Position numbers and translations under genes: made by a program. Below are positions 1-64,000 of a stretch of 64,000 bases of DNA, piece by piece. Location of the stretch: the NCBI GenBank assembly GCA_018970445.1, contig JAGWWF010000008.1, positions 62,001 through 126,000 on the forward strand, read 5' to 3'. A model generated the notes under the pieces. That model searched no databases. It saw only the letters and a program-made list of their open reading frames with translations, and was not told the DNA's origin. Position 1 is the stretch's first letter. Each line of letters begins with the position of its first letter. This stretch comes from Alphaproteobacteria bacterium. GTDB lineage: Bacteria > Pseudomonadota > Alphaproteobacteria > Sphingomonadales > Sphingomonadaceae.

Positions 1-650
1 ATGATGTCGCCTATGCCGCGCAGCCGGCCGCAACCAGGGCCGATCGGCTGGCCTATGCCACCAGCGGCCTGCACATGGTGGAACGGGCGGGCGATATCGG
101 TTTCGTGCTGGACGAACTGGCGCGGCGGCCGCGCGAAGGGGCGTGCGACCTGTCGCGCATCGATCAGGATCGCATTGGCCTGGCCGGCCACAGCCTGGGG
201 GCCTGGGTGGTGCAGGCCATGGCCGGGCAGCGCTTTGGCGGCCGGCGGGCCCAGATCGACCGGCGGCTGCGCGCCTTCGCCGGGTTCAGCGGCACCCAGC
301 TGGAACCGGGCGATCCCGCGGCGCTCTTTGCCGGCATCGTCCGGCCCTATCTGGTGATCAGCGGCACGCTGGATGGCGGCCCCAACGAAGACATCATCGC
401 CCGCCGCACCGCCATCTGGCAGGGCATGCCGGCCGATGGGCGCAAATATCTGGCGCTGTTTGCCGATGCCACCCACATGATGTTCGCCGGCAACCGCCCG
501 GCCGGCACGGCCCTGGCCCGCCGCGTCGAAGCCGATGTGATCCGGCTCAGCACCGCCTTCTGGCGGCGCTGGCTGCGCGACGAGACGGCGGCCGATGCAA
601 CCCTGGCCAGCCCCCGCCTGCGCCCGGCCGACCGGTGGGACCAGAAATAG
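1..650 (+). CDS. Alpha/beta hydrolase, 5' end outside window
   Basis: This is the C-terminal part of an alpha/beta-hydrolase fold enzyme; the frame is open to the left edge, so the true start is outside the window. The visible protein has a GHSLGA nucleophile elbow with serine as nucleophile, an aspartate in the strand ending LVISGTLDG, and a catalytic-type histidine in DATHMMF. These three elements in this order are the standard Ser-Asp-His triad. The spacing and the long helical insert before GHSLGA resemble the dienelactone hydrolase/PAF-acetylhydrolase-like group of exported or cytoplasmic esterases. The substrate cannot be told. The gene ends about 90 nt before a Sir2 gene on the same strand, with no evident functional link. 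Confidence 0.8.
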   Translation, partial: DVAYAAQPAATRADRLAYATSGLHMVERAGDIGFVLDELARRPREGACDLSRIDQDRIGLAGHSLGAWVVQAMAGQRFGGRRAQIDRRLRAFAGFSGTQLEPGDPAALFAGIVRPYLVISGTLDGGPNEDIIARRTAIWQGMPADGRKYLALFADATHMMFAGNRPAGTALARRVEADVIRLSTAFWRRWLRDETAADATLASPRLRPADRWDQK

Positions 651-741
651 CCGGACCGGGCCGCCGCCGCCATCGGCCTCCCATCGGCAATCGGCGCGGC
701 CGGCTTGCCGGGATTGGCCGGCCAGCCCTATGCTGGCGGCC

Positions 742-1440
742 ATGCGCAACATCGTCATCCTCACCGGTGCCGGCATCTCGGCCGAAAGCGGCATCCCCAC
801 CTTTCGCGCCAGCGACGGCCTGTGGGAAAACCACCGCATCGAGGATGTCGCCACCCCGCAGGCCTTCCGCCGCAACCCGGCGCTGGTGCAGCGCTTCTAT
901 GATGCGCGCCGCGCCTTCCTGGGCCAAGTGGAGCCCAACGCCGCCCACCTGGCGCTGGCCCGGCTGGAAGCCGAATGGCCCGGGGATTTCCTGCTTGTCA
1001 CCCAGAATGTCGATGATCTGCACGACCGCGCCGGCCACACCCACCTGCTCCACATGCACGGCGAACTGAACAGCGCCCTGTGCACCCGCTGCGGTGCCGC
1101 CCGGCCCTGGCGCGGCCCGCTGCTGGGCGATCCCGCCTGCCCCGCCTGCCGGCAGGCCGGTGGCCTCAGGCCCGATATCGTCTGGTTCGGGGAAATTCCC
1201 TATCACATGGAACGCATCGAAACTGCCATCGCGGCCTGTGATCTGTTCGTCTCAATCGGCACCTCCGGCGCCGTCTACCCCGCCGCCGGCTTCGTCAGCC
1301 AGGCCCGCCACGCCGGGGCCCGAACGCTGGAACTCAACCTCGAACCTTCAGCCGGCACGCCGCTGTTCGATGAAGCCAAGCACGGCCCGGCCAGCGTGCT
1401 GGTGCCGGCGTGGGTTGAGGCGATGCTGGCCTCGCGCTGA
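742..1440 (+). CDS. cobB: NAD-dependent protein deacylase, Sir2/CobB type
   Basis: This 232-residue sirtuin removes acyl groups from lysines using NAD, giving nicotinamide and O-acyl-ADP-ribose. Visible motifs are the NAD-binding GAGISAESGIPTFR (residues 9-22), TQNVDDLH (87-94) and the catalytic histidine H106 in HGEL. Zinc cysteines are C114, C117, C133 and C136. Y53 and R56 lie in FYDARR; this YxxR pair is the known class III signature for succinyl/malonyl-lysine recognition, so desuccinylase activity is likely. I chose the ATG giving MRNIVILTGAG because it matches the usual short N-terminus; an in-frame ATG at 730 is an alternative. The open frame further upstream is unlikely to be translated. 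The gene converges on the glutamine amidotransferase gene with a 20-nt gap. Confidence 0.93.
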   Translation: MRNIVILTGAGISAESGIPTFRASDGLWENHRIEDVATPQAFRRNPALVQRFYDARRAFLGQVEPNAAHLALARLEAEWPGDFLLVTQNVDDLHDRAGHTHLLHMHGELNSALCTRCGAARPWRGPLLGDPACPACRQAGGLRPDIVWFGEIPYHMERIETAIAACDLFVSIGTSGAVYPAAGFVSQARHAGARTLELNLEPSAGTPLFDEAKHGPASVLVPAWVEAMLASR

Positions 1441-1460
1441 CGCAGGAGCAGAGGCCGCCC

Positions 1461-2366
1461 TCAGCAATCGATCATCGTGATCCGTCGCCGCGGCACCTCG
1501 CCACTGTCCACCAGCAGGGCGCCATATTCCGGCACCTCCACCCAGGTGGAGACATCGCGGGTGAGCGGTTCAGAGGCCACGAGGGTGCCCGCGCCGCGCC
1601 CGCCGGTCATCTTCCACTCGCCATCGTTGAAGCCATAGGAATCGCCGATGGTGAACCATTGGCTGAGGAACTCGATGCCACCCTGGAACGGCAGTTTTTC
1701 GAAGCGGCCGAAATCGAAGGTGAAGCGGGTGGCGACCAGGGCGCGGCCGTCGGACACCACCAGATTGACCGACGAGGAGCGGGTGATGCCATGATCGGCG
1801 CGCACGCGGCGGATAGTGGCCAGCGTGGCATTGATGGCGCGGAAAATGGCATCGGCGGTGAATGGCCCGGCGGGATCATCCACATTGGACAGCACCAGCG
1901 CGTGCAGGAAGGCGCTGTCGGTCAGGGCGGTCATCGCCTTGGCCACATCGGGCTTGATGTGCGGCCACAGGGCGGCACGCATGCGGCCGAATTCGGCCAG
2001 ATCGCCATTGTGGGCCAGCACCAGCGGGCTGCCGAGCAGCTGGAACGGATGCAGGCTCTGCTGGTTGATGGTGGCGCTGCCATCCAGCGGCACGCCGCGC
2101 AGATGCGCCACCAGGCTGCGCACCTTCAGCCGGGCGGCCAGCGCACGCAGATTGGCATCAAACACCGCGACATTGGTGGAATGGAAGGTGAGCGGCAGGT
2201 GGGCATCGTTGAGATCATCATTCCACGCCGCCAGCCCAAAGCCGGCCAGGTTGAGCATGGCGAGCAGTTGCGCATCGGTGGTCTGGTTCAGCAGCGCATT
2301 GTCGGGCCGCACCACCAGATGGTCCAGCAGCACCGGCGCACCGATATAACCCAGCATCCGGCACAT
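1461..2366 (-). CDS. Class II glutamine amidotransferase, YafJ/EgtC-like
   Basis: A 301-residue Ntn-type glutamine amidotransferase domain protein. After removal of Met1 the catalytic cysteine Cys2 (start MCRMLGYIG) would be the N-terminal nucleophile; HNGDL and the RSLVAHLR strand are the usual glutamine-pocket elements. No synthetase or ammonia-acceptor domain is fused, so it resembles stand-alone YafJ/EgtC-type proteins, whose acceptor is often unknown; EgtC is a gamma-glutamyl hydrolase. The start is fixed by the need for Cys at position 2 and by a TGATG junction in which the upstream gene's stop overlaps this ATG. That coupling implies co-expression with the cyclic-nucleotide-binding protein. 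A longer open frame upstream to 2726 is a shadow of that neighbour. Confidence 0.88.
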   Translation of the reverse strand: MCRMLGYIGAPVLLDHLVVRPDNALLNQTTDAQLLAMLNLAGFGLAAWNDDLNDAHLPLTFHSTNVAVFDANLRALAARLKVRSLVAHLRGVPLDGSATINQQSLHPFQLLGSPLVLAHNGDLAEFGRMRAALWPHIKPDVAKAMTALTDSAFLHALVLSNVDDPAGPFTADAIFRAINATLATIRRVRADHGITRSSSVNLVVSDGRALVATRFTFDFGRFEKLPFQGGIEFLSQWFTIGDSYGFNDGEWKMTGGRGAGTLVASEPLTRDVSTWVEVPEYGALLVDSGEVPRRRITMIDC

Positions 2367-3271
2367 CAGGCGGCCGCCATCGCAGCCAGGCGCGCGCGCA
2401 CCCGCGCCAACCGCCGCTGATCGCGCACCAGCGCCGCGCCCAGCATGCGCGCCAGGCGTTGGCCGGTCGCTCCATCCGGCAGCGCCGGCAGGGCGATCAG
2501 TTCGGCATCCTCGCGCACCAGCAGGCGCGCCGGCCATGGCCGCCCGGCCACAAAGGCCGCGCCGCCGGCCAGCGCGCCGGGGCCATGCACCAGCAGTTGC
2601 AGGCCATCGCCCGCCTGCCACTGCACCGCACCGCGCAGCACGATCCACAGGGCCGGCGGGGTGCCATCCAGCCGCTGGCCGCGGGCGTGGTGATGGCCCG
2701 AACCAGCCGCGGCCAGTGCCTGCCAATCGGCCGGCGTGAAGCCATCGAAGCCGGGAAATGTGTGCAGACGCGCGGCGACGAAATCGGCCACCAACGCCGC
2801 GTTTGCCGCCACCGGCGCCGGGTTTGCCGCCACCGGCGCGCCAAGCGCGGCCACCAGATCATGGCTGCGCGCCGCCACCTGTGCCCGGATGGCGGCGGCC
2901 AGCGCCAGCGCCGCGGGATCGCCGGCCTCGGCCAGGCCGTTGATCCGGCCAAGATCGAGCCGCCAGCCGGCACAGCCTTCCGGCGCCAGCGCATCGGCCG
3001 ATCGCCGGCCACCATCCAGCAGGCAGAACTCGCCCAGCGGCGCGCCGGGGCCGATGCGCGCCAGTTCGACATGGCCATCGCCGGGCGTGCGGCCGGTGAT
3101 CACCACCGCACCGCGTTCGATCAGATACAGGCCATCGGCTTGATCATGCTGGCGAAAGATCGCCGCGCCGGGCGGCACCGCAAACGGCTGCGCCAGGCGC
3201 GCCACCGCTGCGCATTCGGCTGTTGCCAGCCAGCCCAGCTGCGCCAACGCCTGTTCGGCCCCGTGCGTCAT
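2366..3271 (-). CDS. Tandem cyclic-nucleotide-binding-domain protein without HTH
   Basis: A 301-residue protein that appears to carry two cNMP-binding (Crp-type beta-roll) domains. Domain 1 (about residues 25-125) has a good phosphate-binding cassette, GEFCLLDGGRRSADAL, with Gly-Glu and Arg-Ser in canonical positions. Domain 2 (about 175-275; LWIVLRGAVQWQAG, then GALAGGAAFVAGRPWPARL) keeps the beta-roll pattern but lacks the Gly-Glu pair, so it looks degenerate. An Ala/Pro/Val linker with a short internal duplication (residues about 147-157) separates them. There is no DNA-binding helix-turn-helix at the C-terminus, only an Arg/Ala-rich helix, so it is probably not a Crp/Fnr transcription factor. 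Its stop overlaps the start of the amidotransferase gene, suggesting it senses a nucleotide and acts on that enzyme or in the same process. Confidence 0.8.
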   Translation of the reverse strand: MTHGAEQALAQLGWLATAECAAVARLAQPFAVPPGAAIFRQHDQADGLYLIERGAVVITGRTPGDGHVELARIGPGAPLGEFCLLDGGRRSADALAPEGCAGWRLDLGRINGLAEAGDPAALALAAAIRAQVAARSHDLVAALGAPVAANPAPVAANAALVADFVAARLHTFPGFDGFTPADWQALAAAGSGHHHARGQRLDGTPPALWIVLRGAVQWQAGDGLQLLVHGPGALAGGAAFVAGRPWPARLLVREDAELIALPALPDGATGQRLARMLGAALVRDQRRLARVRARLAAMAAA

Positions 3272-3347
3272 CGCCCCTTGCCCCCCAAGTGACCTGATGA
3301 TAGGCGAAGCAAGCGCGGCTTGGCCAGCCCCCTATTATCATTCGTTT

Positions 3348-5339
3348 TCAGCTCGTTACGGCAGGCAGCGCCGCGACGCCGCAGGCCGCCAGCCAATCGG
3401 CGATGGCATCATATTCGGCCGGCGGCCGCGTGGCATCGGCCGCATCCCCGCGCGGCACGAAGATCACCATCCCCTGCCGCGCCCGGGTGAGCAGCACGCG
3501 ATAGGCGTTGCGCACATAGTCAGCCTTGCTGATGCCGCTGCTGCTCTGGCTGACCTCGCGCCACTTCGTGCCTTCAAATTCCCTTGCGTGCCAATGGTTT
3601 GTGCGACGCAGGTTGAGATCCCAGGCCACGCAGGTCCAGTCCAGTTCCAGGCCCTGCACGTCAAACTCCGTCGCCACCTCCTCCAGCGCGGACGAGGATC
3701 GCACGTCATGCGCGGGGTTGAGAAACCACACCGGGCCGTCAATCCGGGCCTTCACGAACAGGCCTTCCGGTTTCAGCCGCAGGCCATTGGACGAGGCCAG
3801 CACGCCGGAGCGCTCGTTTGCCTTGCGGCAGGCGCGCAACCATGCCCGCGCCGCAGCCAGCGAGCGCGTGAAAAAGATAGGATAATCAACAGGATCGGGC
3901 CGGCAGGCCGCGGCCAGCTGAGGATCTTCGGCCAACAGGGCGGCCACAAACCGGGCCAGCTTGTCAGACCGGAAGGACCGCACCGGCACATCAAGGTGCA
4001 GGCGCGGATCGGGCTGGTGGCCCGCCTGTCGCAGATAATGGATCAACACCGGATCAAGCGGTCCGGCGCTGGCCAGAAGCGTCGGCGGCGCATAAATCTG
4101 CCAGTGGCGCCGATCCGATTGCAGCGCCCGCAGCCATTCGGCCACCCCGGCTTCGCCATCATGGATTTCCTGCCCGTCGCCAATCAGGCAGACCAGAACG
4201 CACCAGTCCGGCCGGCGATCCATCACCGACAGGAAGAAGGCTGGTTCCGATTGATCGAAATCCTGGTGGCCCTTGCCGGCCATGTAGCGGCTGGCCTTGG
4301 CGCGCCCCCAGGCCCGCTGGGCCTCATCGAAGATGATGACATGCTCTGGCGGCGGATTGGGATCATGCAGATAGTGGGAGCGGAAACGATGAGCGGCCTG
4401 GATCAGCTTGTCGGGCGCGCGGCCCAGCAGATGCTGCTGCTCCTTCCTCAGGCCTCTTCGCCGGGCGCGCTCACGAAAATCACGCGTCAGAGCGGTCGCA
4501 AGCACTTCGACCAGCGGGCCGTTGCCTGACAGAAGCGCCGAATCCTCGCCAATGCCGTTCTTCAGCCGACCGGCAGCGATATTGAGGCCGGCCAGCGTCT
4601 TGCCGGCGCCCGGGACGCCGGTGACAAAGCAGAGCGCCTTCCCGCCCGTGGCTTTCATCTGGTTGACGATGGCTTCGATGGCCGTCGACGTCCGCTGGAG
4701 ATTTTCCTGCCCGGCTTCATGGCGGGAGATGTCGGCCACATCATGGCCGGCATAGAGCGCCTCGGCTGCCTCGATGATGGTTGGCGTGGGGGCATAGCGC
4801 CCTGCCGCCCAGGCAAGCGGATCGATCGCGCCGCCGCTGTCCATGGCGATGAAGCGCTGCACTGTGGGCAACACGTCGCCCGGGGCGCAGTTGATGGGCG
4901 CCAGCACACCCTCCTGGTGCGCAAAGCCCAGATCGACCGGCTGGGCTGGTGCCTTGGTGGCAATGAGGATCGGGATGATGGTCTTGTCATGGCTGGTCTG
5001 ATGGAACAGCTTGAGATCAAGGCCATAGCCGTGCACCTGATCGCGGGCGTGGATCGGAAAATCACGCCGGCCAACCTTGTATTCCAGCACGAAGATCAGA
5101 CTGCCGGCAATGATGACGGCATCGGCGCGCCGGCCCATGCGCGGGATGCCGAATTCAAGGAAAACATGCGTGCCGGGAAGACGGGCTGCAATTGGCTGGA
5201 GATGATCCACCTCATATTGCCAGGCCAGTTTCTGCGCCGGTTCATCGGCAAAAGGTGACAGGGACAGATCGCCCAGAATCTGGCTGGGATGCAACTTGGC
5301 AAAGACGTCGGCCGGAGCATCAAACCAGGCACGCTTCAT
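3348..5339 (-). CDS. SLFN-group-3/DUF2075-type helicase with N-terminal nuclease-like domain
   Basis: A 663-residue protein that I read as a PD-(D/E)XK-like nuclease joined to a superfamily 1 helicase. The N-terminal part has RADAVI (D73), LEYKVG (E86-x-K88) and DQVHGY, matching the D...ExK...Q pattern of restriction-endonuclease-fold enzymes. The helicase part has Walker A GVPGAGKT (241-248), Walker B IIFDEAQ (335-341), a motif V-like EFDVQGLE and a motif VI-like NAYRVLLTRARQG (611-623). This is the arrangement of DUF2075/Schlafen group 3 helicase-domain proteins, many of which sit in defence islands. The start is the ATG giving MKRAWF; an upstream in-frame start at 5375 is possible. Both flanking genes belong to other pathways, so it looks like a solitary inserted gene. 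Defence function is inference. Confidence 0.82.
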   Translation of the reverse strand: MKRAWFDAPADVFAKLHPSQILGDLSLSPFADEPAQKLAWQYEVDHLQPIAARLPGTHVFLEFGIPRMGRRADAVIIAGSLIFVLEYKVGRRDFPIHARDQVHGYGLDLKLFHQTSHDKTIIPILIATKAPAQPVDLGFAHQEGVLAPINCAPGDVLPTVQRFIAMDSGGAIDPLAWAAGRYAPTPTIIEAAEALYAGHDVADISRHEAGQENLQRTSTAIEAIVNQMKATGGKALCFVTGVPGAGKTLAGLNIAAGRLKNGIGEDSALLSGNGPLVEVLATALTRDFRERARRRGLRKEQQHLLGRAPDKLIQAAHRFRSHYLHDPNPPPEHVIIFDEAQRAWGRAKASRYMAGKGHQDFDQSEPAFFLSVMDRRPDWCVLVCLIGDGQEIHDGEAGVAEWLRALQSDRRHWQIYAPPTLLASAGPLDPVLIHYLRQAGHQPDPRLHLDVPVRSFRSDKLARFVAALLAEDPQLAAACRPDPVDYPIFFTRSLAAARAWLRACRKANERSGVLASSNGLRLKPEGLFVKARIDGPVWFLNPAHDVRSSSALEEVATEFDVQGLELDWTCVAWDLNLRRTNHWHAREFEGTKWREVSQSSSGISKADYVRNAYRVLLTRARQGMVIFVPRGDAADATRPPAEYDAIADWLAACGVAALPAVTS

Positions 5340-5378
5340 GGTGGCCAGGCTGCCAGGTGACGCGACGCCGCGCAAACG

Positions 5379-5405
5379 AAAAAGGGCGGCCCGTGGGCCG
5401 CCCCT
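5379..5405 (-). terminator. Rho-independent terminator of TonB receptor 1
   Basis: On the minus strand an 8-bp GC stem (GGGCGGCC paired with GGCCGCCC, 5384-5391 and 5396-5403) with a 4-nt loop is followed by a run of five T (5379-5383). It lies 26 nt past the stop of TonB receptor 1 and before the helicase gene, so it separates the two units. Confidence 0.9.
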
Positions 5406-5430
5406 TGACGTCTTGGGTGGCAGGGTCGCG

Positions 5431-8400
5431 TCAGAGCTTGGCGCGGATGCCGACGAAGTAGAAGCGGCCCATGCCCGAGACCGGATAGGCCGAGGACGAC
5501 AGATACGGCGCTGCGTTGGTGAGGTTGTTCACACCACCATAAAGGCTGAAGCGATCCTCGATCACGTCCACATTGAAGTTGATGTTGTGGATCCAGTAAT
5601 CGGGGGCAAAGCCGGCGGGGCCGAATTGCGTGTCGATGGTTTCGATCTGGATGGCGCCAGCCGCAGCCGTGGACTGGATATATTGCACGTTGTAGCCAAA
5701 GCTGAACGCGCCACGGTTGTAGTTGATGGAACCGACGCCCGACCATTCCGGCACCGACAGTTCGCGCAACGCCGGGTTGACGTTGTTGAGGTTGGTGGGA
5801 TCGAAGAAGCGGTTGACCTGCTTGGTCCAGTTGCCGTTCAGGCCCAGGCTGATGTTGTTCTTGTCCCACAGCGTGAAACGATAATTCACCGAGAAATCGA
5901 CACCGGCGGTTTCGATCTTGGCAAAGTTGAGTTGGGTCTGGCGCAGGGTGCGGAAGCCGAACAGATTGGGCTGGTTGGCCGCCGTGTTGCCCGGCGCCGT
6001 GGGCCCGATGCGATCGAACAGGCCGCAGAAGCTGTTGGGGAACTGGGTGTTGTCATAGCAGGTGTCGACGATGTTCTGCGCCGTCAACGCCTGGATGGCG
6101 TTGGTGATCTTGATCGAATAATAATCGGCGCTCATCGTCAGGCCCGGAATGAAGCTGGGCTGCACCAGGGTGCCCACCGTGAAGGTGGTGGCGGTTTCTT
6201 CCTGCAGATTGGGATTGCCGCTGATGGTGCCGCCGAAACGGCCGGTGAGCGGATCGCTGTAGCTGGCCAGGAACGTCGCCGGATTGGCGATGCCCAGCGC
6301 GGTGGCGGCCGCAAGGCAGTTGGCGTTGCGATTGGGGTTGGCCGAACGCAGGGCAAGATCGCACGGATCCGAAGGCCGGAAGGTGGTGCCCTGCGCCGGA
6401 TCGAACAATTCGGTGATGTTGGGCGCACGGATGGCGCGGGCATAGGTGCCGCGGAACTTGATGTCCTTGATCGGGGCCCAGGCGCCGTTGACATTCCAGG
6501 TGAAGGCGCCGCCGATGGTGGAATAATCGGCATAGCGGCCGGCCGCGCCCAGCGTGAGTTCGTGGAAGAAGGGCGTGTCCTTCAGGATCGGCAGTTTGAT
6601 TTCGCCAAACACTTCCTTCACGTCAAAGCTGCCGCCGGCATTGTTGGTGCGGTTGGTGGGATCAAACACCAGCGACTGGTTGGTGGCGTTCACATTGCCG
6701 ACGAACTGGCCGACCACGTTGGCCGGGCCGGTTTGCGGGATGATGCCCAGCACCAGCGGATCGAAGGTGGAGGTGGATTCCTCCTTCCGATATTCGGCGC
6801 CAAAGGCATATTGGATGGAACCGCCCGGCAGGTTGAGGAAGCCGCCGGTATCACCGGTGAACAGCGCGGTGAGCACCGTCTGCGTCAACCGGAAGCGGTT
6901 GGTGGTGGGCGCGGTGATCCAGTCCGCCGCGGCGGCGCTGATCGAATTGGCGCCGCCCAGGATGTTGGCGGGCACGCAGGTGCCGTCGTTCGGACGGAAG
7001 GTGAAGAAGCCCGGTGCGATCAGCGGGAAGGTTTCCGAACCCGGATGCGGCGTGGTGCTGCCGGTGGAAACACGGCAGACCGGCTGGCCATTGGGGCCGC
7101 GCACCACATCGATGGCGGCGAACAGCCGATCATAGAGCACGGCGTTTTCAAAGGTGGTGCTGTTGTCGGTGCGGCCCCAGTTGGCCACCACTTCGTAATT
7201 CAGGTGCGAGGTGACCTCACCGCGCACGCCGGCCACGATGCGATAGGTTTCGCGCTTGGCCCGGCTGATGCCTTCGCCCAGATCGGTCATGTCGCGCGAG
7301 ACGCGCAGACCGCCGCCGGCATTGGCTTCGCCCTGCAGCACGCTTGGGATGAAGGGGTTGTCGGGCGTGATCAGCAGCGTGTCGTAGAAGCTGTTGTAGG
7401 CGCTGCGGCTGATCGCGCTGTTGCGGGTGTATTTGGCATCCACGAACACTTCCGCCGCCGGCGAGAATTCATAATTGCCGCGGAAATTGGCGTAGATGCG
7501 TTCGGAACCCGGAATCAGCGACTGGGCGTTGACGCGTTCCGGCGCGCCATCACCGCCGAACTGGTTCTGGCTGGTGGAAATGATGCCATCCTGGAAGATG
7601 CGCACGCCGCCACCGGGGGTGGAGACATAGCAGCCGCCGCCGCCAAAGCCGGTCCAGCCGACAAAGCTTTCATTGCAGTCGGCAATGCCGTTGTTGTTGA
7701 GATCGGTGGTGAAGCGGGCGAAATCGCCGCGGAAGATCAGGCCGGCATTGGACGAGATGCCAAACGCCGGCTGGGCGCCGATCACCAGGGTCGGGGCAGC
7801 AGTGGCGCGGGCGATCAGCGCCTGTTCGGCGGCGGTGAGCGTCACGCCGGGGAACAGGGTTGCGGCCTGGGCGGCGGTGGGGATCAGCGGGCCGAAGCCG
7901 ATGCGGCTGGTGCGCGGGCCGGGGCCGCCAACCCGGTAATAATTGGCGAAGTTCGGCATGCTGGAGGCGACGATGTCACCCTTCTGGAAGCGCTTCAGCG
8001 GGTTGTTGTAGGTGGTGCTGTTGTTGCCGCGGCCGTTGTTGGCGGTGAAGGGGCGGGCCGAGAACAGGATTTCCTCGTCCTTGGTATAGCCGGCGGAGAA
8101 GGTGACATTGCCCTTGCCGTCGGCGAAGTTGGTGCCCCAGGTGCCTTCCAGCCGATAGGTCTGGCCATCGCCGAAATCGGAAATGCCGAACTGGGCATCG
8201 AGATTGAGCCCCTGGAAATCCTTCTTGAGCACATAGTTGACCACGCCGGTGACCGCATCGGCGCCGTAAACGGCCGACGCGCCGCCGGTCAGCACGTCCA
8301 CCCGCTCGATCAGGGCGTTGGGGATGGTGGCCACGTCAACCGTCTGGCTGCCGGCAACGCCGGCGACATGGCGATATCCGTCCACCAGCACCAGCGTGCG

Positions 8401-8742
8401 GTTGGCGCCCAGCTGGCGCAGGTTCAGCGTGGCCTGACCGACACCGCCGGCACCGCGTTCGATGGAGTCGGCCACGGTGCCGGAGGCGAGCAGCGCCGGA
8501 ATCTGGCGCAGGGTGGCGGTGGGATCGCTGTTGCCGAGCGCGCGCAGGGCCGCCGCATCGATCGAGGTGATCGGCAGCGGTGCGGTCTCGTTGGGGCTGC
8601 CCCGCAGGCGCGAACCAGTGACGACCAGCTCTTCGGCTGCGGTTTCCTCTGCGGCGGCGGTCTTTTCCTGGGCCTGCACCACGCTGGCCAGCGAGCCGGC
8701 CAGCACCGAGCTGGCGAGGAGAAGCATTGTCTTGTTGAACAC
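5431..8742 (-). CDS. TonB-dependent receptor 1
   Basis: A 1103-residue outer-membrane TonB-dependent receptor. A GTG start is chosen because a GGGGG Shine-Dalgarno lies 7 nt upstream and the encoded protein then begins directly with a signal peptide (MLLLASSVLAGSLASVVQAQ region). The mature N-terminus holds a TonB-box/plug start, EELVVTGSRLRG, then the plug domain and a long barrel; the C-terminus ends in aromatic-alternating strands (GRFYFVGIRAKL), the normal barrel-assembly signal. It is longer than typical siderophore receptors, with extracellular loop inserts including a calcium-loop-like DLNNNGIADCNE stretch, as in carbohydrate or peptide receptors of sphingomonads. The substrate is unknown. 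It is monocistronic, with a strong terminator downstream and a 149-nt upstream region holding a large inverted repeat. Confidence 0.93.
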   Translation of the reverse strand: MFNKTMLLLASSVLAGSLASVVQAQEKTAAAEETAAEELVVTGSRLRGSPNETAPLPITSIDAAALRALGNSDPTATLRQIPALLASGTVADSIERGAGGVGQATLNLRQLGANRTLVLVDGYRHVAGVAGSQTVDVATIPNALIERVDVLTGGASAVYGADAVTGVVNYVLKKDFQGLNLDAQFGISDFGDGQTYRLEGTWGTNFADGKGNVTFSAGYTKDEEILFSARPFTANNGRGNNSTTYNNPLKRFQKGDIVASSMPNFANYYRVGGPGPRTSRIGFGPLIPTAAQAATLFPGVTLTAAEQALIARATAAPTLVIGAQPAFGISSNAGLIFRGDFARFTTDLNNNGIADCNESFVGWTGFGGGGCYVSTPGGGVRIFQDGIISTSQNQFGGDGAPERVNAQSLIPGSERIYANFRGNYEFSPAAEVFVDAKYTRNSAISRSAYNSFYDTLLITPDNPFIPSVLQGEANAGGGLRVSRDMTDLGEGISRAKRETYRIVAGVRGEVTSHLNYEVVANWGRTDNSTTFENAVLYDRLFAAIDVVRGPNGQPVCRVSTGSTTPHPGSETFPLIAPGFFTFRPNDGTCVPANILGGANSISAAAADWITAPTTNRFRLTQTVLTALFTGDTGGFLNLPGGSIQYAFGAEYRKEESTSTFDPLVLGIIPQTGPANVVGQFVGNVNATNQSLVFDPTNRTNNAGGSFDVKEVFGEIKLPILKDTPFFHELTLGAAGRYADYSTIGGAFTWNVNGAWAPIKDIKFRGTYARAIRAPNITELFDPAQGTTFRPSDPCDLALRSANPNRNANCLAAATALGIANPATFLASYSDPLTGRFGGTISGNPNLQEETATTFTVGTLVQPSFIPGLTMSADYYSIKITNAIQALTAQNIVDTCYDNTQFPNSFCGLFDRIGPTAPGNTAANQPNLFGFRTLRQTQLNFAKIETAGVDFSVNYRFTLWDKNNISLGLNGNWTKQVNRFFDPTNLNNVNPALRELSVPEWSGVGSINYNRGAFSFGYNVQYIQSTAAAGAIQIETIDTQFGPAGFAPDYWIHNINFNVDVIEDRFSLYGGVNNLTNAAPYLSSSAYPVSGMGRFYFVGIRAKL

Positions 8743-8843
8743 GAAATTGCCCCCATTTGGTTTATGCACGCTGTTTGTTGCCGGGGGGCGCAGGCAACAC
8801 AACACGGTAATTGCCGGATGTCGTGATTTCGGCAACATTCATG

Positions 8844-8873
8844 CCGTCATGTGGCGTGAATGCCACATGACGG
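8844..8873. promoter_or_regulatory. 12-bp perfect inverted repeat between pckA and TonB receptor 1
   Basis: CCGTCATGTGGC (8844-8855) pairs exactly with GCCACATGACGG (8862-8873) around a 6-nt loop. It starts 19 nt past the pckA stop and about 100 nt upstream of the TonB receptor start. It has no T-run, so it may be a weak pckA terminator, an operator, or both. Its core, GTGGC-6nt-GCCAC, recurs in near-identical form upstream of the second TonB receptor. Confidence 0.55.
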
Positions 8874-8891
8874 GCCGATGACAACCGGGTT

Positions 8892-10493
8892 TCAGGCGGC
8901 CTTGGGTGCCGATTCGCGCACACCCTGATCGACATGGGCTTCGAACTGGGCGAAATTGGCAATGAACATCGCCACCAGCTTGCGCGCCTGCGCATCATAA
9001 GCGGCCTTGTCGGCCCAGGTGTCGCGCGGGTTGAGGATGGTGGCGTCCACACCGGGCACCGAAACCGGCACGGCAAAGCCGAAGTTTTCATCGGTGCGGA
9101 ATTCGGCCGCGTTCAGGCTGCCATCCAGCGCAGCGTTCAGCAGCGCGCGCGTCGCCTTGATCGGCATGCGGTGGCCGCCGGCGGTGGCGCTGCCGCCGGT
9201 CCAGCCGGTGTTGACCAGCCAGACATCGACACCGCCCCTGGCGATGCGTTCCTTCAGGAGATTGCCATAGACCGACGGATGGCGCGGCATGAACGGCGCG
9301 CCAAAGCAGGTGGAAAAGGTGGCATCGGGTTCCGTCACGCCGATTTCGGTGCCGGCCACGCGCGCGGTATAGCCCGACAGGAAATGATACATGGCCTGGT
9401 CGGGCGTCAGCTTGGAAATCGGCGGCAGGATGCCGAACGCATCGGCGGTGAGCATGATGATGTTGCGCGGCACCGGGCCCATGTTGCTGGCCGAGGCATT
9501 GGGAATGAACTCGATCGGATAGGAACCGCGGCTGTTTTCGGCCAGGCTATTGTCGTCCAGGTCGATCACGCGCGTCACCGGGTCGATCACGACATTTTCC
9601 AGCACCGTGCCAAAGCGGCGGGTCGTGGCATGGATCTCCGGCTCCGCATCGGCCGAAAGCCGGATCATCTTGGCATAGCAGCCGCCTTCGAAATTGAAGA
9701 CCGCCGTGTCGGACCAGCCATGTTCATCATCGCCGATCAGCGTGCGGCTGGCATCGGCCGAAAGCGTGGTCTTGCCGGTGCCCGACAGGCCGAAGAAGAT
9801 GGCGGTGTCGCCATCCTTGCCGATGTTGGCCGAGCAGTGCATCGGCATCACGCCCGACAGCGGCAGCAGATAGTTGAGGATGGAGAAGACCGATTTCTTC
9901 ATTTCGCCGGCATAGGCGGTGCCGCCGATCAGCACGGTCTTGTTGGTGAAATCCACCGCCACCACGGTTTCGCTGCGGCAGCCATGGCGGGCCGGATCGG
10001 CCTTGAAGCTGGGCAGATCGATGATCGTGTATTCGGGCAGGAAATCGGCCAGATCGGCCAGGTCCGGGCGCACCAGCAGGGTGCGGATGAACAGGCTGTG
10101 CCAGGCAAATTCGGTGATCACCCGCACCTTCACCCGATGTTCGGGCTGGCTGCCGCCAAACAGATCCTGCACGAACAGATCGGATTTGGTGGCGAGCGCC
10201 GCCTGGAAATCGGCCTTGATCGCCGCGAACTGTTCCGGCGTGATGCTCTTGTTCTTGTCCCACCAGATTTCGCCATCGGTGACGGCGTCGCGCACGATGA
10301 ACTTGTCGTTGGCCGATCGGCCGGTGTGCTTGCCGGTCTTCACCACCAGCGCGCCATGTTCCGACAACAGGCCCTCGCCGCGCTGCACGGCCAGTTCCAC
10401 CAGCGCGCCGGTGGCCAGGTTCCAGTGCAGTGCAGCGGGCGTGTCATAGCCCTGCGCAGCCAGGCTATGGCTGGAAATCACGGTCGACGGCAC
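8892..10493 (-). CDS. pckA: Phosphoenolpyruvate carboxykinase (ATP)
   Basis: A 533-residue ATP-type PEP carboxykinase that converts oxaloacetate and ATP to PEP, ADP and CO2, the entry step of gluconeogenesis. The kinase P-loop [15 protein letters not shown], the following GDDEHGWSD metal-binding stretch and [17 protein letters not shown] are all present, and length is normal for the family. I place the start at a GTG preceded by AAGGAG with 6-nt spacing; the longer open frame upstream has no such signal. It is divergent from chvI, an arrangement also known in Rhizobiales. A perfect ATACGTAT palindrome lies 66 nt upstream of the start codon, matching sites at the maltodextrin locus in this window, so sugar-dependent repression is likely. 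Confidence 0.97.
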
Positions 10494-10558
10494 GATGTCT
10501 CTCCTTGCAACGGGGCCCCCACAGCCCCTCCCCCTGTGATTGCCGGGGCATAACGCAC

Positions 10559-10571
10559 GCATACGTATTCG
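10559..10571. promoter_or_regulatory. Candidate LacI-family operator upstream of pckA
   Basis: GCATACGTATTCG contains the perfect 8-bp palindrome ATACGTAT (10561-10568). The same core occurs twice in the intergenic region of the LacI-type regulator at 49.6 kb. It lies in the pckA/chvI divergent region, closer to pckA. Confidence 0.6.
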
Positions 10572-10669
10572 TCAAAAGCCCTGATGTCGTGCGGTGGGGC
10601 ATGGCTGCCATGCAGGCGGCGCAGGGGCGGCCCTTGCCAGCGCCGCGCACCCGTTCCACATAGGCCCGG

Positions 10670-11410
10670 ATGGACAACAGCGCCCAGACCGCCCCGACGA
10701 TCGCCCTGGTGGATGATGATCGCAACATCCTCACCTCGGTGTCGATCGCGCTTCAGGCCGAAGGCTTTGCCGTGCGGCTCTATTCCGATGGGGACAGCGC
10801 GCTGAAAGCCCTGCTCGACAATCTGCCCGATCTGGTGGTGCTGGACATCAAGATGCCGCGCATGGACGGGATGGATGTGCTGCGCCGCCTGCGCGAGAAA
10901 AGCCCGGTGCCGGTGATCTTCCTGACCAGCAAGGACACCGAGATCGACGAGGCGCTGGGCCTGGCCATGGGGGCCGATGATTATATCGGCAAGCCGTTCA
11001 GCCAGCGCCTGCTGATCGAACGCATCCGCGCCGTGCTGCGCCGCACCGCCAACCGCAAGGCCGCCGAGGAGGAACCCGGCCAGGCGGCCGCCGAACCCAT
11101 CGTGCGCGGCCGCCTGACCATGGACCCGGCCCGCCACCGGGTGATCTGGGATGGCGGCGATGGCCGGCGCGGCGATGTGGCATTGACCGTCACCGAATTC
11201 ATGATCCTGGAAACGCTTGCCAGCCGCCCCGGCTTCGTCAAATCGCGCGACCAGCTGATGGATGCCGCCTATTCCCACGATGTCTATGTCGATGATCGCA
11301 CCATCGATTCCCACATCAAGCGGCTGCGCAAGAAATTCCGCGTGGTCGATCACCAGTTCAAGTCGATCGAGACGCTCTATGGCGTCGGTTATCGTTTCAA
11401 CGAGGAATAG
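10670..11410 (+). CDS. chvI: Response regulator ChvI, OmpR family
   Basis: A 246-residue OmpR/PhoB-type response regulator. The receiver domain (about 1-125) has the acidic pair in LVDDD, phospho-acceptor D59 in [11 protein letters not shown] and the K of GKPF. The C-terminal winged helix (about 150-245) has the [15 protein letters not shown] recognition helix and ends GVGYRFNEE. The [19 protein letters not shown] stretch and the position next to ChvG and pckA identify it as ChvI, the acid/envelope-stress regulator of alphaproteobacteria. It starts the operon that continues through ChvG to HPr; the gap to chvG is 5 nt. Confidence 0.95.
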
Positions 11411-11415
11411 GCACG

Positions 11416-12945
11416 GTGGGCACCGAATCCGCGGTGCAGGAATGGCGGCGCGGGCTGGGCTTCGGCTCGCTCAGGGCGCGCATCTTTGCGGTCAATCTGC
11501 TGGCGGTGTGCGTGCTGGCGATCATGCTGCTCTATCTCGATACGGTGCGGGCCCGCCTGCTCGACGAACGCACCGATGCCCTGTCCAACGAAGCGGTGGC
11601 GATTGCCGGGCTGGCGGCCGATTTGCCGGCCGGGCTGGAGCGACTCAGCTTTGCCCGCGGCACCCGCATCCGGCTCTATGCCGGCGATGGCGGCCTGCTC
11701 ACCGACAATTGGCACGGCCCGGCCACAAGGCAATTCCGGATCGAGGACCCGGCCGCCTATTCCTGGCGGCGCGCATCGGCCAAGTTCATCGATCGGGCGC
11801 TGGAACAGGTGCAGGGCAACAGGGCGCTGCCGGTCTATGCCGAAGCCATGCCGGATCGCGCCGGCCAATGGCCGGAAGCGGCGCGGGCGCTGGCCACGGG
11901 GCGGCCGGCCACCCAGCTGCGCCGGGCGGTGGATGGCAGCTATATCGTCGGCGCGGCGGCGCCCGTGCCCGGCGTGGGCGTGGTGCATCTGACCGACAAT
12001 GCCGAAGACGTGTCGCGCGTGCTGCGGGCCGAACGCCTGACCAGTTTCTGGCTGCTGGCGTCGGTGGCGGCCATCACCTTCGGCCTGTCGCTGTATCTGG
12101 CCCGCACCATCGTGCGGCCGCTGCGGATGCTGGCCATCGCCGCCCACCGGGTGCGGCTGGGCCGCAGCCGCGAGGTGGTGGTGCCGCGCCTGCCCGACCG
12201 ACGCGACGAGATCGGCGCGCTGGCCCGCGCCCTGTCCGACATGTCGATCGCCCTGCGCCGCCAGATCGATGCCACCGAAGCCTTTGCCGCCGATGTGGCG
12301 CATGAACTGAAGAACCCGCTCGCCTCGCTGCGCTCCGCTGTCGACGTGCTCGACCGGGTCGAGCAGCCGGACCTGCGCGCGCAGTTGCTGGCGGTGATTC
12401 GCGACGACGTGGGCCGCATCGACCGGCTGATCACCGATATCGCCGATGCCAGCCGGCTGGATGCCGAACTGTCGCGCACCGGGTTCCAGCCCGTCGATCT
12501 GGCCCGGCTGTGCACCGGCCTGGTGACGGCCTATGGCGTTGCCGGCCCGCCGCGCGGCGTGACCATCACGCTGGACACGCCGCCGGCTGGCCTGCCCGAC
12601 ATCGAAGGCGACGCCGCCCGGCTGGCGCAGGTGCTGCGCAACCTGATCGACAATGCCATCAGCTTTTCGCCCGATGGAGGCCGTGTCACCCTGGGGCTGG
12701 CCACGGCCGGGGATCAGGTGGAGGTGACGGTGGCCGACCAGGGCCCCGGCGTGCCGGCAGCCAACCGCGCCGACATCTTCCGGCGATTCTATTCGGAACG
12801 CCCGGCAACCGAGGATTTCGGCCGCCATTCCGGGCTGGGCCTGTCGATTGCCGGGGCCATCGTGGCCGCGCACGGCGGCAGCATCCGGGTGGAGGATGCC
12901 GGCGGCGGCGGGGCGCTGTTCCGGGTTGGCCTGCCGGTGGCATGA
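11416..12945 (+). CDS. chvG: Sensor histidine kinase ChvG
   Basis: A 509-residue inner-membrane sensor kinase, partner of ChvI. It has TM1 at about residues 23-45, a periplasmic sensor region of about 160 residues, TM2 at about 208-230, and a HAMP linker. The phospho-acceptor is H296 in HELKNPLASLRSAVDVL, and the ATPase boxes are NLIDNAISFSPDGG, DQGPGVP and GLGLSIAGAIV. The start is GTG, 5 nt after the chvI stop. Its stop overlaps the ATG of the next gene (ATGA), so the kinase and the HprK/RapZ protein are translationally coupled. In rhizobia ChvG activity is restrained by periplasmic ExoR; no exoR is present here. Confidence 0.94.
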   Translation: MGTESAVQEWRRGLGFGSLRARIFAVNLLAVCVLAIMLLYLDTVRARLLDERTDALSNEAVAIAGLAADLPAGLERLSFARGTRIRLYAGDGGLLTDNWHGPATRQFRIEDPAAYSWRRASAKFIDRALEQVQGNRALPVYAEAMPDRAGQWPEAARALATGRPATQLRRAVDGSYIVGAAAPVPGVGVVHLTDNAEDVSRVLRAERLTSFWLLASVAAITFGLSLYLARTIVRPLRMLAIAAHRVRLGRSREVVVPRLPDRRDEIGALARALSDMSIALRRQIDATEAFAADVAHELKNPLASLRSAVDVLDRVEQPDLRAQLLAVIRDDVGRIDRLITDIADASRLDAELSRTGFQPVDLARLCTGLVTAYGVAGPPRGVTITLDTPPAGLPDIEGDAARLAQVLRNLIDNAISFSPDGGRVTLGLATAGDQVEVTVADQGPGVPAANRADIFRRFYSERPATEDFGRHSGLGLSIAGAIVAAHGGSIRVEDAGGGGALFRVGLPVA

Positions 12946-14318
12946 TGGCGGATGAAGGCGCCATTCCCGATACCATCCATGCCAGCGCCGTGGCCCGCGA
13001 TGGCCGCGCCGTGCTGTTGCTGGGGCCGGCGGGCAGCGGCAAATCCGATCTGGCGCTGCGGCTGGTGGCAGCCGGCTGGCAGCTGGTGGCCGATGATCGG
13101 GTGGTGCTGACCCGTGTGGGCGACCGGCTGCTGGCCAGCGCCCCGCCGCGGCTGGCTGGCCTGATCGAGGTGCGGGGGCTGGGCATCGTGCCCGAACCCA
13201 CCCACAATGCCATGGTGGCGCTGGCGCTGGATCTGGGCCGCCGGCCCGATCGGCTGCCGGCGGCGGACTGGATCGGCTGGCACGGTCTGCCGGTGCCGCT
13301 GCTGGCCTTTGAACCCTTTGGCGATTCCGCAGTGGAACGTGTGGCGCGGGCCTTGGCAAACGCCGGCCTGGATGGCAGCACAACCCCCGTGCAACCGATC
13401 CTGATCGTCACCGGCCTGTCGGGCGCCGGCAAATCCACCGTGCTCAAGGCACTGGAAGATGCCGGGCACGAAGTGGTCGACAATCTGCCCATCAGCCTGA
13501 TGGACGGGCTGCTGGCGGCCGCCGCGCCGCGCCCGATTGCGCTGGGCCTGGACAGCCGCACCCGCGCCTTTGATGCCAAGGCGCTGGCAGCGCGGGTGGC
13601 GGCGCTGCGCGATTGTGCCCGCGATGTGCGGCTGGTCTATCTGGATTGCGCCGATGACGTGCTGATCCGGCGCTTTTCCGAAACCCGCCGCCGCCACCCG
13701 CTGGCGCTCGACCGGCCGGCGATCGACGGCATAAGGGCCGAACGCGACCTGTTGGGCGGCCTGAAGCGCAGCGCCGATCTGGTGATCGATTCGACCGAGC
13801 TTTCCGTCACCGATCTGCGCGCCATCGTGACCGAACGCTTTGGCGGCGGCTTCTCGCCGGGGTTGACGGTGACGCTGATGAGCTTCGGCTTTGCCGCCGG
13901 CCTCCCGCGGGAGGCCGATCTGGTGTTCGACATGCGGTTTCTGGCCAATCCGCACTGGGATGCGGCGCTGCGCCCGCTCACCGGCGAGGATGCGGCCGTG
14001 GCCGCCTTCGTGGAGGCCGATCCGCTCTATGCCGGCACGCTCGACCGGATCGACGATCTGATCCGCAGCCTGCTGCCCGGCTATGCCCGCGAGGGCAAAT
14101 CCTATCTCACCATCGCCATCGGCTGCACCGGCGGCCGGCACCGCAGCGTGGCGGTGGCGCGGGCGCTGGCCGGGCGGCTGGCGGCGCATCTGGCCAACAG
14201 CGGGCAGACCGTGGCGCTGGTGCATCGGGATATCGCAAAACAGGCCGGCGATGCCGCCGTGGTGGCAGGCGCCCCATTGACAGACTCGGCCAAAGCGGGC
14301 GAGGCCAGCAGCCGATGA
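12942..14318 (+). CDS. HPr kinase domain fused in frame to RapZ
   Basis: A single uninterrupted frame of 458 codons covers two proteins that are normally separate. Residues about 12-145 are the short alphaproteobacterial HPr kinase (HprK C-terminal domain only): P-loop GPAGSGKS (28-35) and the HprK signature LIEVRGLGIV (74-83). Residues about 150-458 are RapZ (RNase adapter, formerly YvcJ/YhbJ): Walker A GLSGAGKS (158-165), the VDNLP motif, and the C-terminal GCTGGRHRSV (394-403). There is no stop or frame change between them. Separate translation of RapZ from an internal GTG at 13389 (codon 150) is formally possible, but I see no good Shine-Dalgarno there. HprK phosphorylates HPr on serine; RapZ controls hexosamine synthesis in enterobacteria. 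The neighbours EIIA and HPr are the expected HprK partners. Confidence 0.9.
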   Translation: MMADEGAIPDTIHASAVARDGRAVLLLGPAGSGKSDLALRLVAAGWQLVADDRVVLTRVGDRLLASAPPRLAGLIEVRGLGIVPEPTHNAMVALALDLGRRPDRLPAADWIGWHGLPVPLLAFEPFGDSAVERVARALANAGLDGSTTPVQPILIVTGLSGAGKSTVLKALEDAGHEVVDNLPISLMDGLLAAAAPRPIALGLDSRTRAFDAKALAARVAALRDCARDVRLVYLDCADDVLIRRFSETRRRHPLALDRPAIDGIRAERDLLGGLKRSADLVIDSTELSVTDLRAIVTERFGGGFSPGLTVTLMSFGFAAGLPREADLVFDMRFLANPHWDAALRPLTGEDAAVAAFVEADPLYAGTLDRIDDLIRSLLPGYAREGKSYLTIAIGCTGGRHRSVAVARALAGRLAAHLANSGQTVALVHRDIAKQAGDAAVVAGAPLTDSAKAGEASSR

Positions 14319-14716
14319 TCGGATTGGTACTGGTGACCCACGGCCAGCTGGCGGTGGAATTCAAGGCGGCGATGGAGCATGTCGTCGGCCCCCAGGCGTG
14401 CGTGGAAACCATCTGCATCGCCGCGGAGGATGACATGGAGCTGCGCCGCGCCGACATTGCAGCGGCGGTAAAGGCCTGCAACAGCGGCAAGGGCGTGATC
14501 ATCCTGACCGACATGTTCGGTGGCACCCCGTCCAACCTTGCCATCTCGCTGCTGGGCGCCCAGGTGGAGGTGATTGCCGGGGTCAATCTGCCGATGCTGA
14601 TCAAGCTGGCCAGCGTGCGCAAGACCGGCACGGTGGAAGCCGCCGTGCAGGCCGCCCAGGATGCCGGGCGCAAATATATCGCGGTGGCCAGCCGCATGCT
14701 GGGCGAAGCCGCTTGA
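14315..14716 (+). CDS. PTS EIIA component, mannose family (regulatory)
   Basis: A 133-residue EIIA of the mannose class. The phospho-accepting histidine is H9 in LVTHGQLA, and TDMFGGTPSNLA is the family signature. No EIIB, EIIC or EIID is present, so it is not a sugar transporter but the terminal phosphate acceptor of the alphaproteobacterial regulatory PTS, receiving phosphate from HPr-His. The start overlaps the hprK/rapZ stop (ATGA), and its own stop overlaps the HPr start. The full chvI-to-HPr run is therefore one translationally linked operon. Confidence 0.93.
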   Translation: MIGLVLVTHGQLAVEFKAAMEHVVGPQACVETICIAAEDDMELRRADIAAAVKACNSGKGVIILTDMFGGTPSNLAISLLGAQVEVIAGVNLPMLIKLASVRKTGTVEAAVQAAQDAGRKYIAVASRMLGEAA

Positions 14717-14991
14717 GCGGCACCGCCGGCCCGGTGCGGGTCCCCATCACCAACCGGCGCGGCCTGCACGCCCGCGCCAGCGCCAAGTTCGTCACACTGG
14801 CCTCCGGCTTTGATGCCGAGGTGACGGTGAGCCACGACGGCTCGCAGGTGACCGGCACCTCGATCATGGGCCTGATGATGCTGGCCGCGGCCATGGGCGA
14901 CGAGATCGAGATCAGCGCCACGGGCGCCGAAGCGGCGGCCGCAGTGGAAAAGCTGGCCGGGCTGGTGCTCGACCGATTCGGCGAGGATTGA
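14713..14991 (+). CDS. ptsH: Phosphocarrier HPr
   Basis: A 92-residue HPr. The histidine phosphorylation site is H19 in RRGLHARAS and the regulatory serine is S50 in GTSIMGLMML; their 31-residue spacing matches His15/Ser46 of other HPr proteins. Ser50 would be the substrate of the HprK domain encoded two genes upstream. The start is a rare TTG embedded in the EIIA stop (TTGA), which probably makes expression depend on EIIA translation. An in-frame GTG a few codons later is an alternative but would shorten the first strand. EI (ptsP/ptsI) is not in the window. Confidence 0.93.
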   Translation: MSGTAGPVRVPITNRRGLHARASAKFVTLASGFDAEVTVSHDGSQVTGTSIMGLMMLAAAMGDEIEISATGAEAAAAVEKLAGLVLDRFGED

Positions 14992-14993
14992 GG

Positions 14994-16514
14994 ATGACGG
15001 CAGCCCGGGTCGCCTGGCCGATCGCGGTGCTGCTGGCTGTCACCACCATCGCCACCGCTGCCACCGCCGGACCGGATTCTGACACCAGGGCGTGGCTGGC
15101 GCGCACCGCCGAACTGTCCAGCGACACCATGGCAGGCCGCGATGCCGGCAGCCCTGGCCATGCCCGCGCCATCGATCTGGTGGAAGGCTGGTTCAAGGCA
15201 GCGCGGCTGCAACCGGCGGGCAGCGCCGGCAGCTATCGCCAGACGGTGCCGCTGCACGAGGTGCGGGTGACGGCAGCGGCCATGCAGGTGACGCAGCCCG
15301 ATGGCCGCACGGTGCCGCTGAGATTTCTGCACGACATCACGCCGCGCGCCGCCTCCGATCTGCCGGCCAGCCTGTCAGCCCCGATGCGCTTTGCAGGCTA
15401 TTGCAGCAGGGCAGAAACCGGACCGGAACTCCAAGGCAAGATCGCCATCTGTTTTGGCAGCCGCCGCGCCGGGCGGGCGGGGGCAGCGGAACGGCTTGCG
15501 GCGGTGACGGCGGCGGGCGCGGTCGCCATGCTGACCATCGATGATGTGGGTTTCGGCATCGAACCGCCGCGCTGGCCCGATGCCTATGCCCGATCGGTGG
15601 CGCATGATGGCACGGCGCTGCCGGCGGGCCTGCCGCAGTTCCGGGTGAACGGCGCGGCACTGGCAACGCTGATCGCAGGCACCGGCCGGCTGGCCGCGAC
15701 GATCCTGACCGAAGCAACCTATCACCGCGATCTTGACCAGTTCGATGTGCCCAGCCGGTTCGAAGCCCGGCTGAGCATTGTCACCCGCCGCTTTGCATCG
15801 GAACAGCTGTTTGGCCTGCTGCCCGGCAGTTATGCCGCCAAGGCCGGCGAGGCGCTGGTGCTGGGCGCGCACATCGATGGCTATGGCGAGGGTGAGCCGG
15901 TGGCCGGCGATGGCCTGTACAACGGCAGCTTCGATGATGCCGCCTATGTGGCGCTGCTGGCACAATTGGCCCAGCGGCAGCGGGGCAAGGGCTTTGCGCG
16001 GCCCGTGCTGTTTGCGGTGTTCACCGGCGAGGAAAAGGGACTGCTGGGCGCGCGCTGGTGGTTGCAGCACCCAACCGTGCCGAAGGACCGGCTGGCCGGG
16101 ATGATCAACCTTGATCAACTGCGCCCGCTGTTCCCGCTGCGGGCGCTGACGGTGCACGGCCTGGGCCAGAACAGCCTGGCCGAAACCGCGCGCGCGGTGG
16201 CGCAGGGCCTGAAGATCGGTGTGCGCCCGGATCGGGAGCCGGAACGCAACCTGATCCGCCGGGTGGACAGCTGGCCGTTCATGGAAGCCGGCATTCCGGC
16301 GGTGAACTTCGTCTTTGCCTATGATCCGCGCAGCGAGGAGGAACGCATCTATCGCGACTGGTACCAGCGCCGCTATCACCGCCCGCAGGACGACATGAGC
16401 ACCCCGATCGATCTGGATGCCGCCCGCGATTTCAACCGCTTTTTCTACACGCTCGTCGAAACCGCGGCAAATGCGGCGCAGCGGCCGATGCTCATCCCAT
16501 CACAAAGGCGTTGA
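14994..16514 (+). CDS. Exported M28-family zinc peptidase
   Basis: A 506-residue predicted periplasmic or secreted metallopeptidase. A signal peptide (residues about 1-26, ending ATAATAG) precedes a protease-associated-like insert and an M28 catalytic domain. Zinc ligands and catalytic residues are visible as H293 and D295 in LGAHIDGYG, the aspartate in GSFDDAA, E346/E347 in FTGEEKG, and NLDQ. Such enzymes are usually aminopeptidases. The ATG is chosen over an in-frame TTG at 14988 because GAGGA lies 6 nt before it. The gene follows HPr closely but has no evident functional tie to it, and its 3' end overlaps the convergent VOC gene by 23 nt. Confidence 0.88.
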   Translation: MTAARVAWPIAVLLAVTTIATAATAGPDSDTRAWLARTAELSSDTMAGRDAGSPGHARAIDLVEGWFKAARLQPAGSAGSYRQTVPLHEVRVTAAAMQVTQPDGRTVPLRFLHDITPRAASDLPASLSAPMRFAGYCSRAETGPELQGKIAICFGSRRAGRAGAAERLAAVTAAGAVAMLTIDDVGFGIEPPRWPDAYARSVAHDGTALPAGLPQFRVNGAALATLIAGTGRLAATILTEATYHRDLDQFDVPSRFEARLSIVTRRFASEQLFGLLPGSYAAKAGEALVLGAHIDGYGEGEPVAGDGLYNGSFDDAAYVALLAQLAQRQRGKGFARPVLFAVFTGEEKGLLGARWWLQHPTVPKDRLAGMINLDQLRPLFPLRALTVHGLGQNSLAETARAVAQGLKIGVRPDREPERNLIRRVDSWPFMEAGIPAVNFVFAYDPRSEEERIYRDWYQRRYHRPQDDMSTPIDLDAARDFNRFFYTLVETAANAAQRPMLIPSQRR

Positions 16515-16863
16515 GCTTGTTGCCATCGGGATCGCGGAAATAGCCGGCATAAAAGCCGGAATCGCCGCGCGGGCCGGGCGGGCCATCGCAGCTGCCGCCA
16601 TTGGCCAGCGCCAGCGCATGGATCCGGTCAACCTGGGCGCGATCCTTTGCTTCCAGCGCCACCATCACGCCATTGCCGACACTGGCCGGATTGCCATCGA
16701 ACGGCCTGGTGGCGGCCAGGCCGGCCGCACCGCCCGGCGTGCCCCAGGCGATGAAATTGTCGAACTCCATCATCCGGCCGGTGCCCAGCTCGGCGGCAAT
16801 GGGATCATAGAATCGGGCTGCCCGCGTGATATCGCTGGTGCCCAGAGTGACATAGCCGATCAT
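16492..16863 (-). CDS. VOC (glyoxalase/bleomycin-resistance fold) protein
   Basis: A 123-residue single-domain protein of the vicinal-oxygen-chelate superfamily: [20 protein letters not shown] at the start and [13 protein letters not shown] at the end are the two typical beta-alpha-beta signatures. It probably dimerises to form the metal site. Substrate and reaction cannot be assigned; members range from lyases to resistance proteins. A textbook Shine-Dalgarno, AAGGAGG, precedes the ATG. It is convergent with the M28 peptidase gene. Confidence 0.85.
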
Positions 16864-17072
16864 GGCATCCTCCTTGGTGGATATCGAGAACGTATCAGGA
16901 ACGATTTCGAGTCGGCAAGCGGAATCGGCGACGCTGGCCGGTGGCGGCTTGCATATGGCAGGCGGAGCCGTTATGGGCCTGCGCTTCGCATGAACCGGAC
17001 CGCCTGGCCAACAGGGCTGCCATGGCGGTTCTTGATGCGTCTTTCGGCATGGTGCCGATGAAGGAGACCAAA

Positions 17073-17276
17073 ATGCCCAAGATGAAGACCAAGAGCGGGG
17101 TCAAGAAGCGTTTCAAGATCACCGCTTCGGGCAAGATCAAGCACGGCGTGGCCGGCAAGCGCCACCGCCTGATCAGCCACAACAGCAAATATATCCGCCA
17201 GAACCGCGGCACCGATGTGCTGGCAAAGGCCGATACCGCCCGGGTGCATGCCTGGGCCCCCTATGGCCTGAACTGA
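17073..17276 (+). CDS. rpmI: 50S ribosomal protein L35
   Basis: The 67-residue L35 protein of the large ribosomal subunit, starting [14 protein letters not shown] and ending WAPYGLN, with the usual very basic composition. The start is set by AAGGAG 6 nt upstream; the open frame extending further upstream is not coding. rplT follows after 12 nt. infC, which often precedes rpmI, is not present upstream; instead there is a 209-nt non-coding stretch back to the divergent VOC gene, which must hold the promoter. Confidence 0.97.
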
Positions 17277-17288
17277 GGAGGATCACCC

Positions 17289-17654
17289 ATGCGTATCAAA
17301 CGTGGTGTGACCACCAAGGCCCGGCACAAGCGGATTCTGGATCAGGCGAAGGGCTATTACGGCCGCCGCAAGAACACCATCCGCATTGCCAAGCAGGCGG
17401 TGGAGAAGGCTGGCCAATACGCCTATCGCGACCGCAAGGTGAACAAGCGCAATTTCCGCGCCCTATGGATCCAGCGCATCAATGCCGCCGTGCGCGAAGA
17501 AGGCCTCACCTATTCGCAGTTCATGAACGGCGTGAAGCTGGTTGGTCTGGAAATCGACCGCAAGGTGATGGCCGATCTGGCCATGAACCAGCCAGAAAGC
17601 TTTACCGTCATCATCGGCCAGGTGAAGGCCGCTCTTGAGGCGAAGGCCGCGTAA
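17289..17654 (+). CDS. rplT: 50S ribosomal protein L20
   Basis: The 121-residue L20 protein, which binds 23S rRNA early in large-subunit assembly and in several bacteria autoregulates its own operon. It shows the conserved [16 protein letters not shown] start and the [17 protein letters not shown] stretch. GAGGAGG lies upstream of the ATG. It is co-transcribed with rpmI and is followed by a strong terminator before pheS. Confidence 0.97.
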
Positions 17655-17677
17655 ACCACGCAGCCGACAAGCAATCA

Positions 17678-17711
17678 GGGGCGCGCGCCTTCACTGGCGC
17701 GCGCCCCTTTT
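17678..17711 (+). terminator. Strong rho-independent terminator between rplT and pheS
   Basis: A perfect 12-bp stem (GGGGCGCGCGCC with GGCGCGCGCCCC, 17678-17689 and 17696-17707) and a 6-nt loop are followed by TTTT. It ends only 30 nt before the pheS start, leaving little room for a separate promoter. Confidence 0.92.
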
Positions 17712-17741
17712 GCGTTCTTCATTCCCGAAACAGGCGTTTTC

Positions 17742-18812
17742 ATGACTGATACCAGCCAATTGCAAGGCGATATCCTGGCCCAGATCGCCGCCGCCGCCAG
17801 CCCGGATGCGCTGGAAGCCGTGCGCGTGGCCACCATGGGCAAGCAAGGCCGGGTGACGCTGCTGCTGAAGACGCTGGGCGGCATGAGCCCGGAGGAGCGC
17901 AGCCTGGCCGGCCCGGCCTTCAACGGCCTGCGCGAAGCCGTTGCGGCCGCGCTGGCCGCGAAAAAGGCCGCGCTGGACGAGGCGGCGTTGAATGCGAAGC
18001 TGGCGGCCGAGCGGCAGGACATGACACTGCCGGTGGCACTGCCGCCCACCGGTTCCGTCCACCCGGTGTCTCAGGTGATGGACGAGCTGGCCGAAATCTT
18101 CGCCGATCTGGGCTTTGCAGTGGCCACCGGGCCGGAGATCGAGGACGACTGGCACAATTTCACCGCACTCAACATCCCGGAACATCACCCGGCACGGGCG
18201 ATGCACGACACCTTCTATATCGCCGGCCAGCCGAACAAGGTGCTGCGCACCCACACCAGCCCGGTGCAGATCCGCACCATGATGGGGCAAAAGCCGCCGA
18301 TCCGCATCATCGCGCCGGGCCGCGTCTATCGCAGCGATTCCGATGCCACCCACACGCCGATGTTCCACCAGATCGAAGGTCTGGTGATCGACAAGGGCAT
18401 CACGCTGGCGCATCTGCGCTGGACGCTGGAGACATTCATCAAGGCATTTTTCGAAGTGGATGACGTGGCGCTGCGTTTCCGCCCGTCCTATTTTCCGTTC
18501 ACCGAGCCTTCGGTGGAGGTCGATGTCGGCTATTCATCAAAGACCGGCAAGCCGGCCGGCGCGGGCCAGGTGGACAAATGGCTGGAGGTGCTGGGCAGCG
18601 GCATGGTGCATCCGCGCGTGATCGCCGCCTGCGGGCTTGATCCGCACGAATGGCAGGGCTTTGCCTTCGGCACCGGGGTCGATCGGCTGGCCATGCTGAA
18701 ATATGGCCTCACCGATCTGCGCGCCTTTTTCGATGGCGATGGGAAGTGGCTGAAACACCACGGTTTCTCGGCCCTTGATCTGCCCTCCATTTCTGCTGGA
18801 GCTGCCTTGTGA
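17742..18812 (+). CDS. pheS: Phenylalanine-tRNA ligase alpha subunit
   Basis: The 356-residue catalytic alpha subunit of the alpha2-beta2 Phe-tRNA synthetase. The N-terminal coiled-coil arm (about 1-100) precedes a class II core with [10 protein letters not shown] (motif 2 region), [10 protein letters not shown] and [12 protein letters not shown]. Motif 3 is [17 protein letters not shown]. Length is normal. pheT overlaps its stop by 4 nt, ensuring equal synthesis of the two subunits. The short distance from the upstream terminator suggests control by readthrough or attenuation. Confidence 0.97.
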
Positions 18813-21172
18813 AATTCACCCTGTCCTGGCTGAAGGACCATCTCGACACGGCCGCCAGTGTTGCCGAGATCGCCGATGCGCTGACCGCGCTTGGCCTTGA
18901 GGTGGAGGGCATCGACAACCCGGCCGACGCGCTGGGGGCCTTCACCATTGCCCATGTCCTCACCGCGACAAGGCATCCGCAGGCCGACAAGTTGCAGGTG
19001 CTCAGCGTTGACACTGGCGCCGGCACGCCGGTGCAGGTGGTCTGTGGCGCCCCCAACGCGCGCGCCGGCATGAAGGGCGTGTTCGGTGCGCCCGGCACCT
19101 TCGTGCCGGGCAGCGGCATCACGCTGAAGGTGGCGGCCATCCGCGGCGTCGAATCAAGCGGCATGATGTGTTCGATGCGCGAACTGGAGCTGGGGCAGGA
19201 TCATGACGGCATCATCGCCCTGCCCGATGATGCGCCGGTTGGTGCCCGTTATGTCGATTGGGCCGGGCTCAACGATCCGGTGTTCGATATCGCCATCACG
19301 CCGAACCGACAGGAATGTCTGGGCGTGATCGGTATCGCCCGCGATCTCGCCGCCGCCGGTGTCGGCACGCTGAAGCCGCGCACCATCCCGGCGGTGGCCG
19401 GCAGCTTCCCGATGCCGCGCCCGATCGCCATCGAGGATGCCGAAGGCTGCCCGGCCTTTGCCGGCCGCGTGGTGCGCGGGCTGACCAACGGCCCCAGCCC
19501 GGACTGGCTGCAACGCCGGTTGCGCGCCGTGGGCCTGCGGCCGATTTCGGCGCTGGTCGACATCACCAATTTCCTGTCCATCGACAGCGGCCGGCCACTG
19601 CACGTTTATGATGTGGCCAGGCTCACCGGCGGCCTCACCGCCCGGCGGGCCCGCGCCGGCGAAACCATCCTGGCCCTGAACGGAAAGACCTATACGCTGG
19701 ACGAGACGATGACCGTCATCGCCGATGATGCGCAGGTGCACGACATCGGCGGCATCATGGGCGGTGAACACAGCGGCTGTTCCGAAACCACCACCGAGGT
19801 GCTGATCGAGGCAGCCTATTTCACCCCCGAACGCATCGGCGCGACCGGCCGCACGCTGGGCATCAACAGCGATGCGCGCGCGCGTTTCGAGCGCGGCGTT
19901 GATCCCGAATTCGTCGTCCCCGGTCTGGAACTGGCCACGCAGCTGGTGCTGGATCTGTGCGGCGGCGAAGCTTCGGACATGATCATCGCCGGCCAGATCC
20001 CCGATACCAGCCGCACAATCGCCTATCGCCCGGCGCGCGTGGCGGGCCTGGCCGGGCTGGCCGTGGCAGAGGATGATCAGCAGGCCATTCTCACCCGGCT
20101 TGGCTTTGACGTGGAGCGCGGCGATCCATGGCAGGTTTCCGTCCCGCCGTGGCGCCGTGATGTCGATGGCGAGGCCGATCTGGTGGAAGAGGTTGTGCGC
20201 ATCCACGGGCTGGACCGGGTGCCGGCCACGCCGCTGCCGCGCGCCGAAGGCGTGGCCGCCCCCACCGCGACGCCGTTGCAGCGCAGCCAGCGCCGCCTGC
20301 GCCGGGCCCTGGCCAGCCGCGGCCTGGATGAAGCCATCACCTGGAGCTTTTTGCCGCCAGCGCACGCCGATGCCTTTGGTGGCGCGGCCTTCAGCCTGGC
20401 CAATCCGATTTCGGCCGACATGGCCGCGATGCGGCCCAGCCTGCTGCCCGGCTTGCTCAGCGCCGCTGCCCGCAACATGGATCGCGGCGCGGCCAGCGTG
20501 CGCCTGTTCGAACTGGGCCAGCGCTATCTGGCCGATGCCGAACGCCCGACAGCAGCCATCTTGATGGCCGGCGAAGCCAGGGGGCGTGACTGGCGTTCTG
20601 GCCCGGCCACCAGGCCCGATGCGCTTGACGCCAAGGCCGAAGCGCTGGCGGCGCTGGCCGCGCTGGGTGCACCGGTGCAGCGCCTGCAGGTGGTGGCTCC
20701 CGTGGACGGCTGGTGGCATCCGGGCCGCGCCGGGCGGCTGGTGCTGGGCAAGCAAGCCCTGGCCGATTTCGGCATCATCCACCCGCGCACCAGCACCGGG
20801 TTCGACGTGAAGGGCCCGGTTGCGGCGGTTGAGCTGTATCTTGATGCACTGCCGCCCAGGAGCCGCAAGCGGGAGGCATGGACACCCAGCCCGCTGCTGC
20901 CGCTGAGCCGCGATTTCGCCTTCGTGGTGGATGAACATCTGCCGGCCGACAGCCTGATTCGCGCCGTGGCGGGGGCGGACAAGGCGCTGATCACCGCGGT
21001 CAACCTGTTTGACCGCTATGCCGGCCCCGGCGTGGAGGCAGGTAAGATCAGCCTGGCCGTGGCCATCACCCTGCAACCGACCAGCGCCACGCTGACCGAC
21101 GCCGAGATCGAAGCGGTGTCGGCCAGGGTGGTGACTGCAGCGGCGAAACTAGGGGCGGTGCTGCGCGGTTGA
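18809..21172 (+). CDS. pheT: Phenylalanine-tRNA ligase beta subunit
   Basis: The 787-residue beta subunit. In order it carries the EMAP/OB-type tRNA-binding domain (about 40-150), the B3/B4 editing domain (about 210-390), B5, a degenerate class II core and the C-terminal FDX-ACB domain that binds the tRNAPhe anticodon. The start is GTG, inside the pheS stop (GTGA). The editing domain hydrolyses misacylated Tyr-tRNAPhe. Size and domain order are standard. Confidence 0.97.
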
Positions 21173-21184
21173 TGCCCCCCCTTT

Positions 21185-21213
21185 CCCTCATGGGGCGCAA
21201 TGCCCTATGAGGG
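21185..21213 (+). terminator. Hairpin downstream of pheT
   Basis: A 12-bp stem (21185-21196 with 21202-21213, including one G-T pair) closes a 5-nt loop 13 nt after the pheT stop. There is no T-run on the plus strand, so it may act as a rho-dependent or mRNA 3'-end-stabilising structure rather than a classic intrinsic terminator. Confidence 0.6.
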
Positions 21214-21257
21214 ACGGGAGCGGGCACCCTGGCCCCGCATAACCTGTTCCGGAGCCA

Positions 21258-22577
21258 ATGGCCCCCTTTCCCTGGCTTGATCTGGCCATCATTGCCGGTC
21301 TGATCCTGCTCAACGGCTTTTTTGCCATGTCGGAACTGGCCATCGTGTCGGCACGGCGGCCGCGGCTGCGCGGCCTGGCAGAACGGGGATCCAGCGGCGC
21401 GCGCGCGGCGCTGGCACTGGCCGAGGATCCGGGCCGGTTTCTGTCGGGCGTGCAGATCGGCATCACCCTGGTGGGCATCATCAACGGCGCCTATTCGGGG
21501 GCCACGTTGGCGCTGCCGGTGGGGGAACGCCTGGCGCTGCTGTTCGGCCTGCCGGCGCACACGGCCGAAGAAGTGGGCTTTGCCGTCGTCATTGCCATTG
21601 CCACCTATCTTTCCCTGATCGTGGGCGAACTGGTGCCCAAGCAATTTGCCCTGCGCTCCCCCGAAGCCATTGCGGTGCGGGTGGCCCCGATCATGGCGCT
21701 GTTTGCGCGCGCCACCACGCCCTTTGTCTGGCTGCTCGATCTCAGCAGCCGGCTGGTGTTCCGCCTGCTGGGCCAGAGCCGCGATGCCGACCAGTCGGTG
21801 ACGGAGGAGGAGTTGCGATCGGTGGTGGCCGACGCCACCAGCGCCGGGGTGATCGAGGCCGAGGAAAGCCAGATGATTTCCGGCATCATGCGGCTGGCCG
21901 ATCGCCGGGTGCGCGGCGTGATGACCCCACGCGGGCAGATCGACTGGATCGATGCCGGCGCTTGCGCCGACGATGTGCGCGCCCAGCTCGCCAGCACGCC
22001 GCACAGCCGCCTGCTGGTGGCGCGCGGCAGTGTGGACGACATCATCGGCGTGTTGCAGGCGCGCGATGTGGTGCAGGCGCTGATCGAAGGGCGGCCGCTG
22101 GATCTGGTCGCGCTGGCCCGCCCCGCCCCGGTGCTGCCCGATGTGCTGGATGCGGTGGACGCGCTGGGCACGCTGCGCGATGCCGATATTCCGATGGCGC
22201 TGGTGCACGATGAATATGGCCATTTCGAAGGCATTGTGACGCCATCCGATCTGCTGGCCGCCATTGCCGGCGTGTTCCGCAGCGATGTCGATGATGCCAA
22301 TGATCCGCCGGCGGTAGAGCGCGACGATGGCAGCTGGCTGATTTCGGGCGCACTGCCGGCCGATGAACTGGCCGACCGGCTGGGCCTGACCCTGCCCGAC
22401 ACCGGCGATTATGACACGGTGGCCGGCCTGGCACTGGAACAGTTGCAGCGCCTGCCGGTAACCGGCGAACGCTTCCGCCTGGGCGACTGGCAGTTCGAGA
22501 TCGTCGACATGGATGGCCGCAAGATCGACAAGCTGCTGGCCAGCCGCAGCAACACCGGGCTGGCCGCCCTGATCTGA
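21258..22577 (+). CDS. CNNM/HlyC-CorC family membrane protein (DUF21-CBS-CorC_HlyC)
   Basis: A 439-residue inner-membrane protein. The N-terminal DUF21 domain (about 1-190) starts FFAMSELAIVSARRPRL and has about four membrane segments. Two CBS domains (about 215-330) hold MTPRGQIDWID and LVHDEYGHFEGIVTPSDLL, and a C-terminal CorC_HlyC domain follows (about 350-430). Family members export magnesium or cobalt or bind them for regulation; older names (haemolysin, TlyC) are misleading. The stop is 4 nt from the stop of the convergent serine hydrolase gene. Confidence 0.9.
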   Translation: MAPFPWLDLAIIAGLILLNGFFAMSELAIVSARRPRLRGLAERGSSGARAALALAEDPGRFLSGVQIGITLVGIINGAYSGATLALPVGERLALLFGLPAHTAEEVGFAVVIAIATYLSLIVGELVPKQFALRSPEAIAVRVAPIMALFARATTPFVWLLDLSSRLVFRLLGQSRDADQSVTEEELRSVVADATSAGVIEAEESQMISGIMRLADRRVRGVMTPRGQIDWIDAGACADDVRAQLASTPHSRLLVARGSVDDIIGVLQARDVVQALIEGRPLDLVALARPAPVLPDVLDAVDALGTLRDADIPMALVHDEYGHFEGIVTPSDLLAAIAGVFRSDVDDANDPPAVERDDGSWLISGALPADELADRLGLTLPDTGDYDTVAGLALEQLQRLPVTGERFRLGDWQFEIVDMDGRKIDKLLASRSNTGLAALI

Positions 22578-22581
22578 ACCG

Positions 22582-23730
22582 TCAGGCGCGATACACCGCC
22601 CGCTCCACCGCGCGCAGCACCTCCACCGCCGCTGGTTCGCCAAACGGCAGATGCTGCATGCAGACCACGGCGGCGATGTCGCTGGTGCGGTCGATCCAGT
22701 AATAGCTGTTGGCGATGCCGGCCCAGGCCAGCGTGCCGGGGGCACGGCCATCAGGGCCGGGTTTGGGATTGATCAGGAAACCCAGACCCCAGCCGCAATC
22801 CATCATCGGGAACAGATCGAAGTCGCTGGACATGCCGGGCAGGTTGCTGGCCATCCGGCCCGCCGGCATCGCCACCTGGTTGGTGGCCATGGCGGCGATG
22901 GTTTCGGGTTTCAGGATGCGGGCGCCGTTCAGCGTGCCGCCGTTCAGGATCATGCGGCAGAATTTGAGATAATCGCGCGCGGTGGAGACCAGCCCGCCGC
23001 CGCCCCCGTGATATTCGGCCGCCTCGCCGCCGCCGAAATGGATGGGGAAGGGCATCAGGCCGCCATCGGGCGTGCGCACATGCAGCGGGGTGAGCCGGGC
23101 CTTGATGCCCGCATCAAAGCCAAAGCTGGTATCGGCCATGCCCAGCGGCCCGGTGACATGGCGGGCCAGCCAATCCCCCAGCCGCATGCCGGCCACCGCT
23201 TCCACCACCAGGCCAACCCAATCGGTGGAGATTCCATAAATCCAGGCCGTGCCGGGATCGGCCAGCAACGGCTGGTTCAGGCTGGCCAGCGTGCCGGGGG
23301 CAGCGCGATTGTGCAGCCGCCATTGCGTGAGTTCGGCCGACATGAATTCATAGCCAAAACCTGATGTGTGGGTGAGCAGGTGCCGCAGCGTGATCGTGCC
23401 GGCGGCCGGGCGAATGGCGGGATTGCCATCGGCATCAATGCCTTCCAGCACCTGAAGATTGGCCAGCGGCGGCAGCAACGGGCCCAGATCATCATCAAGG
23501 GCGATGCGGCCCTGTTCAACCAGCTGCATGGCCGCAACACTGGCGATGGCCTTGGTCATCGATGCGATCTGGAACAGATCATCCTGGGCCAGCGGCGGGC
23601 CGCTGGGGCCTTTTGTGCCCACCGCCACTTCGGCCAGCGTGCCCGCACTGTTGCCAACGGTGACGACGGCACCGGGGATGTTGCCGGCGGCAAGGCTGGT
23701 TTCAAGCGCGGGGCTGATGCGATCGATCAT
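22582..23730 (-). CDS. Serine hydrolase, beta-lactamase class C/EstB type
   Basis: A 382-residue serine beta-lactamase-like hydrolase. The SxxK motif is S57-M-T-K60, a YGIS motif takes the place of YxN, and the third motif is in HGGGGGLVST. No signal peptide is evident, so it is more likely a cytoplasmic esterase or transpeptidase-like hydrolase than a resistance enzyme. An in-frame GTG at 23748 is an alternative start; the ATG at 23730 has AAGGA about 11 nt before it. The physiological substrate is unknown. Confidence 0.86.
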   Translation of the reverse strand: MIDRISPALETSLAAGNIPGAVVTVGNSAGTLAEVAVGTKGPSGPPLAQDDLFQIASMTKAIASVAAMQLVEQGRIALDDDLGPLLPPLANLQVLEGIDADGNPAIRPAAGTITLRHLLTHTSGFGYEFMSAELTQWRLHNRAAPGTLASLNQPLLADPGTAWIYGISTDWVGLVVEAVAGMRLGDWLARHVTGPLGMADTSFGFDAGIKARLTPLHVRTPDGGLMPFPIHFGGGEAAEYHGGGGGLVSTARDYLKFCRMILNGGTLNGARILKPETIAAMATNQVAMPAGRMASNLPGMSSDFDLFPMMDCGWGLGFLINPKPGPDGRAPGTLAWAGIANSYYWIDRTSDIAAVVCMQHLPFGEPAAVEVLRAVERAVYRA

Positions 23731-23785
23731 GGCAGCGGGTTCCTTCACTGGCTTGCCCAGCCGTACCGCACTTGCCCACCCCCTG

Positions 23786-23807
23786 CCCCTCCCCTGAAGG
23801 GGAGGGG
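23786..23807 (-). repeat. CCCCTCCCC palindrome downstream of purH
   Basis: CCCCTCCCC and GGGGAGGGG flank a TGAA loop, a 9-bp stem just after the purH stop. It may end the purH transcript. Its sequence resembles short intergenic palindromes that recur in GC-rich proteobacterial genomes, but only one copy is visible here. Confidence 0.5.
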
Positions 23808-23811
23808 TGTC

Positions 23812-25398
23812 TCAATGGCGGAAATGGCGCATGCCGGTGAAGACCATGGCGAGCCCGCGTTCATCGGCGGCCGCGATCACTTCGGCATCGCGGATGGAGC
23901 CGCCGGGCTGGATGATGGCGATGGCACCGGCATCGGCCGCGGCGATCAGGCCATCGGGGAAGGGGAAGAAGGCATCGGAGGCCACGCAGCTGCCAATGGT
24001 TTTCGGTTGCGGCCAGCCGGCCGCTTCGGCCGCGTCGATGGCCTTGCGCGCTGCGATGCGGGTGGAATCCAGCCGGCTCATCTGGCCGGCCCCCACCCCG
24101 GCGGTGGCCCCGCCATTGGCATAGACGATGGCATTGGATTTCACGTGTCGCGCCACTGTCCAGGCGAACAGCAGATCGGCCCATTCGGCTTCGGTGGGGG
24201 CGCGCTTCGTCACCACCTGGCAGGCATCACGCAGCACCGCACCATTGTCGCGGCCTTGCACCAGCATGCCGCCCGAAACCGGCTTCAGCATCAAGCCGGG
24301 GCGGCGCGGGTCGGGCAGATCGGCAATCAGCAGGCGCAGATTCTTCTTGGCGGCGAACACGGCACGCGCCGCATCATCGGCACCGGGGGCGATCACCACT
24401 TCGGTGAAGATCTGGGTGATGGCCTGCGCCGTGGGGCCATCAAGCGGCTGGTTGACGGCGATGATGCCGCCAAAGGCCGACACCGGATCGCAGCGAAACG
24501 CCTTGTCATAGGCATCGGCCAGGCTGGCGCCGGTGGCGACGCCGCACGGGTTGGCGTGCTTGATGATGGCGCAGGCCGGGCCGGAATCGCGCCATTCGGC
24601 GATCAGATCAAGCGCGCCATCGGCATCGTTGAGATTGTTGTAGCTCAGCTCCTTGCCCTGGATCTGGGTGGCCGCAGCGAGGCCGTGCGACCGGCCCTGC
24701 GGCAGATAGAGCGCGGCCTGCTGATGCGGATTTTCGCCATAGCGCAGGAGCTCCTTGCGGGTGAGGGCAACGGGCAGCATGGCAGGGAACATCTCGCCCT
24801 GATCGGCGAACGCGAACCAGCTGGCCACCGCGGCATCATAGGCCGCCGTGTGGGCAAAGGCGGCGGCGGCCAGTTGGCGGCGCAGGGCCAGCGGCGTCGC
24901 GCCATCATGTTCGGCCAGCGCCGCGATGAAGCCAGAATATTGATCGGGGCTGGTGAGGATGGCGACAAAGGCGTGATTCTTGGCCGATGACCGCACCATG
25001 GCCGGGCCGCCGATATCGATATTCTCGATGATGTCCTCGCGCGGGGCCTGCCGGGCCACCGTGGCAGCAAAGGGATAGAGATTGATGACCGCCAGATCGA
25101 TGGCACCGATACCATGGGCGGCCATGGCGGCCTGGTGATCGGCATTGTCGCGCAGGGCCAGCAGGCCGCCATGCACGCGCGGGTGCAGCGTCTTCACCCG
25201 GCCATCCATCATTTCCGGGCTGCCGGTGAGTTCGGCCACGTCCGTCACCGCGTGGCCCAGCGCGCGCAGGGCGGTGGCAGTGCCGCCGGTGGACACCAGT
25301 TCCACGCCACGGGCCACAAGCGCGGCGGCCAGCCCCTCCAGCCCGGCCTTGTCGGACACGGACAGCAGGGCGCGACGAATGGGTACAAGATCGGTCAT
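23812..25398 (-). CDS. purH: Bifunctional AICAR transformylase/IMP cyclohydrolase
   Basis: A 528-residue enzyme for the last two steps of purine synthesis: formylation of AICAR, then ring closure to IMP. The N-terminal MGS-like cyclohydrolase domain (about 1-150) has [10 protein letters not shown] and [14 protein letters not shown]. The C-terminal AICARFT domain contains [22 protein letters not shown] and the closing [17 protein letters not shown]. Size is normal. It lies 67 nt after the heparinase-like gene, probably in the same operon as rpe. Confidence 0.97.
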
Positions 25399-25465
25399 GG
25401 CGGGCTTTCGCTGGCTGGCATTGCGGCGGGATTTTTGGCGGGCCTAGCGGCTTGCGCGCCAAATG

Positions 25466-27208
25466 TCAGCCCTGTTTCCCGGCGCGGCGCAGGCTCCAGG
25501 CCAGTTCGGCGGCTGCCTTTGCCGTTTGGCCCGACACCACCAGTTGCTGGGTGCGGTGGACGGTGCCGGCTTCATCAACCCACAGCGATGGCTCGATCGT
25601 CAGTCGGCATCCCTCGCCGCTGGCCTTGAAGGCCCAGATGCGTCCCGCAGGGGTTTTCAGCAGTGCACCCATCCCATCAGCCGTTGGCGTGGCTGAAACA
25701 CCGGCCGCCAGATGGAACCGCACATCGAACGGCCGCTCGCTGCGGCGGTGCAGCAACCGCACCGGCGCAGCCGCAATCACCTCCTCGCCGGCCAGTTCGT
25801 TGCCGTCAGCGGCCAGGAACAGCCGGCGCCGTACCAACAGCCCAAAGCGGCGGGCATAGCCATCGTGGGCCGCATCGATCAACTGGCCGGCGCCGGTGGA
25901 GCGATAGGCCAGGGTGACTTCGCCCACCCCGGCAGCCAGCGTGCCATCAGCGCGGATGCGGGTGGAATTGGTATCGGCCACAACAAGTGTGGAGTGGGCA
26001 GCCGTGGTGGCAAGGCCGGTGGCCAGCGCCGGTGCCAGCTGGACGGGCAGGCCAACAGCGCCACCGCAGTTGCTGATCAGCCGTTCCGGCCCGTCGCTCA
26101 TTTCAAACGCCAGAGTGCCGGCATGGCCCTGACCCGACAGCCGCGCCGGCGGTGGCGGGCCGGCATCGATGATGACGATGCTGCGCCCGGCCGACAGGCG
26201 ATGATAACCGCTCCAGCGACCGCTGCGGCGCAATTCGGTGCCGGTGGCGGCCTTGCGGGCCAGCCGGTCAAGCGCATCGGCCGCGATCACCGCGCTGCCG
26301 TGCCAAGAACCGATGCGGCCATCGCCCAGCGAGAGGCCGCGCAGCGCCGGCACCAGCCGGGCCAGCGTATCGGCAAACACCAGCGGGGCGCGGTTGCCGA
26401 TGGTTTCGGATGCGCTGGCGGTGAACAGCAGCAGTTCGGCCAGCGCCAGCGCATCGCCGGGCGCGCGGCTGGCGATGCCGCCATCGGGCAGCACCAGCCG
26501 GGGCAGCAACGCCTCCAGCCCAGCCAGGGCGCGGGCGGCACGCACCTCGCCGCCGGGGATGAGCGTACCGGCAGCAAACTGGCCGCACCAGGCCTGGGCC
26601 TGGCCCAGCCCATCGGGCAGGCGCGGGGCGGCGCGATCCAGATGGCGAGCCCAGGTGGCCAGCGCCGCCAGCACCGCCGAACGGAATACATGATTGCCGC
26701 TGCCCAGAATGACCGGGGCATGGCCCAGCACCATCAACAGGCGCTGGCCCACCAGATCGGCGCGCCAGGCCAGCGGATCATATTCGCCATAGGCCGCCAG
26801 CCACAGGCCACCCAGATGTTCGGCTGCGGCAATGGCGGCCTTGCGATCGGGCAGGATCGCCAGATGGCGCAGCCAGCCCCAGCCCTGCGCCCAATGCTGC
26901 CAGACCAGCGGCGCGGCGACACTGCGAAAATCCAGATCGCGGATCATCACCGTGTGGCCGGCGTGGACCAGGCGACCGGCCATGATCCGTTCGGCCAACC
27001 CGGCATCGCCCGGCACGGGATCCACCGGCACCCCCAGCAGCTTCAGGGGAAAGCGGCCGCGCAGGCGCAGACGGTGCAGCGGCGAGGCATAAAGCCGGCT
27101 GGCCAGGCTGGCTGCGGCCCGTTCCGCCAGGGAAAAGCCGCGGTCGCCGCCGTCGCGCCGCAGGCTGGCATCGGCGTCTTCGCCCGGCGGATCCGGCGGA
27201 CGGGCCAT
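25466..27208 (-). CDS. Heparinase II/III-like protein
   Basis: A 580-residue protein with an all-alpha toroid N-terminal half (about 100-310) and a heparinase II/III-type beta-sandwich C-terminal half (about 330-575). HAGTLAFEMSDGPERLISNCGG and the AAHSTLVVADTNST stretch are typical of this family in alphaproteobacteria, where the gene habitually sits beside purH and rpe. It is predicted to be a polysaccharide lyase or a cell-envelope glycan enzyme. No signal peptide is seen, which is usual for this subgroup and leaves its location unclear. The ATG overlaps the rpe stop (TGATG). Confidence 0.83.
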   Translation of the reverse strand: MARPPDPPGEDADASLRRDGGDRGFSLAERAAASLASRLYASPLHRLRLRGRFPLKLLGVPVDPVPGDAGLAERIMAGRLVHAGHTVMIRDLDFRSVAAPLVWQHWAQGWGWLRHLAILPDRKAAIAAAEHLGGLWLAAYGEYDPLAWRADLVGQRLLMVLGHAPVILGSGNHVFRSAVLAALATWARHLDRAAPRLPDGLGQAQAWCGQFAAGTLIPGGEVRAARALAGLEALLPRLVLPDGGIASRAPGDALALAELLLFTASASETIGNRAPLVFADTLARLVPALRGLSLGDGRIGSWHGSAVIAADALDRLARKAATGTELRRSGRWSGYHRLSAGRSIVIIDAGPPPPARLSGQGHAGTLAFEMSDGPERLISNCGGAVGLPVQLAPALATGLATTAAHSTLVVADTNSTRIRADGTLAAGVGEVTLAYRSTGAGQLIDAAHDGYARRFGLLVRRRLFLAADGNELAGEEVIAAAPVRLLHRRSERPFDVRFHLAAGVSATPTADGMGALLKTPAGRIWAFKASGEGCRLTIEPSLWVDEAGTVHRTQQLVVSGQTAKAAAELAWSLRRAGKQG

Positions 27209-27870
27209 CAACCGCCCTTCAGCGCCGCGATGTTGGCGGCATATTGGGCAGGCCCGCCCTTGAAGCTGGCGGTGCCCGCCACCAGCACATCGGCCCCGGC
27301 CGCCACCACGCTGGCGGCGTTGCCGGCATCCACGCCGCCATCCACCTCCAGATGGATGGCGCGCCCGCTGTCGTCGATCAGGCGACGCAGGCGTTCGATC
27401 TTCTTGAGCTGGCTGGGGATGAAGCTCTGCCCGCCAAAGCCGGGGTTCACGCTCATCACCAGGATCAGATCGATATCGCCCAGCACGGTTTCGACCAGCT
27501 CCACCGGGCTGGCGGGGTTCAGCGACACGCCGGCCTGGCAGCCCAGCGCCTTGATACGCTGGATGGTGCGGTGCAGGTGCGGGCCCGATTCCGGATGGAC
27601 CGTCAGAATATCGGCCCCGGCCTCGGCAAAGGCCTCCAGATAGGGATCAGCCGGGCTGATCATCAGATGCACGTCGAACGGCAGGCTGGAATGCGGGCGC
27701 AGCGCCTTCACCACCATGGGCCCGATCGTGAGGTTGGGCACAAAATGCCCGTCCATCACGTCAACATGGATCCAGTCGGCCCCGGCGGCGCTGATCGCGC
27801 GCACCTCTTCACCCAGACGGGCGAAATCCGCCGACAGGATGGACGGGGCGATGCGGACCGGAGCAGCCAT
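27208..27870 (-). CDS. rpe: Ribulose-phosphate 3-epimerase
   Basis: A 220-residue TIM-barrel enzyme interconverting ribulose 5-phosphate and xylulose 5-phosphate. [17 protein letters not shown], the metal/catalytic [31 protein letters not shown] and the second aspartate in LEVDGGV are conserved. The ATG at 27870 is preferred over an in-frame GTG two codons upstream because GAGGG lies 5 nt before it. First gene of the rpe-heparinase-purH run. Confidence 0.96.
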
Positions 27871-27942
27871 GGCCACCCTCTAGCAGGGCCGCCGGGCGGG
27901 TGGTAGGGGGCGGCGCAGGCCGCTTGTGGATGAAACGACGGT

Positions 27943-29154
27943 TCAGGCGCGTTCGCGCAACAGCCGGCTCACTGTTTCGTCGAATTCCTTCTTCACCTTG
28001 GCGTTCAATGCGCCGGTGGCCGGGCCGGCCCAGCCAACATGCACTTCCTTCACCCGGCCGTCGCGGCCGATGAAGATGGTGGTGGGCCACACCTTCACCG
28101 GGGCCAATGCGCCCAGCACCTTCTTGGTGTCATCGGCATTGGGCTGCCCGCCATAGACCATCGGATAGATCAGTTTGTACCGGCCCTTGAAGCTGCTGAT
28201 CTGGCGCATGGCGCGGGCTTCATCGCTGCCATATTCGAATTGCAGGCCGATCATTTCCAGCCCTTCCTTCTGCCGCCGCGCGGCATAGGGACCAAGGAAT
28301 TGCGCTTCGTCGTGGCAATTGGGGCACCAGGCTCCGCCGATGGAAATCACCACCACCTTGCCCTTGTAGCGGGCATCGGCCAGGCTGATCATCTGGCCAT
28401 CGGGGGTGGGCAGGCGGAAGGCCAGCCGATCACCGCCTGGCTTTTCCACCGCCACCGCTTCCACGCTGGCCTGTTTTTCCTTTTTCGCCTCCCACGGGTT
28501 GCCGGCCGGCCGGCTGGTGGCGGCAAACTGCGCGCCCTTCAGCGTGTCACCGGCCAGCGTGCCGGTCCACAAACTGGTGAAGCTGCCATCGAAGGTGGAC
28601 AATTTCAGGCTGGCGCCGTTCAGTTCGCCAGACAGATAGCGCATGTCGCCCGACGGCAATTGCACAGTGCCCGAAACCTGGGATCCCGTCTGTTTCAGGA
28701 TGAACAGGCCCTTCACCCGGTTGTCACCATAGGCCAGGTTCCAGCGGCCCGTCACATTGCCGGCCGGCTTCACCGCGCCCGGCGTGAAGCGCCAGCCACC
28801 CCGCACCGCCCTGGCCGGCAGGGTGACAGTGCCGGTAGCGCGCAGCACGGTGGCGCTGCCGGCCAGACTGCCATCGGGGGCGGCCTTCAGCTCCAGCCGG
28901 CTGTTGTAGCTGGGGAACACCAGCGTGAGGCCATCATCGGCAACGCTGAACTGTTCCACCTTCAGCCGTTCCGGCGGGTTGATGATCCACGCCTGGGGGC
29001 CGACCTTGCCGGGCTTCACCTCCAGCGTGAAGGGCAGCGGGCCACCGGGGTGGCCATCGAAGCTGACCCGCCACTGGCCATTGAAATCGGCGGCGGCGGC
29101 AGTGCTGGCAGCCAAGCTGGCGGTGAACAGGGTGGTCAGGAAGTTCATCATCAT
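27943..29154 (-). CDS. Exported thioredoxin-fold protein (TlpA-like) with N-terminal beta domain
   Basis: A 403-residue predicted periplasmic protein. After a signal peptide (ending AASTAAAADF) comes a beta-rich region of about 220 residues that recalls a repeated lipocalin-like or beta-sandwich unit (two GRW/GQW starts). A C-terminal redoxin domain follows, with the W276-C277-P-N-C280 active site and a cis-proline in VWPTTIF. This arrangement is typical of peroxiredoxin/TlpA-type disulfide oxidoreductases. The partner is unknown. Three consecutive ATG codons leave the start uncertain by two codons. Confidence 0.82.
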   Translation of the reverse strand: MMMNFLTTLFTASLAASTAAAADFNGQWRVSFDGHPGGPLPFTLEVKPGKVGPQAWIINPPERLKVEQFSVADDGLTLVFPSYNSRLELKAAPDGSLAGSATVLRATGTVTLPARAVRGGWRFTPGAVKPAGNVTGRWNLAYGDNRVKGLFILKQTGSQVSGTVQLPSGDMRYLSGELNGASLKLSTFDGSFTSLWTGTLAGDTLKGAQFAATSRPAGNPWEAKKEKQASVEAVAVEKPGGDRLAFRLPTPDGQMISLADARYKGKVVVISIGGAWCPNCHDEAQFLGPYAARRQKEGLEMIGLQFEYGSDEARAMRQISSFKGRYKLIYPMVYGGQPNADDTKKVLGALAPVKVWPTTIFIGRDGRVKEVHVGWAGPATGALNAKVKKEFDETVSRLLRERA

Positions 29155-29208
29155 TCCCCCAAACCGGTTTCCGGCGGCCGGCGCAATCCCGGCTTTTCTT
29201 TGCGCATG

Positions 29209-29751
29209 TCAAGCTTGGCTTTGCCGTGCCGCGGTGCGGGCGGCATCGGCGGACGACAGCACATCCCAGGCCGCCTGCACGGCGCGAAAGCGTTCCGCCG
29301 CCTCCGGGCTGTTGCCAGCAACATCGGGGTGGCTGGCCTTGGCGGCGCTGCGCCAGGCAGCGCGGATCGCCTTCATGTCGGCATCCGCATCCAGCCCCAG
29401 CAGCTTGAGCGCATCCAGTTCGGCCCGGCTGCGGCTGCCGTCGCCATCATCGCCCCAGGCCCAATGGCTGGCGCGTTGATATTTGCGCTGCCCGGCTTCG
29501 GCCTGTTCACGGGCGGCGGCTTCTTCAGGCGTGAGACCACGGAAATAGTCCCAGCCGGCGTTATACTCGGCGGCATGGGCCTGGCAGAACCACCAGCGTT
29601 CCGGGCTGTTGGGTGCCTTGGGCGCCGGCCGGTCGCCCACGCTGGTACAGCCATGGCGATCGCACAGGCGCACGGTGGCGGCCGCCGCGCCGGCGCCATA
29701 ATCGCGCCAGCGCGGGAAACCCCAATCATTATTGCGCCGCTGGCGTGGCAC
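29209..29751 (-). CDS. J-domain protein with possible zinc site
   Basis: A 180-residue DnaJ-type co-chaperone. The J-domain is C-terminal (about 113-175) with the essential HPD at 141-143. The N-terminal half contains C30, C35, C56 and H59 around WWFCQAHAAEYN, followed by WDYFRGL, a conserved layout in alphaproteobacterial J-domain proteins that I read as a small zinc-binding module. The start is a GTG with AGGAG about 10 nt upstream; the longer open frame reaching 30021 overlaps the divergent transporter gene and is not credible. It likely recruits DnaK to specific clients; the clients are unknown. Confidence 0.84.
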   Translation of the reverse strand: MPRQRRNNDWGFPRWRDYGAGAAAATVRLCDRHGCTSVGDRPAPKAPNSPERWWFCQAHAAEYNAGWDYFRGLTPEEAAAREQAEAGQRKYQRASHWAWGDDGDGSRSRAELDALKLLGLDADADMKAIRAAWRSAAKASHPDVAGNSPEAAERFRAVQAAWDVLSSADAARTAARQSQA

Positions 29752-29845
29752 CTCGTGGTTGCTCCTTTTGGCCCCAGCATAGGGCGAATCACCCGGTTCC
29801 TCCAGTCTGGACGGAGGGGCCGGAAACAGGCATGGCCAATGCCAG

Positions 29846-31093
29846 ATGTGGACGCTTGTTGCTACGCGGCGCTTTGGCCCCCTGTTCGTCACCCAGTTGC
29901 TGGGGGCGTTTAACGACAATCTGTTCCGCACCGCACTGGTGTTCATCGTCGCCTTTGATCTGGCCGCCGCCGATGCGGATCGGGCAGCGATGCTGGCCTC
30001 TGCCGCCGCCGGGCTGTTCATCTTGCCCTATGTGCTGTTTTCCGGCCTGGCCGGCAGCGCGGCCGACCGGCGCGACAAGGGCGACATTGCCCGGCTGGTC
30101 AAGCTGCTGGAAATCGGTTTCATGGCCCTGGGCTGGGCGGCGCTGGCGCTGGGTTCGCTAGAACTGGCGCTGGCGGTGGTGTTCCTGATGGGCTGCCATT
30201 CCACCCTGTTCGGGCCGGTGAAATATGCGATTCTGCCCCAGCATCTGCGCGACAATGAACTGATCGCCGGCACCGGCCTGGTGGAAGCTGCCACGTTTGT
30301 GGCGATCCTGCTGGGACAGGTTGCCGGCGGCCTGCTGGCCGCCGCCGCGGTGGGGCCGGTGGCCCTGGCGCTGGCCGGCATCGGCTGGCTGGCCGCCCGC
30401 GCCATCCCGCCAGCCCCGCCCGAACAGCCGGGGCAAAGGCTGGACTGGAACCCGGCATCCACCAGCCGCGCGGCACTGGCAACCGCGCTGGGCAATCGCC
30501 GCCTGCTGGTAGCGACGCTGGCGATAAGCTGGTTCTGGGCGCTGGGCGCCATCTATACCAGCCAGTTCGTGCCAATGGCCAAACATGCCATGGGCGGCAA
30601 CGAAGCGGTGGCGACGCTGTTTCTGGCCGCTTTTTCGGTGGGCATCGCGGTGGGTTCCATTGCCGTGGGCCGCTGGCTGAAGGGGCGGGTGAGCACGCGG
30701 CTGTGCGCCGGGGCCGGGCTGGTGATGGCGCTGGCCGGCGGCGATCTGTGGTTCAGCGTGCCGGCCGTGGGCACGGCGCCCAAGGATGTGCTGCGGTTCT
30801 TTGCCGAACCGGCCGGCTGGCGGGTGCTGGCCGATCTGCTGGTGCTGGCGCTGGCCGGCGGGGTGTTTTCGGTGCCGCTTTATGCCGTGCTGCAAACCGC
30901 CGGGCCGGCGCAGAGCCGGGCCAGCGCCATTGCGGCCAACAACATCATCAACAGCCTGTTCCAGGTGGGCGCGGTGCTGGCCGCCGGGGCCGCCGTGGGG
31001 GCCGGGCTGGGCGTGGTGCCGGTGCTGGCGATCAGCGGCCTGACGGTGCTGCTGCTGCTGCCGGCACTGAACGGTCTGGATCGGCGGGCATAG
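29846..31093 (+). CDS. MFS transporter, LplT-like lysophospholipid transporter
   Basis: A 415-residue, 12-segment major facilitator protein. The start RRFGPLFVTQLLGAFNDNLFRTALV and the GCHSTLFGPVKYAILPQHL stretch are the marks of the LplT branch, which flips lysophospholipids across the inner membrane. In many bacteria it is fused or adjacent to acyl-ACP synthetase/acyltransferase (Aas) domains. No Aas gene is visible here, so substrate assignment rests on the family alone. The 3' end overlaps the convergent diheme cytochrome gene by 62 nt. Confidence 0.87.
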   Translation: MWTLVATRRFGPLFVTQLLGAFNDNLFRTALVFIVAFDLAAADADRAAMLASAAAGLFILPYVLFSGLAGSAADRRDKGDIARLVKLLEIGFMALGWAALALGSLELALAVVFLMGCHSTLFGPVKYAILPQHLRDNELIAGTGLVEAATFVAILLGQVAGGLLAAAAVGPVALALAGIGWLAARAIPPAPPEQPGQRLDWNPASTSRAALATALGNRRLLVATLAISWFWALGAIYTSQFVPMAKHAMGGNEAVATLFLAAFSVGIAVGSIAVGRWLKGRVSTRLCAGAGLVMALAGGDLWFSVPAVGTAPKDVLRFFAEPAGWRVLADLLVLALAGGVFSVPLYAVLQTAGPAQSRASAIAANNIINSLFQVGAVLAAGAAVGAGLGVVPVLAISGLTVLLLLPALNGLDRRA

Positions 31094-32078
31094 CCGCAAT
31101 CCACTGGCGGATCAGCGCCACGCCTTCGGCATGAATCAGGCTGCGGCCAAACTGCGGCATCATCACGCCCGGTTCGGAGGACAACATGCGGTGCAGCAGG
31201 ATCGATTGTTCCGGCTGACCCGGCGCAATCGAAAATTCGAACCCGCCCGAACCGCGCCCGGCCGCCACCGGCCGCTTGTTGATGCCGATATGGGCCGGTT
31301 CGTGCTCGTCGGCCTCCAGCCAGAGGCCGGAATTGGAGGCAAAGCCGGCGCGATTGTGGCAATGGCCGCAATTGACGGCCAGATAGGCGCGGGCGCGGGC
31401 ATCCAGGCTGGCCGCGGCATCATCCCAGCGCGCCAGCTGCGGCACGCCGCTGGCCGGCAGATGGGCCAGCCGACCACTGGCCTGCCATTGCCGCAATTGC
31501 CTGCCGTCGTTCAGATTGGCGGCCGTTGGCCCGATTGGCGTGATCACCTCGCCCGATTGGTGGCAGGTCTTGCACTGGTTCTGGTTGGGCACGGCATAAT
31601 CGATGGTCTGCAGCCGGCCATCACGGCCGATCAGCGCCACGGGCACCCTCTTGCCGGCGCGCTTCAGCACGGCCTCACCGCCTTCCTCGACATAGCTCAA
31701 GGCCACCCAGCCAGCCGGGCGATGGATCAGCAACCGGGTTTCGATGAGCGTCATTGCCTGCCCCGGCGCACGCGCATCGGCCGGAAAGGCAAAGCGCTTG
31801 ATCAGTACGCTGCCCACCGGCAGGGCCAGCGGGCCGCTGGCGCGATAATCGGCCGCCGTGCCGGGCGGCAGCCAGACATAGCGGGTCTTTTCGGCCCCAT
31901 CGGAAAACAGCGGGGTATTGAGGCTGTAAGGCTGCACGCCGGCCGCCGGGTGGCCGGCGGCATCAAACAGGTGATAATCGGCCAGCCGCGGCGCATCGTT
32001 TGAAAGCAGCAGATCGCCATCCACCTGGTGCGCCGGGGCCGCACCCAGCAGCAACAGGGCCAGCAGTGCGCGTTTCAT
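31032..32078 (-). CDS. Periplasmic diheme c-type cytochrome, SO2930 family
   Basis: A 348-residue exported protein (signal peptide about residues 1-17) with two heme-attachment sites, C169-K-T-C172-H and C237-G-H-C240-H. The N-terminal half is a beta-rich domain (LSLNTPLFSDGAEKTRYVWLP-type) and a MMPQFG stretch near the C-terminus may supply a methionine ligand. This layout is the conserved SO2930/HNE_0200-type family, regularly paired with a parallel beta-helix protein, as here. The function of the pair is not established. Its ATG overlaps the beta-helix gene's stop (ATGA), so the two are co-translated. Confidence 0.84.
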   Translation of the reverse strand: MKRALLALLLLGAAPAHQVDGDLLLSNDAPRLADYHLFDAAGHPAAGVQPYSLNTPLFSDGAEKTRYVWLPPGTAADYRASGPLALPVGSVLIKRFAFPADARAPGQAMTLIETRLLIHRPAGWVALSYVEEGGEAVLKRAGKRVPVALIGRDGRLQTIDYAVPNQNQCKTCHQSGEVITPIGPTAANLNDGRQLRQWQASGRLAHLPASGVPQLARWDDAAASLDARARAYLAVNCGHCHNRAGFASNSGLWLEADEHEPAHIGINKRPVAAGRGSGGFEFSIAPGQPEQSILLHRMLSSEPGVMMPQFGRSLIHAEGVALIRQWIAAMPADPDRSVPAAAAAPSGR

Positions 32079-33292
32079 CGGCTGCGTGCTTCCAGTGCGG
32101 CCGGCAGCGTGATGGCGGGCCGATTGCCAACAACCAGGGCCTGCGGCAGCGGGGTTGGCCGCGCCGCGCTGGCCGGCGTGCCCTGCAGCCCCAGATTGAG
32201 GCTGAAGCCGGGCGCATCGCTGGCAATATTGCCGCCATCCGTGCGTTCGCCGCCGCCGGGTACGACATAGCGGGTGATGCCATCCCACATCACCGGCGGC
32301 ACGATGCCGCCCAGCGCGGCGGCGATCTCCTTGCCGCCCTTGAAGGCCGGGGCGGTGCCATTGCCGCTGAAGCGATTGCCGGCCACGAACACGCTGCGCG
32401 GCAGCGGATTATAGGCCGCATCGGTGAAGGCCTGGGTGTAGGCCACGATCATCACGCCGTTGCCATTGTTGTTGGTGATGTCGTTGTCGTTGATCTCCAC
32501 CTGGCTGTTGGCCATCACCATCACGCCGGTGCCCGATGGCACACCCGCGACGATATTGCCGGGCGCGGCGAAGTTCACATGATTGTTGGCCAGCACCCGG
32601 TTGCCGCGAATGCGCACGTTGCGGCCGCCCTGTTGCGGCAAATCGGGCAGATCGAACACCAATATGCCGCCGGCATTGTTGGTGGCGGTGTTGCCGATCA
32701 CATCGGCATCAAAGCTGTTCTCGATCTCGATCCCGGCCACGTTCATTTCGGCGCGACTGGCCCGCACGATGATGTTCTGCGACTGGCCGACATAGATGCC
32801 GGCATCGGATGCGCCCTTCACCACACTGCGATCGATCAGCACGTTTTTCGAGCTGACCGGATAAAGGCCGTAGGCGCCATTGGTGGATTTGGGTCCGCCG
32901 GTCCATTCCACCCGCAGGTTGATCAGCGCAATGCCGTCGCTGCCCTTGGACTTGATGCCGTTGCCCGCGGCATTTTCCACGGCCAGATCGCGCACCACCA
33001 CCGCATCGGAGGTGATCAGCACGCCTTCGCCCGACCCTTTCTGGCTGGTGAAATCCAGGATGGTGGCAGCGGGGCCATCGCCCTTCACCGTCACATTGTC
33101 CACATCCAGCGACAGGCCGTCGGCCAGCGCATAGCGGCCGGCCGCGATGTGGATCACATCACCTGGTTGCGCCTCGATGAAGGCGGTCTGCAATTTTTCC
33201 TGGGCATTGCCGCCGGGGCCGACATGGATGGTCCTGGCAGTGGCGATGCCGGCCAGCAGGCTGAGTGTGACGGCGGCGAACAGGCGGCGCAT
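32075..33292 (-). CDS. Exported parallel beta-helix protein paired with diheme cytochrome
   Basis: A 405-residue secreted protein: signal peptide (residues about 1-19), the start ARTIHVGPGGNAQEKLQTAF typical of pectate-lyase-like helices, then about ten right-handed beta-helix coils. The coils are rich in Asn/Gly/Val repeats such as NVLIDRSVVKGASDAGIYV and VEINDNDITNNNGNGVMI. No lyase catalytic set is obvious to me, so it may bind rather than cut a glycan. An in-frame TTG at 33307 is an alternative start. The gene is the upstream member of a two-gene operon with the diheme cytochrome. Confidence 0.84.
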   Translation of the reverse strand: MRRLFAAVTLSLLAGIATARTIHVGPGGNAQEKLQTAFIEAQPGDVIHIAAGRYALADGLSLDVDNVTVKGDGPAATILDFTSQKGSGEGVLITSDAVVVRDLAVENAAGNGIKSKGSDGIALINLRVEWTGGPKSTNGAYGLYPVSSKNVLIDRSVVKGASDAGIYVGQSQNIIVRASRAEMNVAGIEIENSFDADVIGNTATNNAGGILVFDLPDLPQQGGRNVRIRGNRVLANNHVNFAAPGNIVAGVPSGTGVMVMANSQVEINDNDITNNNGNGVMIVAYTQAFTDAAYNPLPRSVFVAGNRFSGNGTAPAFKGGKEIAAALGGIVPPVMWDGITRYVVPGGGERTDGGNIASDAPGFSLNLGLQGTPASAARPTPLPQALVVGNRPAITLPAALEARSR

Positions 33293-33432
33293 GTGGCATT
33301 TCCCCAAGGCTGATTGCGTGCAGCTTCACCCGAATGGCGGCACGGCTCAAGCCCCAAATCCACCTTGTGGTGCCAGCGGGTTAATCGCCATTCATCGCCA
33401 TGGCAGCGGGCCTTTGGTAGCCTGCACCGGCC

Positions 33433-34194
33433 ATGCCCGCGACTCTGCCCCCCGCACCCCCTGCCCCGCCGCCTGCCCTGATGGTGTCGGGGCTGGTGAA
33501 GGGCTTTGCCGGCGTGACGGCCGTGGCTGGGCTGGATCTGCTGGTGCCGGCCGGCGAAATCTATGCCCTGCTCGGCCCCAATGGCGCAGGCAAGACGACA
33601 AGCCTGCGCATGATCACCGGCCTTGCCCGGCCCGATGCCGGTTCCATCCGCATTTTTGGCATCGATGCGCTGGCCGATCCGATCGCGGCCAAGCAGATGC
33701 TGGCCTGGCTGCCGGACGAGCCATTGTTGTACGACAAGCTGACAGCGGCGGAATATCTGGCCTTTGTTGCCGGCCTGTGGCGGGTGCCGGCCGCCGTGGC
33801 GGCTGCGCGGGCCGATGATCTGCTGGCCCGGCTGGGCCTCGCGGCGCAGCGCGATGCCCGCTGCGAAGGCTTTTCGCGCGGCATGAAGCAGAAACTGGCG
33901 CTGGCCGGCGCACTTATCCACGCGCCCCGCCTTTTGATCCTGGATGAACCGTTGACCGGACTGGATGCCGCCGCCGCGCGCGTGGTGAAGGACATGCTGA
34001 TCGAAATCGCTGCGACCGGCGCCACCGTGATCATCACCACCCACATATTGGAAGTGGCCGAACGCATGGCCAGCCGCATCGGCATCATCCGCGCCGGCCG
34101 GCTGGTGGCGCAAGGCACGATGGCCGAACTCGCCGCCGGCCGCAGCGCCGGCACCACGCTGGAAGACGTGTTCCTGGAACTGGCAGCCGCGTGA
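33433..34194 (+). CDS. ABC transporter ATP-binding protein
   Basis: A 253-residue ABC ATPase: Walker A GPNGAGKT (48-55), signature FSRGMKQKLALAG (about 147), Walker B LLILDEP, and H-loop THILEVAERM. It belongs to the ABC-2/drug-and-polysaccharide exporter class that pairs with a separate permease. An alanine/proline-rich N-terminal extension of about 17 residues precedes the domain. The next gene, overlapping its stop, is the cognate permease. Substrate unknown. Confidence 0.9.
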   Translation: MPATLPPAPPAPPPALMVSGLVKGFAGVTAVAGLDLLVPAGEIYALLGPNGAGKTTSLRMITGLARPDAGSIRIFGIDALADPIAAKQMLAWLPDEPLLYDKLTAAEYLAFVAGLWRVPAAVAAARADDLLARLGLAAQRDARCEGFSRGMKQKLALAGALIHAPRLLILDEPLTGLDAAAARVVKDMLIEIAATGATVIITTHILEVAERMASRIGIIRAGRLVAQGTMAELAAGRSAGTTLEDVFLELAAA

Positions 34195-35660
34195 TGGCCT
34201 GGCCGCCCGGCCCGTTTGCCCCGGCCAGCCTGCCGTGGCTGGTGCTGCACGACATGCGGGTGCGGGTGCGCGGCCAGCCGGGCCGGCTGGCGCGAACGCT
34301 GCTGATCCTGATGCTGGCGATCCTGCCGCTGGTGATCGGCAGCATGCTGGCCTGGCGCTGGCGCGATGCGGCAATGCTGCCGGTGGCGGTGCTGGGGCAG
34401 GTTGCCGCCGCCATGGCCGCCATGGCGCTGGTCATGCTCAGTTCGGCCTATGCCCATGTGCTGCGCATGGGGCGGGATCCCGGCGAGCTGGAACTGCTGC
34501 TGGCTGCCCCGATTCCGACGGCACGGGCGATCACCATGCGCACCGCCAGCATCACCGCGCTGGTGGCCCTGCCCTTCCTGCTGCTGACCACGCCCTTCTT
34601 CATCGCATCGGCGCTGCTTGGCCATGGGCCGTGGCTGGCCGGGCCGCTGGTGGTGGCGGCCGTGGCGATCACCGCCACCGCGGCGGCGCTGGCGGTGGCG
34701 GCCGGGCTGGATCGGCTGCTGGGCCCGGCCCGTGCCCGTCTGGCGGCGCAGTTGACCGGCGTGCTGCTGGGCGCATCGATGTTCGTGATCAGCCAGACCC
34801 CCAATTTCGCGCCGGCCTGGTTTGCAGCCCGCATGGCCGCGCTTGATCAGCCACTGCCCTTGCTGCTCGCCATCCCGCCGCGCGCCCTGCTGGGCGATCC
34901 GGCACCGCTGCTGGTGATACTGGCGCTGGCGGTTCTGGCGGCGCGCGGTGCGGCGCGATTGGCCGCCAGCCGGCTGGAGGCGGCACCAGCCCCGGCGATC
35001 AACGCCGGCCGCGGCCCGGCCGCGCGCTTTGGCGGCAGCCCGCTGGCCGTGCTGTTTGCCAAGGAATTGCGGCTGCTGCGCCGCGATCCCGAACTGGTGG
35101 CCCAGATCGGCCAGCAACTGGTGTTCATGGTGCCGATCATCGCGCTGATCTTCACCGGCGGCAGCATCACACCGGGCCGGCTGGCGGCGGCCGGCGTGTT
35201 TGTGAGCGGCGCGCTGGCATCGTCGCTGGCCTGGCTGGTGATCGCCGCCGAAGACGCGCCGGATCTGATCGCGGCCGCGCCGGTGCCGGCCGGCCAGGTG
35301 CTGCTGGCCAAGCTGGGTGCGGCGCTGGTGCCGCCGCTGCTGCTGGTGCTGGGGCTGGCGGCGCTGGTGGTGGTGCGGCAGCCGCTGGCGGCGGCACTGA
35401 TGCTGCCGATGGCGCTGATGGCCGGACTGGCCACCGCGGCCATGCAATATTGGACGCGCCAGCCGATGAAGCGCAGCGCCTTTCGCCAGCGCTATCGATC
35501 GTCGCTGTTGATGGCGATGGGCGAATTCATCGTGCTGGGCAGCCTGGCGGCGGCAACGCACCTGGCGCTGGCCGCCAGCCTGTGGGCGCTGGCCGCTGTT
35601 GCGGTGCCGGCCGTGCTGCTGGCCGGCGTGTGGTGGTTTCGCGTCAGGCCGCCCGGTTGA
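34194..35660 (+). CDS. ABC exporter permease
   Basis: A 488-residue hydrophobic protein with about 12 predicted membrane segments and very high Ala/Leu content. It follows the ABC ATPase with a TGATG overlap, so the two form one exporter. The size suggests that the two permease halves are joined in one chain. No sequence mark for a substrate is visible. The 3' end overlaps the convergent eda gene by 17 nt. An in-frame GTG one codon upstream is an alternative start. Confidence 0.82.
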   Translation: MAWPPGPFAPASLPWLVLHDMRVRVRGQPGRLARTLLILMLAILPLVIGSMLAWRWRDAAMLPVAVLGQVAAAMAAMALVMLSSAYAHVLRMGRDPGELELLLAAPIPTARAITMRTASITALVALPFLLLTTPFFIASALLGHGPWLAGPLVVAAVAITATAAALAVAAGLDRLLGPARARLAAQLTGVLLGASMFVISQTPNFAPAWFAARMAALDQPLPLLLAIPPRALLGDPAPLLVILALAVLAARGAARLAASRLEAAPAPAINAGRGPAARFGGSPLAVLFAKELRLLRRDPELVAQIGQQLVFMVPIIALIFTGGSITPGRLAAAGVFVSGALASSLAWLVIAAEDAPDLIAAAPVPAGQVLLAKLGAALVPPLLLVLGLAALVVVRQPLAAALMLPMALMAGLATAAMQYWTRQPMKRSAFRQRYRSSLLMAMGEFIVLGSLAAATHLALAASLWALAAVAVPAVLLAGVWWFRVRPPG

Positions 35661-36261
35661 GCGCGGCGGCGGCGCGGGCGCGGGCGGTGATGGCGGGCCA
35701 ATCGCTTTCCCCCCGCTTGGCCAGCCAGCTGCCGCCCACGCAGACTACCGCTGGTTCGGCAAGCCAATCGGGCGCGCTGGCTTCGGTGATGCCGCCCGTG
35801 GGGCAAAAGCGCACGCCGCCAAACACAGCGGCCATGGCCTTCAGCGCCGGCAGGCCGCCATTGGCGGTGGCGGGAAAATATTTCAGCCTGGAAAAGCCCT
35901 GTTCCAGCGCGGCGATGATGTCGGTGGCGGTGGCGACACCGGGCAGGAACGGCACGCCGCTGGCCCGCGCCGCGCCGGCCAGCGTGGGCGTGAGGCCGGG
36001 CGAAACGACGAAGCGCGCGCCGGCCGCAACCGCCTGATCCAGATCCTGCGGTGACAGCACGGTGCCGGCCCCCACCACGGCCCCCGGCACTTCGGCCATC
36101 GCCCGGATGACATCCAGGGCCGCCGGCGTGCGCAGCGTTACCTCCAGCACGGGCAGCCCACCGGCCACCAGTGCCTGCGCCAACGGGCGGGCGTGGGCGA
36201 CATCATCCACCACCAGCACGGGGATGACGGGGGCAAGGCGCATGATGATGTCGATATTCAT
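35644..36261 (-). CDS. eda: KDPG/KHG aldolase
   Basis: A 205-residue class I aldolase cleaving 2-keto-3-deoxy-6-phosphogluconate to pyruvate and glyceraldehyde 3-phosphate, the last Entner-Doudoroff step. PVIPVLVVDD, the glutamate in LEVTLRTPAA and the Schiff-base lysine in FSRLKYFPA are all present. The start overlaps the glk stop (ATGA). It is the last gene of the alpha-glucan operon. edd, which would make its substrate, is not nearby. Confidence 0.96.
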   Translation of the reverse strand: MNIDIIMRLAPVIPVLVVDDVAHARPLAQALVAGGLPVLEVTLRTPAALDVIRAMAEVPGAVVGAGTVLSPQDLDQAVAAGARFVVSPGLTPTLAGAARASGVPFLPGVATATDIIAALEQGFSRLKYFPATANGGLPALKAMAAVFGGVRFCPTGGITEASAPDWLAEPAVVCVGGSWLAKRGESDWPAITARARAAAALNRAA

Positions 36262-37241
36262 CGGGCGGCTCCATGGCGGCGGGCAAAGGCGGCGGCCGCG
36301 CCATACAGGCCGGGTTGCGGGTGGGCGATCAGCTTCACCGGCAGGCTGCGCATCAGATTTTCAAACCGGCCCTTGGCGGCAAAGCGCCCGGCAAATCCGG
36401 AATTGGGCAGAAGATCGGCCAGGCGGGCGCCCAGCCCGCCGCCGATCACCACACCGCCCGCGCCATGCGCCAGCGCGATGTTGCCGGCAAAGCTGCCAAG
36501 CGCGAGGCAGAAGCGATCAAGCGCAGCGGTGGCAAGGCTGTCCGCGCCGCTCATCGCCAGTGTCCACAGCGCCTTGTCGTCCATCGGCGCGATGGCACGG
36601 CCTTCCAGTGCGGCCAGCGCAGCATGGATATCGGCCAGGCCAGGCCCCGAAATCACCCGTTCGGCTGAAACCCGGCCAAAGCGGCGCCGAAAATGCGCCA
36701 ATATCGCATCTTCCAGCGCATCGACCGGGGCGAAATCGCCATGGCTGCCTTCGCTGGGCAGCACCTGCCAATCCGTGCCGCCGTTCTTCACCAACAAGCC
36801 AACCCCCAGCCCGGTGCCGGGGCCAAGCACCGAAATGGTACCGCGATCGGGCAGCGGCTGATCCGGCCCGCACAGATGACGAAACGCATCGGGCCCACAG
36901 GCACCAACGGCATAGGCCACCGCCTCGAAATCATTGACCAGCACATGCGCATCCACATCCAGCTTGGCATTGATCAGCGCCGGGCGGATCACCCAGGGAT
37001 TGTTGGTCAGTTTCAGCTCTTCGCCCACCACCGGGCCGGCCACGGCGATGGCAGCGGCCCGCGGCAGCGGCCGGCCAACGCTTGTGGCAAACGCCTCCCA
37101 CGCCATCTGCAGCGAGGCATGTTCGGCACAGCGCATCACCACCGGATCGCCAAGATCGGCCACCCTGCCCGCACCATCCAGCCGGGCAAGCGCAAAGCGG
37201 GCGTGGGTGCCGCCTATGTCGGCCGCCACAAGCTCAATCAT
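36258..37241 (-). CDS. glk: Glucokinase
   Basis: A 327-residue Glk-type glucokinase (not ROK): ATP-binding LVAADIGGTHARFALA at the start, LVNDFEAVAYAV and GPGTGLGVGLLV follow. It phosphorylates glucose released by the upstream glucosidases, which fits uptake of free sugar rather than PTS transport. It overlaps zwf by 8 nt and eda by 4 nt. Confidence 0.95.
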   Translation of the reverse strand: MIELVAADIGGTHARFALARLDGAGRVADLGDPVVMRCAEHASLQMAWEAFATSVGRPLPRAAAIAVAGPVVGEELKLTNNPWVIRPALINAKLDVDAHVLVNDFEAVAYAVGACGPDAFRHLCGPDQPLPDRGTISVLGPGTGLGVGLLVKNGGTDWQVLPSEGSHGDFAPVDALEDAILAHFRRRFGRVSAERVISGPGLADIHAALAALEGRAIAPMDDKALWTLAMSGADSLATAALDRFCLALGSFAGNIALAHGAGGVVIGGGLGARLADLLPNSGFAGRFAAKGRFENLMRSLPVKLIAHPQPGLYGAAAAFARRHGAAR

Positions 37242-38679
37242 GCCAGCTCACCCCGTCGCGTTCGGTCAGCGCAATCGCAGCCGATGGCCCCCAGGTGCCG
37301 GCGGCATAGAGCTTGGCCGTCATGCCGGTTTCGGTCCAGCCGGCGCGGATGGCATCGATCCAGGTCCACTGCGCCTCCACCTCGTCACGGCGGACAAACA
37401 AGGTCTGCCGGCCTTCGACCAGATCGAGCAGCAGCCGTTCATAGGCGATGCGGCGGCGCACATCGGCAAAGGCCCCCGGCAGCCCGATATCCAGCGGCAC
37501 CGCGCGCAGCTTCAGTCCGTCGCGGTCCAGCCCCGGCAGCTTGGCCATCAGCCGCAGGCCGATATTCTCATTGGGCTGGATGGAGATGATCAGCTTGTTG
37601 GGCTTCATCGCGGCCGCGCCGAACATCGAATGCGGCACGGGGCGGAACTGCACGATGATCTCGCTCAGCCGTTCGGGCAGGCGCTTACCGGTGCGCAGAT
37701 AAAAGGGCACCCCCTTCCAGCGCCAATTGTCGACATGGGCCTTGAGCGCCACGAAGGTTTCGGTATCCGATGGCCGGCCCAGTTCCTCGGCATAGGCCTT
37801 CACCGGCTGGCCGGCGCTGGCACCGGCGCCATATTGGCCACGCACGCTGTGGCCTTCCACCTCGCGCGGGCCGATCGGCCGCAGGGATCGCAGCACCTTG
37901 ACCTTTTCATCGCGCACCGCCGCCGGATCGAGCCGAGCTGGCGGCTCCATGGCGACCAGCGCGAGCAGTTGCAGCATATGGTTCTGCACCATGTCGCGCA
38001 GCGCGCCCATGCCGTCATAATAATCGGCGCGGCCTTCCAGCCCCACCGTTTCGCCCACGCTGATCTGGACATGATCGATCCCGGCGGCATTCCACAGCGG
38101 TTCGAACAGGATGTTGCCAAAGCGCAGCGCCAGCAGATTCTGCACGGTCTCCTTGCCCAGATAATGATCGATGCGGAAAATCTGGCTTTCCGGATAGGCG
38201 CTGGCCACGGCATCGTTGATGGCGCGGCTGCTGGCCAGATCATGGCCCAGTGGCTTTTCCAGCGCCAGCCGCGCGCCGGCACAGGCCAGCCCCGCCCCGG
38301 CCAGCCCGGCAATGGTGGGGCCGAACAGGCTGGGCGCGGTTGAAAGGAAGATGGCAAGCCGGCACGGATCGCCCACCTGGGCCGCCAGCGCCGAAAAGCC
38401 ATCGGGCCGGTTGGCATCCAGCGACACATAGGCCAGCCGATCAAGAAAGGCCGCCACCGCGGCCGCCGGCCGCCGATCAGCGTCCAGATATTGTTCCAGC
38501 GCGGTGGCGGCCATGGCCCGGAAGCCGTCGCCATCAAGCGCGCTGCGCGCCGTGCCGATGATCTTCAGATCAGGATGGAGCAGGCCATCGGCAGACAGGC
38601 CGAACAGCGAGGGGATCAGCATCCGGCGCGACAGGTCGCCGGTGGCACCGAACAGCAGCAGGGAGGTGGCGATGGTCAT
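37234..38679 (-). CDS. zwf: Glucose-6-phosphate 1-dehydrogenase
   Basis: A 481-residue G6PDH: N-terminal Rossmann start LLLFGATGDLSRRML and active-site RIDHYLGKETVQNLLALRF. It oxidises glucose 6-phosphate to 6-phosphogluconolactone with NADP, feeding the Entner-Doudoroff and pentose phosphate pathways. Usual partners pgl and edd are missing between it and glk. The start overlaps the esterase stop by 4 nt, placing it in the alpha-glucan operon. Confidence 0.96.
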   Translation of the reverse strand: MTIATSLLLFGATGDLSRRMLIPSLFGLSADGLLHPDLKIIGTARSALDGDGFRAMAATALEQYLDADRRPAAAVAAFLDRLAYVSLDANRPDGFSALAAQVGDPCRLAIFLSTAPSLFGPTIAGLAGAGLACAGARLALEKPLGHDLASSRAINDAVASAYPESQIFRIDHYLGKETVQNLLALRFGNILFEPLWNAAGIDHVQISVGETVGLEGRADYYDGMGALRDMVQNHMLQLLALVAMEPPARLDPAAVRDEKVKVLRSLRPIGPREVEGHSVRGQYGAGASAGQPVKAYAEELGRPSDTETFVALKAHVDNWRWKGVPFYLRTGKRLPERLSEIIVQFRPVPHSMFGAAAMKPNKLIISIQPNENIGLRLMAKLPGLDRDGLKLRAVPLDIGLPGAFADVRRRIAYERLLLDLVEGRQTLFVRRDEVEAQWTWIDAIRAGWTETGMTAKLYAAGTWGPSAAIALTERDGVSWHD

Positions 38680-39587
38680 GCCTTTTCCTTGAACAGGAAT
38701 TCGAGCGGCAATGCCAGCCTTGCCGACCAGCTGGCCTCATCATGGCCGCTGCCGGGAAAGACGCGGCTGGTCATGTCGCGCCCGGCCTGCCAGCCGGCAG
38801 CCTGCACGGCCCGGTCGGCCATGGCCTGAAATGGGGCATAATGCTGATCGAGGCCGCGATCGCCGTGATCAAGCCAGAGGCGGCGGCCAGCCGGCGGCCT
38901 CAGCCGCCCGCCGATCCAGCCGGAGATGGCCGATGCCACGGCGGCCGTCTCACCGGCGGCCGGATCGGACAGCGGCGCCAGGATCGGCCAGTGGGTGGAC
39001 AGGCAGGCCGCACCGCCAAACAGATCGGGTCGCTCCATGAGGGCATTGAGCGAGGCAAGGCCGCCCATCGAAGAGCCGGCAATCACCACCCGGCCGGGCA
39101 CCACCGGATGACGGGCACGCAGCAGCGGCAGCACGATATCGGCCAGCAGGCCGAGATAGGCCATCGAGCGAGACGGGCCGCCACCGGTCTGACTGAAGCG
39201 GGCGGCCAGAGGGGCTGGCAATCGCGCCAGCAGATCAGCCGGCACATAATCGCCCCAGCGCTGGGCACCACTGTTCCATACGCCTGCCACGATCATCGGT
39301 GGCAGTGTGGCTTTGGCCATACCGGCCATGATGGTTTCGGCCACCCGCCAAGTGACACCGCCATAGGCCGAAGCGGGTTCAAACAGATTCTGGCCATCGT
39401 GCATCAGCAGCAGCGGCAGCGGCCGGCCATCATCCGCATCGGGCGGCACCCACACATCGACATGGCGCGGCATCAGGCCCGGCGCGCCGACATGGGCATG
39501 GCGGGTGAACTGAACGGCTTCGCCGGCCCGGCCCGGCCAGGCCAGCAGCGCCGGGGCCGCCGCCAGCAAGGCGCGCCGGCTGATCAC
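38676..39587 (-). CDS. Exported esterase, alpha/beta hydrolase (EstD1/Fes-like)
   Basis: A 303-residue putative esterase. The N-terminus MISRRALLAAAPALLAWPG carries an RR pair and hydrophobic stretch, so it may be a Tat signal. HDGQNLFEP (63-71), nucleophile S173 in GSSMGG, and H282 in GSGHDEASW define the esterase-D-like fold that includes feruloyl and acetyl esterases and enterochelin esterase. Within a glucan operon it may deacylate oligosaccharides. Being exported, it is unlikely to replace the missing cytosolic 6-phosphogluconolactonase. The start is GTG inside the GH97 stop (GTGA). Confidence 0.83.
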   Translation of the reverse strand: MISRRALLAAAPALLAWPGRAGEAVQFTRHAHVGAPGLMPRHVDVWVPPDADDGRPLPLLLMHDGQNLFEPASAYGGVTWRVAETIMAGMAKATLPPMIVAGVWNSGAQRWGDYVPADLLARLPAPLAARFSQTGGGPSRSMAYLGLLADIVLPLLRARHPVVPGRVVIAGSSMGGLASLNALMERPDLFGGAACLSTHWPILAPLSDPAAGETAAVASAISGWIGGRLRPPAGRRLWLDHGDRGLDQHYAPFQAMADRAVQAAGWQAGRDMTSRVFPGSGHDEASWSARLALPLEFLFKEKA

Positions 39588-41629
39588 TTGACCGGTTCGA
39601 AGCGGGCCGCGGCACCGCCGCCACCGCCCGCCAGCCGCAGCGCCAGGCGATCGGTGCTGGTGACGATGCGGGTTTCCACCGCCAGATCCTGTGGGTTGGT
39701 TTCGGCGGTCGAACCATCGCGCCAAAGGGTGAGGCGATAGCGGGTGCCGGGGGTGAGGAAGTCCAAGGGGAGTTCGGTCGCCACCGCCGCCTTGCCGCCA
39801 GCCGCGCCCAGCCACCAGTCATCGCCGCCCCGGCGCTGGCGCACGGTGACGACATGGCTGCCAGGTTCGCCGGCCAGGGTGATCGATTCCTGCCAGTCCA
39901 CCGGCACGGCGCGGATGAAGTCCATGGCCGCCCTGGGGGCCTTGGCATAATTCTCCGGCAGATCGGCGACCATCTGCAAAGGGGAATAGATGGTGACATA
40001 CAGGGCAAGCTGCTTGGCCAGCGTGGACGGGATCTTCTGGCCCCGGCCCTGCAGCGAGACGATGCCCGGCGTATAGTCCATCGGCCCGGCCAGCAGCCGG
40101 GTGAAGGCCAGGGTCGCCTCATGCTCCGGCCCGTTGTCGGGGTTGCCCCAGGCGTTGAATTCCATGCCGCGTGCGCCTTCGCGGCTCACCCAGTTGGGGA
40201 AGGTGCGGCGCAGCCCGGTGTCCTTGATCGGTTCGTGCGCATTGACCGCGATGCGCCGGGCGGCGGCGGCTTCCAGCACGCGGATATGGTGGCGGGCACT
40301 GGCCTGGCCTTCATGCCATTCATAGGTGAGGGTGCGCGGCTGGCCGTTCATGTCGATGCCCGGCTGGCTGCCGGCCACCTGCAGGCCACCGGCATCGGCG
40401 ACATAGCCGGTCTTCACCATGGTCACGCCATGGCGGGCATAAAAGGCCATGCCGGCATCAAGCTGCGCCTCGTAATTGGCCAGATTGCCGCTGGTTTCGT
40501 GGTGGCCGATCAGGCCGATGCGCCGTTTCCTGGCATGAGCCGCAACCGCCGCCATGTCGAAATCGGGCGTCGGCTGATCGAAACGGAAGTCCCAGCCATT
40601 GGCGAACCAGTCCCCATCCCAGCCCTTGTTCCAGCCTTCGATCAACAGGCCGCACAGGCCATTGGCGGCGGCCCAGTCGATCATCTTCACGGCGTTGGCG
40701 GTGGTGGCACCATGCTTCGGCCCGGTTGACCAGCTTTCGGTATCGAGGTGCATGGACCACCAGATGCCGGCATATTTGCAGGGCCTGACCCAGCTGACAT
40801 CGCCCAGCCTGTTGGGTTCATTGAGGTTCAGGATCAGGCTGGAGTTGGCCAGCGCCGGCGCCGTGTCCCCGATCATCACCACCCGCCACGGGGTGGCGAA
40901 CGGCGCGGCAACCACCACCGGCGGCCCGCTTGCCGACGGCGTGAGCGCTGCCCGGAAGATGCCATTGCCGGCCGGTTGCAAATTCATGCCGGCATAATCG
41001 ATCAGCGCGGCTTCGTGGATGGACAGCCAGGTGCCCCGGGCCGTCTGCATCGTCATCGGCGTCTGCGCCAGACCCACTTCGGTGATGCCGGTGGCGCGAT
41101 ACAGATATTCCTCGCGGTTCCATTCCAGCGCCGGAATCCACCAGGCCCGGCCAGCGGTCGCATCGGCGATGCGAAACTCGGTCAGCTCGGCGACGATGCG
41201 CAAGGTCTTGAGATTGGGCTGTTCCGGGAAGGCATAGCGCAGGGCGATCCCATCATCGAAGAGGCGGATGACCAGATCGAAGCGGCGGTGGAGCAAGCTG
41301 GTTTCGGCGATGTGCAGCACCAGTTCATTGTGGTGATCGCGCACCTGGGCGCGCTCACCCCAGGGCTGATCCCAGCGCGAATCCCGGCTGGCGCGGGCTT
41401 CGCCCGTGATGGCAAGCTTGCGTTCCAGCTTGGGCGCATCGGCCAGAATGAAGCCGAGCGGCGAGGCGCTGATCAGCGGCCGGCCATCACGGCTGGCCTG
41501 CCAATAGAGCCGGCCATCACCATCACCGGTGATGCGCACTTCGGTGCGGCCATCGGGCGAGCGCAGCAGCGGTTCGGCGTGCAGTGGCAGCGCCAGCAGG
41601 GCCAGCAGCAGGGCAAGGATCAGGCGCAT
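39584..41629 (-). CDS. Glycoside hydrolase family 97 (SusB-like alpha-glucosidase)
   Basis: A 681-residue exported enzyme: signal peptide (about 1-18), an N-terminal beta-sandwich (about 20-280), a TIM-barrel catalytic domain, and a C-terminal beta domain. IGHHETSGN, VSREGARGMEFNAWG and PEHEATLAFTRLLAGPMDYTPG are GH97 landmarks. The glutamates in these positions, rather than a nucleophile aspartate, fit the inverting SusB subgroup, which releases beta-glucose from maltodextrins. It would work in the periplasm on oligosaccharides brought in by the TonB receptor. The gene overlaps the GH13 glucosidase by 10 nt. Confidence 0.9.
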   Translation of the reverse strand: MRLILALLLALLALPLHAEPLLRSPDGRTEVRITGDGDGRLYWQASRDGRPLISASPLGFILADAPKLERKLAITGEARASRDSRWDQPWGERAQVRDHHNELVLHIAETSLLHRRFDLVIRLFDDGIALRYAFPEQPNLKTLRIVAELTEFRIADATAGRAWWIPALEWNREEYLYRATGITEVGLAQTPMTMQTARGTWLSIHEAALIDYAGMNLQPAGNGIFRAALTPSASGPPVVVAAPFATPWRVVMIGDTAPALANSSLILNLNEPNRLGDVSWVRPCKYAGIWWSMHLDTESWSTGPKHGATTANAVKMIDWAAANGLCGLLIEGWNKGWDGDWFANGWDFRFDQPTPDFDMAAVAAHARKRRIGLIGHHETSGNLANYEAQLDAGMAFYARHGVTMVKTGYVADAGGLQVAGSQPGIDMNGQPRTLTYEWHEGQASARHHIRVLEAAAARRIAVNAHEPIKDTGLRRTFPNWVSREGARGMEFNAWGNPDNGPEHEATLAFTRLLAGPMDYTPGIVSLQGRGQKIPSTLAKQLALYVTIYSPLQMVADLPENYAKAPRAAMDFIRAVPVDWQESITLAGEPGSHVVTVRQRRGGDDWWLGAAGGKAAVATELPLDFLTPGTRYRLTLWRDGSTAETNPQDLAVETRIVTSTDRLALRLAGGGGGAAARFEPVK

Positions 41630-43242
41630 GGGGCAATGAATCCGGAAAAAGGCGGCAACAGACGGGCACTGGCGCCGCCATGGCTGGCAAGCGGTGGGCC
41701 GATGGCAAGATCAACCGCGATCGGCTGGGCACCAAGGTTGAAGGCACACACAAGGGTGACCGTGCCCAGCGTGCGCCGCAGGATCAGCAGATCGCCTTGC
41801 GCCACCGCCGTTTCAACGCCGCCATGGCGCAGGGCGGGCTGCTGCCGCCGCAGGGCCATCAACGCCCGTGTCCAGTGCAGCATCGATCGGGGATCGGCCA
41901 GCTGCCGGTCCACCGCGTGCAGGGCATGATCGCCGCCCAGCGGCAGCCAGGGACGGCCGGCGGAAAATCCGGCAGACGGGCGATCGGCCGCCCACGGCAT
42001 CGGCGTGCGGGCACCATCGCGACCCAGGGTGAGCGGCCAGTTGGCAATGGCTTCGGGATCCTGCAGGTCGGCAAAGCCGATTTCGGCCTGGGTCAGCCCC
42101 AGTTCCTCGCCATAATAGAGGAAGATGTTGCCGCGCAGCGCCACCAGCAGCAGCATGATCAGCCGGGCATAATCATCATGGCCACACGCCCCGTGCCAGC
42201 GGCTGGCGGCCCGCGGCGCGTCGTGATTGGAAAAGGCCCAGCTGGGCCAACCGGTGCCCGGCGTTTGCGGCCATTGCGCCAGCGCGTCGGCCACCAGCCG
42301 GGGCGTGAGCGCATCGGCATAGAGGAAGTTGAAGCCATAGGCCGAATTGAGCCGCGCCGCGCCGGCGGTGAAGGCATGCATTTCGCCAATGGCATCATCG
42401 CCGCCCACTTCGGCAACGGTGAAGCGGTCGGGAAAGCCGTTCACCACGGCGGCCACCCGTTCCAGAAAGGCCGGAATATCCGGATGCGACATGTTGTGGA
42501 TGCGCCGCTGGAAATCAAAGGGCCGCGTGCGCTTGTGGTTGCCGCCGGCCGGCGGATTGTCGCGCAGCAGCGGATCATGCATGGAAAAATTCAGCGCATC
42601 GATGCGAAAGCCATCGACGCCGCGATCAAGCCAGAACCGCGCCACATCCAGGATGGCATCCTGCACCGCCGGGTTGTGCAGGTTCAGATCAGGCTGCGAA
42701 TTCAGGAAGTTGTGCAGATAATATTGCTGGCGGCGCGCATCCCAAGTCCAGGCCGGGCCGCCGAACACCGATTGCCAGTTGGATGGCGGTGTGCCGTCGG
42801 GCCGGGGATCGGCCCACACATACCAATCCGCGCGCGGGTTGCAGCGGCTCTGCCGGCTTTCGCAGAACCAGGCATGACAATCCGATGTGTGGCTCCACAC
42901 CTGATCGATGATGATCTTCAGGTCCAGATCGTGCGCGCGCGCCACCAGCGCATCGAAATCCGCCAACGTGCCGAAGATCGGATCAACGCCGCGATAATCG
43001 GCGACGTCATAACCGAAATCGCGCATCGGCGACGTGAAGAATGGCGACAGCCAGATGGCATCGACATTCAGCGCCGCAACATGATCAAGCCGGGCGGTGA
43101 TGCCAGGCAGGTCGCCAATGCCGTCGCCATTGCTGTCGAGAAAGCTGCGCGGATAAATCTGGTAGATGCTGGCACCCAGCCACCAGGGGGTGGCCGCACC
43201 CGCTTGCGCATCGGGACAGGGTTGCGCGGCATCAGGCATCAT
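41620..43242 (-). CDS. GH13 alpha-glucosidase (oligo-alpha-glucosidase type)
   Basis: A 540-residue GH13 enzyme without a signal peptide, hence probably cytosolic. YQIYPRSFLDSNGDGIGDLPGI is the usual start of the barrel. The nucleophile aspartate is in GFRIDALNF, the acid/base glutamate in FTVAEVGGDD and the third acid in SNHDAPR. This pattern is that of alpha-glucosidases acting on maltose and short oligosaccharides. The start (ATGA overlap with the amylase gene) was chosen over the longer open frame. Confidence 0.93.
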   Translation of the reverse strand: MMPDAAQPCPDAQAGAATPWWLGASIYQIYPRSFLDSNGDGIGDLPGITARLDHVAALNVDAIWLSPFFTSPMRDFGYDVADYRGVDPIFGTLADFDALVARAHDLDLKIIIDQVWSHTSDCHAWFCESRQSRCNPRADWYVWADPRPDGTPPSNWQSVFGGPAWTWDARRQQYYLHNFLNSQPDLNLHNPAVQDAILDVARFWLDRGVDGFRIDALNFSMHDPLLRDNPPAGGNHKRTRPFDFQRRIHNMSHPDIPAFLERVAAVVNGFPDRFTVAEVGGDDAIGEMHAFTAGAARLNSAYGFNFLYADALTPRLVADALAQWPQTPGTGWPSWAFSNHDAPRAASRWHGACGHDDYARLIMLLLVALRGNIFLYYGEELGLTQAEIGFADLQDPEAIANWPLTLGRDGARTPMPWAADRPSAGFSAGRPWLPLGGDHALHAVDRQLADPRSMLHWTRALMALRRQQPALRHGGVETAVAQGDLLILRRTLGTVTLVCAFNLGAQPIAVDLAIGPPLASHGGASARLLPPFSGFIAPCA

Positions 43243-45095
43243 GGGGCACCGGCTTCGCTGCTGCACACCGCCACGCCCAGCGGCGGCAGGCTGATCGCCA
43301 GCGTGCCGGGGGCCGCCGCGCTGGCCGGGCAATGGCCCAGAAGGCTGGTCCAGCGCTGGCTGGCGGGATCGATCATCACATTGGCCTGCACGGGAAATTT
43401 CGCAGTGTTGAGCAGCACCAGCGTTTCCCCCGGCCGGCCGGAAATCTGGCGGGAAAAGGCGAACAGGCCGGGGCCATCGCCGGCGGCGCGCACACGGGTT
43501 TCGCCGTGGCGCAGGCGCGGATCGGCGACGCGCACGGCGGCCATCGCCTTCATGGTGCGATAGAAGGGATGCGCCGGATCGAAACTGGCCACGCCGTGGC
43601 CGGCGCTGGTGCCCAGCCGCGGCGTGGCGCGATATTCGGCCACCTGGCTGGCAAACAGCGGCTGGCGGGCGCCCTGATCATTGCCGCTGCCGACAAAGCC
43701 CTGTTCATCACCGGCATAAAGCGTTGGCACACCGCGAGAAAACAGCATCAGCGCATGGCCGAGCAGGGTGCGCGCCGCCAGTTCGTCCGCACCGGCGTTC
43801 GGATTGGCGCGGCGCACGAACCAGGCAAAACGCCCCTTGTCGTGGTTGCCCAGAAAGCTGGGGTTGGCCGCCGCCGTGGCGGTGCCGCCGGCATAGAGCA
43901 CATCATCGGCGAACAGCCGCGCCAGTGTGGCGGTGGGCGCCGTGCCGGCAATGGTTTCGATCGCAGCGGCAGACAGAGCAAAATCAAGCACATGCGGCAG
44001 CCGGTCGACATGGGTGTGGCGGGCCAGCCGGCCCACGTCCAGATCGTCGGTGGCCACTTCGCCGAACATGTGGAAATTGGGGATGCCGGCGGCGCGGGCG
44101 CGGGCCAGGATCGCCGGCACAAAGCCTTGCCAGAATTGGGGATTCACGTGCTGGGCGGTATCGATGCGATAGCCATCGATGCCCAGCTGGTCGATCCAGT
44201 CGCCATAAATGTCGATCATGCCGGCCAGCACGCGCGGATGTTCGGTGGCCAGGTCATCCAGGCTGGAAAAATCACCGAACTGGCTGGATTCGTTACGAAA
44301 TACCGTCTCGCCCCGGTTGTGGTAAAAGATGGGATCGTTCAGCCAGGCCGGGGTCTTGGCGCGGTCTTCCCCGGCCGGGACGAAGGGGGTGTAGGCAAAA
44401 TCCGGCCGGGTCAGCCGGGCCCAGTTTTCGGGCGTGGCGACATGGTCACCGGCAAAGCCGGGGTTGATTTCGGAGCCCGAAACCCCGCCCCGGCGGCTGT
44501 AGGGATAATCGGCGCGGTTGCGATAAGTGCATGGATTGCCTTGACATTCCCTGTACTGAATCACGTCGGCGGTGTGGTTGGTGACGATATCCAGATAGAC
44601 TTTCATGCCACGGGCATGGGCGGCATCGACCAGCCGCTTCAGATCGGCGTTGCTGCCCAGATGCGGATCGACGCGGGTGAAATCGGTGATCCAGTACCCA
44701 TGATAACCGGCCGATTCCTGGCCCGGCAGGCCTTGCACCGGCTTGTTGGCGAACACCGGGGCCAGCCAGATGGCCGTGGCACCAAGCCCCTGGATATAAT
44801 CAAGTTTCTGGATGATTCCGGCCAGATCGCCGCCGTTGTAAAAGCCCTTGGCGGTGGGATCAAAGCCGGTTTGCAGACGCCCGCCGGCAAGGCCGCCGCG
44901 ATCATTGGCGGGATCGCCATTGGCAAAGCGGTCGGGCAGCAGGAAGTAGATGAGTTCATCCTGCGGCGGCCGGGCGCGCAGGGTGGCCAGCGTGGCCGCA
45001 TCGGGGGCGGCGGTGGCGGCAACCGGCGCGGCGGTGGCGGCGCTGCCGGCCACGGTGACCGCCAGCAGCGCAACGGTGGCCAGAATTGGCAGCAT
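43239..45095 (-). CDS. Exported GH13 alpha-amylase
   Basis: A 618-residue alpha-amylase-family enzyme with a signal peptide (about 1-22) and an Ala-rich linker before the barrel. IYFLLPDRFANGD, DIVTNHTADV, nucleophile region DGYRIDTAQH, acid/base FGEVATDD and FLGNHDKGRF are visible. The C-terminal beta domain follows at about 520. It probably acts in the periplasm or at the outer membrane on glucans. The start ATG follows the halogenase stop by 1 nt. Confidence 0.93.
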   Translation of the reverse strand: MLPILATVALLAVTVAGSAATAAPVAATAAPDAATLATLRARPPQDELIYFLLPDRFANGDPANDRGGLAGGRLQTGFDPTAKGFYNGGDLAGIIQKLDYIQGLGATAIWLAPVFANKPVQGLPGQESAGYHGYWITDFTRVDPHLGSNADLKRLVDAAHARGMKVYLDIVTNHTADVIQYRECQGNPCTYRNRADYPYSRRGGVSGSEINPGFAGDHVATPENWARLTRPDFAYTPFVPAGEDRAKTPAWLNDPIFYHNRGETVFRNESSQFGDFSSLDDLATEHPRVLAGMIDIYGDWIDQLGIDGYRIDTAQHVNPQFWQGFVPAILARARAAGIPNFHMFGEVATDDLDVGRLARHTHVDRLPHVLDFALSAAAIETIAGTAPTATLARLFADDVLYAGGTATAAANPSFLGNHDKGRFAWFVRRANPNAGADELAARTLLGHALMLFSRGVPTLYAGDEQGFVGSGNDQGARQPLFASQVAEYRATPRLGTSAGHGVASFDPAHPFYRTMKAMAAVRVADPRLRHGETRVRAAGDGPGLFAFSRQISGRPGETLVLLNTAKFPVQANVMIDPASQRWTSLLGHCPASAAAPGTLAISLPPLGVAVCSSEAGAP

Positions 45096-45096
45096 G

Positions 45097-46605
45097 TCAA
45101 AATTCCCTTGCAGCAGCGTGGCGGGCCAGCCAGTCGCCATGGCCGGGCAGCGCGGCCACCCCGGCGGCGATGGCCCGATCCAGGCTGGCCATGAACCCGG
45201 CCAGATCATCGCGGTCCAGCCCGGCGGTGAGCGGATGGGCCGATTGCGGCACCCAGCCCTGGCCGATCAGCACCTGCGCCCAGGCCGGTTCGGTGAACAG
45301 TTCATCATGATCGCGGCGGATGCGGCCGCTGGCCCGGAACAGCGCCATGCGGGCGGCCAGATCGGGCGGCACGACCATGGCCTGCACCTGCCGCCAGAAC
45401 GGCGTATCGGCGCGCGCCGTCGCCTTGTAGTGCAGGATGATGAAATCGCGGATCCATTCCATCTCGCACGCGGCCTGGCGATTGGCTTCGGCGGCCAGCA
45501 CCGGCAGCATGGCCGCATCGGCCGGCAACAGGGCCAGCAGCCGGGCGATGCCCGACTGGATGAGGTGGATGGACGTGGATTCCAGCGGCTCCAGAAAGCC
45601 TGCCGCCAGCCCCAGCCCCAGACAGTTGCCGATCCACACCCGGTCGCGCCGGCCGGCCTGAAACCGCAAGGTGCGTGGTTCGGCCAGCGCCGGGCCATCC
45701 AGATTGGCCATCAGCATCGCGGTCGCCTCGTCCTCGCCCAGATGGGCCGATGAAAACACATGGCCATTGCCGATGCGGTGTTGCAGCGGGATGCGCCATT
45801 GCCAGCCGGCGGTGCGCGCGGTGCTGCGGGTATAGGGCGCCGGCGCCGCGCCGGGCGCGTGTGCGCACGGCACCGCCACCGCGCGGTCGCACGGCAGCCA
45901 GTGCGACCAGTCGTGCCAGCCGCTGCCCAGCGCCCCGCCCAGCAGCAGGCTGCGAAAGCCGGAGCAATCGATGAACAGGTCGCCTTCGATGCGGCGGCCA
46001 TCGTCCAGCCGAAGGGCGATGATGGTCTCGCCCCGGGTTTCCACGTCGGCGATCCGGCCTTCGTGGCGGACAACGCCGCGCGCCTGCGCAAAGCGCGCCA
46101 AAACGGCGGCATAAAGGCCGGCATCGAAATGATAGGCCCACACCAGCGGCGGCAGCGTGGCATCGCCGCCGAACGGGGCGAACCGCCCCTGCAGCGCGGC
46201 GCGTTCGTTCAGGCTGTAGTGGCCAAGATCGGCAGCCACCCCGGCGGCGCGGGCGGCGGCCCACCAGTGGTGGAACGGCAACAGCCCCAGCCCACGCCCG
46301 ACATCGCCAAAGGCGTGCATGTAGCGCTGGCCACGTTGCCCCCAATCGACAAATTCGATGCCCAGTTTCAGCGTGCCCTGCGTGGCGGCCAGGAAATCGG
46401 CTTCATCCAGCCCCAGCCCGGCGTTGAACAGGCGGATCTGCGGGATGGTGGCTTCGCCCACCCCCACCGTGCCGATCGCATCGGATTCCACCAGCACGAT
46501 GCGCCAGCCCGGCCCGCAAAAGCGCGCCAGGGCCGCCGCCGCCATCCAGCCGGCGGTGCCACCGCCGGCGATGACGATCGTGCGCAAGGGAGCCGCGGTC
46601 ATCAT
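45097..46605 (-). CDS. Flavin-dependent tryptophan-halogenase-like enzyme 1
   Basis: A 502-residue member of the tryptophan halogenase family. FAD-binding GGGTAGW (14-20) and GVGEATIP, catalytic lysine K80 in GTLKLGIEF, the family signature W268-x-W270-x-I-P, and the catalytic glutamate E342 in PLESTS are all present, so it should be catalytically competent. Homologues sit beside TonB receptors and glycosidases in Caulobacter and Xanthomonas, and several brominate indole; the natural substrate in such loci is not known. It starts the run of glycosidase genes and is separated from the receptor by a large hairpin. Confidence 0.9.
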   Translation of the reverse strand: MMTAAPLRTIVIAGGGTAGWMAAAALARFCGPGWRIVLVESDAIGTVGVGEATIPQIRLFNAGLGLDEADFLAATQGTLKLGIEFVDWGQRGQRYMHAFGDVGRGLGLLPFHHWWAAARAAGVAADLGHYSLNERAALQGRFAPFGGDATLPPLVWAYHFDAGLYAAVLARFAQARGVVRHEGRIADVETRGETIIALRLDDGRRIEGDLFIDCSGFRSLLLGGALGSGWHDWSHWLPCDRAVAVPCAHAPGAAPAPYTRSTARTAGWQWRIPLQHRIGNGHVFSSAHLGEDEATAMLMANLDGPALAEPRTLRFQAGRRDRVWIGNCLGLGLAAGFLEPLESTSIHLIQSGIARLLALLPADAAMLPVLAAEANRQAACEMEWIRDFIILHYKATARADTPFWRQVQAMVVPPDLAARMALFRASGRIRRDHDELFTEPAWAQVLIGQGWVPQSAHPLTAGLDRDDLAGFMASLDRAIAAGVAALPGHGDWLARHAAAREF

Positions 46606-46622
46606 GGCATAGAGGCATGAAA

Positions 46623-46667
46623 ATGGCGGCCGGCCAACGGGATTTCATCCCAGCGGCCGGCCGCCAT
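46623..46667 (-). terminator. Hairpin between TonB receptor 2 and the glycosidase operon
   Basis: ATGGCGGCCGGCC (46623-46635) pairs perfectly with GGCCGGCCGCCAT (46655-46667); inside it a second 5-bp stem (GGGAT/ATCCC) is formed. On the minus strand it is followed only by TTT, so it may terminate partly and so set receptor expression above that of the downstream enzymes. Confidence 0.7.
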
Positions 46668-46677
46668 CATGCCGCGA

Positions 46678-49431
46678 TCAATAGCGCCAGTTGAAGCCGA
46701 TCAGGAAGCGCCGACCATAATCCTGATAGTCGATGATTTCCTGCGGCCGGCCGGGATTGAAGGTGACGAAGGGTTCGTTGGTGAGATTCTGCGCCTGGGC
46801 CAGGAGGGTGAGGCCCTTGAGCCCGCCCGACTGGAATTCATAGCTGATCTGGGTGTCGAGGATCAGTTCCCCATCGGCCCGCCGGCGCTGGTTGCCGCCG
46901 CCAAAGCCGCGCAGTTCGCCCTGGAACGAGGAGCGGCTGCGCATCGAGGCCCGCGCCGAGAAGCCGCCCTTTTCATAATAGCCGGTCAGGTTGGTCACCC
47001 AGCGCGAATAGCCGGGCAGATCATCGGGATCGGCCCCGGGCGCCGGGGCGACATTGCTCTTGGTCCAGGCGATCGAGCCGTTGACGCCAAAGCCATCGAG
47101 CGCGCTGACAAACGTGCTGAACGGCAGCTGGCCCGACAGTTCGGCACCATAGAGTTGGCCGCCGTTGCCGTTCACCCACTGGGTGACGAAACCCTGCCGG
47201 GTGAGCGGTTCGGGCACGCCGGCCGGGATCGGGAAGCCGGTGAAGTTGAAGGGCTGCGCCACTTCATAGATGTAGCTCTTGAGATCCTTGTAGAAACCGG
47301 CGAGCGCGACATAGCCCTTGCCGTCGAAATATTTTTCCACCGAGATGTCGATGGCGTTGGCGCGCCACGGCCGCAGCAGCGGGTTGCCGCCGCCGCCGCC
47401 CCACGGGGTGACGCCTTGCGTCTGGCCCAGGGCCGGGTTGAAATTGTAATTGATCGCGGCCCGCATGTCGTCCATGCGCGGCCGCGCGATCTGGCGGGCC
47501 ACACCCAGGCGGATCAGCAGATCATCGGGCATGCGCAGCGACAGGTTGGCCGAGGGCAGCACATCGGTATATTTCGCCCCGTCGGTGCGCAGCGTGGAGA
47601 TCACCCCGGCCCCGCTGCCCGACGAGACCAGCGCGGTCGAGCTTTGATCGACATGCACCACCTGCACGCCGAAATTGCCGGTGAGTTTCGACGCGCCGAC
47701 ATCGGCGTTCAGCTTAGCCATGGCCCAGCCGGTCATCACCGTTTCGCGCACCGTCCAGCCCTTGGTGTTCACATCGGCATTGGGATTGCGCACCAGATTG
47801 TAGACGCCGCTGTTCAGCATCGCCACCGGATCATAGCTGACCATCGGCCCCAGGCCGAGGAAGCCCAGATTGGTGGTGCCCTGGCGCAGCGCGGCCGGGA
47901 TCGGCACGCTGGTCAGGCCATCGGTGTTGCCCTTCAGGCCCAGGAAGAATTCATCCGGGGTCAGACGCTTTTCGCGGTTGGTGTAGTTGGCACCAAGCTG
48001 GATGGCGCTGATCGGGCCGTCGAGCTTGCGTTCGACCTGGCCGCGGAAGGCGTAAAGCTCGTCCTTGACCTGGCGATCATTGTAATAGCCATCCTGGCCG
48101 CCGCGGATCGGCTGGCCGCCGGGGTTGGCGACATCGCCGCCCCAGCCCTGCGGGCTGGTCAAGCGGATCAGGTTGTAATCGCCATAATTCAGCGTCGGGC
48201 TGAACACGGCACCGCTGTCGGTCATGCGGAAACCCAGATTGTCGGTGGCGCCCAGCGCGCCGCGCCCGGTGCCGGAATAGGTTTCCAGCACCAGTTCGGA
48301 CCGGGTGATGCCGGAATAGCTGGCATCGCCGATCACCTGCCAATCATCATTTTCCCATTTGACGTTGAGGCCGCCCGAATAGAGATCGGCATCCTTGCGG
48401 TTGGCATCGTTGCGCACCACGCCCTTGACGCCGTTGAACGTGCCCTGATTGACCAGGCCGTTCGCCGTCTGGAAGCCGGGGGCAAGCTGCGCTGCCGACC
48501 AGAACAGCGGCAGTTCGATGCCGCGCAGCAGCTGGTCTTCCTTGAACTTGCTGTAATAGCCGTCGAGCGCGATGGTCAGATCTTCGGACGGCTTGAATTC
48601 CAGCGCGCCGGTCACGCCCGTGCGTTGCAGCCGCACGCTGTCGACATAGGATTTGCTGCCGCCAATTACCACGTTCTGCGCATTGGCGTTGGGATAGCCC
48701 CAGGCGTTGAAGCGTTCGGTCTGGGTCGGGCTGTCGATGTGGCTGAGGCCAAGCAGCACGCCGATGGTGCCATCGGCGAACTGGTCGACATACAGGGCCG
48801 AACCGCGCCAGCCATATTGCTTGGACCCGGCGTTGAGGCGGCCATTGTCGGTATATTCGCCGCGGCCGCCCACCGCGATGATCTGCTTGCCATAGGACAG
48901 CGGCCGGATCGTCTGCAGATCGACCGTGCCCGACAGGCCCTGCGCAATCAGGCTGGCATCCGGCGTCTTGTAGACCAGCACCTGGTTGATGACTTCGGCC
49001 GGATACTGATCGAATTCAACCGAGCGGTTGTCACCATTGGTGACCTGTTCGCGGCCATTGAGCAGGGTGGAGGAGAAATCGGGGGCAAAGCCGCGGATGG
49101 AGATGACCTGCGACCGGCCGTTGAGGCGCTGGGTGGTGAGGCCGGGCAGCCGCGCGATGGCATCGGCGATGGAGTTGTCGGGCAGGCGGCCAATATCTTC
49201 GGCGCTGACCGATTCAACGATGCGGTCGCTGTTCAGCTTGTTGGTCAACGCCACCTGCAAGGACCGGCGATAGCCGGTGACGACCAGTTCTTCGGCTTCG
49301 GCATCAACGGCGGCGGCCTGCGGGTTCTGGGCCGGCTGGGCGGGTGCCGCCTGGGCCAGCGCAGGCGCGGCCAGCAGCAGCGGGCTGGCCACCCCGGCCA
49401 GCAGCAGTGCGCGCAATGTTTCGGTGTGCAT
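46678..49431 (-). CDS. TonB-dependent receptor 2, probable maltodextrin receptor
   Basis: A 917-residue outer-membrane receptor. Signal peptide (about 1-26), then EELVVTGYRRSLQVAL and IGRLPDNSIADAIARLPG, typical of the carbohydrate-type TonB receptors of Caulobacter/Xanthomonas (MalA/SuxA-like); the plug contains VISIRGFAPDFSSTLLNGRE. The C-terminus ends DYGRRFLIGFNWRY, a good barrel signal. Substrate is inferred from the downstream amylase and glucosidases. GGGGGA lies about 7 nt before the ATG. It is divergent from the LacI-type regulator, with two palindromic operators between them. Confidence 0.94.
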   Translation of the reverse strand: MHTETLRALLLAGVASPLLLAAPALAQAAPAQPAQNPQAAAVDAEAEELVVTGYRRSLQVALTNKLNSDRIVESVSAEDIGRLPDNSIADAIARLPGLTTQRLNGRSQVISIRGFAPDFSSTLLNGREQVTNGDNRSVEFDQYPAEVINQVLVYKTPDASLIAQGLSGTVDLQTIRPLSYGKQIIAVGGRGEYTDNGRLNAGSKQYGWRGSALYVDQFADGTIGVLLGLSHIDSPTQTERFNAWGYPNANAQNVVIGGSKSYVDSVRLQRTGVTGALEFKPSEDLTIALDGYYSKFKEDQLLRGIELPLFWSAAQLAPGFQTANGLVNQGTFNGVKGVVRNDANRKDADLYSGGLNVKWENDDWQVIGDASYSGITRSELVLETYSGTGRGALGATDNLGFRMTDSGAVFSPTLNYGDYNLIRLTSPQGWGGDVANPGGQPIRGGQDGYYNDRQVKDELYAFRGQVERKLDGPISAIQLGANYTNREKRLTPDEFFLGLKGNTDGLTSVPIPAALRQGTTNLGFLGLGPMVSYDPVAMLNSGVYNLVRNPNADVNTKGWTVRETVMTGWAMAKLNADVGASKLTGNFGVQVVHVDQSSTALVSSGSGAGVISTLRTDGAKYTDVLPSANLSLRMPDDLLIRLGVARQIARPRMDDMRAAINYNFNPALGQTQGVTPWGGGGGNPLLRPWRANAIDISVEKYFDGKGYVALAGFYKDLKSYIYEVAQPFNFTGFPIPAGVPEPLTRQGFVTQWVNGNGGQLYGAELSGQLPFSTFVSALDGFGVNGSIAWTKSNVAPAPGADPDDLPGYSRWVTNLTGYYEKGGFSARASMRSRSSFQGELRGFGGGNQRRRADGELILDTQISYEFQSGGLKGLTLLAQAQNLTNEPFVTFNPGRPQEIIDYQDYGRRFLIGFNWRY

Positions 49432-49560
49432 CGGATCGTCCCCCCAGATTGGTTCACCGCCCCGGCCCGTTTTGACGGCCCTTCATGCCAGCGGTGCTGT
49501 TCTGCCCACCTGTTGTGACGCGCCCGCCACAATTGGCGCAATATCGCCGCACGCCCGGAC

Positions 49561-49568
49561 ATACGTAT
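49561..49568. promoter_or_regulatory. Candidate LacI-family operator O1
   Basis: A perfect ATACGTAT palindrome in the receptor/regulator intergenic region, 51 bp centre-to-centre from the second site. Its right flank, TTCA, resembles the pckA site. Confidence 0.6.
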
Positions 49569-49572
49569 TCAC

Positions 49573-49588
49573 GTGGCAGAAATGTCAC
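49573..49588. promoter_or_regulatory. GTGGC-6nt-GTCAC motif, matching TonB receptor 1 upstream
   Basis: GTGGCAGAAATGTCAC lies between the two ATACGTAT sites. It matches 12 of 16 positions, with the same spacing, to GTGGCGTGAATGCCAC at 8851-8866 upstream of the other TonB receptor. It may be a second regulator's site. Confidence 0.4.
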
Positions 49589-49609
49589 GCTAGGCTGCCG
49601 CGTTCAAAA

Positions 49610-49621
49610 GCATACGTATGC
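49610..49621. promoter_or_regulatory. Candidate LacI-family operator O2
   Basis: GCATACGTATGC is a perfect 12-bp palindrome with ATACGTAT at its core, 36 nt before the chosen LacI-type regulator start. An autoregulatory site is the simplest reading. Confidence 0.7.
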
Positions 49622-49656
49622 AGATGCGACAGACAGGGGGAGGGGGAACCGCGCCG

Positions 49657-50670
49657 ATGGCACGGGTGACCAGTTTTGACATTGCCGCACTGGCCGGGGT
49701 GTCGCAGCCAACGGTGTCGCGCGCGCTGTCGGGCAACCGCGCGGTGTCGGCCGAAACCCGCGCCAGGGTGTTTGCTGCGGCCGCCAAGCTGAACTACACG
49801 GTGGACAAGAACGCATCCAACCTGCGCCGCCAGGCCACCCGCACGCTGGCCCTGCTGTTCTTCGAGGATCCGTCCCCGGGCGAAACCCAGATCAACCCGT
49901 TCTTCCTGTCGATGCTGGGGGCGATCACCAAGCGCTGCGCCACCGCCGGCTATGATCTGTTGATCAGTTTCCAGCAATTGTCGGGCAACTGGCATGTGGA
50001 TTATGAGGATGCGCGGCGGGCCGATGCGCTGATCCTGCTGGGTTATGGCGATTATCTGGAATATCGGCCGCGGCTGGAACAATTGTTGCGCCAGGGCACG
50101 CATTTCGTGCGCTGGGGCAGTGTGCAGCCCGGCCAGCTGGGCACCACCATCGGCAGCGACAATCGCGGCGGCGGGCTGGCGGCCACCCGGCATCTGATCG
50201 AACGCGGTCATCGCCGCATCGGCTTCATCGGCACGGCCGGCGATGGTTCGCCGGAGTTCCAGGATCGCTGCGCCGGCTGGCGCGACGCGCTGGCCCAGGC
50301 CGGGCTGGCCGCCGATCCGGCCCTGATGCGCGATGCCACCAGTTGCGAGGCCGATGGCCAGGCGGCGGTGCACAGCCTGATCGCGGCGGACGCCGATTTC
50401 GATGCGATCTTCTGCGCCAGCGACCTGATCGCCATCGGCGCGATGCGGGCGCTGGCGCAGGCCGGGCGGCGGGTGCCGGCCGATGTGGCGGTGGTGGGCT
50501 TTGACGATCAGCCCGCCGCCAGTCTGACCAGCCCGCCGTTGACCACGGTGGCGCAGGATGCCCGCCGCGCCGGCGAAACGCTGGTGGACATGGCGCTGGC
50601 GCAATTGCGCGGCGAGGCGGCCGAGGCGGTGGCGCTGCCGGCGCGGCTGGTGATCAGGGGATCAAGCTAG
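49657..50670 (+). CDS. LacI-family transcriptional regulator
   Basis: A 337-residue LacI/GalR-type repressor. The N-terminal HTH and hinge (about 1-60) read SFDIAALAGVSQPTVSRALSG then DKNASNLRRQATRTL; the rest is a periplasmic-binding-protein-like sugar sensor with the closing VAVVGFDDQPAASLTSPPLTTV. The start is the ATG giving MARVTSF, after a GGGGGAGGGGG Shine-Dalgarno; an in-frame ATG at 49618 is less likely since it lies inside the operator. It is divergent from the maltodextrin receptor and convergent with halogenase 2 (17-nt overlap). Confidence 0.93.
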   Translation: MARVTSFDIAALAGVSQPTVSRALSGNRAVSAETRARVFAAAAKLNYTVDKNASNLRRQATRTLALLFFEDPSPGETQINPFFLSMLGAITKRCATAGYDLLISFQQLSGNWHVDYEDARRADALILLGYGDYLEYRPRLEQLLRQGTHFVRWGSVQPGQLGTTIGSDNRGGGLAATRHLIERGHRRIGFIGTAGDGSPEFQDRCAGWRDALAQAGLAADPALMRDATSCEADGQAAVHSLIAADADFDAIFCASDLIAIGAMRALAQAGRRVPADVAVVGFDDQPAASLTSPPLTTVAQDARRAGETLVDMALAQLRGEAAEAVALPARLVIRGSS

Positions 50671-52180
50671 CGGCGCAGTGGCGGGCGATGAAGGCGGCGT
50701 GGCCGGGCATTTCGGCCGCCGCCTCGCGCATCACGCGGGCCAGCCCGGCCAGCAGGCGCGGCGCATCCACCTGGGGGCTGCGGGCATCGGCCAGCGGATC
50801 GGGGCGCTGCGGCAGGTTGAACTGGCCCACATGCACCGCCAGCCAGCTGGCATTCAGGAAGAGTTCGGGGCCATCGGACACCAGCCGGCCAAAGCTGGCG
50901 AAATGGGCGATCCTGTGGGCCAGCGTATCGGGGATGGCCATGGCGGCGGTGTGGCGCCACAGCGGCTCGTCACGCGTACCCAGATGATAATGCAGGATGA
51001 GGAAATCGCGGATGCGTTCCCATTCGGTGGCGGTGACGCGGTTGTATTCATCGCGCACATGGGCTTCCATCGCGCGGGTGGGCCACAGCGCCAGCAACCG
51101 CATCAGGCCGGACTGGACAAGGTGGAGCGAGGTGGATTCCAGCGGCTCCATGAAGCCGGCAGCCAGCCCGATGGCAACGACATTGTGGGCCCAGGCCTGC
51201 GCGCGGCGGCCGGTGGTGAAGCGCAGCAGGCGCGGGGTGGCCAGCGCCGGGCCATCCAGATTGGCCAGCAGGATGGCGGCGGCTTCATCCTCGGCCATGA
51301 AGGCCGATGAAAACACATGGCCATTGCCGATCCGGTGTTGCAGCGGGATGCGCCATTGCCAGCCGGCACCGTGCGCGGTGGAGCGGGTGTAGGGCGTGAA
51401 GCCGGCGCCATCGCTGCCGCCGGCATGGGCGCAGGGCACCGCCAGCGCGCGATCGCAGGGCAGCCAGTGCGTCCAGTCGATGAAGGGGGTGGCCAGCGCC
51501 TCGCCCAGCAGCAGGCTGCGAAAGCCGGAACAATCGATCCAGAATTCGGCCGCCACCGTGCGGCCATCGGCCAGGGTGATGGCGGTGACATCGCCGGTCT
51601 CGCCATGGCGGGCGACGCCGGTGATGCGGCCTTCGTGGCGGGTGACGCCCAGGCCCTCGGCCAGGCGGCGCAGGCTTTGGGCATAAAGGCCGGCATCGAA
51701 ATGATAGGCATAATCAAAGGTGGACTGCACCAGCCGGCGATCCGGCGAGGGCGGGGCAAAGCGGTTGGCGCGCGCCGCCGCCCAGGCCATGGAATAATCA
51801 TCCAGCGGGGTGGGATCGCCGGCCAGCCGCTGCCGGTTCCACCAGTGGTGCAGGGCGACACTGTCGAAATCGGCGCCAAAGGTGCCGAACGGGTGGAAAT
51901 AACGGTGGCCGGCGCGGCCCCAGCCGACAAATTCGATGCCCAGCTTGAAGCTGCCCTGCGTGGCGCGGACGAAATCGGCCTCGTTCAGGCCGAGCAGCTG
52001 GTTGAACAGCTTGATCGGCGGGATGGTGGCTTCGCCCACCCCGACGGTGCCGATGTCTTCGGATTCGACCAGCTGGATGGCCACCGCGCCGCCCAGGGTG
52101 CGGGCCAGCGCGGCGGCCGCCATCCAGCCGGCCGTACCGCCGCCCACGATGCAGACAGAACGGACGGGCTGGTGGTTCAC
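50654..52180 (-). CDS. Flavin-dependent tryptophan-halogenase-like enzyme 2
   Basis: A 508-residue paralogue of halogenase 1, with the same motifs: GGGTAGW (13-19), GVGEATIP, catalytic K79 in GSFKLGIEF, W274-x-W276-x-I-P, and E348 in PLESTS. Large blocks are near identical (GWQWRIPLQHRIGNGHVFSS). The start is GTG in the antiporter stop (GTGA), so it is co-translated with a CPA2 antiporter. The longer open frame upstream is a shadow of that gene. Substrate unknown. Confidence 0.9.
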   Translation of the reverse strand: MNHQPVRSVCIVGGGTAGWMAAAALARTLGGAVAIQLVESEDIGTVGVGEATIPPIKLFNQLLGLNEADFVRATQGSFKLGIEFVGWGRAGHRYFHPFGTFGADFDSVALHHWWNRQRLAGDPTPLDDYSMAWAAARANRFAPPSPDRRLVQSTFDYAYHFDAGLYAQSLRRLAEGLGVTRHEGRITGVARHGETGDVTAITLADGRTVAAEFWIDCSGFRSLLLGEALATPFIDWTHWLPCDRALAVPCAHAGGSDGAGFTPYTRSTAHGAGWQWRIPLQHRIGNGHVFSSAFMAEDEAAAILLANLDGPALATPRLLRFTTGRRAQAWAHNVVAIGLAAGFMEPLESTSLHLVQSGLMRLLALWPTRAMEAHVRDEYNRVTATEWERIRDFLILHYHLGTRDEPLWRHTAAMAIPDTLAHRIAHFASFGRLVSDGPELFLNASWLAVHVGQFNLPQRPDPLADARSPQVDAPRLLAGLARVMREAAAEMPGHAAFIARHCAASLIP

Positions 52181-53454
52181 GCCTCTACCCCCTGCGGGAT
52201 GACATGGCCGGTGCGCGGCAGCAGCCATTTCAGCAGCGGCCCGGTCATGATCGTGGTGGCCACCGCCATCACCACCAGCATGGTGAACACCGCCGGCGGC
52301 AGCACGCCCAGATCGCGGCCGATGTTGAGCACGATCAATTCCATCAGCGCCCGCGTGTTCATCAGGCTGCCCAGCACGGCCGCCTGCGCCGGCGTGTAGC
52401 CGCTGGCCCGCGCGGCGGCATAGACCGGGATGATCTTGGCCGCGATCGCCAGCACCAGGATCAGCGCCAGCCAGGCCAGATCGGCCAGCCCAAGCCCCAG
52501 CAGGTTGGTGCGCAAGCCGGTATAGGTGAAGAACACCGGCAGGAAGAACACCAGCACGAACCCGCCCACCTGCCCCTTCCACGCCGCCACGAAGCCGGTG
52601 TGGCGGTGCATGATCAGCCCGGCCAGAAAGCCGCCGAAGATGGCGAAGATGCCCAGCTTGTAGGTGCAGATGGCCAGGCCGAACACCAGCGCCAGCATGG
52701 CGGCCATCAGCGTGGGATCGATGCGGCCAGCCACCGGCGGCAACGCCGCCACCAGCCGGCGCGCCAGCGGGGCCAGCACCAGCCGCGCGATGATCAGCAG
52801 CGCCGCGATGCCGGCCAGTTGCAGCGCCAGATCAGCGCCGGAAAAGCGCGCCGCCGCCAGCGCCGAAATGCTGGCCAGCAGCACCCAGCCGGCCACATCG
52901 TTCACCGCCGCCGCCGCAATCGCCACCACGCCCAGCGGGCGATCGGTGAGGCCGAACTGCGCCAGGATGCGGCCCAGGATGGGCAGGGCGGTGATCGCCA
53001 TGGCATTGCCGCAGAACAGGGCATAGAGCGTGGGATCGATGCCCGGCGCCAGCGCGGCGGCGCTGAACCAGCCAAAGCCCAGCCCGGCCAGCAGCGGCAC
53101 TGCCACCGATGCGCCGGCAATCAGCGCCGCGCCCTTGCGGTGTTGCGGGGTGTCCAGATGCGCAAATTCGAATTCCATGCCGATCTGGAACATCAGCAGG
53201 GTCAGCCCGATCTGGCTGATGATGGTGACGGCCGGTGCCGGCGTCGCCCCGAACAATTGCAGCGACAGGGCCGGGGCCAGCGCGCCCAGCAGCGACGGGC
53301 CCAGCAGCAGGCCGGCGATGATTTCGCCCACCGCGCCGGGCTGGCCCAGCCGGCGCGCCACGATGTTCAGCGTGCGCGCCGCAGCAATCATGATGATCAG
53401 CTGCACCAGCACGCTGAACAGCAGATCTTCGCTGGAATGGACGCTGCTTGCCAT
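52177..53454 (-). CDS. Cation:proton antiporter, CPA2 family
   Basis: A 425-residue polytopic protein with about 12-13 membrane segments. ARRLGQPGAVGEIIAGLLLGPSLLG, QIGLTLLMFQIGMEFEFAHL and the aspartate in AVNDVAGWVLLAS are typical of KefB/NapA-like exchangers. There is no C-terminal RCK/TrkA domain. The start could be the GTG at 53460 or the ATG used here. It lies between the SSS symporter gene and halogenase 2 in one minus-strand operon; sodium recycling for the symporter is a reasonable job. Confidence 0.87.
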   Translation of the reverse strand: MASSVHSSEDLLFSVLVQLIIMIAAARTLNIVARRLGQPGAVGEIIAGLLLGPSLLGALAPALSLQLFGATPAPAVTIISQIGLTLLMFQIGMEFEFAHLDTPQHRKGAALIAGASVAVPLLAGLGFGWFSAAALAPGIDPTLYALFCGNAMAITALPILGRILAQFGLTDRPLGVVAIAAAAVNDVAGWVLLASISALAAARFSGADLALQLAGIAALLIIARLVLAPLARRLVAALPPVAGRIDPTLMAAMLALVFGLAICTYKLGIFAIFGGFLAGLIMHRHTGFVAAWKGQVGGFVLVFFLPVFFTYTGLRTNLLGLGLADLAWLALILVLAIAAKIIPVYAAARASGYTPAQAAVLGSLMNTRALMELIVLNIGRDLGVLPPAVFTMLVVMAVATTIMTGPLLKWLLPRTGHVIPQGVEA

Positions 53455-53475
53455 GGCCACAGTTTTACGGGCGGA

Positions 53476-55071
53476 TCAGGCAAAGCGCCAGACGATGACG
53501 GCGGTGGCCGCCAGCAGCCCGCCCGCCAGCACGCGATAATTGGCCCACGGCGGCGTGCCGGCCAGCGCTGCGGTTTCGGCATCATAGACGCCGCGGTTCC
53601 ACAACAGGCCTTCGGTCTTTTCCGGCGGCGGCGGCGGCGTGCCGAGCGAGCCCACCACCATCGCGGCAGCCGAGGCGGCCAGCAGGATGGGCGCCACATG
53701 CAGGAAGTGCAGCTGCACACTGCCCGTCACATTGATGGCAATGAACAGGCCGATGCCAAGCACCAGCCCGGTGATGATGGCCGCCGCCGCGCCCTGCGCA
53801 TTGGCGCGCGGCCAGAACAGGCCCAGCAGGAACACCGCCACGATCGGCGGGCTGGTATAGCTCAATGCCCCCTGCAGATATTGCCACACGCTGCCGAAGC
53901 GTTCGATCTGCGGCGCGATGACAACCGCGATCACCAGAAACACCAGGGTTGCCAGCCGCCCGGTGCGCACCAGCGCCGCACCATCCAGATCGGGATTCCA
54001 GTAGCGGGCAAAATCCATGGTGAACAAGGTGGCGGCCGAATTGAAGGTGGAGGCGGTGGCCGACATGATCGCCGCCAGGAACCCCGCCACCACCAGCCCC
54101 AGAAGGCCGGTGGGCAGCAGATCGAACATCAAGGTGGGATAGACAAGATCGGGCGTCTTCAGCGCCGGATAGAGCAGGATGGCGCAGGTGCCGGGCAGCA
54201 CCATCAGCCACAGCACCGGCAGTTTCAGCAGGCCGGCAAACAGGCTGCCCCAGCGGCCATGATCCAGATTGCGGGCACTGAGCACGCGCTGCACCATGAA
54301 CTGGTTGGTGCACCAGAAATAGAAGCCCAGGATCGGCACGCCGGTGATCAGCCCGGTCCACGGCACCGATGGATCATCGACGGGGCGGATCAGCGAAAAT
54401 TTCGCCGCCGGGACGGTTGCGACAATGCGATCCCAGCCGCCCACCGCATCGAACGCCGCGATCGACAGCACCACGGCGGCGCCCAGCAGGATCACCGCCT
54501 GTAGCACTTCGGTGTAGAGCACCGCCTTCAGCCCGCCGACGATGGTATAAATGCCGGCCAGCACCGCCAGGCCGGCGATCATCTGCCACAGCGGCACGCC
54601 GGGGAAGATCAGCGACAGCATCAGCGCGCCGCCATAGAGCGTCGCGGCCTTGTCCACGAACACCGACAGGAAGATGGTGAGGCCGGAGAAATAGGCCCGC
54701 GTGCCGCGGCTGAAGCGGCGTTCGAGGAATTCCGGCATGGTATAGACCTGCGCGCGCAGGATGAACGGCAGGAAGAAGATGCAGAAGAACACCAGGATGA
54801 CACTGGCCATCCATTCATAATTATAGACCGCGATGCCATTGGCATAGGCAGCGCCCGCCAGCCCGATCAGCGTGGCCGACGAGATGTTGGAGGCCAGCAG
54901 CGACAGGCCGATCACCGGCCACGAACTGTCGCGGCTGGCCAGAAAGAAATCGCTGCCGCTGGCCTGTTTGCGCCCGGCCCACAGGCCCAGGGCGATCACC
55001 ACCAGCGCATAGGCGGCCACAACGGCCCAATCCAGCCCGGCCAGGCCGCGCGCAAACACATCCGTGCCCAT
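53476..55071 (-). CDS. Sodium:solute symporter (SSS/SGLT family)
   Basis: A 531-residue inner-membrane symporter with about 13-14 segments. SDFFLASRDSSWPVIGLSLLASNISS, GLKAVLYTEVLQAVILL and FYFWCTNQFMVQRVLSA resemble glucose/galactose-type SSS proteins (vSGLT-like). In this locus it would bring in glucose made by the periplasmic enzymes, feeding glk. Other SSS members carry amino acids or iodide, so the substrate is not certain. GGAG lies 5 nt before the ATG. An operator-like site lies about 67 nt upstream. Confidence 0.88.
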   Translation of the reverse strand: MGTDVFARGLAGLDWAVVAAYALVVIALGLWAGRKQASGSDFFLASRDSSWPVIGLSLLASNISSATLIGLAGAAYANGIAVYNYEWMASVILVFFCIFFLPFILRAQVYTMPEFLERRFSRGTRAYFSGLTIFLSVFVDKAATLYGGALMLSLIFPGVPLWQMIAGLAVLAGIYTIVGGLKAVLYTEVLQAVILLGAAVVLSIAAFDAVGGWDRIVATVPAAKFSLIRPVDDPSVPWTGLITGVPILGFYFWCTNQFMVQRVLSARNLDHGRWGSLFAGLLKLPVLWLMVLPGTCAILLYPALKTPDLVYPTLMFDLLPTGLLGLVVAGFLAAIMSATASTFNSAATLFTMDFARYWNPDLDGAALVRTGRLATLVFLVIAVVIAPQIERFGSVWQYLQGALSYTSPPIVAVFLLGLFWPRANAQGAAAAIITGLVLGIGLFIAINVTGSVQLHFLHVAPILLAASAAAMVVGSLGTPPPPPEKTEGLLWNRGVYDAETAALAGTPPWANYRVLAGGLLAATAVIVWRFA

Positions 55072-55137
55072 GATGGCTCCATCCCCCTGGGCCAAGGCCT
55101 GCCATGGCAGCGCCCGCCGGGCAATGGCGACGGCGGC

Positions 55138-55151
55138 GCGTATTCGTATGC
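55138..55151. promoter_or_regulatory. Operator-like site upstream of the SSS symporter
   Basis: GCGTATTCGTATGC; its reverse complement starts GCATACG, as the pckA and LacI sites do, and CGTATTCG is shared with the pckA site. It is a weaker palindrome than the others, so binding is less certain. Confidence 0.45.
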
Positions 55152-55160
55152 AGGCCCCGA

Positions 55161-56525
55161 TCAGGCCGGCGGCGGCAGCGGCTGCCGGCCCAGCAGCACG
55201 AAGCGGCCCCAGAGCAGCACGGCCGACAGCAGGCTGGCCGCGATGATCGCCCAGATCAGGCCATCCACCCCGCCGCCCGATTTCACCCCCAGCCACCAGG
55301 CCAGCGGCATCATCACCACCACATAGGAAAACACATGGGTGGCGGTGGGCACCACGATATCGGACCGGGCGCGCAGCGATTGCGAGGCCACCACCTGCAG
55401 GCCATCGGCCAGGAAGAACAGGCTGGACAGGATCATCGCGCTGGCAATGCCGGCCATCACGGCCGGATCGCGCGAATAGGCCGCAGCAATCACTGCGGGT
55501 TCCAGCCACACGCCCAGCGAGACCAGCAGCAGCGCCACGCTGGTCACGGCAAAGCCCCGCCCGGCCGCCCCCAGCATCGCTGGCCGATCGCGCGCGCCAT
55601 AGGCCCGGCCCACCAGCACCGAGGTGGCAACCGACAGGCCCAGCGGCACCATGAACACCAGCGCCGCCACGTTGATCACCACCGCCCAGATGGCAACCGC
55701 GGTGGCGCTGATCCAGCCGGCAAACACCGCCATCGCCGAAAACGACAGGGATTCGATGAAATAGCTGGCCGCCGCGCCATAGCCCACGGCCCGCATGGCC
55801 CGCGCCGCTGCCGGATCATCGGGGGCAGGCGCGAACACGCCATATTCGCGCGCCTTGTTCCAGCGGAGGATGATGATGGCCAGCGCCACCAGCAGGAAGG
55901 TGCGGCTGGCAAAGGTGGCCCAGGCGCTGGCCGCCGCGCCATCCACGCCCAGCAGATTTTCGCCGGGCACCAGCCACAGATTGACCGCCAGATTGACGAT
56001 GTTGGCCACCCACATGGCGATGGTGCCGGGCAGGGCGCGGCCATGGGCTTCCAGCCAGAACAGGCCGGCATCGGCAATGATGATCGGGATCAGCGACACC
56101 GCCTGCACCCGCAGCACCGGGGTTGCGCCTTCGGCCAGCCCCGGTGCCATGTGAAAGGCGGTCAGGATCGGGCCGCCGGCCAGCGCCAGGAAGGCGGCAA
56201 AGCCAAGCGCGATCCAGCCGGCATAGATCAGGCCGCGGCGCAGGATGGCACCGGTATCGGCGGCGCGGCCTTCGCCGATGGCCTGGCTGGTCATCACCTG
56301 CACGCCGCCCAGCAGGCCCAGCGCCGTGGTGAGCACCACGCCGGTGACCGCCCAGGCCAGCGCGTGATAGCCCAGTTCGGCCGTGCTGTGGCGGCCAACG
56401 ATGATGGTATCGACCAGCCCCATCGCCATGATGCCCAGCCGCGAGGCAACCACCGGCGCCGCCAGCCGGGCAAGCGCCTGCATGCCGGTATCGCCGGCTG
56501 TGGTCTGATCGGGGGCGGGCCCCAT
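55161..56525 (-). CDS. MATE-family efflux transporter
   Basis: A 454-residue, 12-segment multidrug/toxic compound exporter of the NorM/DinF class. ASRLGIMAMGLVDTIIVGRHS is the usual first helix region and AAASAWATFASR begins the second half. It would expel organic cations by sodium or proton exchange; the substrate is unknown. It sits alone, ending 10 nt from the operator-like site. Confidence 0.88.
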   Translation of the reverse strand: MGPAPDQTTAGDTGMQALARLAAPVVASRLGIMAMGLVDTIIVGRHSTAELGYHALAWAVTGVVLTTALGLLGGVQVMTSQAIGEGRAADTGAILRRGLIYAGWIALGFAAFLALAGGPILTAFHMAPGLAEGATPVLRVQAVSLIPIIIADAGLFWLEAHGRALPGTIAMWVANIVNLAVNLWLVPGENLLGVDGAAASAWATFASRTFLLVALAIIILRWNKAREYGVFAPAPDDPAAARAMRAVGYGAAASYFIESLSFSAMAVFAGWISATAVAIWAVVINVAALVFMVPLGLSVATSVLVGRAYGARDRPAMLGAAGRGFAVTSVALLLVSLGVWLEPAVIAAAYSRDPAVMAGIASAMILSSLFFLADGLQVVASQSLRARSDIVVPTATHVFSYVVVMMPLAWWLGVKSGGGVDGLIWAIIAASLLSAVLLWGRFVLLGRQPLPPPA

Positions 56526-56583
56526 GGCGTTGTTCTCGTTGTGGTTGCGGCGTTGATGGTGATGGGCCCCATACAGGCAGCAT

Positions 56584-56605
56584 CCCGGTGGCGCAAACCA
56601 CCGGG
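56584..56605 (-). terminator. Possible terminator hairpin after folE
   Basis: CCCGGTGG and CCACCGGG flank a 6-nt loop, 28 nt past the folE stop on the minus strand. There is no T-run, so function is uncertain. Confidence 0.4.
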
Positions 56606-56633
56606 CCGCCGGGCCTGTGCCGGGTGGGCGGGG

Positions 56634-57260
56634 TTACTTGCCCATCAGGCGCAGCACTTCGGACCGGCTGCTGGGTTCATCGCGGAACACGCCCATCATG
56701 CGGCTGGTGGTCATCACCACCCCCGGAGTCATCACGCCGCGCGCCGACATGCAGGCGTGGGTCGCCTCGATCACCACGGCCACGCCAACGGGATCGAGAT
56801 GCTGCTGGATGCAATCGGCCACTTCGGCGGTGAGGCGTTCCTGCACCTGCAGGCGGCGGGCATAGCCGTGCAGCACGCGCGCCAGCTTGGAAATGCCGAC
56901 AACGCGGGCGCGCGGCAGATAGGCGATATGGCCCTTGCCGATGATCGGGGCCATGTGATGTTCGCAGTGCGACTGGAAGGGGATGTCGCGCAGGATGACG
57001 ATCTCGTCATAGCCGCCGACTTCGGCAAAGGTGCGCGACAGATGCTGGCCGGGGTCCTCGGCATAGCCCTTGGTGTATTCGCGCCACGCCTTGGCGACAC
57101 GCTTGGGCGTGTCGAGCAGCCCTTCGCGGCCGGGATCATCGCCGGTCCAGCGGATCAATGTGCGGATGGCGTCCTCGGCCTCGGCCTGCGGGATGGTGAC
57201 GAAATCGGCCGGGGCCGGCGTGTCCATCGGGGCATCATCGTCATAGATGGCGGACGTCAT
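56634..57260 (-). CDS. folE: GTP cyclohydrolase I
   Basis: A 208-residue homodecameric enzyme making dihydroneopterin triphosphate from GTP, the first step of folate synthesis. The zinc-site residues are in SHCEHH and the cysteine of THACMSARG, and GISKLARVLHGYARRLQVQERLT is the conserved core. The ATG at 57260 is used; a GTG two codons upstream is possible. The ~200-nt stretch upstream, up to the typA end, holds no gene that I can see. Confidence 0.96.
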   Translation of the reverse strand: MTSAIYDDDAPMDTPAPADFVTIPQAEAEDAIRTLIRWTGDDPGREGLLDTPKRVAKAWREYTKGYAEDPGQHLSRTFAEVGGYDEIVILRDIPFQSHCEHHMAPIIGKGHIAYLPRARVVGISKLARVLHGYARRLQVQERLTAEVADCIQQHLDPVGVAVVIEATHACMSARGVMTPGVVMTTSRMMGVFRDEPSSRSEVLRLMGK

Positions 57261-57464
57261 TTTCACTCAACTCCAGCTTGAGGCGTCAGCCTGGCCCGCT
57301 GCGGCCCGGAGGCGACCGCCGGGCGGTCGGGGGAGTCGGCGGCCTAGGCGCTGGGGCGGTGCCGGGCAATCGGCCCTTTGTCGCAGCCGCGCCTGCACGC
57401 CGCAGCGGCCGCTGCCAAGTGAAGAAGCGGTCAGGGTGCAGCGGGCCGATGCGGCCGCGGCCCC

Positions 57465-59285
57465 TCAGCCGGCGGCGCGGGCGCGGCTGGCGCGCTTGCG
57501 CTCGTGCGGATCAAGGTGGATCTTGCGCAGGCGGATATGGTTGGGCGTCACCTCCACCAGCTCGTCCTCGTCGATATAGGCGATGGCCTGTTCCAGCGTC
57601 AGCTTCTTGGGCGGGGAGAGCACGATGGCATCATCCTTGCCGCTGGCGCGGAAGTTGGTGAGCTGCTTGGATTTCAGCGGGTTGACCTCCAGGTCTTCCT
57701 CGCGGGCGTTTTCACCGATGATCATGCCCTGATACACCGCCTCGCCCGGGCCGATCATCAGTATGCCGCGCGGCTGCAGATAGCCCAGGGCATAGGTGAC
57801 GGCCTCGCCGCTTTCGGTGGAGATCAGCACGCCGTTCAGCCGGCCGGTGATGGCGCCCTTGTAGGGGCCATATTTTTCGAACAGCCGGTTCATGATGCCG
57901 GTGCCGCGCGTATCGGACAGGAATTCGCCGTGATAGCCGATCAGGCCGCGCGACGGGGCGGAGAAGGTGAGCCGGGTCTTGCCGCCGCCGCTGGGCCGCA
58001 TGTCGGTCATCTCGGCCTTGCGCTGGGCCATTTTTTCAACAACCGTGCCGGAATAGGCCTCGTCCACATCGATCACGACGGTTTCATAGGGCTCGGTGCG
58101 CTTGCCCTCCTCATCGGTGGCAAAGATCACGCGCGGGCGGCTGATCGACAGTTCAAAGCCTTCGCGGCGCATGGTTTCGATCAGCACGCCCAATTGCAGT
58201 TCGCCGCGGCCGGCCACTTCGAACGCATCCTTTGACGGCAGTTCGGTGATGCGGATCGCCACATTGCCTTCGGCTTCACGCGCCAGCCGATCGGCGATCA
58301 TGCGGCTGGTGACCTTGCTGCCGTCCTTGCCGGCATAGGGGCTGTCGTTCACGCTGAACGTCATCGACAGGGTGGGCGGATCGATGGGTTGCGCGGCAAG
58401 CGCTTCCGTCACGCTCTGTTCGGCGATGGTGTCGGCCACGGTGGCCCTGGTCAGGCCGGCCAGGGCGATGATGTCGCCGGCCACGGCCTCTTCCACCGGG
58501 GTGCGTTCCAGGCCGCGGAAGGCGAAGATCTTGGAGGCGCGGCCGATTTCGGCCACCGTGCCATCGGGATTGAGCGCATGGATCGGGCTGTTGACCTTGA
58601 GCGTGCCCGACATGACGCGGCCGGTGAGGATGCGGCCCAGGAAATTGTCGCGATCGAGCAGCGAGACCAGCATGCGGAACGGCGCATCCGGATCGCCGCT
58701 GGGCGGCGGCACATGGCCGACGATCCGTTCGAACAGCGGGGTGAGATCGCCCGACCGCACATCATCGGTGGGGCCGGCATAGCCGCCGCGGCCAGAGGCA
58801 TAGAGCACCGGGAAATCCAGCTGTTCGTCGTTGGCATCGAGCGTGACGAACAGATCGAACACCTCGTCCAGCACTTCCGACGCGCGGGCATCGGGCCGGT
58901 CGATCTTGTTGACGACGACAATCGGCCGCAGGCCCAGCGCCAGCGCCTTGCCGCAGACGAACTTTGTCTGCGGCATCGGGCCTTCGGCGGCATCGACCAG
59001 CAGAATCACGCCATCGACCATCGACAGGATACGCTCCACCTCGCCGCCGAAATCGGCGTGGCCGGGGGTATCGACGATGTTGATGCGGGTGCCGTGCCAT
59101 TCGATGCTGGTGCACTTGGCCAGGATGGTGATGCCGCGTTCCTTTTCCAGATCGTTGGAATCCATCGCCCTTTCCGCCACACGCTGATTGTCGCGAAACG
59201 TGCCGGACTGGCGGAACAGCTGGTCGACCAGCGTGGTCTTGCCATGGTCGACGTGCGCGATGATCGCGATGTTGCGGGTGGTCAT
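57465..59285 (-). CDS. typA: Ribosome-associated GTPase TypA/BipA
   Basis: A 606-residue translational GTPase. P-loop AHVDHGKT (10-17), [16 protein letters not shown] and NKIDR are the G-motifs; EF-G-like domains III-V and the BipA-specific C-terminal domain ([25 protein letters not shown]) follow. It helps 50S assembly and stress/low-temperature growth. The true start is the ATG giving MTTRNIAII; the open frame upstream overlaps the RodZ-like gene's repeat on the other strand and is not coding. Confidence 0.97.
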
Positions 59286-59489
59286 GGATGGGGTGTTCCG
59301 GATGGGCGGGATGGCGGGACGCCGGCGGACAACCGGCGCAATCGGCTGCGCCCATAGGCGAAGGCCGGGCTTTGGGCAAGATTCGTTGCTGCGTCGCAAA
59401 AACGGGTTGCCCGAATCGAGGCATTGGCCCGATTGACTGCGGCGCGAATCATGCCAGATCGTCAGCCCGGTTTGGGGAAGGGTCACCCA

Positions 59490-60518
59490 GTGGGACAGGA
59501 TGAACAAGAAGACGCGCCAGCGGCCCCGCCGCCTGATGCGCCGCCTGATGCGCCGCCTGATGCGCCGCCTGATGCGCCGCCTGATGCGCCGCCTGATGCG
59601 CCGCCGGCCGGGATCGTGCGCATGACGACCGGTGCCGTGCTGGCCGACGCGCGCACGGCCACCGGGCGCGAACTGGCCGATATCGCCCGCGAAACGCGGG
59701 TGCCGCTGCGCCATCTGATGGCGATCGAGGCCGATGATCACGCCGCCCTGCCGGCCCTGCCCTATGCGCTGGGCTTCGTGAAGAATTATGCCCGCAGCAT
59801 CGGCCTGAACCCGGATGCGGTGGCGGCGCAGTTTCGCGCCGAAACCAGCCTGACCCCGCATGTGCCCACCGCGCCGCCGGATGCGCCGGTGGATCAGGCC
59901 CGGCTGCCGTCACGCGGGCTGGCCTGGGGCAGCCTGGCGCTGCTGGCCGCCGTGATCGTGGGCCTGGGCCTGTATGGCGCCGGGGCCTTTGACCCAGCAC
60001 CACCGCCGCCGCCGGTTGTGGCGGCCAACCCCGATCCGGTGCCAGCCCCGGCCGCGCCGCCGCCACCGGTGGCCGCCGCCGCCCTTGATCCGGCCGCGGT
60101 GCCGGCCGCCGCCGCCACGGCACCGGCCATCCCCACCAGCGGGCCGGTGGTGCTGCTGGCGCGGGAGGATGTGTGGGTGAAGATCTATGACCGCAGCACC
60201 GGCCGCCGCGCCTTCATGGGCGTGCTGGCGGCCGGCGATCGCTATGAGGTGCCGGCCGGTTCGGCGCTGACGCTGCGCGCCGGCAAGGCCGGGATGATTG
60301 CGGTGAGCGTGGCCGGCGTGGCGCTGCCGCCGCTGGGCGGGCCCGTGGCCACCATCGACAATGTGCTGCTCACCGCGCCGGCGCTGGCCGCGCGTTTTGA
60401 TCCGGCCGCGCCGCCGCCGCCACCACCGGTGCGCCGTTTCCGCCGCCCGGCCGTTCAGGTGCCGGCAATGCCCGCCACGGCAGAACCACCGCCACAACCC
60501 GCCAATCCCGGAGCCTGA
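59490..60518 (+). CDS. RodZ-like HTH/DUF4115 membrane protein
   Basis: A 342-residue bitopic protein. The Cro/CI-type HTH (about 48-115) contains ELADIARETRVPLRHLMAIE and ALPYALGFVKNYARSIGL; a single transmembrane segment is at about 143-166; a Pro/Ala-rich linker and a C-terminal DUF4115 domain (about 218-305) are periplasmic. This is the layout of RodZ, which links MreB to the elongation machinery. The N-terminus before the HTH is unusual: six copies of Pro-Pro-Asp-Ala, encoded by a perfect 12-bp repeat. The start is a GTG with GGGGAAGGG 7 nt upstream; an ATG at 59451 is an alternative. Confidence 0.83.
   Translation: MGQDEQEDAPAAPPPDAPPDAPPDAPPDAPPDAPPDAPPAGIVRMTTGAVLADARTATGRELADIARETRVPLRHLMAIEADDHAALPALPYALGFVKNYARSIGLNPDAVAAQFRAETSLTPHVPTAPPDAPVDQARLPSRGLAWGSLALLAAVIVGLGLYGAGAFDPAPPPPPVVAANPDPVPAPAAPPPPVAAAALDPAAVPAAAATAPAIPTSGPVVLLAREDVWVKIYDRSTGRRAFMGVLAAGDRYEVPAGSALTLRAGKAGMIAVSVAGVALPPLGGPVATIDNVLLTAPALAARFDPAAPPPPPPVRRFRRPAVQVPAMPATAEPPPQPANPGA
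59531..59602 (+). repeat. Six perfect copies of a 12-bp repeat (GCCTGATGCGCC)
   Basis: Six identical head-to-tail 12-bp units, in frame in the 5' end of the RodZ-like gene, each coding for a Pro-Pro-Asp-Ala step. The unit is a multiple of three, so copy changes would keep the frame. Confidence 0.95.
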
Positions 60519-60524
60519 TCGCCC

Positions 60525-61430
60525 GTGCGTGCCCTGTTTGCCCCCCTGTTGCTGCTGATTGTCCTGCCTGCCCCGCTGGCGGCCCAGGCGGTGGATGTGG
60601 GCAAGCTGGACAAGCGGGTGGGCAAGCTGGAATCGGAAATGCGCGCCGTGCAGCGCAAGGTGTTCCCCGGCGGCGACACGCGGTTCTTCGCCCCCGAAAC
60701 CCCGGCCGAAGCGCCGCCGCCGGCCCCGGCCGCCGCTGCGGTGCCGGCCAGCAACCCGATCACCGATCTGACCGCGCGAGTGGAATCGCTGGAAGCCAGC
60801 CTGAAGGGGCTGACCGGCCAGATCGAGGCCGTGGAATACAAGCTGCGGGCGCTGGAGGATGCCCAGCGCCGCATGAAGGGCGATGTCGAATTCCGCCTGA
60901 CCGCGCTGGAAAAGCCGGCCGCCCCCGTCGCCGAGCCCGGTGATGCCGCCGCCCCGGCCCAGCCCGGCCTGGCCGCACCGCCGCCAGCCGCCAACCCGGC
61001 GGCGACGCCGCGCCCGGCAGCCGCCACCGCCCGGCCGGCCACCGCCGATGCGGCCTGGACGCTCGCCTATCCCAAAGTGACGGCGAGGGACTGGCCGGGG
61101 GTGGAAACCGCCATGACCCAGTTCATCGCCGATTGGCCCAAATCCACCCGCGTTCCGCAGGCGCGATACTGGCTGGGCCGCAGCCTGGCTGCCCGCAACC
61201 AGCCGGCCGCCGCCGCCAAGGCATTTCTGGAGCTGTATCAGACCGCGCCGCGCGCCGCCGCCGCGCCCGATGCACTGATCGGGCTGGCCAGCGCGTTGAA
61301 TGCCATGGCCAGGGCCAAGGATGCCTGCCAGGTGCTGGGCGAGTTGGATCAGGTCTATGGCGCGAAGCTGACCGACACGCAGAAGGCCGATGCCGGGCGC
61401 CAGCGCACAAGGGCAAAGTGCCCGGCCTGA
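60525..61430 (+). CDS. CpoB/YbgF-like periplasmic TPR protein
   Basis: A 301-residue exported protein: signal peptide (about 1-22), an N-terminal coiled coil (about 75-130), a Pro/Ala-rich linker, and a C-terminal TPR region (about 178-295; ARYWLGRSLAARNQPAAAAKAFLELY). This matches CpoB/YbgF, which in E. coli links the Tol system to peptidoglycan synthesis. tol genes are not adjacent here. The start is GTG, 6 nt after the RodZ-like stop, and the tilS start overlaps its 3' end. Confidence 0.85.
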   Translation: MRALFAPLLLLIVLPAPLAAQAVDVGKLDKRVGKLESEMRAVQRKVFPGGDTRFFAPETPAEAPPPAPAAAAVPASNPITDLTARVESLEASLKGLTGQIEAVEYKLRALEDAQRRMKGDVEFRLTALEKPAAPVAEPGDAAAPAQPGLAAPPPAANPAATPRPAAATARPATADAAWTLAYPKVTARDWPGVETAMTQFIADWPKSTRVPQARYWLGRSLAARNQPAAAAKAFLELYQTAPRAAAAPDALIGLASALNAMARAKDACQVLGELDQVYGAKLTDTQKADAGRQRTRAKCPA

Positions 61431-62383
61431 ACCGGCCCGATCTGCCGGCCCTGATCGCGGCGGCGCTGGGCCGGCCGCTGCCGGCCGCTGCCCACATCGC
61501 GGTGGCGGTATCGGGCGGGCCCGACAGCCTGGCGCTGCTGGGGCTGGCGGCCAGCGCCCTGCCCGGCCGCATCACCGCCATCACGGTTGATCACGCCCTG
61601 CGCGCCGGTTCCGCGGCCGAAGCTGCCGGGGTGGCGCAGCAGTGCGCGGCGCGCGGCATCCCCCATGCCATGCTGCGCCGCGACGGGCCGGTGCCGGCCG
61701 CCAATGTGCAGGCCGTGGCGCGCGCCGCCCGTTATGGCCTGATGGCCGATTGGTGCCGGACCAATGGGGCGGCCCTGCTGCTGACAGCGCATCACGCCGA
61801 TGATCAGGCCGAAACCCTGGTGATGCGCCTGAACCGCGCCAGCGGCAGCGCCGGGCTGGCCGGCATCCGCCGCTGCCGCGATCTGGGCGGCGTGATGCTG
61901 GTGCGGCCGCTGCTGGGCCTGCGCAAGGCCGCGCTGGCCGCCATCGCGGCGGCCGATGGCTGGCAGGCGGTGGACGATCCGGCCAACCATGATCCCCGCC
62001 ATGATCGCACGGGCGCGCGGGCGCTGCTGGCCGCCAATCCGGGGCTGGACGTGGCGGCGATTGCGGACGCGGCGGCGCATCTGGCCGATGAGGCCGCCGC
62101 GCTGGACTGGGCCGCCGATCTGGCCTGGCGCGGCCGGGTGCACACGGCCGGCGCCACGATCAGCATCGATGCCGGCGGGCTGCCGGCGGCGCTGGTGCAG
62201 CGGCTGCTGGCGCGCGCCATTGCCGGGCTGGGCGGCACCCCGCGCGGCGGCGCGGTGGCGCGGCTGGCGGCGCGACTCGCGGCCGGGCAGGCCGGCACGC
62301 TGGCCGGTGTGCAGGCCCGCCCCGGCACCGTGTGGCGGCTTTCGCCGGCCCCACCACGCCAGAGGCGCGAAAAAATGTCATGA
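61418..62383 (+). CDS. tilS: tRNA(Ile)-lysidine synthetase
   Basis: A 321-residue ATP-dependent enzyme that adds lysine to C34 of tRNA-Ile(CAU), allowing AUA decoding. The PP-loop SGGPDS (32-37) and TAHHADDQAETLVMRL are clear. The C-terminal domains of longer TilS proteins are mostly absent, as is common in alphaproteobacteria. The GTG start, preceded by AAGGG, overlaps the upstream gene by 13 nt. ftsH follows, as in many genomes. Confidence 0.94.
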   Translation: MPGLNRPDLPALIAAALGRPLPAAAHIAVAVSGGPDSLALLGLAASALPGRITAITVDHALRAGSAAEAAGVAQQCAARGIPHAMLRRDGPVPAANVQAVARAARYGLMADWCRTNGAALLLTAHHADDQAETLVMRLNRASGSAGLAGIRRCRDLGGVMLVRPLLGLRKAALAAIAAADGWQAVDDPANHDPRHDRTGARALLAANPGLDVAAIADAAAHLADEAAALDWAADLAWRGRVHTAGATISIDAGGLPAALVQRLLARAIAGLGGTPRGGAVARLAARLAAGQAGTLAGVQARPGTVWRLSPAPPRQRREKMS

Positions 62384-62521
62384 AGCGGCCGATAATCAGG
62401 GCAGAGGGCGGGGCAGAACAGCACAGGCCAATTGCAACCGCGCCATTCGGCCCTATTTTGGGCAGGTCGGGCTGGCAGACGCTTCATCTGTTGCCAGCGC
62501 CATGTGCAACGGGAATTTTCT

Positions 62522-64000
62522 ATGTCTGATGGCCCCAACAAGCGACAGCCCAACCCCTGGATGCGCAATCTTGGCCTGTGGCTGGTGATCCTGGTTGGTC
62601 TCGCGGTGGCGGTCAACGTGATGCAGGGTTCGGGCAGCAGCAGCAGCGCCGGCACGGTCGCCTATTCCGATTTCCTGGCCCGCGTGGATGATGGCGCGGT
62701 GAAATCGGTGGAGATCAAGGGCGACGAGATCATCGGCCGCACCAGCAGCGACGAGGAATTCCGCACCTTCAACCCCGGTGACAATGCGCTGATCGAACGG
62801 CTGCGCGCCAAGGGCGTGCGCTTTGATGCCAAGCCGGAGGAGAGCCGGTCGCTGCTGGCGCAATTGTTCTTCAACATGCTGCCGTTCATCCTGATGATCG
62901 GCATCTGGATCTTCGTGATGCGCCAGATGCAGAACGGCGCCGGGCGCGGCGCGATGGGCTTTGGCAAGAGCCGCGCGAAGTTGCTGGTGCAGAAGGAAGG
63001 CCGGGTGACGTTCGATGATGTCGCCGGCATCGACGAGGCGCGCGAGGAGCTGCAGGAAATCGTCGATTTCCTGAAGGACCCGTCGCGCTTCAGCCGGCTG
63101 GGCGGCAAGATCCCCAAGGGCGCGCTGCTGGTTGGCCCGCCCGGCACCGGCAAGACGCTGCTGGCCCGTGCCATCGCCGGCGAAGCCAATGTGCCGTTCT
63201 TTTCGATTTCCGGTTCGGATTTCGTCGAGATGTTCGTTGGCGTGGGTGCCAGCCGCGTGCGCGACATGTTCGAACAGGGCAAGAAGAGCGCGCCGTGCAT
63301 CATCTTCATCGATGAGATCGACGCCGTGGGCCGCAGCCGCGGTGCCGGCCTGGGCGGCGGCAATGATGAACGCGAGCAGACGTTGAACCAGCTGCTGGTG
63401 GAGATGGACGGTTTCGATGCCAATGAAGGCATCATCATCATCGCCGCCACCAACCGGCCCGATGTGCTGGATCCCGCCCTGTTGCGCCCCGGCCGCTTTG
63501 ACCGCCAGGTGGTGGTGGGCCGCCCCGATATCGACGGCCGCGAAAAGATCCTTTCGGTCCACATGAAGAAGGTGCCGCTGGCCCCCGATGTGATCGCCCG
63601 CACCATCGCGCGCGGCACGCCGGGCTTTGCCGGCGCCGATCTGGCCAATCTGGTCAACGAGGCGGCGCTGCTGGCCGCCCGCCGCGGCAAGCGGCTGGTG
63701 TCGATGCGCGAGTTCGAGGACGCCAAGGACAAGGTGCTGATGGGCACCGAACGCAAGACCATGGCGATGACCGAGGACGAGAAGAAGATGACCGCCTATC
63801 ACGAGGCCGGCCATGCGCTCGTCTCGCTGCACGAGCCGTCGTCCGATCCGATTCACAAGGCCACGATCATCCCGCGCGGCCGCGCGCTGGGCATGGTGAT
63901 GCGCCTGCCGGAGCGTGACCAGTACAGCTATCACCGCGACAAGATGTACGCCAATCTGGCCGTGGCCATGGGTGGCCGCGTGGCGGAGGAAGTGATCTTC
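62522..64000 (+). CDS. ftsH: ATP-dependent zinc metalloprotease FtsH, 3' end outside window
   Basis: The first 493 codons of the membrane-anchored AAA+ protease FtsH, which degrades misassembled membrane proteins and regulators. TM1 lies at about 16-35 and TM2 at about 114-134, with the periplasmic domain between. Walker A is GPPGTGKT (205-212), Walker B is [11 protein letters not shown], with the second region of homology in RPGRFDRQV. The zinc site is H427-E428-A-G-H431. The frame stays open to the right edge. The 138-nt region upstream should hold a promoter, but I could not assign one. Confidence 0.97.

Follow-up and report, generated by a model that had tools for sequence, protein, structure and literature searches.

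LacI-family regulators of central metabolism (PckR, GapR and GluR) have been described in three other alphaproteobacterial orders, in a study whose main text never mentions Sphingomonadales (PMC4052901). As described there, PckR occurs only in Rhizobiales, has pckA and Entner–Doudoroff genes among its predicted targets, is a predicted activator of pckA and is mostly encoded away from the genes that it controls (PMC4052901). GapR of the Rhodobacteraceae, the predicted targets of which include pckA, and CceR, which is said to sense gluconate-6P, control genes of glycolysis, the Entner–Doudoroff pathway and gluconeogenesis; the GapR regulon is large, its members are not clustered, and its motif is 20 bp long (PMC4052901; PMC5507952). 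GluR of Caulobacter is reported from Caulobacteraceae alone, regulates zwf–edd–glk and pykA, has a 20-bp motif and ppdK rather than pckA among its listed targets, and in the view of its authors descends from local glucoside regulators (PMC4052901). In the maltose and maltodextrin loci of Xanthomonas and Caulobacter, genes for a TonB receptor, glucosidases, a sugar transporter and a repressor are clustered, and the portion of the account available describes no pckA target (PMC1790865).

The locus analysed here lies in a 64,000-nucleotide stretch of the genome of a freshwater Sphingomonadaceae bacterium (contig JAGWWF010000008.1, positions 62,001–126,000; referred to as the window). Compared by description, it resembles the PckR, GapR, CceR and GluR systems in the predicted control of central carbon genes by a LacI-family protein, with pckA also a predicted target of PckR and GapR, and it resembles the maltose loci in its clustering of receptor, glucosidase, transporter and repressor genes. 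Unlike that of PckR, the regulator gene is inside a glucan locus and the pckA site is in the promoter spacer, which is the geometry of a repressor; in contrast to the GapR and CceR regulons, the window genome has just three target places, and the core is shorter; and GluR differs in the motif, target and taxonomic range given above. The regulator is LacI-type and this is thus not a HexR regulon, HexR being an RpiR-family protein (PMC5507952). The central-metabolism targets would be pckA in the window, with zwf, glk and eda only if these belong to the receptor operon; in a relative from another genus (G026) they would be pckA, ppc and pyk. What appears to be new is the apparent recruitment of pckA by a LacI regulator from a glucan locus, through a site placed as for a repressor. 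In the open-access literature searched we found no LacI-family control of pckA in a sphingomonad, and no description of a LacI regulator for ATACGTAT or, among the titles listed, for CATACGTATG; the local part of the regulon may be in RegPrecise already. For a large group of bacteria from water and soil, the analysis names a likely regulator of glucan use, the predicted binding site lets the regulon be read from genomes, and glucan use and PEP carboxykinase look wired to one switch.

The regulator gene (P0001; 49657–50670, plus strand) encodes a protein that exceeds the cut-offs for both the N-terminal helix-turn-helix (PF00356) and the periplasmic-binding-protein-like sensor domain (Peripla_BP_3, PF13377), the combination that defines the LacI/GalR family. 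No named NCBIfam model, equivalog models included, was above cut-off for this protein, and PckR, GapR, GluR and CceR are absent among the 19 models listed. Orthologues occur in relatives; the closest named species belong to Sandarakinorhabdus (81–82% identical), two metagenome-assembled genomes are at 83–86%, and we call the GTDB genus Sandarakinorhabdus on the identity of this protein. The recognition helix, SQPTVSRAL, is invariant across nine aligned orthologues with identity down to 55%.

Divergent from the regulator is a TonB-dependent receptor gene (P0003; 46678–49431, minus strand; TIGR01782, 568 bits), behind which genes for a Trp_halogenase-family protein, an alpha-amylase, GH13 and GH97 enzymes and an esterase, together with zwf, glk and eda, follow on the same strand with short gaps or overlaps (35644–46605). 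The receptor and the genes behind it probably form a single operon, and the gene content suggests that the substrate is maltodextrin or another alpha-glucan. On the other side of the regulator lie a Trp_halogenase-family gene, a CPA2-type antiporter gene, an SSS symporter gene and a MATE gene. Trp_halogenase-family genes (45097–46605 and 50654–52582) thereby flank the receptor–regulator pair, and one also follows the receptor in G058, a member of another family of the order.

The initial annotation had reported a family of palindromes at pckA, in the gap between the LacI-type and receptor genes and upstream of the SSS gene, and these were confirmed at exact positions, against shuffled sequence and by a genome-wide search. 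The core ATACGTAT occurs in the window at 10561–10568, 49561–49568 and 49612–49619, a number reached by none of 100 dinucleotide shuffles (mean 0.01), and the genome of 3,034,855 bases holds no copies beyond these three, one upstream of pckA and two in the LacI/receptor gap; the reversed control pattern has zero copies across the same genome. A fourth site, GCATACGAATAC, one base off the core, lies on the minus strand at 55140–55151, before the SSS gene. With the start of pckA placed near 10493 and that of the LacI-type gene at 49657, as judged from upstream sequence and relatives, each of the four sites falls between genes.

In the LacI/receptor gap, the first operator (ACATACGTATTC, 49559–49570) retains its core in all eight aligned members of the genus, and the second (GCATACGTATGC, 49610–49621) is present in three of the eight. 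The position given earlier for the second site, 49610, is where the longer form GCATACGTAT begins; the core itself starts at 49612. The two sites are 51 bp apart, a distance that had been proposed to permit looping; with the second site in only three of eight genomes the spacing is not conserved, and looping was ruled out as a conserved feature. Adjoining the first operator, at 49572–49589, is an imperfect inverted repeat (CGTGGCA, four bases, TGTCACG), much of which is kept in the eight aligned genus members and which is possibly the site of another regulator.

The scan for GCATACGTAT with up to two mismatches, which the initial annotation had recommended, showed no enrichment in the window (15 found against 25 expected), and the 12-base version with up to two mismatches exceeds its control only modestly across the whole genome (18 and 22 on the two strands versus 11 and 10). 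Across relatives, the 8-mer taken alone and its control occur at similar frequencies. Loose-motif counts were therefore dropped as evidence, the number in the window falling below the shuffled expectation, and the case depends on the position and conservation of exact sites rather than on their number. Of the genome places found with two mismatches allowed, two that have a single mismatch were read in context and set aside as background: C4:31283, which lies between frames, and C37:2371, which falls within a frame of 243 amino acids.

A scan of named genomes yielded 80 loci with the LacI-type gene, nearly all from sphingomonads by record title, and a receptor homologue is present in 74 of them. 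In 67 of the 80 loci an exact core lies no more than 350 bp before the LacI orthologue. Such upstream DNA, 27,686 bp in all, contains 70 copies, versus 17 in the remaining 1,448,334 bp of the same loci. In 6 of the 13 misses the core is 890–945 bp upstream of the gene (L117, L122, L131, L133, L151 and L152), in three it is elsewhere in the locus (L107, L120 and L145), one has just 36 bp of upstream DNA (L083), and in three the exact core is absent from the locus (L106, L139 and L149). A CG-centred palindrome at the regulator's own promoter, a trait of the LacI/GalR family, is thus seen here as well at the level of sequence. One of these loci, L120 (62% identical), comes from a metagenome-assembled genome labelled Candidatus Planktophila lacus, an actinobacterium; its LacI locus is sphingomonad-like and is probably a mis-binned contig.

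The pckA gene (P0002; 8892–10511, minus strand; PF01293 and TIGR00224) encodes an ATP-type PEP carboxykinase (PEPCK) with a true start probably near 10493. Its presumed core promoter (10547–10575, minus strand), inferred from conserved boxes, consists of TTGACG at 10570–10575, a 17-bp spacer and TATGCC at 10547–10552, and the operator (GAATACGTATGC as read towards pckA, 10559–10570) lies within the spacer. A protein bound between the −35 and −10 boxes keeps RNA polymerase off, and because the palindrome sits exactly between the two, the bound protein should repress pckA. The neighbouring genes (10670–14716) encode a divergent ChvI-like response regulator, then a sensor kinase, HPr-kinase/RapZ-like domains and a PTS EIIA domain.

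Comparison of the pckA site among relatives, another check that had been proposed, bore out its conservation alongside the LacI-type gene. We found pckA in 50 of 60 genomes, that of the window included, and read 49 upstream stretches. The genus set comprises 24 genomes, of which 22 have a readable pckA promoter; left out of the count are G018 (LacI orthologue at 73%, no pckA found) and G012 (LacI match at 51%, 5′ end of pckA missing). The arrangement TTGACG-17-TATG precedes pckA in all 22. In every one of the nine genomes with a LacI orthologue the palindrome is in the 17-bp spacer, which begins AATACGTATGC, and in none of the 13 without an orthologue, in which the best LacI match is missing or a distant paralogue at most 40% identical, does the spacer contain the core. 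Three genomes of the genus set (G005, G016 and G023) are 75–81% complete, and the absence of the LacI gene from G005 is thus weaker. The comparison amounts to a natural experiment, in which the boxes of this promoter stay constant across 22 genomes and its spacer contains an operator only alongside the regulator gene.

A simple Fisher probability for this association is 2 × 10−6, a value that treats related genomes as independent. On a weakly resolved pckA tree of the 22 genomes, LacI presence and the operator each change seven times, giving seven independent pairs on all branches and four on well-supported branches; all four of the latter are concordant, and with a sign-test P of 0.125 from four pairs the tree test does not reach significance by itself. 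Adding nine further genomes of the family gives six supported pairs, of which four are concordant, none is opposed and two show no difference. The promoter surroundings of G001, G003 and G011 match those of G010 and G002 but carry AACCGGGATGCG in place of AATACGTATGCG, as if the operator had decayed after loss of the regulator, presumably in that direction. The pattern TTGACNNATACGTATNC matches 4 of 397 genomes of the family, all Sandarakinorhabdus, and the four places are the pckA promoters of G009, G010, G002 and the window. That draw took in 11 of the 24 genus genomes, and the four matches are the 4 of the 11 that have a LacI orthologue; confined as it is to one genus, the spacer arrangement was rejected as a family-wide rule.

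The SSS-family sodium:solute symporter gene (P0004; 53476–55071, minus strand; PF00474 and TIGR00813) is preceded by exact GCATACGAATAC in all seven genus orthologues with upstream DNA (G000, which is the window genome, G014, G009, G015, G002, G010 and G013). In five aligned SSS promoters the site forms a conserved block amid variable bases. G013 also has a second SSS copy, at 77%, which is cut by a contig end.

The search for exact cores covered 16 relatives whose best LacI match was 51% or higher; 35 loci were passed through a rough gene finder, and the neighbours of 11, selected for operator-like flanks, were looked up. In G026 the exact core is in the pckA leader, 143 bp ahead of the matched portion of ppc (L185:2497, where the upstream start of the frame is uncertain), 66 bp before pyk (L186:2527) and at a receptor gene; the first three make a PEP-node regulon possible. 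Among the selected loci, cores occur at glk and a receptor gene in G023, at receptor genes in G025 and G012, and at two MFS genes in G018, one of them near edd, with the site approximately 430 bp upstream of edd and inside the MFS frame as drawn by the rough gene finder. Two loci (L178 of G012 and L200 of G015) have no recognizable carbohydrate genes beside the core. In G058 (LacI 55%), pairs of exact cores 29 bp apart precede the LacI gene and GH97, and another such pair, with a third core, lies between the receptor and GH13 genes; the pairs occupy three intergenic stretches of the glucan cluster (L219:12942–12978, L220:6192–6228 and L220:10682–10718). Genome-wide the core is no commoner in G058 than its control (30 versus 31), and no pckA was found in this genome. 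In three other genomes from outside the genus (G025, G027 and G029) a palindrome with one mismatch lies downstream of the likely pckA promoter, and the same is true of G032, although the latter has no LacI orthologue (best match 39%). G024, likewise from outside the genus, has a LacI orthologue at 67%, yet no pckA site, and G030, also from outside, lacks the site and has a LacI match (51%) that contains a stop. Palindromes resembling GTGCAT-N4-ATGCAC stand upstream of pckA but after its likely promoter in G025 and G032 and, less perfect, in G027 and G029 (L204, L205, L081 and L082); because G032 is without a LacI orthologue, a second regulator may read them.

Sequence comparison establishes where the sites lie, that they are conserved and that the pckA site occurs together with the regulator, and from this we infer, as the simplest form of control, one repressor that is released by sugar. 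The protein encoded at 49657–50670 would read CATACGTAT-type palindromes at its own gene and the divergent glucan-receptor genes, at the SSS symporter gene and at pckA, where it would shut out RNA polymerase; a ligand, presumably glucan-derived, would release it. As glucan sugars enter, uptake and breakdown, the Entner–Doudoroff genes, the symporter and PEPCK would then rise together, on the supposition of a common sign. We consider this reading moderately probable. The earlier proposal of a single regulator for the glucan locus, the SSS gene and pckA is supported in its comparative part, the pckA site following the LacI gene; binding at the three places is predicted. That the palindromes are unrelated look-alikes finds some encouragement in loose matches at or near background and in the unenriched 8-mer, but chance is contradicted by the joint conservation at pckA, at SSS (7/7) and at the LacI gene (67/80) and is extremely improbable. 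It is also improbable that a different transcription factor reads the palindrome, such as one lost with the locus or the ChvI-like regulator encoded divergently from pckA: the one-mismatch palindrome of G032, the best LacI match of which is just 39%, would suit such a factor, but the exact core is tied to the upstream region of the LacI orthologue itself, the pckA site keeps step with that orthologue in the genus, and the part of the frames scanned between 35 and 57 kb contains no further regulator gene.

The sign of control at the uptake genes allows two readings. In the genus of the window, a conserved ATATTGC block lies approximately 20 bp from the operator centre, so that the operator would sit on the −35 box, which fits repression. 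Against a common repressor, the spacing between operator and presumed receptor promoter in other genera would also suit an activator, G024 keeps the regulator without a pckA site, and it would be odd physiology to repress a gluconeogenic enzyme in the absence of sugar, even if PPDK provides a second route. A dual regulator is a tentative alternative, possible if somewhat doubtful: its sugar-replete, DNA-bound form would activate uptake beside the −35 box and repress pckA from the spacer, moving uptake and gluconeogenesis in opposite directions. Such a scheme is physiologically sensible, and dual regulation has been described for both PckR and FruR/Cra (PMC4052901). It also draws on 41 non-redundant receptor-directed sites (of 48) that have fixed downstream bases (T at +10 in 38 of the 41, T at +8 in 29 and A at +35 in 27); the operator would then lie approximately 46 bp before the start. 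Most of these 41 sites, however, share one orthologous intergenic region, and the fixed spacing may be descent; in the genus of the window the ATATTGC block, by which the operator would sit on the −35 box, also counts against this scheme.

The apparent joint control of PEPCK and sugar uptake raises the question of the direction in which PEPCK runs in these bacteria. The window genome has PPDK over cut-off, as do 20 of 23 scanned genomes of the genus, and PEPCK as the sole gluconeogenic entry is not supported. Strong PEP carboxylase (PEPC) matches accompany the pckA operator in G013, G016 and G023 (919.5 and 875.9 bits, and a 493-bit part), which equally counts against PEPCK as the only anaplerotic enzyme as a rule. 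PEPCK induced along with glucan use could serve anaplerosis, and this stays a possibility because relatives with strong PEPC carry the same operator. More broadly, the glucan-locus LacI regulator might have been drawn more than once in sphingomonads to the PEP–pyruvate–oxaloacetate node, by way of the pckA promoter spacer in Sandarakinorhabdus and of separate sites at pckA, ppc and pyk in G026, with a carboxylating, anaplerotic PEPCK where a strong PEPC match is absent; we think this extension unlikely. If true, PEPCK in the species of the window would run in the reverse of its textbook role, induced with glucan use. In the window genome no pyruvate carboxylase is over cut-off, and the PF00311 match is weak (49 bits, over the Pfam cut-off), in a diverged, PEPC-like frame of 912 amino acids (L225:27–2765, contig C34). 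The canonical PEPC motif is TAHPTE; this frame reads TAHPTF, and it may not encode an active PEPC.
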